Shown here: in pieces, positions 1-64,000 of the stretch | Position numbering within the stretch: position 1 is the first letter of the stretch | Layout of the letters: each line of letters begins with the position of its first letter | The notes under the pieces: generated by a model | Database searches by the model: none | What the model was told of the DNA's origin: nothing | What the model saw: only the letters and a program-made list of their open reading frames with translations | Source of the DNA: Paralichthys olivaceus | Taxonomy: Eukaryota; Chordata; Actinopteri; Pleuronectiformes; Paralichthyidae | Direction: 5' to 3' | Assembly: GCF_024713975.1 (NCBI RefSeq) | Contig: NC_091094.1 | Span: 303,501-367,500, forward strand | DNA length: 64,000 nucleotides | Made by a program: the position numbers and the translations under genes

Positions 1-2649
1 TCTCTATGAATGTCCAGGAGTCCCTGTTTGATCTGCGGCCACACGCTCTCAGCCACATACATCCTCGAGCACGCCGAACACTTCTGTCCTCCGTACTCGA
101 ACGCAGAGCGAATTGTCCCCGTCACCACGCTCTGGACATCGGCAGAGCTGTGGACGAAGTGGAAGTTCTTCCCGCCACACTCTGAAAGCACCAGGAGACA
201 CGTTCAGTGAGCGAGGACTCACAGGACGCTGAGAGCAAGACAAATGTGGACTGATGATGGTCTGACCACCACTCGTTAGAGGTCGTTCTCACCTCCTGCC
301 AGTCGAGGGAACGTCCTATACCTGTCCAGGTTCTGTCCCACTTGTCTCCAGAGATGCTTGAACGTTCTGAGGAACAAGCTCAGTTACAGTCACTGTGATG
401 ACGTCATTCATTCAGTCAGTTTTCACTGATTCATCAACAGTGAAATAAAAAATAGTGATGTATTAAAAACAGTGACGTCTTACGGGACGCTGCCGGTGAA
501 GTTGATTCCTGCAAGGTGCTCAGAGGAGGTGACGGAGTCTCCGAACACGGGGCCATCAGCTGGGAGGAACTGGATGATGTTTGGCGGAAGACCACACTCC
601 CTCAAGACTCTGTAGACGGCGTAGCTCGCAGAGATGGCGGCGTCACTGGGCTTCCACAGAACCACGTTACCCTGAGAAAAGATCAGTCTGTTGATCCTCA
701 GACACTCGTCATTCCTTCAGTGATAATGTTGTGTATCAATAATCACAAACACATCACCACAGCTGACAGAGACCATGAGTCCACACTCACCATCAGAGTC
801 GGGGTTCCCGCCAGGTTTCCACCAATAGCAGTGAAGTTAAATGGAGCCACAGCTGCTACAAAGCCCTGAGCAAGAGAAGAAGAGATGAGACCAGCACCAG
901 AGGCTCAATCATCCCTCAGGACAAACTCTGCGACCTGCAGAAGAAACTGTCGCTGTAATGACACCTCCTCACCTCCAGGCCGCGGTACAGCATCGTGTTA
1001 GTGCTTCCCTCTGCGTCGATCGGCTGCTGACTCTCCAGCTCGACGGCGTGTTTGGCGTTGAACCTGAAGAAGTCGATGAGCTCTGCAGCGGCGTCGATCT
1101 CGGCCTGGATGACCGTCTTCCCCTGCAGCGAAGAGGTCAGAGGTTAACGAGGTTAACGCAGAGCGAGCGTCTGTGAGAACGACACGTTCCTTAAACGCAG
1201 CGTCTGTCTGACCTCGTCACTGACTCTGATCAAACTGACTCCGCTGGTCTCGTCTCACGTACCTGTCCGATCATGGTCTTGGCGAGGATCTCTGCTCTCC
1301 TCGGTCCACTGATGACATCAGCAGCTTTGAACAGGACCTGAGCTCGGTCCTGAACCGGTTTCAGGTCCCACTCTCTCCTCGCCGCCATGGACGCCAGGAT
1401 GGCTTTGTTGATGAGCTCCTGAGGAGGAGGAGAGCTGTGAGAGTGTGCAGAAAATACAATAGCTCCCCCTGCTGGTCGGAGTCAGATCCACTGATTCGAG
1501 CAGCTTCATGTGACTCAGACAATAAAAAAAGATTTGTTCTAAAACCACTTTGACCTCTGACCTCTGCAGTAGAAACGGTGAACCTCAGACAAAGTTAGTA
1601 AAAGATAAAGTTAATAAACCATAACAGATGATAAAAGTACTGAAACTATGCTACATGAACTTTTATCATTTAAACCGTGTGTCCGTCCTAAACAAGATTC
1701 TCTGTCACACCTGATCCTTTTTCTTTGCTCAGAGTCAAGTATAGGTAGACTCCGCCCACGTATGTGATGACGACAGGACGTACGTGAGACAAAATTCTTT
1801 CGTCCCTGAATCAGCAGACTCAGAGTCATGGCACCAACACAAACCACAGCTTCTTCCCCATGGCTGTGAAGAGACTGCTGCAGGAATCATCATCACGACC
1901 CCCCCCTCACTCCTGATACTGACTACTACTCTTTTTAAACTTTCTACATTGCACTTTATTTTTTTTACTATTTATATTACCTTTTAATATATTTTATGCC
2001 CATTGTAGCTGCTAAAGTACAAGAGATGCGACCGAACAAAATGTCGCTGCACTTATTGCAATGACAATAAAGCTTCTTTATTCTAACAGATGAAACATGA
2101 ACAAACATGAACAAACATGAACAAACATGAACAAACATGAACAGATGCTCTGACAGAATGTGTTCTAGGTGCGTTCAACACGATTCTTACCTTGTCAGCG
2201 TAGCAGAACTTCGCCACCTTGTGTGAGTGGTTGAACGGCTGTGAACACAGACAGAATCAGTTACTCATGGATTCGTCTCTTCAGTGTGTGAACTGTGTCT
2301 CTATCACTGACTCACTGATAACTGATATCTGACGTCTGACGTCCACACATGTTCGTCTCCCACCACACACGGGATCTCCTCTGTCGCCCCCTTCAGGCCA
2401 TCCAGGGCCTGAAACACCAGAGGTCAGGATGAAGCAGGTGTTCGCACGGAGTTTTCTCCAGATCAACTTTTCTTTAGTGTGGACGGGGATTCAAACTGAT
2501 ACAGAGACAAGACACTTGTGTGACAGTTTGACAATATCAAAAACCTCAGATTCACCTTCAGCAGCTCGACTCTCTCTGAACTCCCTTCAGTGAACGACAG
2601 GATGGGCTCGTTCTTCACCTGTACCCCCGCACATGCACTCGTCCTCAAC

Positions 2650-2688
<39 letters not shown>

Positions 2689-4629
2689 GAGAGAGAGAGG
2701 CAACAGGTTAAAGTTTATCCAGATGACAAACTTGTGATGTGACGCTGCGACCAGGTGAAGGTCGTCTGTCTCGCAGCTTCAGGACTGAAGCCAAATGTGT
2801 GTTTGATCAGCACTTGTCAGTTCCATGTGTGAACTCTTCAAAGACGTGATTCCAGAGGCTCGACACGTCATCCCCTCCGACTAGATTTCTAGCAGCTAAA
2901 TATCCAGACTACAGCCAATCAGAGAGCAGGACAGGGTGAAGGTGCTATAAAGTTAAAGCTCCTCCTGGTAAAAGATGGTAAAGTGTCAGACCACCTGTCG
3001 TCAGTCAGTCCTGAAGCATGAACTCACAGACTGTAAAACTCCTGGAGTGTGAACCAGTCTGTTTGTTTTCTCACTGCTTCAGTTCAGTTTGATCCAGTTT
3101 GAAAACAAACCTCAGCGGCTCGGAGCGTCGTCTGCTCCGCATTTATGATTAACTGAAGGTCGGGGGGGTCAAGCTGTAACAGCCTGTTTCTACATGTGAG
3201 TCGCCAGCAGAGACGCCAGCAGAGACACATCTGGAGCAAGTTCAGTTTCTCCTGTTCTTACAGACGTCACAGAAAAACAAACGCTTGTTCTTTCCGAGAA
3301 TCGGATTCTCAGAACTCGGAGGGAGAACGTGCAGAGAAGTTGAACCTGACTCCAGCTGATATCTGATCTGAGTACAGCACATGTACCACACATAACTACA
3401 CACACTAACACACAACTACACACAATCTTTCAGCTTTCAGATCTGCACAGAACATTTTCTGCATCTCAGTAAAATGTCCAGAAAATGACCCAATGAGAGA
3501 AAATGTCTCCTCTTCTCACTTTATAACGTCAGTAAACTTTGTCCTCAGGAGTTTGTCTCAGTCTCTAGTTTACAGCTGATGTTCATTTATCAATTATGTC
3601 CTTCAGCTCCCAGTCAGGCTCCACCCCCCCGCTCCTCCAAATATGGTTACTTCTGGTTTCAGAAGACCAAGTTGGAGCTGAACACAATGTGAAACTGGTT
3701 TATTAGTACACGTCACTCTGACAGTCCGCGGCTGACACGCCTGTTCACGATGCTCCTGCTGCAGCTCCGAGATGGAGACCGTGATGGAAGAACCAAGATG
3801 GCCACGGACTTTTATTTATATTTGTACCTGCACAAACACACCAGAGCAAATTCTTAGTATGTGTGAACCTACTTGGCAATAAACCCAGATTGTGATTTTT
3901 GTTTTGAATGGAGACGCCACAAGTTCAAGTTAAGCCTTTTTCAATTTCATCATGAGTTTAACACTCTTAACCAGAAACAGCCCAATGACACTGAACTAAT
4001 CTAAATAGAAAACAGAAAAAGAATTCTCCAGTCACGAGTTTAAAATGTTAATGAGCCGTGTCCCCTGTGACAACTGGAACAGGGACCTGGATTCGAGCTG
4101 TGCAGGGCCCTCAGAGTCCCTTAGAACGCCCCTGTGTGTCACCAGGAACCAAACACTGCTACGATCATTTCAGTTATATAACAGAACGTTTCACAGCCTC
4201 CATTTTGAGGTGAAGCTCAGGTTAACGAGCTGTGACTCTGCACCTGAACACAACACCTCCATGTGATTGACAACATTCAACATGTGATCACTGATCGATC
4301 ACATCGGTCATCGATTAACTGTCTCATCAGAGCGACGGAAGAGCTTCAACCTGTCAATCACCCGCGGACACGGTACAAAGCATGTGGTGCAGAAACACGT
4401 CTCACCGGGGGGACAGGGGACAGGTGGGGGACAGGGGACAGGCTAACTTTAGCTTTAATCAGCTAACAAGAGCTAGCAGGAGCTAACTTTAGCTAACTTT
4501 AGCTAACTTTAGCTAACATGCTGGAGACGTCACCCCGGGGTGAGGCGGTCTCGTGTCCGCTCATGTGAGCCTGTCTCTGGGTACCTACCCCCGCCAGGAC
4601 CGAGCCACCGCCGCCCTCACACGGAGCAT
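1..4629 (-). CDS. aldh4a1: Delta-1-pyrroline-5-carboxylate dehydrogenase, mitochondrial (5' part; 3' end outside window)
   Basis: Oxidises glutamate semialdehyde/P5C to glutamate with NAD+ in the mitochondrial matrix, the second step of proline breakdown. Ten coding exons on the minus strand: 4589-4629, 2556-2649, 2316-2408, 2191-2238, 1263-1418, 973-1122, 791-865, 484-671, 293-366 and 1-181 (cut by the edge). All have GT-AG borders and agreeing phases. The start MLRVRAAVARSWRG is a short basic presequence. Recognisable family blocks are the NEPILSF and CVVGDEHVWTS segments, PFNFTAIGGNLAG (NAD fold), VVLWKPSDAA, and GINFTGSVP. The glutamate is in ECGGKN (E307) and the catalytic cysteine in GQKCSACSR (C341), each 7 lower than in the human protein. 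About 366 of roughly 560 residues are present. Intron 1 is about 1.9 kb. Intron 4, between exons 1263-1418 and 2191-2238, holds an antisense LINE 3' end. The identification is firm. Confidence 0.95.
1807..2090 (+). mobile_element. LINE (non-LTR retrotransposon) 3' end inside an aldh4a1 intron
   Basis: The plus strand reads a short piece resembling the C-terminus of a fish LINE ORF2 (NSFFPMAVKRLL-like pattern, here HSFFPMAVKRLLQESSS then a stop near 1914). It is followed by an AT-rich 3' UTR that ends in a CAATGACAATAAAGCTTCTTTATTCTAA tail typical of fish LINE copies. Only the tail survives. It lies antisense to aldh4a1. The family (L2/CR1/Rex-like) is inferred from memory of such tails and is not certain. 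Confidence 0.6.
2093..2143 (+). repeat. Short tandem repeat, unit ACATGAACAA (about 11 bp)
   Basis: About five near-identical copies of ACATGAACAAAC directly follow the LINE tail in the aldh4a1 intron, ending about 50 bp before exon 4. It is probably slippage-expanded. Confidence 0.7.
2650..4588. other. aldh4a1 intron 1, with a (CA)n tract and a possible LINE tail
   Basis: This intron of 1.94 kb starts (gene sense) at 4588 with GTAGGT and ends in a (GT)n tract (CA on plus, 2652-2686) placed directly at the acceptor. Around 3770-3895 there is a tail-like stretch ending ACTTGGCAATAAA that resembles a LINE 3' end. At 4446-4520 there are GCTAACTTTA repeats. I see no coding sequence. Confidence 0.5.
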
Positions 4630-4815
4630 GTTCCCCCGCTGGCTGGAAAGCAGAACCGACAGAAAGCAGCGGACAGACCGTGACACTGAGCCGCAGGACA
4701 GACACCGACACACGGATCGGTCACTGACCGGGAGTCGATCCAGATCCAGACTCCACCACCGACTGAGGGGGCGTCACCGCGACTGAGGGCTGAAGCTCAA
4801 ACACTTCCGATGCAA

Positions 4816-4823
4816 TGACGTCA
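4816..4823 (+). promoter_or_regulatory. Palindromic CRE (TGACGTCA) upstream of aldh4a1
   Basis: A perfect 8-bp CREB/ATF palindrome lies 187 bp upstream of the aldh4a1 start codon, in the likely promoter. Two more perfect copies occur at 5074-5081 and 5112-5119. That they act on aldh4a1 is inferred from position only. Confidence 0.4.
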
Positions 4824-4829
4824 ATGATC

Positions 4830-6358
4830 AGTGATCAGTGATTGGAACTGATCGGTGATCAGATCAGACCACTGATCAGTGACCGAACCAAGATGTTCTA
4901 TTGATTCTAATCTGACACATCCGTTCATCACCCCCCTCTCTGTCAGTTGGAACGTTCCACAGGCGGGTGTGTTTCCGGCCAATCAGAGAACAGTAAAATA
5001 TCCTCAGCCAATCACAGACCGCAGCTCCACGTGATGTCTTTTTTATGTAAACTGCTTTATTGACAAACAGCAGTGACGTCAGGATCACGAACGTTTTCAC
5101 ACGTGTTGTTCTGACGTCACTAAACAGGATGTTTATCATTCAAACATTTCAGTTAAGAAGGTTTAATGGGGGGGGGGGGGGCTCTGTCTCCACTGGGACT
5201 CCTCAGGACACAGATCTCAGATGGTCCTGGATTGGTCCTGGATCTTCTCCAGATCCTCTTCCCGCCCCTGGTGTTTCTCCAGCATGTTCCTCCCTGCAGA
5301 TGTTTCCGTTCCTGAGTGTCGTGCTGAACTCCAGCTGCTGCGGATCCTCAGGGTTCTCCAGGTTTTCTGGAAGCTGGTGAAGAAAGGAGAACTCAGGCAG
5401 CAGATGATGTCTCAGCAGAAGATTCGAGTGTAGACTTGATGCATCAAAGAGACCAGAAGGTGGATCAACATACCAACGCTAACAGAAACATGAGTAACTG
5501 CCCCCCCCCCCCAAGTCTGCAGACCACAGCCTCCCCATATACCCCCCCACCCTGCATCACCCATTCTAACAGCACATCCATGAATGACTACAGTTCTCAC
5601 TCTCTATGTGACATGTAGGTGTTTGCTTCCTATTGGACAGTTAAATCTAGATGTTTGTCCTTTATCCAGCTCCCTGCGTCCTCTCAGGGTTCGGTCTCAG
5701 GATGTTGGACGTGGGGTTGAACCCTTCATGCTTTGTGAGGAGCTTCCTTGTCTCGACATCAGGAGGAGGAAGATGTGTCGATGGCTCGGTCCGACCTTGT
5801 TCTTTATATTATTATCATCTGCTCCGTCATGAGATGGTTCTGCTTTTGTTCTTTGGACCATGAATCTTCTCTGTGGACAAATAAAATCTCTTTGACTTGA
5901 TTCTTTTATTCAACATCTGTTTTCTCTTCAGAGTCTCCATCTGTGGTGTGATTGGTCGAGGATAATGTCAAGAAATGTCCTCGGCACTGAAGCGTGTGAG
6001 ACGCTCAGGTGTGTCTCAGGTTACAGGTGTGTGAGTGTGTGTAAACAGTCATCAGTGTGTGTTGTGTGATGAGTTGTGCGATGACAGGAAGGGTGTGTGT
6101 CGCTGAGGCCTTTTCATCCTCAACCTGAGGATTTATCAGGAGGAAACTGCAAACACTCATTTATACGTTTGATGTTTCTGAGGCTGAGCGGCAACATCAC
6201 AGTGATCTGACCAATCAGTGAGCAGCGTTCTGTTACTGTCGTCACCGCTGTGACACACTGCTGCAGACAAATCCACACAAAACATCAAATCTGTGTTTTT
6301 CACTTTGTTGTCTGACCCATGATGCACCACTAAAGACCCAGGATGCAGCATGGTGGAG

Positions 6359-6399
<41 letters not shown>

Positions 6400-7543
6400 T
6401 GGCGTCCCATCACACACCTGGAAGGGCGGAGCCTCGGCAGGCAAGAGCAGGTAAATCCTCAGCTCCTCATCTGAGCGTCAGTCGAGGAAACGCTGCAGCT
6501 GAAGGTGAGACACAAAGACTTTATATCATTTACACTGAGCTTCACTAATAATCACTTATTCAATAATCGTTCATTTGATAACATCTGTATATAGATAATA
6601 ATCTAACATCTGTATTTGAAATGGCTGGTTTATTTATATTTGATCCAACAAACTCGAACATGTTTCATCCTGTTACACTGTTTATTTTCTGTTATTTATA
6701 TTTGATTGTGTTTATATTCATAATTTACTTTGACTGATGTTTCTCATTTTAATTTCACTTAAAACACGTTAACGTTCTGTGAGACTGAAGAAACATTTAT
6801 TTTTTTAAATAACGTATTTTTAGTTTTTTATTGTTTGATGTTGAAAATTCTCATGTTTGCAGATGTTGTTGATATTTATACGATTATTAGAGGATCAAAC
6901 CTGAACAACTAATCAGTGAATTACCAAGCGACGCCGCTCTACTGTGTCATTTTAATATTGTTTAACTTCACCCTTTTTTTTTTTATCCTGACGATCTCGT
7001 CCTTTCTCTGTCCCTAAAATGAATTCAGTAACACTACAGCTCCCATGAGCCTCGGCTGCTGTTGCTATGGAGAAGATGAGGCTGTAAATTGAGAAGACAT
7101 TGTCATGGTTACTGAATGGACTGAAACATTAGTCTTTAAAAGCTTTAATAAGCTTCAGCTCATTGTTGATGTGAAGCTCTGTGATTGGCTGACTGTTCAT
7201 GAAATGCATCCTGGGAGTCGTATTTCTTCTGATCCAATGACACCTGAATATTTACATGTTTTTACTTTTCAATAAAGTTTTATGTCGGGTTCATATTTGA
7301 TACAAAGATGAAACAAAAACTACACATGTACTTCCTGCACACAATCCCATGATGCACTCTGTTCTACCTGAAGAGTGCAGGTAATGATCTGTCATCACTT
7401 CCTGTTGCAGCCTGAACAGGAAACAACAGGTGAAACACTCGGGGGTCCCTCAGGAGGTTTGTGTCTCAGGTGTGTCTGTCTCTGTCCTCAGGTCTAATGA
7501 CGTCCTGAAAAAACCTGATCAGATGTGAGTGCGTCCAGATCAC
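4830..7543. other. Intergenic region between aldh4a1 and ascl5-like gene
   Basis: Mostly single-copy-looking DNA. It has a poly-G run at 5168-5180, a (CT)n run at 6361-6392 and an AATAAA on the plus strand near 5880. Apart from the candidate exon at 5056-5380 I see no convincing coding sequence. The stretch GCTGCAGCTGAAG followed by GTGAGAC near 6493-6508 could be an untranslated first exon of the ascl5-like gene, but this cannot be shown from sequence alone. Confidence 0.4.
5056..5380 (-). other. Possible 3'-terminal exon of an unidentified minus-strand gene
   Basis: The minus strand shows a good acceptor (TTCTCCTTTCTTCACCAG, exon edge near 5377). About 57 open codons follow, starting LPENLENPEDPQQLEF and ending DHLRSVS-stop near 5205, and then an AATAAA signal at 5056-5061. 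I do not recognise the protein. The plus strand is open over the same stretch, so codon openness alone proves nothing. No upstream exon was found with confidence. Treat it as a candidate only. Confidence 0.2.
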
Positions 7544-8047
7544 ATGATGAGCTCGTCATTCTCTCATCCAATCACAGATCAACATTCTTCTCACTTGAGC
7601 TTCAGTCTGTCTCCCTCTGCTGGACGCTGTGAGGACCGCGTCGTCTCTCAACCCTCGGATGCTCTGCCCTTCTTGGTCTACCCCTCCAGAATGGACGCCG
7701 CTGGCCTCGGACTCTACAAAGGCCCTCTGAGCGGCCCCGGGCTCCTGCCGTACCTGACCCCCTTCCACCACCATGGACACTTCAGCGTGTACGAGTGTCC
7801 CTTCGAGCCGGCATTCATCCAGAAACGAAACGAACGCGAGCGTCAGAGAGTAAAGTGCGTGAACCAGGGATACGCCAAACTGAGGGACCACCTGCCGGGT
7901 CAGAGCGCTGACAAACGCCTCAGCAAGGTGGAGACGCTGCGCGCCGCCATCAGGTACATCAAGTATCTGCAGGGACTGGTGGAGCTTGAAGATGGGGGCC
8001 ACAACGGGGCCGGGTCCCCCAACACTTCAGCCCCTGGACCAGACTGA
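7544..8047 (+). CDS. ascl5: Achaete-scute family bHLH transcription factor, ascl5-like
   Basis: Nuclear class A bHLH protein expected to bind E-boxes as a heterodimer with E proteins. It is a single exon of 167 aa from the ATG at 7544 (a second in-frame ATG follows at once at 7547). The bHLH runs from about residue 87 to 145: basic region KRNERERQRVKCVN, helix 1 GYAKLRDHLPG, loop QSADKRL, helix 2 SKVETLRAAIRYIKYLQGL. Just before it, FSVYECPFEPAFIQ and the upstream LPFLVYP match the ASCL5 pattern better than ASCL3 or ASCL4, which lack these pieces; I therefore choose ascl5 over ascl3/4. A likely AATAAA lies at 8464-8469. Upstream codons open in this frame to about 7529 lack an ATG. The N-terminal start is the least certain part. 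Confidence 0.85.
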   Translation: MMSSSFSHPITDQHSSHLSFSLSPSAGRCEDRVVSQPSDALPFLVYPSRMDAAGLGLYKGPLSGPGLLPYLTPFHHHGHFSVYECPFEPAFIQKRNERERQRVKCVNQGYAKLRDHLPGQSADKRLSKVETLRAAIRYIKYLQGLVELEDGGHNGAGSPNTSAPGPD

Positions 8048-8602
8048 GGGGGTCACAGGTTACTGTCCACCACCGGGGGCGCTCATAGGTTTAATACAGC
8101 TCTGTCCAACAAACATCATAGAAGCAGAACTCGGCCACAAGAACAAGAACAGAACCAGACCATGAAACAAGAACCAGAACAGAACAGAGCCAGAACCTGA
8201 ACCTGAACAGAGAACGAGACCAGAACCAGCATCTCAGAGGATGAATTAGATTCAGTTCCTGATCCAGGTCGAAACACTGCTGCAGTGACACTCACTGACT
8301 TGCAGGGGGCGCTGTATGATGCCAGGTCTGAGAGTAGAGCTCCCCCTGCTGGACAAACTAAGTAAAATCTCAGAGAAGAAAAACATTGTCATCATTAAAA
8401 ACTGGTTTCACTTCATATTCTTTAAATCAGCTCCTGATCAACGAGCTCATGAAACTTTAGACAAATAAAAGATTTTTTTACCAAAATAAAATCCAGTTTT
8501 CTTTTTTCTGATCTTCATTGATCAGCTGATTCAAACGTCACTTGTTTGTTCTGCAGGACGAAGGATCAGATCGTCATCATTGTCCCACACACTGAAACAC
8601 AG

Positions 8603-8670
8603 AGCCCCCTGGTGTCTGGCTGCAGTATAGGTCATAAACCCCTCCTCCTCCACGTTAGCTGATGGGACAT
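8603..8670 (-). repeat. Fragment of a dispersed teleost repeat (TATACTGCAGCCAG family)
   Basis: The minus strand reads ATGTCCCATCAGCTAACGTGG then GGGGTTTATGACCTATACTGCAGCCAGACACCAGGGGGC. The same order occurs at 47991-48102 and 49263-49335 on the plus strand, so this is one dispersed family with three copies in the window. Confidence 0.75.
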
Positions 8671-8784
8671 AAACCAAACTAAGTTTGTCAAAGATGGTTT
8701 ATAGACAGCAGCAACAGATACTGAAGTATGAATTAAAGCTGCTATAAACAGCAACAGGTCAGCGCAGGTATTAGCAGAGTTAAT

Positions 8785-8860
8785 TTACATCACCTGGGAT
8801 TAGAACTCACAACCTTAGTCATGACCTCATGACCTCAATGAGACTGACCCACTCCCCCAC
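8785..8860 (-). repeat. tRNA-like SINE or tRNA-pseudogene fragment
   Basis: The minus strand has GAGTGGGTCAGTCTC (A-box-like) and, about 35 bases on, GGTTGTGAGTTCTAATCCC (B-box-like, compare GGTTCRANNCC). No clean cloverleaf is visible. It is probably a decayed tRNA-derived SINE head. Confidence 0.35.
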
Positions 8861-9207
8861 TCTAACAGTGTCATGACAGTTTCTGACGTTTATTTTCATG
8901 AGTGAGAAACAGATGTTTGAAGATGATGTATTTCCACTGAGTGCAAAAGGTGACATCATAAAAATGTCAAAACAGTTTCTAAATATCTGTTTGTTATAAA
9001 ATTCTGAAACGACCAAGACATGAAAATATTGTCACTAACTTTTGTTGCTTATTTAGTGAAGATTTCCAGTAAAACATTTAGACGCACTGTGGATAAATCA
9101 AACATCTGGCAGGATGAAGCAGGTTTGGTGTCAGCTGATCAGAAACTGTGGGAGGAGACTGAATTAGTTTTAACATTAAGAAAAACAAGAGGGACCAGCA
9201 GCCCGAC

Positions 9208-9390
9208 TATTATGATAATAATATTATAATAACAATAATATAAGTATAATACTATGAATTATAATAATAATTATAATAATATAATATTTATTCTAATTAT
9301 TATTACAAGAATAATTATTATAGTGATTAATAAAATAATAACAATAGTAAAATAACATTAATATAATGATAATCATTTAATAATAACATG
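9208..9390. repeat. AT-rich low-complexity block (ATAATA-type)
   Basis: About 180 bases made almost only of A and T in irregular ATA/ATT/AATAAT steps. Confidence 0.8.
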
Positions 9391-10191
9391 TGGGGCCTCA
9401 GAGGGCCCCAGGTTGAGTGAGGACAGAGACGACGACTGAGGATTCTTTACTTTTTATTCCACAGTGGTGAACATCACACCAATCAGGTGTATTGATTGAT
9501 TATCAGTGATTAGTGAGTCTGATAAATCCTCAATGAAGTTCATGCAGATTAAACTTCCTGTCACATGACAACTCTTCATCTTTGGCTTCAGAGATGAAAC
9601 TAAAACAAACTGAGCAGCAACGATTAAAAGACTCAGAGTCCAGCTGCAGTTTGACTCCTGAGTCAGAGACGTGGATTCTACCTGATCGATTCATCTCTAA
9701 TCAATGACCGATTGAGAATCTGCTGCTTTTCTCCATCTCTTAAAAACTTGAAGTTTTTGTGTTGGACAAATCGAGACGTTTGAAGACGTCACGTTAAAAA
9801 CACTGATCAGAAGTTAAATCCATCAATAAAGAGATCAATGATTCTGTGTCTCAGATTAATCCTGAATCTGTTTCTCAGTTTCTCTTCGTTCATGATGAAA
9901 ACAGCAGAAATACTCACGTCTGAAACTAAACACTGATCAGGACACAGTCACAAACCTTCCAATTCACCAAATCCTCACCAATACCTCATCAATACCTCAC
10001 AGGTTTATTGAATACGTTTGTCAGAAAGTTTCGCTGAATCTCATGAAGCTGCAGAAAAACAGACGAGGACTCGAGTCAGTGAAGAGATCAACAGATCTGA
10101 GTCTGTTTCTGTGTCTCTCTATGTTTCTGTGTCTTTGTCTCTCGTCAGTATGATGACAACTTGTTTTTAATCAACAAGTGCAGCTTTTCAT

Positions 10192-12274
10192 TTAATCAGT
10201 TTGAGGTGTGTTTTCCTCCCGGACATGGAGGACAACGAGGCGGTGGTAAACCAGCCGGCGGTGTTGCGGCTGCAGGCAGTAGCTGATGCTCTGCTCCACC
10301 TCCTGGCAGCGTCGCAGGAATCGGCAGCGGTCCCGAGCCAACTGCTCCCAGGGGCTCCGGCGGTCCTCACATCCGAGGAAGAACTCCTCCACATGGTCAC
10401 AGAAACGAACCTGAGAGGAAGAGAGAAGAAACTTTCAGCCGATTGATGACTTTAACTTAACTTTATCATCACAGAGAATAAAAACAGAGGCTGAGACATG
10501 AGACACGGACCTTTTTGGTTGAAGCAGCGCTCTGAGATGAGGAGGAGGAGGAAGAGGAGGAGGAAGAGGAGGTGGCCGCGGGGGGGGCAGTCAGCTCAGA
10601 GAAGCCGCTGTCCAGACGCTCCTCGGCCTCGTCCTTCCTGTATTTAGGAGGAGAAGCTGTTTTTTGGTGGGGGGAGTGTGGGGGGGTCTGGGGGGCCCTC
10701 TTGGCCTTTGGAGACACCTTGTCGGACCCTTTTGTCCTGATTGGGGCCTGGAAGTTAAAGGGGCTGTAGGGGTCGGACGAGCAGCTGAACAAGCTCAACA
10801 GACGGATGCTCTCAACATCGTCAGCCTCGCTCGCCGAAGTCAAGTCGTCCCAGACGTCGAGGCTGGACAGAGGGGAGGGGAGGGGAGGGGAGGCAGTGGG
10901 GGCGGTGGAGGGTGGTGTGGCGGTCCTGGGCTGCTCGCTGTGTAGCTGGGCGCTGAAGCTTCGGGGGTTGTACGGGTCCAGACTTTGGCACAACGAGTTC
11001 CAGAGATGCTCGGACTCTGAGTCTACGCTGTCAGAGTCCGACAGATCAGATGACCCCTCACTGTCAAATCCATCATCATCATCATCGTCATCGTCATCGT
11101 CACTGGACTCTGATAGGCTGCTGCTGCTGTCGTCATCACTGCAGGGGCAGCCCATGATGAAGGCGATGGCTTTGTTCTGGCACAGGGGGGCGGAGAGCAC
11201 CTTATTGTCCGCGGACTGACCCTCATCAGCTGAGTGCTGTTGGTCCTCGTCTGTGTTCTCTGATGCTCCCTCAGACAACTCGTCCTGCATCGTGGTCACA
11301 CAGTTTTCCGTCGGTTGCGTCTCTTCACTCAAGGTCTTCACCAGGAAGTGTTCCTCCTCCAGACTGGAGTAACCATTGTCCTGATCAGGGGTCAGAAGTG
11401 GTGACTGGCTGAAGGCGCCGCCTCGTGGGCTGCTACTGATGCTGAGGTCTGGAGTGGACCCCTCTGTGTTCTGGACTGTGTGAAGACCTCCATTGTCAGC
11501 CAGCTCCTCTTTGTGCTCAGTAGCTCCAGTGTTTTCTCCCAGAGTCGGTTCCTCGCCACCGCTCTGAACAAACACATGGGTTGTTTCTGCAGGGGGGGGA
11601 TTTGTCCCTGGCTGTTGTGGACAGAGTTGGTTTGTCTCCATCTGGTCCTCAGTCCAGGACAAAGCTCTCTGTGAACTGTCCTCACCCCCCCACAAACTGC
11701 CCCACCACGTCCCCCCGTGACTGCCCCTCCACCAGTCCGCCCCCCCCCTGGGTTGGACTTCCTGAGCTGGGTTCATCAGAACATGGTTCACAAAGGTTCT
11801 GAAAGAGGACAAATATCCGACCCGGGTGTGCGGACACAGGTTCCTCTCCTCTGTGTCTGTGATGCCCAAGTCCCGCAGGGACCCGGCGGTGAGCCACGGT
11901 GGAGCGGAGCCGTGTCCGGGCTCCAGCGGCCCCGCGGCCCCGTCCTGCTGACACCGCATGTCGGTCAGGTGTGCGGCCGCGTGCTGCGTTAACGGCATCA
12001 CGTGCTCCAGCTGTTTCAAAAAGTCTCTTTCTTCGTCAGTGAAGCTTCTCTGTTCACCTGCTCCGCTCCACCGGGGGCCCCCGTCGGCCGTGGCCCGGCC
12101 CGGGGCCCGAACCGGGAGGTATTTCTGCACAAATGACAGCGCGGGCCTTGACACCAGGCCGATCCACGAGCTTTCCTGACTGACAAGGCCGGCAGACATG
12201 ACACCGAGCCCGGCCGGAGAGGACGAGCTCTGCCCGCCGGATAAATGACCGTCATCCGTCATATTGTTGAACAT
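10192..12274 (-). CDS. ppp1r15b: Protein phosphatase 1 regulatory subunit 15B (CReP), eIF2alpha phosphatase targeting subunit
   Basis: Recruits PP1 to phosphorylated eIF2alpha and so sustains translation and ends the integrated stress response; acts in the cytosol and at the ER. Two exons: 10511-12274 (588 codons) and 10192-10410, giving 660 aa (human about 713). The join AAG|GT..AG|GTT gives KKVRFCDHVEEFF, the RVxF-type PP1-binding site plus the family's conserved core. The core continues ED..SPWEQLARDRCRFLRRCQEVEQSISYCL as in PPP1R15A/B. The middle is acidic and low complexity (Asp run around residues 405-415, Ser-rich ends) as in CReP. The start is the ATG at 12274; MTDDGHLSGG at 12262 is a possible second start. 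A minus-strand AATAAA at 9453-9458 would end the 3' UTR. The N-terminal half is poorly conserved, so identity rests mainly on exon 2 and the layout. Confidence 0.93.
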
Positions 12275-12293
12275 GTCGCTGACGTTCAAAGTG

Positions 12294-12308
12294 TCAGATA
12301 TAAAGCAT
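12294..12308 (-). promoter_or_regulatory. Upstream mini-ORF (MLYI-stop) just before the ppp1r15b start
   Basis: On the minus strand an ATG at 12306-12308 opens a four-codon frame ending at TGA 12294-12296. This is 19 bases before the main ATG. Mammalian PPP1R15A/B mRNAs are known for uORF-controlled translation; whether this one lies in the mRNA depends on the start site, which I cannot see. Confidence 0.4.
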
Positions 12309-12363
12309 GAAGGGACGGTCTGGAGCTGGTTCCGGTCCGGGGCTCAGCGGCAGCTTCACGGGG

Positions 12364-12472
12364 CTCTGGAACACTTTAAACTGGAACACTTTAAACTGGA
12401 ACACATTAAACTGGAACACATTAAACTGGAACACTTTAAACTGGAACACTTTAAACTGGAACACATTAAAAG
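12364..12472. repeat. 15-bp minisatellite upstream of ppp1r15b
   Basis: Seven copies of CTGGAACACTTTAAA, some with ACATTAAA, directly upstream of the ppp1r15b coding start, in its probable 5' UTR or promoter. Confidence 0.9.
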
Positions 12473-13116
12473 TCCTTCGTGGATCTTTACTCTTGATTCT
12501 TCACTGACTCTCACTCACACCGACTCCACGACCACCGAGAACCCAGGAAACATGAGCCGTCAGCCGGGCGGGCTCCGCGGTGTCGGCGCCTGTTGGCCCG
12601 CGGTGGTTGGACATCTTCCTCGTGGACAGTTTGGAACAGAAATTAAAGCTGAACACGGTCGAGTCCAGATCCGAGGACAGAACCAGGTCTGAGGACGGAA
12701 CCGAATCCATCGAGTCTGATGCGGATCTCCGGGAGACGAGCCGGTGCAGTTAGCGGGTTAGCTTAGCAGCAGCAGCTAGCTGACGGTTAGTTCCGCACAC
12801 AGCGACAGATCTCAGAGGTTGAACCCGGAGGACGTGACTCTGGATGAGGGTTAAAGTCTCCGTGGTCCCGGTTCGGATCCTCTTGACCGTCTTGTCTCGG
12901 TTCGGTTCTTCTTCGGATATTTCATCAGAAAGTTAAGGGACCGTCAACTCTAACACGTCTTTCCGGTGACGTAAGGTGGAGCTGCGCTAAGGGATCGTCG
13001 CAGTTTTACTGAAGCGGAGGGAGCGAACAAAGATCACGTGGCCTCGAGAAACGTACTTGACTTCCGGTCACCGGAAGCTTCAGTCTTTATATATCTATGA
13101 TCAGTCTGGTCTGATT
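12473..13116. other. GC-rich presumptive promoter region of ppp1r15b, ending at the satellite
   Basis: This CpG-containing stretch is unlike the AT-rich surroundings and fits a promoter. No coding sequence is evident. It also includes CCGGTGACGTAAG near 12963 (half-CRE type). Confidence 0.4.
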
Positions 13117-13130
13117 ATAGATATATAAAG
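13085..13130. repeat. Perfect 14-bp inverted repeat at the left satellite edge
   Basis: CTTTATATATCTAT (13085-13098) pairs with ATAGATATATAAAG (13117-13130). Inner ATCAG/CTGAT extends the stem. The right arm is the start of the first satellite monomer. Confidence 0.85.
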
Positions 13131-16100
13131 AGGGTCTGATCCTGTTTAAACCATAGATATATAAAGAGGGTCTGATCCTGTTTAAACCATAGACTGTATA
13201 TAAAGAGGGTCTGATCCTGTTTAAACCATAGACTGTATATAAAGAGGGTCTGATCCTGTTTAAATCATAGATATATAAAGAGGGTCTGATCCTGTTTAAA
13301 CCATAGACTGTATATAAAGAGGGCCTGATCCTGTTTAAACCATAGATATATAAAGAGGGTCTGATCCTGTTTAAACCATAGATATATAAAGAGGGTCTGA
13401 TCCTGTTTAAACCATAGATATATAAAGAGGGTCTGATCCTGTTTAAACCATAGACTGTATATAAAGAGGGTCTGATCCTGTTTAAACCATAGACTGTATA
13501 TAAAGAGGGTCTGATCCTGTTTAAACCATAGATATATAAAGAGGGTCTGATCCTGTTTAAACCATAGACTGTATATAAAGAGGGTCTGATCCTGTTTAAA
13601 CCATAGACTGTATATAAAGAGGGTCTGATCCTGTTTAAACCATAGATATATAAAGAGGGTCTGATCCTGTTTAAATCATAGACTGTATATAAAGAGGGTC
13701 TGATCCTGTTTAAACCATAGACTGTATATAAAGAGGGTCTGATCCTGTTTAAACCATAGACTGTATATAAAGAGGGTCTGATCCTGTTTAAACCATAGAC
13801 TGTATATAAAGAGGGTCTGATCCTGTTTAAACCATAGACTGTATATAAAGAGGGTCTGATCCTGTTTAAACCATAGATATATAAAGAGGGTCTGATCCTG
13901 TTTAAACCATAGACTGTATATAAAGAGGGTCTGATCCTGTTTAAACCATAGACTGTATATAAAGAGGGTCTGATCCTGTTTAAACCATAGACTGTATATA
14001 AAGAGGGTCTGATCCTGTTTAAACCATAGATATATAAAGAGGGTCTGATCCTGTTTAAACCATAGATATATAAAGAGGGTCTGATCCTGTTTAAACCATA
14101 GATATATAAAGAGGGTCTGATCCTGTTTAAACCATAGATATATAAAGAGGGTCTGATCCTGTTTAAACCATAGATATATAAAGAGGGTCTGATCCTGTTT
14201 AAACCATAGATATATAAAGAGGGTCTGATCCTGTTTAAACCATAGACTGTATATAAAGAGGGTCTGATCCTGTTTAAACCATAGACTGTATATAAAGAGG
14301 GTCTGATCCTGTTTAAATCATAGACTGTATATAAAGAGGGTCTGATCCTGTTTAAACCATAGATATATAAAGAGGGTCTGATCCTGTTTAAACCATAGAT
14401 ATATAAAGAGGGTCTGATCCTGTTTAAACCATAGACTGTATATAAAGAGGGTCTGATCCTGTTTAAACCATAGACTGTATATAAAGAGGGTCTGATCCTG
14501 TTTAAACCATAGACTGTATATAAAGAGGGTCTGATCCTGTTTAAACCATAGACTGTATATAAAGAGGGTCTGATCCTGTTTAAACCATAGATATATAAAG
14601 AGGGTCTGATCCTGTTTAAACCATAGACTGTATATAAAGAGGGTCTGATCCTGTTTAAACCATAGACTGTATATAAAGAGGGTCTGATCCTGTTTAAATC
14701 ATAGATATATAAAGAGGGTCTGATCCTGTTTAAACCATAGATATATAAAGAGGGTCTGATCCTGTTTAAACCACAGACTGTATATAAAGAGGGTCTGATC
14801 CTGTTTAAACCACAGACTGTATATAAAGAGGGTCTGATCCTGTTTAAACCATAGATATATAAAGAGGGTCTGATCCTGTTTAAACCATAGACTGTATATA
14901 AAGAGGGTCTGATCCTGTTTAAACCACAGACTGTATATAAAGAGGGTCTGATCCTGTTTAAACCATAGACTGTATATAAAGAGGGTCTGATCCTGTTTAA
15001 ACCATAGACTGTATATAAAGAGGGTCTGATCCTGTTTAAACCATAGACTGTATATAAAGAGGGTCTGATCCTGTTTAAACCACAGACTGTATATAAAGAG
15101 GGTCTGATCCTGTTTAAATCATAGATATATAAAGAGGGTCTGATCCTGTTTAAACCATAGACTGTATATAAAGAGGGTCTGATCCTGTTTAAATCATAGA
15201 TATATAAAGAGGGTCTGATCCTGTTTAAACCATAGACTGTATATAAAGAGGGTCTGATCCTGTTTAAACCATAGACTGTATATAAAGAGGGTCTGATCCT
15301 GTTTAAATCATAGATATATAAAGAGGGTCTGATCCTGTTTAAATCATAGACTGTATATAAAGAGGGTCTGATCCTGTTTAAACCATAGATATATAAAGAG
15401 GGTCTGATCCTGTTTAAATCATAGACTGTATATAAAGAGGGTCTGATCCTGTTTAAACCATAGACTGTATATAAAGAGGGTCTGATCCTGTTTAAACCAT
15501 AGACTGTATATAAAGAGGGTCTGATCCTGTTTAAACCACAGACTGTATATAAAGAGGGTCTGATCCTGTTTAAACCATAGACTGTATATAAAGAGGGTCT
15601 GATCCTGTTTAAACCATAGACTGTATATAAAGAGGGTCTGATCCTGTTTAAACCATAGATATATAAAGAGGGTCTGATCCTGTTTAAACCATAGATATAT
15701 AAAGAGGGTCTGATCCTGTTTAAACCATAGACTGTATATAAAGAGGGTCTGATCCTGTTTAAACCATAGACTGTATATAAAGAGGGTCTGATCCTGTTTA
15801 AACCATAGATATATAAAGAGGGTCTGATCCTGTTTAAATCATAGACTGTATATAAAGAGGGTCTGATCCTGTTTAAACCATAGACTGTATATAAAGAGGG
15901 TCTGATCCTGTTTAAACCATAGACTGTATATAAAGAGGGTCTGATCCTGTTTAAACCATAGATATATAAAGAGGGTCTGATCCTGTTTAAACCATAGACT
16001 GTATATAAAGAGGGTCTGATCCTGTTTAAACCATAGATATATAAAGAGGGTCTGATCCTGTTTAAACCATAGATATATAAAGAGGGTCTGATCCTGTTTA

Positions 16101-19100
16101 AACCATAGACTGTATATAAAGAGGGTCTGATCCTGTTTAAACCACAGACTGTATATAAAGAGGGTCTGATCCTGTTTAAACCATAGACTGTATATAAAGA
16201 GGGTCTGATCCTGTTTAAACCATAGACTGTATATAAAGAGGGTCTGATCCTGTTTAAACCATAGATATATAAAGAGGGTCTGATCCTGTTTAAACCATAG
16301 ATATATAAAGAGGGTCTGATCCTGTTTAAACCATAGACTGTATATAAAGAGGGTCTGATCCTGTTTAAACCACAGACTGTATATAAAGAGGGTCTGATCC
16401 TGTTTAAACCATAGATATATAAAGAGGGTCTGATCCTGTTTAAATCATAGACTGTATATAAAGAGGGTCTGATCCTGTTTAAACCACAGACTGTATATAA
16501 AGAGGGTCTGATCCTGTTTAAATCATAGACTGTATATAAAGAGGGTCTGATCCTGTTTAAACCATAGACTGTATATAAAGAGGGTCTGATCCTGTTTAAA
16601 CCATAGACTGTATATAAAGAGGGTCTGATCCTGTTTAAACCATAGATATATAAAGAGGGTCTGATCCTGTTTAAACCATAGACTGTATATAAAGAGGGTC
16701 TGATCCTGTTTAAACCACAGACTGTATATAAAGAGGGTCTGATCCTGTTTAAACCACAGACTGTATATAAAGAGGGTCTGATCCTGTTTAAATCATAGAT
16801 ATATAAAGAGGGTCTGATCCTGTTTAAACCATAGACTGTATATAAAGAGGGTCTGATCCTGTTTAAACCATAGACTGTATATAAAGAGGGTCTGATCCTG
16901 TTTAAACCATAGACTGTATATAAAGAGGGTCTGATCCTGTTTAAACCACAGACTGTATATAAAGAGGGTCTGATCCTGTTTAAATCATAGATATATAAAG
17001 AGGGTCTGATCCTGTTTAAACCATAGACTGTATATAAAGAGGGTCTGATCCTGTTTAAACCATAGACTGTATATAAAGAGGGTCTGATCCTGTTTAAATC
17101 ATAGATATATAAAGAGGGTCTGATCCTGTTTAAATCATAGACTGTATATAAAGAGGGTCTGATCCTGTTTAAACCATAGATATATAAAGAGGGTCTGATC
17201 CTGTTTAAATCATAGACTGTATATAAAGAGGGTCTGATCCTGTTTAAACCATAGACTGTATATAAAGAGGGTCTGATCCTGTTTAAATCATAGACTGTAT
17301 ATAAAGAGGGTCTGATCCTGTTTAAATCATAGATATATAAAGAGGGTCTGATCCTGTTTAAACCATAGACTGTATATAAAGAGGGTCTGATCCTGTTTAA
17401 ACCATAGACTGTATATAAAGAGGGTCTGATCCTGTTTAAATCATAGATATATAAAGAGGGTCTGATCCTGTTTAAATCATAGACTGTATATAAAGAGGGT
17501 CTGATCCTGTTTAAACCATAGATATATAAAGAGGGTCTGATCCTGTTTAAATCATAGACTGTATATAAAGAGGGTCTGATCCTGTTTAAACCATAGACTG
17601 TATATAAAGAGGGTCTGATCCTGTTTGAACCATAGACTGTATATAAAGAGGGTCTGATCCTGTTTAAACCATAGACTGTATATAAAGAGGGTCTGATCCT
17701 GTTTAAACCATAGACTGTATATAAAGAGGGTCTGATCCTGTTTAAACCATAGATATATAAAGAGGGTCTGATCCTGTTTAAACCATAGATATATAAAGAG
17801 GGTCTGATCCTGTTTAAATCATAGACTGTATATAAAGAGGGTCTGATCCTGTTTAAACCATAGACTGTATATAAAGAGGGTCTGATCCTGTTTAAACCAT
17901 AGACTGTATATAAAGAGGGTCTGATCCTGTTTAAACCATAGATATATAAAGAGGGTCTGATCCTGTTTAAACCATAGACTGTATATAAAGAGGGTCTGAT
18001 CCTGTTTAAACCACAGACTGTATATAAAGAGGGTCTGATCCTGTTTAAACCATAGACTGTATATAAAGAGGGTCTGATCCTGTTTAAATCATAGACTGTA
18101 TATAAAGAGGGTCTGATCCTGTTTAAACCACAGACTGTATATAAAGAGGGTCTGATCCTGTTTAAATCATAGACTGTATATAAAGAGGGTCTGATCCTGT
18201 TTAAACCATAGACTGTATATAAAGAGGGTCTGATCCTGTTTAAACCATAGACTGTATATAAAGAGGGTCTGATCCTGTTTAAACCATAGATATATAAAGA
18301 GGGTCTGATCCTGTTTAAACCATAGACTGTATATAAAGAGGGTCTGATCCTGTTTAAACCATAGATATATAAAGAGGGTCTGATCCTGTTTAAACCATAG
18401 ATATATAAAGAGGGTCTGATCCTGTTTAAACCATAGACTGTATATAAAGAGGGTCTGATCCTGTTTAAACCATAGACTGTATATAAAGAGGGTCTGATCC
18501 TGTTTAAACCATAGATATATAAAGAGGGTCTGATCCTGTTTAAACCATAGACTGTATATAAAGAGGGTCTGATCCTGTTTAAACCATAGACTGTATATAA
18601 AGAGGGTCTGATCCTGTTTAAACCATAGACTGTATATAAAGAGGGTCTGATCCTGTTTAAATCATAGACTGTATATAAAGAGGGTCTGATCCTGTTTAAA
18701 CCATAGATATATAAAGAGGGTCTGATCCTGTTTAAATCATAGACTGTATATAAAGAGGGTCTGATCCTGTTTAAACCATAGACTGTATATAAAGAGGGTC
18801 TGATCCTGTTTAAACCACAGACTGTATATAAAGAGGGTCTGATCCTGTTTAAACCATAGATATATAAAGAGGGTCTGATCCTGTTTAAATCATAGACTGT
18901 ATATAAAGAGGGTCTGATCCTGTTTAAACCACAGACTGTATATAAAGAGGGTCTGATCCTGTTTAAATCATAGACTGTATATAAAGAGGGTCTGATCCTG
19001 TTTAAACCATAGACTGTATATAAAGAGGGTCTGATCCTGTTTAAACCATAGACTGTATATAAAGAGGGTCTGATCCTGTTTAAACCATAGATATATAAAG

Positions 19101-20183
19101 AGGGTCTGATCCTGTTTAAACCATAGATATATAAAGAGGGTCTGATCCTGTTTAAACCATAGACTGTATATAAAGAGGGTCTGATCCTGTTTAAACCATA
19201 GATATATAAAGAGGGTCTGATCCTGTTTAAACCATAGACTGTATATAAAGAGGGTCTGATCCTGTTTAAACCATAGACTGTATATAAAGAGGGTCTGATC
19301 CTGTTTAAACCATAGACTGTATATAAAGAGGGTCTGATCCTGTTTAAACCATAGACTGTATATAAAGAGGGTCTGATCCTGTTTAAACCATAGACTGTAT
19401 ATAAAGAGGGTCTGATCCTGTTTAAATCATAGATATATAAAGAGGGTCTGATCCTGTTTAAATCATAGATATATAAAGAGGGTCTGATCCTGTTTAAATC
19501 ATAGATATATAAAGAGGGTCTGATCCTGTTTAAACCATAGACTGTATATAAAGAGGGTCTGATCCTGTTTAAACCATAGACTGTATATAAAGAGGGTCTG
19601 ATCCTGTTTAAATCATAGATATATAAAGAGGGTCTGATCCTGTTTAAATCATAGATATATAAAGAGGGTCTGATCCTGTTTAAACCATAGACTGTATATA
19701 AAGAGGGTCTGATCCTGTTTAAACCATAGACTGTATATAAAGAGGGTCTGATCCTGTTTAAATCATAGACTGTATATAAAGAGGGTCTGATCCTGTTTAA
19801 ACCATAGACTGTATATAAAGAGGGTCTGATCCTGTTTAAACCATAGACTGTATATAAAGAGGGTCTGATCCTGTTTAAACCATAGACTGTATATAAAGAG
19901 GGTCTGATCCTGTTTAAACCATAGATATATAAAGAGGGTCTGATCCTGTTTAAACCATAGACTGTATATAAAGAGGGTCTGATCCTGTTTAAACCATAGA
20001 TATATAAAGAGGGTCTGATCCTGTTTAAACCATAGACTGTATATAAAGAGGGTCTGATCCTGTTTAAACCATAGATATATAAAGAGGGTCTGATCCTGTT
20101 TAAATCATAGACTGTATATAAAGAGGGTCTGATCCTGTTTAAACCATAGACTGTATATAAAGAGGGTCTGATCCTGTTTAAAC
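13117..20183 (+). repeat. Satellite array of about 7.07 kb with 36/39-bp monomers
   Basis: The array repeats [A/T]CATAGA(CTG)TATATAAAGAGGGTCTGATCCTGTTTAAA without a break. Long monomers (39 bp) carry ACTGTATAT, short ones (36 bp) ATATAT, a 3-bp difference. A second variable site is CCAT/TCAT/CCAC. By length there are roughly 185 monomers. Substitutions outside these sites are very rare (for example TTTGAACC near 17624, GGGCCTG near 13321), so the array is young or actively homogenised. Variant order recurs in blocks (see findings). No open frame is present. Confidence 0.97.
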
Positions 20184-20273
20184 GTGTTGGTGGTAAAAAG
20201 AACGAAAGTAAATGAGGACATCACGCTCGTCTCCTCTTTACTCACGATGTCCTGAAATCACCGGTGGTTAAAA

Positions 20274-20294
20274 CTCTTTATATACAGTCTATGG
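20274..20294 (-). repeat. Single inverted copy of the satellite core beyond the array
   Basis: CTCTTTATATACAGTCTATGG is the exact reverse complement of the satellite core CCATAGACTGTATATAAAGAG. It lies 90 bp to the right of the array end. Confidence 0.9.
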
Positions 20295-20465
20295 GTTCAA
20301 CTGTGGCTTCAACTCGGAGTCACTGTTCATTCAGCTGCTGAGAAGCTCAAACGTAAACAATGTGCTGACCTGAACTTATGGATTCATCTTTATATCTATA
20401 TATCTAATATTTTTGTTCCCACCCATGTCACCGGATGGGCACCGTACGTCACAGCTGAACACGGA

Positions 20466-20745
20466 GAATAAACCTTTAGTTTAATTTAGTTTTATTTATT
20501 TAATATAGTTTTATTTATTTAATATAGTTTTATTTATTTAATTTATCTTATTTAATATAGTTTTATTTATTTAATATATCTTATTTAATTTAGTTTTATT
20601 TATTTAATTTATCTTATTTAATATAGTTTTATTTATTTAATATATCTTATTTAATTTAGTTTTATTTGCTTTATTTGTTTATTTATCATATTTAATTTAG
20701 TTTTTTTATTTATTTATTGTATTATATTTAGTTTTATTTATTTGA
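20466..20745. repeat. AT-rich degenerate tandem repeat (TTTAGTTTTATTTATTTAATAT)
   Basis: Irregular copies of TTTAGTTTTATTTATTTAATATATCTTA, low complexity. Confidence 0.8.
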
Positions 20746-20848
20746 ATCAAGGGTCTGAATTGATGACGTCATGTTAAACGTTGGATGATGATTATTTGGT
20801 GACGATGTTTTATTTATTATTTTATTTTAAATTACGCAGTTTACAAAA

Positions 20849-21003
20849 AGGATCCTTGTCCCCGGTCTGTCTCATTAACAGGATCCTTGTCCCCGGTCTG
20901 TCTCATTAACAGGATCCTTGTCCCCGGTCTGTCTCATTAACAGGATCCTTGTCCCCGGTCTGTCTCATTAACAGGATCCTTGTCCCCGGTCTGTCTCATT
21001 AAT
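20849..21003. repeat. 31-bp minisatellite, five copies
   Basis: Unit AGGATCCTTGTCCCCGGTCTGTCTCATTAAC occurs five times, identical except for the last base or two. Each carries a BamHI-type GGATCC. Confidence 0.95.
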
Positions 21004-21984
21004 CATTCAGTTTGTTTCTTATTTAGTCGTGTTGCTGTGTCCTGTGTTCAAAATAGTTTCAAGGAGAAAACTTGTCTGTTTCTGTTTCATCAATGAAATA
21101 AAATATCCAGACAAGTCTTGACAGGGACATTAAAACAAAATTTAATATATTTATATACAATTAAAATGTATTTTTAACATAATGACGGCGAATAACGATG
21201 CATGTTGTGAAATTAACGAAAGATTGGATTAAAAAAACACTTGAGACAAAAGAAAACAGGAAGATTTTATAAAAAACAAATCTTCAATCTGATGAGATTC
21301 ATTTCATTATATTATGAGATTCAAGTCAGAAAGTCCGAACTAAATCTTTTGTTGGAACCTGATCTTTTTAAATTCAATCGGGACAAAGACTCTGGAGAAG
21401 AGAACATTTTGCGTTTCGACACAGAAATTTGAAGTTTTGAAGAGAGAAGATAATTTTCTTCACTTTAACGTTAGAAGGAGATTTACCTTTAGTCCAACAG
21501 GTGATTGTTTGTCAGTGAAGTTTAAGTGAATGAAGAAAGAGAAAGAAGAAAAAAAGAACAGGAGAAATATTGTTTTTCAATTCAAGTTTATTTTTTAGTG
21601 CAAATGATACAAAAGAAGATGAAAATGAAAGTTAATTAAAAACAGCTTCTTTCTCTGAGAATCTGAACCTGAACGACTTCACTGCAGCAGAAAATATTCA
21701 CATTTTATATATCGTCAGTTTGTCCATTAAAAACAAAGATCAGGTTTATTTAGAATCTACATTGTGTGTTCTCAGGGTCAGAGGTCAGACTGTACTGTTC
21801 ACCACTCGTCTTCTCCACCAGGGTTCTTTCAGTTACAGTTCAAACTCTTCACGTTTCACCAGACTCCGTGAAAAAATATACAGATTTTCAAAAATCATTT
21901 CTACTGGTAAAAAAAAACATCAATCCACTTTGTGAGTCGTCACAATCATTCATCATACGAGACACAAGTTATCGTACAAACGTT

Positions 21985-22160
21985 AGAACGATGTACAAAC
22001 ATGCTAATGATCGTACAATCACAACGACTGTACAAACATGCTAATGATCGTACAATCACAACGACTGTACAAACATGCTAATGATTGTACAATCACAACG
22101 ACTGTACAAACATGCTAATGATTGTACAATCACAACGACTGTACAAACATGCTAATGACA
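21985..22160. repeat. 37-bp minisatellite, about 4.5 copies
   Basis: Unit GTACAAACATGCTAATGATCGTACAATCACAACGACT; copies differ at GATC/GATT. Confidence 0.92.
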
Positions 22161-22205
22161 GAAACATCTGGAGCAGAGCAGAAACATCTGGAGCAGAGCA
22201 GAAAC

Positions 22206-22670
22206 ACCCCGGTCACAAACTCTTTGAGACCCTCCCTCTGGCAGGAGGCTGCGGTCCATCAGGACCAAAACCTCACACCACAAGAACAATTTTTCTCATC
22301 CACTACTAGTCTCATCAACAAGGCCCCGCACCCACCCTGACACTCCTTCACACTCCACCTCTGCCTCCATATGTCACACTGACACTGCATTCACTACTCT
22401 ATGCGTTACATTAACGCTCAGCTTTATGCTTTCATATTGGAAATACTCTGCATACTGTGAACACTATAATTACCCAGCTGTACTGCTCTTCTTATTTTTT
22501 TTACCTTTAAAAATATACTGTGTATATATTTGTATTGTCAAATTTAAATTTTCTTATCTTCTTATGTTTAGAGATGCCTGACATGCACCAACAAAACCAA
22601 AACAAATTCCATGTATGTGTAAAAAACTAACTTGGCAATAAAACCCTTTCTGATTCTAAAGAGTCTTGAG
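22206..22670 (+). mobile_element. LINE 3' end (ORF2 C-terminus plus 3' UTR)
   Basis: GGCTGCGGTCCATCAGGACCAAAACCTCACACCACAAGAACA through CTCATCAACAAGGCCC is the conserved end of a fish LINE ORF2 (RSIRTKTSHHKNNF..LINKA pattern after frameshifts). The 3' UTR ends ACTTGGCAATAAAACCCTTTCTGATTC. It is dead: the frame is broken and only the tail is present. Confidence 0.65.
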
Positions 22671-23634
22671 ATCATGTATAGTAGGATTTGGCACATTTCA
22701 AATAAAACTGAATAATATGATTTAAAAACATGAAGTTCACTCTAATTTGTAAAATGATTTGTTCAGTTCAACATTCACAGTTTGAACAACACTGTGCAAC
22801 ATGTTTGAATGTTAATGAGTCCAGGGCTGCGTTCAAATAGTCCATTTAGGAACCTTAACTGAGTGAGCTGTCTGAATTCTCTACATGAGGAAAACAGATT
22901 CAATAGTTCCAAACTTATCTCCTTTAACAAAGGACACACTGGATCATCCTTTAGGAAAGGAAATAAGGAATTATCTTCCAACAATTCATTCAGCAACATT
23001 TAAAGTGATCCTACATCTTAGATGCACCAGGACACGCCCACATAAATACAAAATAAACAGCTACTGACCGGATCCACAACTGACGTGAATCCTCGTCTGT
23101 CTGAGCTCATGAAATCATCTTCGCAACTAAAAGAATGTCAGCAAAATGTTTTCTCCATTTCTCTTCCTCATGTAATTATATACATAATTACACGTTTCAC
23201 CAGTTGTATTTTCATTTTCAATAGAATCTATCTTTGCTGTTATTTCTTTGAGTAATTGTTTCCTATGAACTGAAAACATCTTTTATCAAGATGTGTCAAT
23301 CGGCTAAAGAATTTACTATAACTATAATTTGACTGTAAAGTTTCTGTCTCAGTTTCAAACTTCACTGAAAAGGAACAGTGGTCAGATCGATATTTGAACA
23401 CACCAAAATATGTATTCGACTGTACGACTGTCCCTGAACATATCGCTGTTATTTAGTATTTTGAACAATGAAATGTTCAAACTCTTCAGATGTTTAACAC
23501 CTAACTCCGCCTCCTGCATGTATATAAATGAGGTAACCTGAGCTGTGATTGGCTGTTCCTCACGGCCTTTATTGAACTGATTACCATAGAAACTGAAAAC
23601 ACAGTCAAGATTAAATCAAACATCCTGAGGAAAC

Positions 23635-23640
23635 TTTATT
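23635..23640 (-). terminator. snrpb polyadenylation signal AATAAA
   Basis: TTTATT on the plus strand, 65 bases past the snrpb stop on the minus strand. The very short 3' UTR fits a compact housekeeping gene. Confidence 0.7.
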
Positions 23641-23704
23641 TAAAAAAAACAAACAAGATTTAAAAAAAGTCTATACAATAGGTGAGTGAGGGGGCGGAGC
23701 CTCT

Positions 23705-27264
<3,560 letters not shown>

Positions 27265-27531
27265 GTCTGCGGCTCTGATGGCGCCGATATCCGCAGGATT
27301 CACCGAACTGACCCGCAAATGAATCTGCGGGATTCTCCAGGCCCGTCTTTACCGGCAGCTACAGGATGTGACGTACGGGAATTGTGTCACAGCGGAACCA
27401 CTCCCCCGAAACGGAGAGCAGATAACAGGTTCCTGTAGCACCAGTGGTTCAAAGTAACTGAGTACTTTTACTCCACTACTGGACACTAACAGTTACAGCA
27501 CAGACACTGAACTGAAAAAGTACACCCGAAA

Positions 27532-28016
27532 GTACTCTGAATACTTTAAATAATCCCCCAATACTGTCAAAACATAAAACACTGATTCTAATGTACTCTG
27601 AATACTTTAAATAAAACCCCAACTACTGTCAAAACATAAGACACTGATTCTAATGTACTCTGAATACTTTAAATAATCCCCCAATACTGTCAAAACATAA
27701 GACACTGATTCTAATGTACTCTGAATACTTTAAATAATCCCCCAATACTGTCAAAACATAAGACACTGATTCTAATGTACTCTGAATACTTTAAATAAAA
27801 CCCCAACTACTGTCAATACATAACACACTGATTCTAATGTACTCTGAATACTTTAGATAATACCCCAACTACTGTCAAAACATAAAACACTGATTCTAAT
27901 GTACTCTGAATACTTTAAATAAAACCCCAACTACTGTCAAAACATAAAACACTGATTCTAATGTACTCTGAATACTTTAAATAAAACCCCAACTACTGTC
28001 AATACATAAAGAATAC
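27532..28016. repeat. About 61-62-bp minisatellite, eight copies
   Basis: Unit TACTCTGAATACTTTAAATAAAACCCC..CTGTCAAAACATAAAACACTGATTCTAATG; copies vary at AATCCCCCAATACTG versus AAACCCCAACTACTG. It grows out of GTGGTTCAAAGTAACTGAGTACTTTTACTCCACTACT at 27445-27480, a very common teleost dispersed motif. Confidence 0.92.
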
Positions 28017-28020
28017 TTTC

Positions 28021-31000
28021 ATTGATCATCTTATTGATCATGTTATTAATCATGTTATTAATCATGGTATTGATGATGTTATTAATCATGTTGTTGATCA
28101 ATAGATCATGTTATTGATCATGTTATTAATGATGTTATTAATCATGTTATGTTATTGATCATGTTATTGATCATGTTATTAATCATGTTATTGATCAATA
28201 GATCATGTTATTAATCATGTTATTAATCATGTTATTAATCATGTTATTGATCAATAGATCATGTTATTAATCATGTTATGTTATTAATCATGTTATTGAT
28301 CATGATATTAATCATGTTATTGATCATGTTATTAATCATGTTATTAATCATGTTATTGATCATGTTATTGATCATGTTATTAATCATGTTATTGATCATT
28401 TTATTAATCATGTTATTAATCATGTTATTGATCAATAGATCATGTTGTTGATCATGTTATTAATCATGTTATTGATCATTTTATTAATCATGTTATTAAT
28501 CATGTTGTTGATCAATAGATCATGTTGTTGATCAATAGATCATGTTATTGATCATGTTATTAATCATGTTATTGATCAATAGATCATGTTATTAATCATG
28601 TCATTAATCATGTTATTAATCATGTTGTTGATCAATAGATCATGTTATTGATCATGTTATTAATCATGTTATTGATCAATAGATCATGTTATTGATCATG
28701 TTATTGATCAATAGATCATGTTATTAATCATGTTATTAATCATGTTATTGATCATGTTATTGATCAATAGATCATGTTATTAATCATGTTATTAATCATG
28801 TTATTGATCATGTTATTAATCATGTTATTAATCATGTTATTGATCAATAGATCATGTTGTTGATCAATAGATCATGTTATTGATCATGTTATTAATCATG
28901 TTATTGATCAATAGATCATGTTATTGATCATGTTATTGATCATGTTATTAATCATGTTATTGATCAATAGATCATGTTATTAATCATGTTATTGATCAAT
29001 AGATCATGTAATTAATCATGTTATTGATCATGTTATTGATCAATAGATCATGTTATTGATCATGTTATTAATCATGTTATTGATCAATAGATCATGTTAT
29101 TAATCATGTTATTGATCATGTTATTGATCAATAGATCATGTTATTGATCATGTTATTAATCATGTTATTAATCATGTTATTGATCATGTTATTAATCATG
29201 TTATTGATCAATAGATCATGTTATTAATCATGTTATTAATCATGTTATTGATCAATAGATCATGTTATTGATCATGTTATTAATCATGTTATTAATCATG
29301 TTATTGATCATGTTATTAATCATGTTATTGATCATGTTATTGATCAATAGATCATGTTATTAATCATGTTATTAATCATGTTATTAATCATGTTATTGAT
29401 CATGTTATTGATCAATAGATCATGTTATTAATCATGTTATTAATCATGTTATTGATCAATAGATCATGTTATTAATCATGTTATTGATCAATAGATCATG
29501 TTATTGATCATGTTATTGATCAATAGATCATGTTATTGATCATGTTATTGATCATGTTATTGATCAATAGATCATGTTATTGATCATGTTATTAATCATG
29601 TTATTGATCAATAGATCATGTTATTGATCATGTTATTAATCATGTTATTGATCAATAGATCATGTTATTGATCATGTTATTAATCATGTTATTAATCATG
29701 TTATTGATCAATAGATCATGTTATTGATCATGTTATTGATCAATAGATCATGTCATTAATCATGTTATTGATCAATAGATCATGTTATTGATCATGTTAT
29801 TGATCAATAGATCATGTTATTAATCATGTTATTAATCATGTTATTGATCATGTTATTGATCATGTTATTGATCAATAGATCATGTTATTGATCAATAGAT
29901 CATGTTATTGATCATGTTATTAATCATGTTATTGATCAATAGATCATGTTATTGATCATGTTATTGATCAATAGATCATGTTATTGATCATGTTATTGAT
30001 CATGTTATTAATCATGTTATTGATCATGTTATTGATCATGTTATTGATCAATAGATCATGTTATTAATCATGTTATTAATCATGTTATTAATCATGTTAT
30101 TGATCATGTTATTGATCAATAGATCATGTTATTAATCATGTTATTAATCATGTTATTGATCAATAGATCATGTTATTAATCATGTTATTGATCAATAGAT
30201 CATGTTATTGATCATGTTATTGATCAATAGATCATGTTATTGATCATGTTATTGATCATGTTATTGATCAATAGATCATGTTATTGATCATGTTATTAAT
30301 CATGTTATTAATCATGTTATTGATCAATAGATCATGTTATTGATCATGTTATTAATCATGTTATTGATCAATAGATCATGTTATTGATCATGTTATTAAT
30401 CATGTTATTAATCATGTTATTAATCATGTTATTAATCATGTTATTGATCAATAGATCATGTTATTGATCATGTTATTGATCAATAGATCATGTCATTAAT
30501 CATGTTATTAATCATGTTATTGATCAATAGATCATGTTATTGATCATGTTATTGATCAATAGATCATGTTATTAATCATGTTATTAATCATGTTATTGAT
30601 CATGTTATTGATCATGTTATTGATCAATAGATCATGTTATTGATCAATAGATCATGTTATTGATCATGTTATTAATCATGTTATTGATCAATAGATCATG
30701 TTATTGATCATGTTATTGATCAATAGATCATGTTATTGATCATGTTATTGATCATGTTATTAATCATGTTATTGATCAATAGATCATGTTATTGATCATG
30801 TTATTAATCATGTTATTAATCATGTTATTGATCATGTTATTGATCAATAGATCATGTTATTAATCATGTTATTGATCATGTTATTGATCAATAGATCATG
30901 TTATTAATCATGTTATTAATCATGTTATTGATCAATAGATCATGTTATTGATCATGTTATTAATCATGTTATTGATCAATAGATCATGTTATTGATCATG

Positions 31001-31373
31001 TTATTAATCATGTTATTGATCATGTTATTGATCAATAGATCATGTTATTGATCAATAGATCATGTTATTGATCATGTTATTAATCATGTTATTAATCATG
31101 TTATTGATCATGTTATTAATCATGTTATTGATCAATAGATCATCATATTAATCATGTTATTGATCATGTTATTAATCATGTTATTAATCATGTTATTGAT
31201 CATGTTATTGATCAATAGATCATGTTATTAATCATGTTATTAATCATGTTATTGATCATGTTATTAATCATGTTATTGATCATGTTATTGATCAATAGAT
31301 CATGTTATTAATCATGTTATTGATCATGTTATTAATCATGTTATTGATCATGTTATTGATCATGTTATTGATC
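28021..31373. repeat. ATGATC-rich satellite of 3.35 kb with 12-bp monomers
   Basis: Built from ATCATGTTATTG and ATCATGTTATTA dodecamers, punctuated by an 8-bp ATCAATAG insert that creates the perfect palindrome TATTGATCAATA. Order is irregular. Rare changes are ATGTTG, ATGTCA and ATTTTA. No open frame is present. Confidence 0.97.
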
Positions 31374-31376
31374 ATC

Positions 31377-31680
31377 TCTGCTCTCCATCATCACTCGGAG
31401 ATTTCCCGTCATCCCGCTGCAGGCTGGTTTCCATAGTAACCCAGCTCCCGCCGCCGGCCGCGCGCCGCAGTGAGACGGAGGAGAGACATGAGTCACCGAC
31501 ATCAGCACGGCAGCGACCGACCACCGACATCCCGACAACCGACAACCGACAGACCAGACTCCGCTTATACGTTAGCATGTTAGCATGTTAGCTTCCCGCT
31601 GCTGTCAGCCACAGGAGGCGCGAGACGACGATGGACTGTTAATGAGGCTGGAGACGATGCACGAGCTGCACAGGGTGACT
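31377..31680 (+). promoter_or_regulatory. CpG-rich island between two arrays, candidate first exon/promoter of the RNF182-like gene
   Basis: Sharp jump to GC-rich single-copy sequence (CCGCCGCCGGCCGCGCGCCGC at 31448) flanked by arrays on both sides. It ends GAGCTGCACAGG|GTGACTGC near 31672-31680, a usable donor. Downstream, the coding start at 34912 follows an acceptor-like CAACAG. A 5' UTR exon here spliced over the arrays is an inference. Confidence 0.4.
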
Positions 31681-32635
31681 GCAACACACAGACACACACA
31701 TATACACACAGACACACACAGACACACAGACACACACAGACACACACAGACACACACAGACACACAGACACACACAGACACACACATATATACACACAGA
31801 CACACACATATACACACAGACACACACATATATACACACAGACACACACATATACACACAGACACACACAGACACACAGACACACACAGACACACACATA
31901 TATACACACAGACACACACATATACACACAGACACACACATATACACACACAGACACACACAGACACACACAGACACACACATATACACACAGACACACA
32001 CATATATACACACAGACACACACATATACACACAGACACACACAGACACACACATATACACACAGACACACACATATACACACAGACACACACACACACA
32101 CACACACATATATACACACAGACACACACACACACACACATATATACACACAGACACACACAGACACACACATATATACACACAGACACACACATATACA
32201 CACATATACACACACAGACACACACAGACACACACATATATACACACAGACACACACATATACACACACAGACACACACAGACACACACATATATACACA
32301 CAGACACACACAGACACACACATATACACACACAGACACACACATATATACACACAGACACACACATATATACACACAGACACACACATATACACACACA
32401 GACACACACAGACACACACATATACACACAGAAACACACACATGTACACACAGACACACACACATATACACACAGACACAAACATATATACACACAGACA
32501 CAGACACACAGATACACACACAGACAAACACACACAGATACACACACACAGACACACAGATACACACACAGACAAACACACACAGATACACACACACAGA
32601 CACACAGATACACACATACAGACACACACTGTATA
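31681..32635. repeat. Compound (CA)n/(CACAGA)n/(TATACA)n array
   Basis: About 950 bases of CACACAGA, CACACATATATACACACAGA and related steps, purine/pyrimidine alternating nearly throughout. All long reading frames here (CVCV or THRHT type) are artefacts. Confidence 0.97.
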
Positions 32636-34103
32636 TAAAGACCATCACTGACTGTATATAAAGACACTGACTGTATATAAAGACACTGACTGTATATAAA
32701 GACGATCACTGACTGTATATAAAGATGATCACTGACTGTATATAAAGATGATCACTGACTGTATATAAAGACACTGACTGTATATAAAGATGATCACTGA
32801 CTGTATATAAAGACGATCACTGACTGTATATAAAGATGATCACTGACTGTATATAAAGACACTGACTGTATATAAAGATGATCACTGACTGTATATAAAG
32901 ACGATCACTGACTGTATATAAAGACGATCACTGACTGTATATAAAGACGATCACTGACTGTATATAAAGATGATCACTGACTGTATATAAAGACACTGAC
33001 TGTATATAAAGACCATCACTGACTGTATATAAAGACACTGACTGTATATAAAGACGATCACTGACTGTATATAAAGACACTGACTGTATATAAAGACCAT
33101 CACTGACTGTATATAAAGACGATCACTGACTGTATATAAAGACGATTACTGACTGTATATAAAGACGATCACTGACTGTATATAAAGACCATCACTGACT
33201 GTATATAAAGACGATCACTGACTGTATATAAAGACACTGACTGTATATAAAGACGATCACTGACTGTATATAAAGATGATCACTGACTGTATATAAAGAC
33301 GATCACTGACTGTATATAAAGACACTGACTGTATATAAAGACACTGACTGTATATAAAGATGATCACTGACTGTATATAAAGACCATCACTGACTGTATA
33401 TAAAGACGATCACTGACTGTATATAAAGACACTGACTGTATATAAAGATGATCACTGACTGTATATAAAGACCATCACTGACTGTATATAAAGATGATCA
33501 CTGACTGTATATAAAGACACTGACTGTATATAAAGATGATCACTGACTGTATATAAAGACCATCACTGACTGTATATAAACACACTGACTGTATATAAAG
33601 ATGATCACTGACTGTATATAAAGATGATCACTGACTGTATATAAAGATGATCACTGACTGTATATAAAGATGATCACTGACTGTATATAAAGACGATCAC
33701 TGACTGTATATAAAGACGATCACTGACTGTATATAAAGACGATCACTGACTGTATATAAAGATGATCACTGACTGTATATAAAGACGATCACTGACTGTA
33801 TATAAAGACGATCACTAACTTTATATAAAGACCATCACTGACTGTATATAAAGATGATCACTGACTGTATATAAAGATGATCACTGACTGTATATAAAGA
33901 CGATCACTGACTGTATATAAAGACGATCACTAACTTTATATAAAGACCATCACTGACTGTATATAAACACACTGACTGTATATAAAGATGATCACTGACT
34001 GTATATAAAGATGATCACTGACTGTATATAAAGACACTGACTGTATATAAAGATGATCACTGACTGTATATAAAGACGATCACTGACTGTATATAAAGAT
34101 GAC
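32630..34103 (+). repeat. 19/23-bp satellite sharing the GACTGTATATAAAGA core
   Basis: Units CACTGACTGTATATAAAGA (19 bp) and CACTGACTGTATATAAAGAYGAT (23 bp) alternate irregularly for about 1.45 kb. The core GACTGTATATAAAGA is identical to that of the 13.1-20.2 kb array, but the linker is unrelated. Confidence 0.96.
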
Positions 34104-34911
34104 TCCTCTAATTGGCCCATCTGAAGTTCAGGCACAGGTTAAGCTGTTGCCGTAGCAACATTAGCATCCTGAATACGTTTAGGTTAGCTTAGTTTAGCTA
34201 AGGTTAGCTTATCTTAGGTTATCTTAGCTAAGGTTAGGTTAGGCATTCAGTGTGGATGGTTGTTACCCTTATTGTTGAGGTAAGGGGTTGGGAAATGTAT
34301 TATGTCAATAAGAGTCACTAAGATAGAAACACAAACGTGTGTGTGCTCAATAAATTGAAAGTTATGAATCTAACTTTATCAATAAAAAACAAACCTTTCT
34401 CTCTCTCTGTGATTAGCAGAAACCAACCAATCAGGTGATTTTGAAACAGGCCTCAGTTGTAATAACGTTTATTTTTGTATTTTATCTTTAAGCCTCAGCC
34501 AGTTGCTGGATGTTGAATGGTTTCGGGTTGTCAGTCCGTCCGTCCCACTCTCGTTTACACAGTATCTCAAGGGTTAGGGTGAGAATGCTTTGAGGGAATT
34601 TCTTCACATCTGTCACAAACATTCACTTTGACCCGAGGATGAGCTGAATAGAATTTGGTGACCAGAGGTCCAGGTCACGGTGACCTCAGGTCCCTGTGAC
34701 CTCAGGTCCCTGTGAATGGGATATTTAAGGACTGCAAGTAGGGAATTTCGTTACATCTGGCACAAGTCACTTGGACTCATGGATGTGATTAGAATTTATA
34801 TTTATCTGTTTGTTTCTATTATTGTCCGTCAGGTGACGGACTCAGATTGAGTTAAGCTCCACCCACTCTGGCCCCTCCCTCTTGCTTAAGGTGAAGACGA
34901 CAGCCAACAGA
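34104..34911. other. Presumed 5' UTR/intron of the RNF182-like gene with a dispersed repeat
   Basis: 34150-34240 has TTAGCTTAGGTTA-type runs. 34525-34770 matches a dispersed fish motif (GTCCGTCCCACTCTCG..TATCTCA..GAGGGAATTTCTTCA..AGAATTTGGTGACCAGAGGTCCAGGTCA) with several AGGTCA-like half-sites. No coding sequence. Confidence 0.45.
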
Positions 34912-37900
34912 ATGAGCCAGCTGAAGGAGGCGGAGCCTTGTCGGGAGCTGGAGGGCAAGGTGAGATTTCCCATCATCCTTCACTGCAGCATTACCTCTTA
35001 CAGAATATCTCCCCCTGCTGCTTCTGTGCAAACTGACAGTTTCAATCAATCATCACATTTGATTTGTCTCATATTCAGTTTGTCTCATCGGTGTCAACAA
35101 GCAGCAACGTCCTCTGTCCTTAACTGAAATAGAGTCAAACTACAGAGACACTTTCTGAGCAGTAACTGAAGCTCAGAGTCTCATGTGAGGATCCGTCTCC
35201 AGGACACGAGGACAATAGATGCTGATGAACTGAAGACATCAACACAACAACAGATTCACTACATTAGAAGAAACAGTTTGTGACTTCCTGTTTAAAGTAT
35301 TTGTACATGAGGACATGTCTGATAGAGATGAAGGAGCAGACACATGAACTGTGGAGTTACTGATGAAGATGAGGAGACATGTTGTGTATCCACAAGTCTG
35401 GTTGTGATCATGGTCCAGGATCATCTGACACCATCAGGATCCACCATTACGATCGCTTATCTGCCGTCCACCATCATGATCTATGGTCCATGATCAAACG
35501 ATGAAGCAGCAGAACTCTGGTGAAGAAGTCACGTCAGTAACGTGTTGATGAGACATTAATGTGATGAAGAGGGAGAGAAGGAAAGAGAAGCTCCATGTGT
35601 CCTCAACATTCTAGACGTCCAGCAGCAGAACTAAGAGCAGATCCAAGACTTCATCATGGAGGAAGGTTTGAATCTTAAACGTAGAGAGGGAGTCTGCCTC
35701 TAGAACTGAACCTGAGATGATTCCACAGGAGAGGAGCTTGTGCTTTAAGCTCTGGCTCCTCCTCTACTTGTAGACTTTGAGGGAGAACAGACTGAATTCT
35801 GGGAGCTCAGAGCTCGAGTAAACGTCTCACTGCTGGAGCCTGATAATAAGGAAATACAATAATCAAGTCTGGATGTTTCAAAGACCTGGACTAGTTTTTC
35901 TGCATGTTTTAGAGACATGTCTGATTTTGGATGTTACTTAAGTGAAAGTACGCAGTCCTAGAAATGTGTTTTAAATAACACATTCCTGATGTTTCGTTGG
36001 AAGCGAGGGTAAAGTCATCAAGTGCAGCTTCTTCATTAGAGAATGTATCTCTAAGGTGTTGAGGGCCGAGTATTAGAACCTCTGTCTTATCTGAGTTTAA
36101 TCATCCAGGTTTTTATGTCCTTGAGACATGAAGTTTACTTCATTGATTAACAGGACGAGGACAGACACAAACATCTGAAGCTTTGAGAAGGTCAGTAGTG
36201 ACTTTAACCAGACTGTCTCTGTGGTGAGTTCTAAACCTCAACTGAAAGTCTTCAGATTACTTTCCTGGAGAAACTCACACGCTGATTGATAACAACCTTC
36301 TCGAGGATTTTAGACAGGAAGGGGCGGTTGGATGTTCTGTTATTTGGTGCGTTCGACTTGATGCAGCTCTGCGTAGCGTTGACTTAACGTGATGCATGCT
36401 GGACTAAACACAATTGGAATTAGACTTTTTGTCCGCCTCCATCCAGGGCTGCAAAATGTCACCAGGTCAGGTGACTTTAAAACATGTTGGGAGTGAGCCA
36501 GCTGCAGTCAGACAGATGTTCTCCTCCAGCTGCAGCACCTTGGGACCAACTCTGGGACGACACAACTCTGCTCTGATTGGCTGAAGGCTTCACTGACATG
36601 CATGACATATATTGTTTTTATTTGAACAATTCAGATAAGTTTCCTGCTCCATATATTCATAAATGTACGGTGTAAAACCTAAACCCTCTTTTTGTACCTA
36701 TAGGAACATCCTCTTACCTTGTGATAAAAAATTAAAAAAAAAAAAAATATATATATATATATATGTATATAAACAGGTGCAGAGCTGGGCTCAGTCACTG
36801 GTTTACACTTTGGAGGAGCTCGAGTGTAAAATCTGTTACAACCGTTACGACACTCGCAGCAGGAAACCGAAGCTCCTGGGATGTTTGCATCGAGTCTGCG
36901 CCAAGTGTTTGAAGAAGATGGTCGACATGGGTGAGTGGAGCTAAAGGTGAACAACACTGACGCTCGCAGGTGAATTATTAGGCTCATGTTCTCATGACGT
37001 GTCTGACACTGACCAATCAGAGGTCACAGAGCACCTGACCAATAACTGTCCAGTATGATGCAGCCAATTAGATGCAACATTAACCCTCTGATTATAAAAC
37101 CATCATATTACTCCTTTCTGATTGGTTATCAGGAGAGTCGTCACCCTCTGTCATCAGCTGTCCATTCTGTCGCCATGAGACGCACGTCCCCGAGGAAGAG
37201 GTGAGCTGACCTTTCTGATGAGGTGAAAGACCCCTCCCCTTTTCTTCTAACCCCTAGTCTGACTCCACCTCTTCTTCTTCCTCCTCCTCCTCTTCTTTTT
37301 GTTTTTCTTTCTCAGGTGTGGTTAATGGAGGATGACCGACACATTCTGGCCGTTTTGTCGTGTCAGGACCGAGCTCGGCGTGGGGGAGGAGGAGGGGGAG
37401 AGGTGGTGTTGAGTCCGTCTAGTCTCACCGGTGAAAAAACTTCTGTTAATTAATGAAGCATTTTATTTGTTTGTTTGTTTATGAAGTTTATGTTTTTTGT
37501 TTGTCTGTCATGTTTCTACGTCTGTGATGAGTTAACGTGAGTGAATGTGTTGTGTCAGCAGGGGGCAGCGTGGAGGCGTCGCACCGCTCCTCAGACTGTC
37601 TGGTCATCACCATCATGGAACTTCCTGAGTCATCGCCATCGTCGGACTCACTGAGCACGCTCAACGTGGTGGGCGTGTACCGCCCCCCCAGCCTCGACTC
37701 GCTGCCCTGTCACCTGCCCCCCCACAAGTGTCACAGCTGGACGTCCCGCAGTTTCCCTCGCTGCCTGCTGGGGGCACTTTGTCTGGTCAGTACGAGAGCA
37801 GCGGCAGTCATAGCAGAGAGTGTTTGTGTGTGTCTGTCTGTGTGTGTTTGTGTGTGTGACCTTGTCGTTGGATGTGTACAGGTGTTCTTCAGCTCGCTGC

Positions 37901-38064
37901 CTCTGGGGATTTATCTGCTGATGATTGGTCAGCTGTGGTTGGGCGTCGTCCTCGTCAGTTTGGTTCCGTCGACGCTGCTGCTCCTGGTCGTCTACGGCTT
38001 CTGTCAGTGTCTCTGCCACGAGGTGATGGAGGCACTCGCCACACGCACACACACGCTGCCATGA
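34912..38064 (+). CDS. RING-type E3 ubiquitin ligase with two membrane spans, RNF182-like
   Basis: Six coding exons: 34912-34959, 36777-36930, 37133-37200, 37316-37430, 37562-37785, 37882-38064; 263 aa (human RNF182 247). A C3HC4 RING uses C33, C36, C52, H54, C57, C60, C77 and C80 ([17 protein letters not shown]). The middle has [17 protein letters not shown] and YRPPSLDS as in RNF182. Two C-terminal hydrophobic spans follow, [18 protein letters not shown] and [21 protein letters not shown], with CQCLCHE after. RNF182 is an E3 known to target V-ATPase subunit c (ATP6V0C). As I recall, human RNF182 is coded in one exon, so this six-exon gene may be a separate paralogue; hence no symbol. A glycine run in exon 4 is unusual. 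Exon 5 has a NAGNAG acceptor. An AATAAA lies at 38865. Confidence 0.85.
35640..36345 (-). mobile_element. Decayed LINE reverse-transcriptase fragment in the RNF182-like gene intron
   Basis: The minus strand reads [19 protein letters not shown] near 36270-36335 and [17 protein letters not shown] near 36050-36102, both typical of fish LINE RT domains. In between and beyond, frames are broken. It lies antisense to the host gene. Confidence 0.7.
36737..36772. repeat. Poly-A plus (AT)n tract next to exon 2 acceptor of the RNF182-like gene
   Basis: A13 and (TA)n run to within a few bases of AAACAG|GTGCAG. The acceptor therefore has no pyrimidine tract; it reads ATATGTATATAAACAG. Confidence 0.7.
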
Positions 38065-38339
38065 CTACACCAACCATGAATTCAACACACGCCGCCATGA
38101 CGATGACAACACAACATGCCGCAATGACGATGCAAGAACAATTACATTGCACACTAACAGTGTTGCCATAGCAACAACCACACGACACTGTCACACGATC
38201 ACCTGTTGACCCACCTCTGACACCGCCCCATCTAAAAACCAGCATTACTACAGCCAATCACAGAAAGGAGGCGGAGTCTGAAGATCAGGACTGAATTATG
38301 AATCGTCCTCCGGAGTGACCTGATCAATGTCTGAGATCA

Positions 38340-38610
38340 GGACTGAAACATCCAAGGCTGTTAGCTTAGCTTAGCACAAAGTCTGGAAGCATGGGCAAAC
38401 ATTAGCCTAGCTTAACAGGAAGACTGAAAGCATGGGAAACTGTTAGCCTAGCTTAGCACAAATACATAAGCATTGGAAACTGTTAGCCTAGCTTAGCAAA
38501 AAGACTGGAAGAAAAGTCAACAGGTTACCTAGCTTAGCAGGAAGATTAAAAGCAGGGGAAACTGTTAACCTTGAGCTACTTGTGCTAAGCTAGGCTAACA
38601 TTCCTGGATT
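38340..38610. repeat. Tandem copies of a dispersed GCTTAGC repeat, 3' of the RNF182-like gene
   Basis: About four imperfect copies of TTAGCTTAGCACAAAGACTGGAAGCATGGGAAACTGTTAGCCTAGC, a motif common in teleost genomes. Confidence 0.75.
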
Positions 38611-39557
38611 GGACTCTGGAGAGTTGGATTTCGTTTACGGTTTATGTCTCTATAAAGTGCCATCATTTGATTTAATGTTTGAATTATGAATCTTGTGATG
38701 ATGATTTTGGTAATGATGATGATGATGATGATGATAGTCAGCTGATCATAAGGGCACACTGATGGTCAGCTGACCTGTTTTATCACTTCCTGTCTGTGAA
38801 TCAGATTAGTTTCCTTAAAAAAGTCAAAACAACTACAGACATGACCGTTCACAGTTTAACTTTGAATAAAGTTAAAATCCCTAACATGACATTTTAGCTT
38901 AGCTTTAGCTTTCACGGTGTTTAATCTTCGAAGCTAACGCCTGTAAAACTAACAGTTAGCATTATGTATCATTATAGCTTAGCTACAAGTGGAGAGTTAG
39001 GGGCATATTGGTGTTTAGCTTAGCTTTAGCATTAGCTAATCAATATTAGTTTAGTATTGATTGTATGATTATGAAAATTATCATTATTTTTATTATCATC
39101 ATTATTACAGCTCGTTGATGTTAGCACTGTTAGCATCATAGAGGCAGACTATTAAGAGTCTGAAGGTTTAATTATCTTTATTTCATTAAACATGAGAACA
39201 TGAACTCTCTGACCTCTGACCCGGGTCAGTCTATATTTAACCTGACGTGACGCTGTCGACCTGCACAGCTGAGACGGAGGTGTTTACCTGTGAGGCAGAA
39301 CTGAGGGTAAAATAAAGAGTCTTGTGGGAGAGGTTCAGGTGTCAGCTGTTAATTAAAAACACTGATGATCCCTGGAGTCGAAGAGGAAGAAGACGAGTGT
39401 TGATAGAAACCTGAACGATTGTCGTTCACACAAACAGACTCAGCTGATCGACAGCAGGTGAGTTTTATTCTTTATTCTACAATTTACTTTAGTCAAATGA
39501 CTTGAAAAGAGATTTAATCTTATCTTTTAATTAGTAGAGTTAAATATATATATGTAC

Positions 39558-39600
<43 letters not shown>

Positions 39601-40063
39601 TATACATATATGATAACAATTGATGAACTACTATCTATATGATATATTATAATATAATAAATAATACTATAATTTGACATCATATGAGTCATGAAGCAGG
39701 ATCTACAGACAGGTCCTCACCTGTCTGTCCTGCAGGACATTTATTTCAGGCTGTTTTTGATTTTGTCTGTGACTCATCGGCTTGTGTTGTTTGGTTTATG
39801 TTGTTGAATGTTTCAGGATCAGAAAGTCTGAGAGCAAACGAGTCGTCATGTCTGTCGACTGATGCTGATCCTTGTTCTGACGTCAGGTATGATCACATTT
39901 ATAATTCAGATAAAACACTGATACTATATTTTGTGTATTATTATTATATGAGTTATTGAACAAATTTAGTTGTTTGATGGAACAAAAAATGAGTTGAATC
40001 AACCGTCATATTTTACATGTCGGGTTCAAACAGCTGTAACTGATCCACACACCTGATGACATC
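38611..40063. other. Intergenic region with candidate 5' exon of the R7BP-like gene
   Basis: Contains an AATAAA at 38865 (likely 3' end of the RNF182-like gene), GTTAGC-rich sequence, and a (TA)n tract at 39545-39612. GATCGACAGCAG|GTGAGT near 39448-39465 could be the donor of an untranslated first exon. No coding sequence. Confidence 0.4.
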
Positions 40064-41819
40064 ATGAGCCGGTGGCGTCATTCAGTGGACGAGCTGGCAG
40101 CGCGGCGCCGACAGCAGAGCGAGTGTGAGCGCGCTCAGGAGGCTTTCAGTCGGGTCACTTCCTGTTTCCAACAGCTGGCAGCGTCGCTTGGCAGCTCAGC
40201 TGACTGCAGCTTCCTGAGAGACGAGATGGACGAGACGAGAGCGCTCGCTCACCGGATCTGCTGCGGTAACCACGCCCCCTAAGCCCCCCAACACCACACC
40301 TACATACACACCCACACAAACCTGTTCACTACACACCTGTCTGTGTCCAGGTCTGTCACAGCGTCTGATGCGTCTGTTGTCAGGCAGTGACTCCACCCCC
40401 TCAGATGACAGACAGGTGTCGGAGCGTCTCTGGGTTCTCTTTCTATCTGCGCTGGAGAACTTCTTGTCTGACCTCCGTAAAGCGCGTGATCTGATTGGAC
40501 AGTTCCCTCTGACTCAGCGCTACGACAGACGCATGTTGGTTAACACAGGTCAGCTGATCATCTGTGATTGGTTCAATCATTTGACACTTCTTTACTTCCT
40601 GTCTGAATCTCTGATCAAATCACCTGAAGCTCAAGTTACACGTTTCTTTAAGGAACTTCACCTCTCTCTCTCTCTCTCTCTCTCTGTCTCACACCTGTCT
40701 GACCTCTCTCTCTCTCTCTGTCTCACCTCCCTGACCTCTCTCTCTCTCTCTCTCTCTCTCACACCTGTCTGACCTCTCTCTCTCTCTCTGTCTCACCTCT
40801 CTGACTCTCTCTCTCTCACACCTGTCTGACCGCTCTCTCTCTCTCTCTCTCTCTCACACCTGTCTGACCTCTCTCTCTCTCTCTGTCTCACCTGTCTGAC
40901 CTCTCTCTCTCTCACACCTGTCTCACCTCCCTGACCTCTCTCTCTCTCTCTCTCTCTCTCACACCTGTCTGACCTCTCTCTCTCTCTCTGTCTCACCTCT
41001 CTGACTCTCTCTCTCTCACACCTGTCTGACCGCTCTCTCTCTTCTCTCTCTCTCTCACACCTGTCTGACCTCTCTCTCTCTCTCTCACACCTGTCTGACC
41101 TCTCTCTCTCTCTCTCTGTCTCACCTCCCTGACCTCTCTGACTCTCTCTCTCTCTGTCTCACCTATTTGACCTCTCTCTCTCTCTCTCTCTCACACCTGT
41201 CTGACCGCTCTCTCTCTCTCTCACACCTGTCTGACCTCTCTTTCTCTCTCTCTCACCTGTCTGACCTCTCTCTTTCTCTCTCTCTCTCACACCTGTCTGA
41301 CCTCTCTCTCTCTTTCTCTCTCTCTCTCTCACACCTGTCTGACCTCTCTGACTCTCTCTCACTCACACCTGTCTCACCTGTCTGACTCTCTCTCTCTCTC
41401 TCTTTTCTCTCTCCTGTCCAGGGTGCATGGATGGTGTGGTGGGCGTGGCCGCCCGGGTGGCATTAGTCCAGGTGCCATGGCTCACCTTAGAGGAGGAGTC
41501 AAGTCCTGATCTAACCAATCACATCTCTGGACTGGAGTCGATGCTGAGTGAGATGCAACTGAGGGTGAGAGAGAACCAATAGATCGTTTTGCTTTACAAT
41601 GAGAATCTGACCGTCCATATTTAAACGTGTGGCGTTCTACAGGTGCCTGTTGCGTTCTGGTCTGTGGAGGCGACTCAGCCGGCCTGGGTCGAAGGTCGCG
41701 GGGAAGTGGATGAGCCAGATGACACCCTGGAGGATCTGATGGAGGTCGAGGTTGTTGCTAACAACAACATTGCCGCCTGCTGCCACCCGCCGTGCTGCGG
41801 ACTGGGCTGTGTTGGGTAG
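40064..41819 (+). CDS. R7-RGS membrane-anchor protein family member (RGS7BP/RGS9BP-like)
   Basis: Four exons: 40064-40265, 40351-40548, 41422-41564, 41643-41819; 239 aa. The helical core matches the R9AP/R7BP family in order: AFSRVTSCFQQLAASLGSSAD, LRDEMDETRALAHRIC, RLWVLFLSALENFLSDLRKA, FPLTQRYDRRMLVNTG, and ISGLESMLSEMQL near the end. These proteins hold RGS7-family/Gbeta5 complexes at membranes and speed Galpha deactivation in neurons and photoreceptors. The core is nearer RGS9BP (LWV.F, FPL, LV.TG), but the C-terminus has no membrane span; it ends in a cysteine cluster (C227, C228, C232, C233, C237), as in the palmitoylated tail of RGS7BP. So orthology is left open. Intron 2 is a 0.75-kb CT-rich repeat. 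AATAAA at 41982-41987. Confidence 0.75.
40660..41415 (+). repeat. CT-rich polypyrimidine array filling intron 2 of the R7BP-like gene
   Basis: Irregular units of (CT)n plus GTCTCACACCTGTCTGACC, about 30-60 bp each, nearly all pyrimidine on the sense strand, ending just before the CTCCTGTCCAG acceptor. Confidence 0.95.
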
Positions 41820-43028
41820 AGGGGGTAGTTCAACTCATCTTTATTCATAGAAACAGGAAGCAGAATTAATATCAATCAACAAATCGTTGCCAATGACCAC
41901 TGACATCATCATCATGACATCGCTGACGAGGAATCATTCTCATGTCTGTTCAAACTAAATGTTCAATATTTTAAACCAAGTAATAAAATGAAGTTATAAC
42001 AGAAGGTATGAAGTTATTTCCAACAAAGGTTGTAAAATGTTTCATATAAACATCAGCGATGACAATCCTGACATGAGAGGAAATATTTTTTAGATAAAAC
42101 TTTAAACGTGATATTTATGTGAATGAAGAGGAAGTAAAAACTGTCAGTGACTGCAGAAATATTGCTTCATGGCAAGAACAGCTGATCAGAGTTTGTCGGA
42201 ACTGTCCCAACTAAAGGTTCTTGAGCTTTTGACGGTTTGACATGAGATGCGTTCGAGGTGGACTTGATCTGACTGAGTCTCGATCCTCTGACGCCGGCAG
42301 AGTTAAAAACACAGATGTCAAGTCAGACACTTTCAACTTCTCGTATCGTCAGTGAGACGAGATGAACAACGAAGTTGACTGAGAACTTTGTTTCAGATGA
42401 AAATTAAACTACAGTGTAAAGTGACCCTGTGTGGAGAGAAATAATTCTTCTGTATTAATCAGCACATAAGAAAATAAGACAAGAAATAACAGAAACACTG
42501 CCAGTGGTTGTATAGCTCCACACAATATGTTTATATATATATATCTTATAGCACTGTACATGGATATACGGAGCGTCATGAAGCCTTCAGCCAATCAGAG
42601 CAGAGTTGTGATGTCACCGGTGCAGCAGCTTGAGATCAGGTTTTTTTTTAGTCATGTGAGCTGGTGATGTTTTGCAGCGCTGGATGAAATCTGATAAAAT
42701 ATTAACCAGCATGCATTGTGCTCAGAGCAGCATGCATCATATTAAGTCATTGCTGCATCAACGCACCTGACGTCTTCATCTGAACACCTGATCCAGCTAC
42801 TTCACTTCACTAGAGGGCTGATGGGAGATGTAGTTCTTTTGCCCATGAATTTTTTTTCTTCTGGTACATAAATGTCTTATTTTATCACTTTAAGACACTG
42901 GAAATTCAAACAAAAGAGCCGTCACAGTGTTGAATTAAGAACTTTATTTAACATAAAAATATTGTACAAACAGACGTTACACAGACAGAAAGAGATGAAG
43001 AAGAAGAAGAAGAAAATGTGGAGCTGCT
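41820..43028. other. Convergent intergenic region between the R7BP-like gene and ube2c
   Basis: 3' UTRs face each other: AATAAA on plus at 41982 and AATAAA on minus at 42943-42948. The space between is AT-rich with nothing recognised. Confidence 0.5.
42943..42948 (-). terminator. ube2c polyadenylation signal AATAAA
   Basis: TTTATT on plus, about 80 bases past the ube2c stop on the minus strand. Confidence 0.7.
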
Positions 43029-45081
<2,053 letters not shown>

Positions 45082-45237
45082 GACTGAGTGATCCGGGTCC
45101 TGCTGGACAGAGACAAAGACCGGGTCAGAAACCGGGACAGAGTCGGAAGCACCGCGCTCACGGCTCCGGTCCCCGGTAGTCAGCAGCTAAACGTTAGTGA
45201 TATAGCAGTGAACAATATCCCCAGAACTGTCCATCTG

Positions 45238-45345
45238 AGCCCGGTGTCTCTCCACGGACAGCCCGGTGTCTCTCCACGGACAGCCCGGTGTCTCTCCACG
45301 GACAGCCCGGTGTCTCTCGACGGAAAGCCCGGTGTCTCGTAACGG
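45238..45345. repeat. 22-bp minisatellite upstream of ube2c
   Basis: About five copies of CCGGTGTCTCTCCACGGACAGC; the last copies change to CTCGACGGAAAGC and CTCGTAACGGACAG. Confidence 0.93.
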
Positions 45346-45898
45346 ACAGTGCTAACGGATCCGGTTAAGTCGCTTGTTAGCATCTGATTTCAGCTTTAGC
45401 TTTAAGCTAAAGACGGTGAGCTAGCGGCAGGCTAACGTTAGCCCCGCTATTAGCCTGTTCACGACTGACGCCACTCAGCGGACTCACGTGCCACTTCCTG
45501 GCGGATACACCGGCACAGATCCCGGGTGATCCCGGTGCTTGAACCCGGCGTTTAAACCCACTGGAACCGGCGGTACTCACCGTGTCCGGGAGTCCGAGTC
45601 CGAGCTGCGTCTGTCGGATTCAAACCGAGCACTCTGCCGCCCCCCAGTTTAAACTGACACTCCGTCACAGGCGCAGCCAATCAGCGCCAGACTTTTAAAA
45701 ACAAACCACCTCCTACTGACCAATGAGAAGAGGGAGAACGGTGGGAACCGCGCTGTTATTGGACAGGAAGAACTTCCGTAACGTGACATCACAGAGTGGA
45801 AACAAGCAATGATTGGCTCCTGCCCGCATGGGGGCGCTCCTCGTCTGGACTCTGACAACAGAAGAAGACGAAGGCGCCGGAAGTCGTGATGTTATTTT

Positions 45899-46032
45899 GA
45901 AGTCTGTGCTCGTTTCTTTATTTACAGTCTGCTCGTTTCTTTATTTACAGTCTGCTCGTTTCTTTATTTACAGTCTGCTCGTTTCTTTATTTACAGTCTG
46001 CTCGTTTCTTTATTTGCAGTCTGCTCGTTTCT
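45899..46032. repeat. 23-bp minisatellite at the polr2j 5' end
   Basis: Nearly six copies of TCTGCTCGTTTCTTTATTTACAG, ending 12 bases before the start codon, so probably within the 5' UTR or core promoter. TTTATTTACAGTCTG is close to the reverse complement of the satellite core. Confidence 0.93.
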
Positions 46033-46044
46033 ACCTGAGACAAG

Positions 46045-46957
<913 letters not shown>

Positions 46958-47003
46958 CCACACCCCCTCACAATGCCACTATCTGCTTCTGTTAATTTTT
47001 TTT

Positions 47004-47009
47004 AATAAA
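47004..47009 (+). terminator. polr2j polyadenylation signal AATAAA
   Basis: 47 bases after the stop. The probable dnttip1 signal on the other strand (ATTAAA, 47126-47131) lies about 120 bases away, so the two 3' ends are close but not overlapping. Confidence 0.75.
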
Positions 47010-47226
47010 GTCTGTGATGTCACAACCTTGTGAGTGAGATTCTTCAGGAATCAGATGTTGTTTTAAAAACAGCATCCCACCTGGTCATGAACTAATGAAA
47101 AACACACCTTCTGGTCACAAACGGTTTTAATAATTTTTGTTAGAAAACAGTATAAATGAAAATATAGAAGGAGCCAATCAGGTCAGAGTGTGTGAATCAC
47201 ATGATTGCTCTCTGATGGGGAGGAGG

Positions 47227-48514
47227 TCAGAGGTCAGCGTCTCTCTGCGCCTCCATGGCTCTCTTCATCTTGTCAATCATCCACGAAGGAACCGAGAACG
47301 GCTTCATCTCGTCCATCCTGACATCAGGACAGTCCCTGCACACACACGCACACAGTTACCATGGTAACAACAGGGGTGGGGGCATACCTGTAGAGCTGGT
47401 TACCATGGAGACAGATGACTGTCAGACTCACTTGTACTCGTCGCTGCGGGACAGATCCTGGATGTCTTCTTCAATCAGCAGGTAGGCCTGAACACAGGAG
47501 CACAAACATCAGTGGTGCCTTCAGGTACAGTTGGAAACTAAAGCTGCTTTCAGACCTGCACTGAACTGGATGATCTGGTATTCTCCAGAGAGGCTGTATG
47601 TGAGAACGCAAATGTTCAAGTCAGAGGCATCAGACTTTGTCAAGAGTTTCATGTCAGCCTCCAAGTAAAATCTCTACATCATGTCCGAATGAGCCGATGT
47701 GAGGACAGCAGGAAATCCTCCGCCGGTCTCAATGTGAGCTGTGTAAAATAACATCATCTACCTCTACAAGGGGAGGAGTCATGGTTTCCAGGTCCTGCCC
47801 ATATGCTCAATCAATCCTGAGTCAGTGTCAGCTGTCAATCATCACGTTTGTTTTGATATTATCAATAACTGTTTAAACCAAACTGATCAGAAACACTTGA
47901 ACAAACATCAGAGAGATGAGAACGAGCTGAAACGACAGAAACATCTTTACAAACATTTATTTAACGTCTACTTTGAGTTTTAGTTTGGTTCATGTCCCAT
48001 CTGCTAACATAGAGGAGGGGTTAATGACCTATACTGCAGCCAGACACCAGGGGGCAATCAAGATAATTTGGGACCTGTTGTGTCCTCCATCTTTATTAAA
48101 AGAGTGAACCTCTCACTCATGGATAGTTCACCGAAAAATGTAACTTCTCTCATTATCTCCTCAGCACTATGATGGAGGGGGGGGGGTGAACGTTTGAGTC
48201 CACCAAAAACTTCTGGAGTCTGAGAGTTGAACAGCGTTAGAGCAGAATCCAAAACAACTGAAGTAAACGACGTCATTTACACAAAGTTTTTAGCCTAAAT
48301 GTCTCTGATATCTATCTACGAGGTGCGTTCATGGACCCTCTGACGCACCATCAAGTCGCTATGCCGGCTAGCATTGCCACTTTAATAAAACTTATCCTGA
48401 ACCGACTCTGACCTGAAGATTTAACGTTTCACTTTCTCACCATCTTTCCTCCTGTCGCTCTCATGTGATGTCGCTCCGCCAACCACTGCTTATCCTGTGC
48501 ATCTGCAGCAAACT

Positions 48515-48611
<97 letters not shown>

Positions 48612-48651
48612 CTCTGCTCAGATTAGATTTCTTGAGATGTAACAACGCTGG

Positions 48652-48688
<37 letters not shown>

Positions 48689-51600
48689 CTTGAACAGGTC
48701 AGCGTGTTTGATATAGATTCGTCCTCTGGTCCCGCCCATCCCCAGCGCCCTGCACAGTGACATCACAGGTTCAGGTGACCTTTAACCTCTTGATCAGCTG
48801 ATAAAGCTTTTTTTACGACATGTTTATTATTGTAAAGCAAGAACAGACATTAAAAACCTTCAGTAATTCTTCGATAAAAGCAGAAGTAGTAATTAAGTTT
48901 ATCTTCCTCATTCATCAACAGGAAGCTCAACTACACAATATCTCAACACAGAGCACTTTTAATTTGTAAAGACATATACAGGATATACAGTCACACATCA
49001 ACCCACTGAGGTCAGAGGAAACACAAATAGAAGACAGAGGTGATCAACGGCTCCACCTGGTGTCTGGACTGACCACCACACATACTAGGACCTCTCCAGT
49101 GCCGTGTTCTTAATGTGTTTTTAACATGTATTTGACATCATGTGACTCACTTGTTTGCTCTGGAGCCAAGAACAAACGTGCTGCTGTCATTGAGTCTGGA
49201 AGGATCCCACTGAAACACAAAGACACGGGATCATTACACAACGATGATGACACATGTGATCCAGGTCCCGTCTGCTAACCTGGAGAATGCCCTGTTTATG
49301 ACCTATACTGCAGCCAGCCACCAGAGGGCGATCCTGTGGACCACGTGTATTTTCAGAGCTGATGTCAGGTGTGATCTCACCTTCGGTCCTTCTCTCTTGA
49401 TGGAATCAGACTTCGGCTTCGCTCTGAGGACAAAGGTTAAAGGTCGTCAGGTGAGACAATCTACTTGGACACTGATGATGTCACTGTCAGGTACTCACTG
49501 AGATGTAAAGGTCAGAGGTCGATCAGACGAGACGAGCGCAGCAGTGGGACGAGTTTTTCTCTGAGGACACAAAATAATCAGTTATTCACACAATTGACTC
49601 CTTCACCTGTCTCACACCTGTCCACCTGTACCTACTACAACTGTCTCACACCTGTCCACATGTACCTCATACAACTGTCTCACACCTGTCCACATGTACC
49701 TCATACAACTGTCTCACACCTGTCCACCTGTACCTCATACAACTGTCTCACACCTGTCCACCTGTACCTACTACAACTGTCTCACACCTGTCCACCTGTA
49801 CCTCATACAACTGTCTCACACCTGTCCACCTGTACCTCATACAACTGTCTCACACCTGTCCACCTGTACCTACTACAACTGTCTCACACCTGTCCACCTG
49901 TACCTACTACAACTGTCTCACACCTGTCCACCTGTACCTCATACAACTGTCTCACACCTGTCAACCTGTACCTCATACAACTGTCTCACACCTGTCCACA
50001 TGTACCTCATACAACTGTCTCACACCTGTCCACCTGTACCTACTACAACGTCTCACACCTGTCCACCTGTACTTACTACAACTGCCTCACACCTGTCCAC
50101 CTGTACCTCATACAACTGTCTCACACCTGTCCACCTGTACCTCATACAACTGTCTCACACCTGTCCACCTGTACCTCATACAACTGTCTCACACCTGTCC
50201 ACCTGTACCTACTACAACTGTCTCACACCTGTCCACCTGTACCTACTACAACTGTCTCACACCTGTCCACCTGTACCTCATACAACTGTCTCACACCTGT
50301 CAACCTGTACCTCATACAACTGTCTCACACCTGTCCACATGTACCTCATACAACTGTCTCACACCTGTCCACCTGTACCTACTACAACGTCTCACACCTG
50401 TCCACCTGTACTTACTACAACTGCCTCACACCTGTCCACCTGTACCTCATACAACTGTCTCACACCTGTCCACCTGTACCTCATACAACTGTCTCACACC
50501 TGTCCACCTGTACTTACTACAACTGTCTCACACCTGTCCATCTGTACTTACTACAACTGTCTCACACCTGTCCACCTGTACTTACTACAACTGTCTCACA
50601 CCTGTCCACCTGTACCTACTACAACGTCTCACACCTGTCCACCTGTACCTACTACAACTGTCTCACACCTGTCCACCTGTACCTACTACAACTGTCTCAC
50701 ACCTGTCCACCTGTACCTACTACAACGTCTCACACCTGTCCACCTGTACCTACTACAACTGTCTCACACCTGTACCTACTACAACTGTCTCACACCTGTC
50801 CACCTGTACCTACTACAACTGTCTCACACCTGAACCTCATACAACTGTCTCACACCTGTACCTACTACAACTGTCTCACACCTGTCCACCTGTACCTCAT
50901 ACACCTGAGCACATCAGTGTTTAGAGTCTGAGCAGACAGTCAGAGGTCAGAGGTCACACTACCTTCTTGAGGAGGGGACTTCCTCTTTGACTGCAGTCGT
51001 CATCAGCAGGTCTGGTTCTCTGTCAAGAACCAAAACAGGAAGAAGAATCAGGGTGTTACTCTGGCTCATGATCTGATTGGTCAGTTGGAAGGCTCCTACC
51101 TTGACTGCGATCTCTTGCCGAACTCTTTTCACCTCCCCCTCTGGAAACAGCTGTTTGGCCTGGTGATGTCATCAGAGGAAACCATGGTAACCACGGAGAG
51201 AGACAGGTGAGTACAAGTGATCACATGACAAACAGGGTCAGACGACAGGAAGTTGACCTTACATGTTCTAGAACGTTCCTGCAGGCCTCTCTGATCAGCT
51301 GATCAGTCTGAACGTCATCACCCACGTTCACCTTCACGTTCTGAGCAGCTTTCTCAAAGAACTGAAACACAAACACGTTCAAATCAACACAACGTTGTGA
51401 TGTGTTTAAATATTGTGATGATAAGTTATAACATTGAATTTTAACCTCTGACCTTCTGGTACTTCCTGAACACAGCCATGATGTCATCATTGAAGCTGGG
51501 CTGAAGCACTGCCCTCAACAGGTCCATGGACACCTGAGGATCTGTGTAGCTACACACACACACACACACACACACACAGTTAAAATCCTTAATATAATAA

Positions 51601-53032
51601 TAATAAAGATAAATAAAGATTAATTCTATCTATAGGTTTAACTCTGGTTTTATATAAAGTATAATATAGTATTAACCATTAGAAACCAGTACTGACCTGA
51701 CAGTCATGTGTGAACGTCGTCCTCGTCTGTGAATCTGTCTGTGTTTGATCATCACGTTCCATGGTTTCTGAAAACACGATGACCAGTTAACACGATGACC
51801 AGCTAACACGATGAACAGCTAACACGATGACCTGTTAACACGATGACCAGCTAACACGATGACCAGCTAACACGATGACCAGCTAACACGATGACCAGCT
51901 AACACGATGAACAGTTAACACGATGAACAGTTAACACGATGAACAGCTAACACGATGAACAGCTAACACGATGAACAGTTAACACGATGACCAGTTAACA
52001 CGATGACCATCTAACACGATGACCAGCTAACACGATGACCAGCTAACACGATGACCAGCTAACACGATGACCAGCTAACACGATGAACAGTTAACACGAT
52101 GAACAGTTAACACGATGAACAGCTAACACGATGAACAGCTAACACGATGAACAGTTAACACGATGACCAGCTAACACGATGACCAGCTAACACGATGACC
52201 AGCTAACACGATGAACAGTTAACACGATGAACAGTTAACACGATGAACAGTTAACACGATGAACAGCTAACACGATGAACAGTTAACACGATGAACAGTT
52301 AACACGATGAACAGTTAACACGATGAACAGTTAACACGATGACCAGCTAACACGATGACCATCTAACACGATGACCAGTTAACACGATGAACAGTTAACA
52401 CGATGACCAGTTAACACGATGAACAGTTAACACGATGACCATCTAACACGATGACCAGTTAACACGATGAACAGTTAACACGATGACCATCTAACACAAT
52501 GACCATCTAACACGATGAACAGTTAACACGATGACCATCTAACACGATGAACAGTTAACACGATGAACAGTTAACACGATGAACAGTTAACACGATGACC
52601 AGTTAACACGATGACCAGCTAACACGATGACCTGTTAACACGATGAACAGTTAACACGATGACCATCTAACACGATGACCAGCTAACACGATGACCAGTT
52701 AACACGATGACCAGTTAACACGATGACCATCTAACACGATGAACAGTTAACACGATGAACAGTTAACATGTTGACGTTTCTCAGTGACGCTTAACTATCG
52801 CGACAGTTTAGCTGGTGGCTTTTAGCTTAGCTTAGCTTTCAGCTGCAGTGAAACCTGAGCAGATCATAAGTTTGTTAAAAGTTCCAACAGGTGATCAACT
52901 GAATCAATGGGGTTAGCATTGAGCTAAGCTAACCCGCTAACAACCGTCAGCTCTCACCGGGGTCTGCTCCAGCAGCTCCTGTCCGTCCTGCTGCAGCCAG
53001 TCCCGGCCTCCCTCGCTGCGGTGGGCTCCCAT
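47227..53032 (-). CDS. dnttip1: Deoxynucleotidyltransferase terminal-interacting protein 1 (MiDAC subunit)
   Basis: Structural subunit of the mitotic HDAC1/2-MIDEAS deacetylase complex; nuclear DNA-binding protein. Thirteen exons: 52958-53032, 51697-51767, 51453-51549, 51263-51361, 51100-51159, 50963-51019, 49499-49560, 49381-49423, 49151-49209, 48689-48749, 48441-48512, 47432-47487, 47227-47335; 306 aa (human 329). Signature pieces: PWNVMIKHRQIHRRGRRSHMT (human PWNIMIKHRQVQRRGRRSQMT), DLLRAVLQPS, the DNA-binding half from WDPSRLNDSSTFVLGSRANK and ALGMGGTRGRIYIKHADLFK to MRATGGKMAYLLIEEDIQDL. The N-terminal region before PWN is short and diverged. Introns 1 and 6 (gene sense) are minisatellites and several acceptors abut (GT)n. 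Adjacent to ube2c/polr2j and pcif1. Confidence 0.95.
47488..48440. other. dnttip1 intron 12 with dispersed repeat fragments
   Basis: 47540-47760 resembles a dispersed MITE-like fish repeat (CTCCAGAGAGGCTGTATGTGAGAACGCAAATGTTCAAGTCAGA). 47991-48102 is a copy of the TATACTGCAGCCAG repeat, ending TCCTCCATCTTTATT, the side on which the family's terminal core would lie. A poly-G run is at 48178-48187. Confidence 0.5.
47991..48102 (+). repeat. Dispersed teleost repeat, TATACTGCAGCCAG family
   Basis: CATGTCCCATCTGCTAACATAGAGGAGGGGTTAATGACCTATACTGCAGCCAGACACCAGGGGGCAATCAAG..GTCCTCCATCTTTATT, the longest of the three copies here. Confidence 0.8.
48513..48608. repeat. (CA)n microsatellite against the dnttip1 exon 11 acceptor
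   Basis: Pure CA on plus; in gene sense it ends ..GTGTGTCAG|TTTGCTGCAG. A separate (GT)n run on plus at 48655-48684 follows the exon 10 donor, so this intron is flanked by alternating repeats at both ends. Confidence 0.95.
49263..49335 (+). repeat. Dispersed teleost repeat, TATACTGCAGCCAG family (third copy)
   Basis: GGTCCCGTCTGCTAACCTGGAGAATGCCCTGTTTATGACCTATACTGCAGCCAGCCACCAGAGGGCGATC, in dnttip1 intron 8. Confidence 0.75.
49610..50910. repeat. 34-bp minisatellite of 1.3 kb in dnttip1 intron 6
   Basis: Unit TGTCTCACACCTGTCCACCTGTACCT[CAT/ACT]ACAAC, about 38 copies. A ten-unit block of 339 bp is duplicated (about 49790-50128 and 50129-50467), shown by shared rare variants TCAACC (49961 and 50300), CACATG, ACAACGTC and ACTGCC. 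Long open frames across it (up to 488 codons) are artefacts. Confidence 0.95.
51551..51579. repeat. (CA)n tract against the dnttip1 exon 3 acceptor
   Basis: In gene sense GTGTGTGTGTGTGTAG|CTACACAG. Confidence 0.9.
51775..52768. repeat. 16-bp minisatellite of 1.0 kb in dnttip1 intron 1
   Basis: Unit AACACGATGA[C/A]CAG[C/T]T, about 62 copies, with a few ATCT or CTGT variants. It begins eight bases from exon 2 and so occupies the branch-point region in gene sense. Confidence 0.96.
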
Positions 53033-55040
53033 GGAGGAAGGTTTGTGACCCGGGTCAAACTGAGCTAACTCTGCTAGTGTAAGCTAATCACAGCTAAAGC
53101 TAACTCTGTTAGCACAGACCGAGCAGCGTGACAGGTGATCGATAATCAATGATCCGCTGATCAACGTCCGATTCCAGGAAATAACAACTTTCACTTCCGC
53201 TGTGAAGCTACAACTGCTGCAGCGCATCCGGTGTCCGTACAAAGTAAAAGCACCACTTACACCAATCTAAAACCAAGCTTTATTTTGAAATATGATGATC
53301 TGTTAATTGTGTTGAGACACGGAAGTGACGAGTTCTCTGAAGAGTATAAATACCGACGCTGCGCTATTGTGATGAAAAGTGATGAATCGACGTGTGTGTG
53401 TGCGTCAGTCTGCATCTCTGGATCTCTGAATATATTTCTATAGTTCAGTGAAGCTGCATTTTGTCTTTATTTACACGAGTCCGGTCTTTATCCTCAAGTC
53501 ATCAGAGAACCACATGTTAACTCAAAACAAACAAACTGGAGAACAGATTATTATTCATCTGTCAGAAAACTAATCACCTGAAAATATTGAAGTCTCTCTC
53601 TCAGACAGACAGCGTTTAATTCAATTTCTTGTCAGTTTTTTTATTAATAAAATCTTATTTTAACATCTTAAATTTTTTATCACATGAAAACTTTAATTAA
53701 ATCAAAATGTTCTCATTAAACAAAATAATTATTTTATTAAACATTAAGAAAATCAGAAAATTAAGAGAAACATCACACAAAGTGTCAAAGGTTGTCACAG
53801 GATTTTTATCTCAAAATTACAAGAGCGTTAATATTTTGATCCAATTAATTCATTAGTTACAAGAAAATGTCTCCAGTTTGTTTTCTTCATTATGATGTTC
53901 ACAGTCCAACGTTAGCCTAGCTTAGCAGTCAACTTAAAGGACCGCTCGATCAGAGACTCGGTGGAAACATTCAGGATCACAAGCGTCGTTCAGAGTCCAA
54001 AGATTCATGCACCAAGGAAAAAAAGAAGTATATAAAAATATGCGGAATCGTTTCCTGTTTGACGTCTGCATCAAATTTCCCACTGATCAGCTTTGCCGTC
54101 GCTCAGACGTGTTTACTTTTACACACAAACATTTTCTTCTTCTTCACTTTGGTTTAGAACGTTGTCAAACAGGAAACAGTTCATCTCTTTAAAAAACCTT
54201 AAATTAAATTAAAAAAACAGACGAGGAAAAGAACATAAACAGTTTCACTGTACAGTATCTACATGGTGACAGTCGCCTGATTGGACTGCCCATCGGCCAA
54301 TCAGAGGAGCTGTTCCACACTCCCTCAGGAAGTGATGGGACCTCTGACGAGGCAGGAAGGTAACGTCCGTCTCTCAGCGCCCTCACCGACCAGTCCGAAT
54401 CCCACTTCTGACTCCGCCTCCAACAGTAAATATAACCTTACTCTGGATGCTCCTGCTGGCTGAATACTCAGTCTCCCACAATGCACCCTGGCACTGATTG
54501 GCCAGAACATCATGAGGAGGCAGGGCCTGAAGCGGGACGCTGCTGGATTCTGTCCAATACAAATGATAGCTGCCTTGTCAACCAATCACCAAGCCCAGTC
54601 GGTGTGGGGACCAATGAGAAGTCCTCTGGCCCAGAGGAGCAGTGACAACACAGATGACATCACAGGTGAATGAAGAGGTTTTTATTGCTGGAGCTCGAAC
54701 ACGTCGCTGCTCACTATTTAACTCTGTTCTCATTGGTTGCCATGCTGCGGCACCATGTCCCGACGTGAACCCAAAGCTCCAGATGCTGTGATATCAGCCT
54801 TGACCAATCAGAACAGCTGGAATAGACGGCGATGAAACAGACCACGGGGTGACGGTGAGCCAAAGGTACAATTAAAGGTTATGGTATCAGCGTTGCTCTT
54901 TATCCCGGCTGGCAGCTGCCACAGAACTGCATTGTGGGTATGTTGAGAGAAGCAGGTGCTGGTGAGGGACAGACAGGGAGCAAACAAACGCTGGTAACAA
55001 CAGGGGGAGGGGCCAGGACTACACTACAAGCCACACCCCT
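53033..55040. other. dnttip1 promoter and pcif1 3' region
   Basis: 53033-53230 is the likely dnttip1 promoter. AATAAA signals on the minus strand occur at 53279-53284 and 54681-54686; the latter fits the pcif1 3' end (360 bases past its stop). The stretch 53450-54650 shows AT-rich UTR-like sequence but no exon I recognise; the 53279 signal may mark a longer pcif1 3' UTR or an unannotated transcript. Confidence 0.45.
54681..54686 (-). terminator. Probable pcif1 polyadenylation signal AATAAA
   Basis: TTTATT on the plus strand, 355 bases past the stop codon in gene sense. Confidence 0.55.
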
Positions 55041-58000
55041 CTACACGGCAGCCATCTTGTCCTGAGGACTACTGCTGCTACTGCTGCTGTTGTTATCGTT
55101 GTTGTTGTTGTCATGGCTCCCTGGTGACATCACACTGCTCTGTGTCCTATCAGAGGCCTTGGGGGTGGAGTCTCTGTCTCCAGGAGCAACATTGGCGGGG
55201 CCAGGAGAAGAAAGGGAGGAGGGGCGAGCGGAGGAGGGGCGGTACGCTTTCATCAGCTCCGCCAGACGCTCAGGAGTTGGAGCCCACTTTGTAAAACCTG
55301 CGTCATTCTGTAGAAAGAGAACCGCAGTACCGTGGACCGCCCTGTATGACATCTCCTCCCTAACAACACAAAGAGTGCAGGATTAATGTAGTACTGTGTA
55401 GTGTTAGTAAACACCATGTAGTATCAGTGTAAAATTAGTACACACAGAGTAGTATCAGTGTACTATAAGTACATACTATATAGTATTAGTGCACACCGTC
55501 TAGTATCAGTACACAAATTGTAGTATCGGTGAAGTGTCAGTACACACAGTGTTGTATCAGTGTAGTATTAGTACAGTATAAGTACACATAGTGTAGCATA
55601 AGTACCTCTTGCAGATGTGCTGACTCCCGGATCGATACTCATGCTCGTAGGCGGGGACACTCATCTGATGACGGAGGAATCGACTTCCCTCCATGCGAGT
55701 CAGAGCCGGGGTCACGGGGTCACGCCACTCAGGAACAAAGACGATAAAGGACAGAGGCTCCGAGGACTGTTCCAAAAGGTCCTGACGGAGACAGACCACG
55801 AGTCAGCAGGACATTCAGGACCAGTACAGACCACTACAGACCTGTACAGACCAGGATGCTACACTGACCTCGAAGTGTGTCACCATTGCATCCATCAGCT
55901 CTTCACAGAACGGAGGGTTGGCTTCAAACGAGCCGCTGACTGGAGAGAAGGACAGGAAGGGCCTGAAAACACACACTCAGTTACTCACACTGTGTCAACA
56001 AACCGCTCGCCGCGGTCCCACAGTTTACAGATTTCCGTCTCACCCTCTAGATCCAAAGAAGCCATCCAGATCGGGGAAAGCCGAGGAGAACTGTTTGAAG
56101 TAGCAGTTGAGCGGCGAGGCGAAGCACTCGAAGGTAACGCCAAACTGTCGGTTCAGGGCTTCAAACACGGCCACCGGCAGTGCCCCCTGCAGGCCTGTCC
56201 CCTCATTAGCACCGCTGCCAAACATCTCCTAAACACACAAACACACTTTGTTAACCAATGAACTGTTACACCCGCTGTCAGCAACTTGAAGCTGATTGGT
56301 TGACAGAGAGTCAGCTGACCTGGTATCGCTTCAGGAGGCACCAGACTCTGGACAGAAACTTCTCAAAGCGAGGGTCGTCGATACAGCTGTACCTGTACAA
56401 CAGCTCCTGTAACCATGGTAACAACAGAGCCAGAGAGACAGAGGTTTCCAGGTTAGTGTCGCCCTCTGCTGGTGAACAGTGAAAATGACTTCACATGTTT
56501 CACATAAAAACTTCCTGGAGGCCTTTTACAGGCCTTTACTGGCAGGAAGTCATGGTAACAGCAGCAGCACTGACCAATTTGCTGAAGTGACCTCTGTTGA
56601 CCTTGACCATCTCTCCCCTGAAACGCAAACACGCCACGTCGTTCTCAAAGTGCAGTTCCACCCGGGGGAGCAGTGGCGAGGCGATTGCCAGACGCACAGG
56701 GTAACAGTAGACAAGCCGCGACTGCTGAGGGGACGCACACGCCTCTGAAAACACAATACACACGTATAAGTAACAGCACTGACAGTAAGTGTGTGTGCGT
56801 GTGCATGTGTGTGTGTGTGTACCTGTAGGTGGCTCCTGCAGCAGACTCAGGTGTGTGTGTCTCAGGCGGCGGCTGTACTCTGCAGACAGCTGATAGATCT
56901 TAGAGCAGATTCCCTCCACGGAGTCTTTGGCAACAGCTGTAACGTGAGGACCACACTGCTGCCTCAGGTGTTCAAGACGATCCTACACACACACACACAC
57001 ACACATACTCAACTGTGAACTGGGCTACTCTTATGAAACATCTTGATGTACAGAGTAAAATCAGCCGACAGTGAAAACAGCAAAGGTCAACTGTTACCAT
57101 GTAGTCCTCTTTGCTTGCGGAGTGATCTCGACGCAGCCAGCTCATGGTGTCTTCAGCGTTCCACTTCACCACCTTCCTGCTCTCTGGACTCGCATTCCTG
57201 GACATGTCAGAGGTCACAGGTCACAGCCCCCACTACACCAGCCCACCATTCAGTTGATGACCTCACATTGTGACTTACCTAGAGTCAATCATCTTCTTGG
57301 CAGCTTCAGCATATTTGAAAAGTAGCTTGCGAGCTTCTTCTTTGTACTTAATACGAGACAACCTGAGAAGTGAGACGGGCAGGAGGTGAGACAGGTGGTA
57401 AGAAAGAAAAACAGACAGACAGACAAACAGACCGACAGGCAGGCAGGCAGGCAGGCAGGTACCTGATGGGGATGTCATTCATGACCTCTCTGAACATGGA
57501 CGGGGAAATGATGGGGTCACAGTCGCTCGGCAGTAAAGGGTCATGACCTTTGTCAATCGTTTTCCTCTCCAGTAACCAACGATTAAACGACTCGCGAGGA
57601 GGATCAATACCTGAACAGACAGACAGGGGGAGAAAGAGAGAGGCGGACAGATGTTAAACTCTTAAATCAGCTGTATGGAGAGCTACTCAATCTCAGTTGT
57701 CCCCGCTCTTCATGTTGAACTGAAGCTGATTTCAAACTGGAACATTCTAAATGTGAGAACATAAATGTTAGCGTCAGACATGTTCCTGTTCCTGAGTCTG
57801 ACCCTGTTGACTCTGTAATCTCCTGCTGCTGCTTCACAAGTGGAACTCAAACTCCTGAAACTGTCCAGACACTGTTTAAACAGCATCAGTGTTTCACAGA
57901 CTCTGTCCCAGTCGGTCGGTGTCTCTCTACCTTCTCTCTGGTGACACAGCTCGTGGTAGTGTTGTCTCAGCTTTGTGACGAGCTGAGCTCGCTGCAGCTC

Positions 58001-59170
58001 GATTTCAGGATGGGGGGGCAGGTGATTGGCGGAGGGGTGCTCTCTGATCACAGCGTTGGTTTGGATGTCCAGATCCCAGTAGATCCTGAAGACGACAACA
58101 ACTTTAAAGTAAATCCACAGGATGTCAAGAGATGCACAAAGAAAGGGGTGCGGCTTCAGCACTCACACAGCTGGTCTGTAGGGGGCGGGGGCAAGACTTG
58201 GAGTTACGGGTGTAGCTGATTGGGCCTGTTTGTCCTCAGGGGCAGAGCTCCAGGGTTTGAGCCCGGGGGTACTGGGAGAGATGGGCGTGGTGGGCTCCAC
58301 CTGGAAACAGACAACACAGTTTCCCATAATCCACTGCACACTGTGACCCATCTACAGGGCGACCGTTGAGTTCAGACCACAAGAATGTACAAATTCAGCT
58401 GTGAACTGAGGCAGCTAATGCTAACGTCACCGTGAAGTAACAGAGAGCGACGACACGTTTGTCCACCTCAAGAGAATCTGAATCCCCTTTAGTTGCACTG
58501 GTCACATGACCAGGTGAGCACGCAGGTGGGATGTTTTTACCTTAGCTCGTTTAAGGCTGTTAGGACCCGCCCCCTGCTCCTCAGAGCTCCTCCTCTTCCT
58601 CTGACCATTACCATGGTTACTGTCCCCACCTTCTGCTGGGGCTGCATTTAGACCTAAAGGATCGGACTGCAGACAAACAGGAATATACTACAGTCAGTTC
58701 ATATATAAAATATAGTCTAGAGAATCCAGTGATTACTGTGTAAACAGGAAGTGATGTAAGATGACAAGCAAACTTTACTCACAATGACGTCATGCTGACC
58801 GAGCACCGGCACCTCCCACAGGCTCTGATTGGTGAACCTGTTGAAATAATATGGTCGGTTCTCCCTCCGAGACCAACACTTAGACCATCCAGCCTGGACC
58901 AGCTCATCTGAGAGACAGACAGGTCAGAGAGAGAGACATGTAAGAGAGAGAGACCAACACAGACCATCCAGCCTGGACCAGCTCATCTGAGAGACAGACA
59001 GGTCAGAGAGAGACAGACTGGTGACACAGACAGACAGCTGTACCTGGCAGCTCAGGTGGTTTGGATGTTGTGGACGGAGACAGGGGCAGTCCCTCTGAGG
59101 AGGTGGAGCCAGAGGGAGACAGAATCATGGTTGCCTCCCCCTTCACTGATCCCTGGCTGTCATTGGACAT
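55041..59170 (-). CDS. pcif1: mRNA cap-specific N6-methyladenosine (m6Am) methyltransferase PCIF1/CAPAM
   Basis: Methylates N6 of the 2'-O-methyladenosine next to the m7G cap, using SAM, while bound to phosphorylated RNA polymerase II CTD. Fifteen coding exons: 59044-59170, 58783-58907, 58541-58666, 58167-58300, 57931-58085, 57463-57610, 57279-57362, 57098-57197, 56823-56982, 56575-56744, 56320-56406, 56044-56228, 55869-55962, 55606-55781, 55041-55359; 729 aa (human 704), phases all consistent. A WW domain lies at about 50-76 (W50, [13 protein letters not shown]73, P76), followed by a basic KRRSSEE segment. The helical domain holds [10 protein letters not shown]-like [11 protein letters not shown]. 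The catalytic NPPF motif is at 549-552 ([11 protein letters not shown]). The C-terminus is Asn/Ser-rich and diverged. Intron 1 carries a duplicated splice acceptor. Confidence 0.97.
56984..57005. repeat. (CA)n tract against the pcif1 exon 9 acceptor
   Basis: In gene sense GTGTGTGTGTGTGTAG|GATCGTCTTG. Confidence 0.9.
58882..59013. repeat. Duplicated splice-acceptor segment at pcif1 exon 2
   Basis: The 53 bases 58882-58934 recur at 58961-59013 (offset 79) with no difference except at the ends. They contain the first 26 bases of exon 2 plus the upstream intron and acceptor. The copy gives a cryptic AG acceptor at 58986/58987 in gene sense. Confidence 0.9.
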
Positions 59171-59780
59171 CTCAGCTGCTCGTCAGAATGACATCAACCT
59201 GTCTCGACAGGAAAGGACACTGTTACTTTCAAAATAAAACACAGGTGAAATACTCTGATGTCCCCCGGTGATGTCATGTGACTGAGTGATGTCACCTGAA
59301 GCTATTCGTTATCATGAATTATAATAAATGTGACACTGAGGGGGTCACGTGACACCTCAACTGTCTCTGCCACCCGTCTCTCCCTCCCTCACCTGTCTCT
59401 CTCTCTCTCCCACCCGTCTCTCCCTTCCTCCTGTCTCTCTCTCTCTCACCTGTCTGTCTGAAACCAGCTGCACAGCGATCACATTCATTTTAATTCGTTA
59501 TTTCCTTTCAGCACAAACATGAAATAATTAAACTGTTGTTGTTGAAAAGATGAATAATAAGTGTATAGATGTTAGTGGTTTGTGACGTCATGTGACGTGT
59601 TACTTTACGGTAAACGCTGTTTAACGTGACGGAGGACAGCGAAGCAGCAGTTCCTCATGTTCTCCTGAGTGTGGCGCTAAAGAAACGACGGGACTGTTTG
59701 AATCTGATGATCAGCTGTTGATCGGATTCAGTTTGTTGACATGATCGATGCGCTGACAATACGTTTCATGTTTCCTCGTG
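59171..59780. other. pcif1 5' UTR/intron sequence
   Basis: Contains a CT-rich minisatellite-like stretch (CTCTCTCCCACCCGTCTCTCCC, 59360-59460). Otherwise nothing is recognised. Confidence 0.4.
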
Positions 59781-60450
59781 TTGACGCTGAACGCAGACAC
59801 GAGCGCCATGGTTACACGCATGCGCATGTCAGTCTGTCGGGACCAACGGGGGGGGGGGGGGGACAAAAGGCTGCGGCTGCTCCTCGGGAGCCCGCGCTCA
59901 CAGCTCGACCCCGCGGCGGCAGCTCTCGGTCTACAGCCGCGTCTAAGTGCGGTGAAGCGGGTCAAACGCACCGAGAGGCCGCGGGGCCGCCGCCGGCTCC
60001 GCCGCTGACGGTCATTTATCGGTCATTTATCGGCCATTTCGCGCGGCCCGCTCGGAGCGACAGCTGTTGTTTAGGCGCCACTTCTCTCACAAGATGGCGG
60101 ACACGCCCCTGCCACAGAGCGCCGCGTCCTGCACAACATTTCTGCTCCGCTCCGGGGACCGAGCCGCTCGGAGCTCCGCTAACCCGGTTCATCTGAAGGC
60201 CCGGAGCTTCCGCCGCACCTGGCTGCGGTCGGAATGGCTGTACCGGGCCCCCTGCCCTTACCTTGGCCGGTGAAGTTGTGGAGAGTTGCGGGTTCTGCGC
60301 GTTTGTTTCGGGTCCTCCGCTCCGCTCCCTCCCCGCCTGCTCAGACATCTTTACAGGGACCCGGGCTCAGCCAGTGCGCATGCGCGGCTGATTCTCTGCT
60401 TCCTGTTGTGAAGTGTCCTGTTGTCGCCGCCATCTTGAGCGGGTCAGCTG
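59781..60450. promoter_or_regulatory. CpG-island promoter region upstream of pcif1
   Basis: Strongly GC- and CpG-rich with a poly-G run at 59850-59861. Two YY1-type sites are present: AAGATGGCGG at 60091-60100 and its complement CCGCCATCTT at 60427-60436, in opposite orientation. YY1 sites of this form often mark starts of housekeeping transcripts. Open frames here (for example 59741-60196 plus) look like GC-rich artefacts. Confidence 0.6.
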
Positions 60451-60884
60451 TTAAAGGGCAAGTTCACTGAAAATAAACTTCATCAGCTCCTCAGCACTAT
60501 GATGATGGGGGGGGGGGGGGGGACGAGACTGATTCTTCAGACGTAATAAAACATAACATGCCTCCACTGCTGCTGTGGCGTCATTCATATTCCACTGGAA
60601 ACATTTACACCATGTTTGAATCTGGAAGTCTCCTCTCCACCGTGGTCAGATGTTTTCTCCTTCAGTCGTCAGAGCTGTTGGTTTCTTAATATATTTTAAG
60701 TTTCGACCTTTACATGTTATGATCTGGTTCTTCAACTGAAATTAAATGAATACCATTTATTTTAATGTATTTATTGTTGCCATGGATCTTGTGAAGCATT
60801 CGTAACCTTGTTTAGATCAGTGCTATACAAATAAAGTTATTATCATGATGAAGGCCGGTGTGGATGAGCTGTGAACAACATGAC

Positions 60885-61735
60885 TACACAACATGACAAG
60901 ACAACATGACTACACAACATGTCTACACAACATGATCAGACAACATGACTACACAACATGTCTACACAACATGACAAGACAACATGACTACACAACATGT
61001 CTACACAACATGATCAGACAACATGACTACACAACATGTCTACACAACATGACAAGACAACATGACTACACAACATGTCTACACAACATGACAAGACAAC
61101 ATGACTACACAACATGTCTACACAACATGACTACACAACATGTCTACACAACATGACCAGACAACATGACTACACAACATGATCAGACAACATGACTACA
61201 CAACATGTCTACACAACATGATCAGACAACATGACTACACAACATGTCTACACAACATGACAAGACAATATGTCTACACAACATGTCTACACAACATGAC
61301 AAGACAACATGACTACACAACATGTCTACACAACATGACTACACAACATGTCTACACAACATGACCAGACAACATGACTACACAACATGATCAGACAACA
61401 TGTCTACACAACATGATCAGACAACATGTCTACACAACATGACCAGACAATATGTCTACACAACATGTCTACACAACATGATCAGACAACATGTCTACAC
61501 AACATGACCAGACAACATGTCTACACAACATGACAAGACAACATGACTACACAACATGTCTACACAACATGATCAGACAACATGACCACACAACATGTCT
61601 ACACAACATGATCAGACAACATGTCTACACAACATGATCAGACAACATGTCTACACAACATGACCATACAACATGTCTACACAACATGACCAGACAACAT
61701 GTCTACACAACATGTCTACACGACATGTACAGACA
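60885..61735. repeat. 13-bp minisatellite of about 0.85 kb
   Basis: Units ACAACATGACTAC, ACAACATGTCTAC, ACAACATGATCAG and ACAACATGACAAG in changing order, roughly 65 copies. Because 13 x 3 = 39, long open frames arise by chance. Confidence 0.96.
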
Positions 61736-62289
61736 CTATTTTTTGAACATTTTCAAGAGATCATGTGTGAAAACAGTTGTTGATTTCATTCATTTATTCA
61801 TTTTTAAAACTCTTTTCTTATGAATTTGTCCGTGTGGTTTTATGTGTTTGTGTTTTTATGAGGAACATGGTTATGACATAATTCAGGTTCAGGGTTTTGT
61901 CAATAAAAAACTAAATACACCAAAAAATATGTTGTAAAATTCTACATGATTTTCTTTGTTTATTTTATGTTTGAACATAAATCATCTAAAATATGAATGT
62001 AGAATCTATTACTAAATTTGTCAGTAAAATAAAAAGCTGTTGACAAATGACATTACACACACACAGTCATGTGACAAGAGTCACATGATCAGAACAGCTC
62101 TTAATTTATCAAAGTGGTTAAAGAACCTGTGTGAGTTCAGAGTTCAGACTCTGCTCCATGTTCAGGTCCTCACAGGACCAGGACCCGATGTGGATGTGAT
62201 CTGTCTACAGTATCCTGATAAACAGACAGAGTGAGACCTCCTCAGGTCCTCTGCATTGATCTTGATTGGACAACATAACTGACGGTGTG
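61736..62289. other. AT-rich intergenic region, probable hdhd5 3' UTR
   Basis: On the minus strand AATAAA occurs at 61959-61964 and 61793-61798, usable as hdhd5 3' ends. Nothing else seen. Confidence 0.4.

Positions 62290-64000
<1,711 letters not shown>

Follow-up and report, generated by a model that had tools for sequence, protein, structure and literature searches.

Core-bearing arrays in the window

The window analysed here is a stretch of 64,000 nucleotides of the Paralichthys olivaceus genome (588 Mb in 25 contigs), corresponding to positions 303501-367500 of contig C2. A polr2j-like first exon lies at 46045-46185 (PF13656, E 2.6e-4, below the PF13656 cut-off), just downstream of a short tandem array. 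This array and the other features related to a common core motif, GACTGTATATAAAGA, are the following:

13084-13131, no strand: left-edge palindrome of array 1, with 21-nt arms (95% complementary) and a spacer of 6 nt
13122-20183, plus strand: array 1, TRF period 39, 185.8 copies
20274-20293, minus strand: single inverted copy, CATAGACTGTATATAAAGAG, with the exact inverted 15-mer at 20275-20289
32627-34099, plus strand: array 2, TRF period 23, 66.6 copies (TRF start 32628)
45907-46032, minus strand: polr2j-side array, TRF period 23, 5.5 copies

The original prediction, made from the window alone, held that one core had seeded several arrays with different linkers, that an inverted copy of it was present and that the body of a dispersed repeat occurred three times; the arrays, the inverted copy and the body copies are all confirmed in the window sequence. 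Array 1 consists of 39-bp units, CCATAGACTGTATATAAAGAGGGTCTGATCCTGTTTAAA, intermixed with 36-bp units that lack CTG and a few other variants, and GTTTAAAC, a word of the form GT....AC, mostly occupies the 8 bases 5' of CATAG. The palindrome at its left edge is composed of an inverted core copy and the first, decayed unit. In array 2, units of 23 bp and 19 bp are mixed, in which the core is joined by YGATCACT or CACT; the linkers of both arrays are those that had been proposed.

When up to two mismatches are allowed, the window contains 197 copies of the core, compared to a mean of 0.17 and a maximum of 2 in 100 dinucleotide shuffles; arrays 1 and 2 both contain it, as claimed. The two arrays have a 15-bp word in common, while the longest word common to two letter-shuffled units in 20,000 trials was 12 bp; by shared word length they nevertheless rank only third among 171 pairs, drawn from 19 arrays that were chosen by hand from the TRF list, behind two pairs with 25 and 16 bp. 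The 25-bp word is shared, in inverted orientation, by arrays at 24815-24902 and 60875-61727, which are 36 kb apart, have a 13-bp unit (GTCATGTTGTGTA and TACACAACATGAC, respectively) and represent a further array family that recurs in the window. The 16-bp word belongs to two 34-bp arrays at 40670-41400 and 49607-50897, which are rich in CACCTGTC. Minisatellites are crowded between 12366 and 61727 of the window, with 94 TRF rows, in a region located 0.30-0.37 Mb from the start of C2. Scans for Rfam families and tRNAs found no matches in the window.

For the polr2j-side array, a related repeat had been predicted. Four units indeed carry the core on the minus strand with a single mismatch, and a fifth carries it with two, but the membership of this array in the core group, judged by its 15 + 8 layout and its mismatched core, is weak and has to be considered uncertain.

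The core as a terminus of dispersed transposons

Exact matches to the core number 6,598 in the genome (3,769 + 2,829), compared to three for the reversed control, and CATAGACTGTATATA is found 874 + 794 times, with one match for its control. Among the matches listed, 68 loci were examined for the core, and 39 single sites and one array for CATAGACTGTATATA, nearly all of them on contig C1. They place the core at the terminus of transposons that are dispersed in the genome. In one family, the sequence continues from the core as TGGACGACATGACAGCTCCCC..., and the body of the predicted dispersed repeat follows 54-67 bases from the first base of the core. At that distance and with up to four mismatches, the body is present in 10 of the 56 core copies checked on C1, which bears out the proposal that the core forms the end of this family. 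Three old fragments of the body family lie in the window, with the body 22-mer 6 to 40 bases from where it had been placed:

8604-8682, minus strand: body 22-mer at 8609-8630, one mismatch
47980-48097, plus strand: body 22-mer at 48029-48050, one mismatch; its end, GTCCTCCATCTTTAT, is by eye a decayed inverted core
49262-49333, plus strand: body 22-mer at 49303-49324, exact

A second family, family B, is 2,563-2,576 bp long, carries the core at its left end, begins with CATAGACTGTATATAAAGATGGACGTAG and finishes with TGTTGCCGCTTG. Three young copies are 97.3-97.8% alike, and all three are flanked by perfect 8-bp duplications. The ends of family B (CATAG.../...GCTTG) are not inverted, and the copy in locus L072 contains no open reading frame of at least 120 amino acids. 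A derivative of 676 bp (L068) is likewise bordered by a perfect 8-bp duplication, and in L038 the body-family end stands opposite another end type at a distance of 691 bp, without a matching duplication. L038, L043 and L057 contain inverted cores, and among the copies that carry one at their far end only L043 has a perfect duplication. The core thus terminates more than one family, and its link to the body is borne out.

Neither the body nor the core had matches in viral and prokaryote collections; 18-mer matches in two bacterial contigs were taken as chance. A search of literature text for sequence words returned a single match with an unrelated title.

Solo remnants between 8-bp direct repeats

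Many core-type ends are not attached to an element. In 36 of 80 distinct ends, only 17-22 bp of the end are present with an 8-bp direct repeat on each side (7/8 or 8/8 alike, perfect in 27 of the 36); these are referred to as solos. Random re-pairing of left and right flanks in 200 shuffles yielded a mean of 1.5 solos and a maximum of 5. The length is close to fixed: 28 solos have 20 bp, while 17 bp (1), 18 bp (3), 19 bp (2), 21 bp (1) and 22 bp (1) are rare. A typical solo is CATAGACTGTATATAAAGAG, bracketed by copies of one 8-mer, as in GTTACAAC (L049) and GTTGTTAC (L066). AAAGAG finishes 27 of the 36 solos, AAAGATGG is found in 20 of the 44 other ends, and none of the 80 sampled ends belongs to a young two-ended donor with AAAGAG. 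The duplications of the solos follow the pattern GT....AC (G in 29, T in 23, A in 25 and C in 25 of 36). The 8-mers in front of the 44 non-solo ends show the same pattern (G in 30, T in 34, A in 28 and C in 26), which suggests that one machinery acted on both.

The set of 80 comprises ends that start with C[A/G]TAG or CACAG, cores with other first bases being excluded. Also excluded were 12 loci with the same flanks as L003 (L004-L015), the arrays L033 and L104, longer pieces of sites already in the set and flanks of the window (L071-L074 and L077-L084), and two fresh sites outside the range used (L075 and L076). Loci L003-L015 (C1:0.08-0.92 Mb) represent 13 copies of a repeat of at least 1.4-3 kb, 98-100% alike and present in both orientations, which all carry one solo with the duplication GTCTGAAC; here the solo was amplified passively with its host repeat.

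The single inverted copy at 20274-20293 resembles a separate solo. Its flanks, GGTTAAAA (20266-20273) and GGTTCAAC (20294-20301), are alike by eye in 6/8 bases, which is below the 7/8 cut used for solos, and it is probably an old solo. For this reason, 20137-20301 (DNA fold z -6.9) is no longer taken to be a small element whose ends are inverted.

Arrays with a period of 28 bp

Tandem pairs of the core in the same direction, with 0-30 bases in between, occur 4,442 times in the genome, and the reversed-pattern control gave none. The predicted genome-wide excess of core-containing arrays is therefore evident against the reversed pattern. Among periods of 24-38, the search covered exactly 28, which was found in 41 pairs, all of them listed; no peak at 28 is implied by this count. 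All 41 pairs fall within six loci:

C1:7.767 Mb: linker GTRAGAAG
C1:30.113 Mb: linker GTTCGGAC
C2:4.271 Mb: linker GTATGATC
C4:8.846 Mb: linker GTAGCCAC, one pair
C5:15.602 Mb: linker GTCGTACC, three consecutive pairs
C6:3.665 Mb: linker GTTATAAC

All six linkers are 8 bp long, differ from each other and start with GT. Flanks were read at two of the six loci: the array at C1:7.767 Mb has its own linker at both its beginning and its end, and the array at C1:30.113 Mb has it at the right edge, while the left edge is decayed. Because six loci have six linkers and the unit equals a 20-bp solo plus a duplication-like 8-mer, these arrays point to six separate nucleations.

Array 2 behaves differently from this. 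Arrays with its unit and linker also lie at C1:29.998 and C1:30.311 Mb; their flanks differ by eye, and at one of these two loci the array adjoins an apparent body-family remnant (L127). Since the unit is present at three loci, array 2 is a satellite that has spread and offers no proof of a local event.

Relationship to P and hAT elements

The target consensus of the fly P element is GTCCGGAC. Several features of the transposons described above recall P elements, in particular the 8-bp duplications at family B, L068 and the solos and the GT....AC preference within them. Terminal inverted repeats are less uniform, with inverted cores in L038, L043 and L057 but non-inverted ends in family B. P-type transposases are described to cut 17 nt inside the element end (PMC7776569), and solo lengths of 17-22 bp would be compatible with such a staggered cut. 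The 8-bp duplications of hAT elements are of the type NTNNNNAN (PMC3878927), which GT....AC also fits, and hAT therefore stays a candidate. If the solos are excision footprints, their near-fixed length of 20 bp would contrast with the random, hairpin-derived footprints of hAT elements. The transposon group thus appears to resemble P elements, with P as the presumed superfamily and hAT as a second candidate. The array unit contains part of a transposon whose other copies are dispersed and bear the hallmarks of transposition, a trait of transposon-derived minisatellites.

A proposed path from transposon end to tandem array

These observations are probably best explained, in our view, by a P-element-like transposon terminus that gives rise to solos, which in turn provide a period-28 seed for arrays with the local duplication as linker. 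The core, found at element ends (CATAGACTGTATATAAAGA...), would belong to a group of DNA transposons resembling P elements, whose activity would leave a solo, usually 19 nt of one end followed by G, between two 8-bp target copies of the form GT....AC. We infer that the solo is a scar, formed when a staggered-cut transposase departs and the ends are ligated directly. Ligation of staggered donor ends would keep 17-20 nt of one end between the duplications, and the common solo can, in our own reading, be divided into 19 nt from one end and the G that closes the other. Together with its two target copies, a solo would be a ready direct repeat with a period of 28 (20 + 8), which slippage or unequal exchange between the target copies may multiply. 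The linker of an array would then be the local target duplication, and each array would be expected to have a linker of its own. Array 1 may follow the same rule with a 31-bp remnant plus GTTTAAAC. Array 2 would have been seeded by the same end before it spread; a reading of its unit as 15 + 8 is only suggestive, as the linker YGATCACT is not of the GT type. Overall, the original prediction is supported, and the explanation of the linkers by solos and target duplications, which formed no part of it, would account for their differences.

Two predictions of simple excision failed, as neither other-end solos nor palindromic two-end scars were found. The other end of family B has 135 exact matches in the genome, seven of them on C1, where none of the seven is a solo because each has a core-type end 0.26-2.6 kb away in the same orientation (duplications were checked for four of the seven). 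Family B as the solo donor is therefore unsupported. The palindrome ACTGTATATACAGT occurs at 43 genome sites, compared to 10 for the reversed control, and mostly away from core-like ends. Among the 41 of these sites that were examined, three have flanks that agree in at least 6/8 bases, compared to a mean of 0.26 and a maximum of 3 after shuffling, but CATAG/CTATG ends are absent from all three.

These failures are accommodated by a different origin of the solo, namely as an insert rather than a scar: a cut-off end of about 20 bp would integrate alone in an abortive transposase event and produce the duplication directly, and arrays would grow in the same way. The near-fixed length and sequence of the solos (28 of 36 at 20 bp, 27 with identical last five bases) and their mostly perfect duplications agree with this, as do the GT....AC preference, which matches that of full elements in degree, and a C-A preference outside the target that is somewhat stronger on one side. 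Against it, the inner junctions of the solos range over 17-22 bp with intact duplications, which resembles end joining, and we know of no mechanism by which a single 20-bp end is integrated with a clean duplication. We regard an insert as rather unlikely, though as a serious competitor. The statement that covers both origins is one towards which we lean slightly: a transposase either inserts or leaves behind a 20-bp, near-fixed piece of one end between 8-bp target copies, the resulting 28-bp unit serves as a minisatellite seed, and one genome displays the stages (solo, two-copy pair, four-copy run, 29-core array and spread satellite), each period-28 array being barcoded by its own duplication.

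Arrays might also arise by repeated (double) insertion into the same target, as is reported for fly P elements, with unequal exchange as a second step. Tandem P elements with junctions of the size of target duplications are indeed described (PMC9659126), and the two-copy locus on C4 fits either account, but units of 20 bp would need several insertions and several reductions to equal length at each site, which makes this route improbable here. A last reading takes the core for an ordinary satellite word that moved from locus to locus as satellite DNA (e.g. through circles) and matches transposon ends only secondarily. It is partly true of the 23-bp unit with its three loci and differing flanks, but as a general account it is highly improbable, because dispersed copies stand at element ends with target duplications, the six period-28 linkers are all different and the listed arrays share neither linker nor flanks.

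Comparison with known systems

Tandem transposons joined at target duplications are known from flies, reportedly through a study by McGurk and Barbash. In these elements (PMC9659126), the target duplication forms the junction between units and marks a route from transposon to satellite, as proposed here. The fly units are whole elements, or slipped dimers of the target duplication alone, whereas the present units contain a fixed 20-bp remnant of the end. In Xstir and other satellites derived from MITE ends (PMC9659126), the unit also stems from a terminal repeat, but these repeats ride within the element and lack a linker made of a locus-specific target duplication. Galileo, a Drosophila member of the P superfamily (PMC3573991), likewise has solo-TIR copies and tandem repeats inside its terminal repeats. 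It differs in that these terminal repeats are hundreds of bases long, that target copies have 7 bp and that the tandem unit of about 210 bp lies within the element instead of combining a remnant with a target duplication.

The zebrafish P-like element Pdre2/THAP9 (PMC10983969) generates 8-bp target duplications, as do the transposons described here. Its end, CATACCTGTCAAC, and the present end, CATAGACTGTATA, both begin with CATA and have CTGT in common. The ends of Pdre2 are inverted, in contrast to family B, which is without notable inverted ends, and the available text of PMC10983969 describes neither solos nor arrays for Pdre2. Its subterminal repeat TGTTTAAACCAA (PMC10983969) matches array 1 units in 11 of 12 bases; with at most one mismatch it was counted 148 times in array 1 and at a single other place in the window, while 166 kb of other loci contained no copy. 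The resemblance, TGTTTAAACCA in array 1, may be a coincidence, because it overlaps the presumed duplication GTTTAAAC. The only perfect match to TGTTTAAACCAA in the window lies at 47870-47881, and a fragment of the body family follows after about 110 bp.

Transposon-derived satellites, fly P tandems at target duplications (PMC9659126) and the solo TIRs of Galileo (PMC3573991) are thus already known. A description of arrays composed of a remnant plus a duplication was not found in one open-access library, with queries that were not specific to this layout. As far as this search shows, the near-fixed class of 20-bp remnants and the arrays of a remnant plus its own 8-mer are new.

Significance and distribution near chromosome ends

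How a minisatellite is born can rarely be seen, since old arrays no longer preserve their own start. If the proposed sequence of events is true, several brackets of an end remnant and a copied 8-mer grew separately and show how repeat arrays originate. With a linker in the form of a target duplication, the seed, the single-copy state and the first duplications could be compared at independent loci of a single genome and in related species, which would make the start of short direct-repeat expansion directly testable. It would also show a transposon that still shapes a site from which most of the element is gone.

A separate observation concerns the right end of family B, which recurs in steps of about 32.3-32.6 kb near the ends of four contigs (C4:28.04-28.07, C8:27.54-27.64, C10:24.55-24.59 and C13:25.24-25.30 Mb). 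This spacing suggests a giant tandem unit that is common to these chromosomes.
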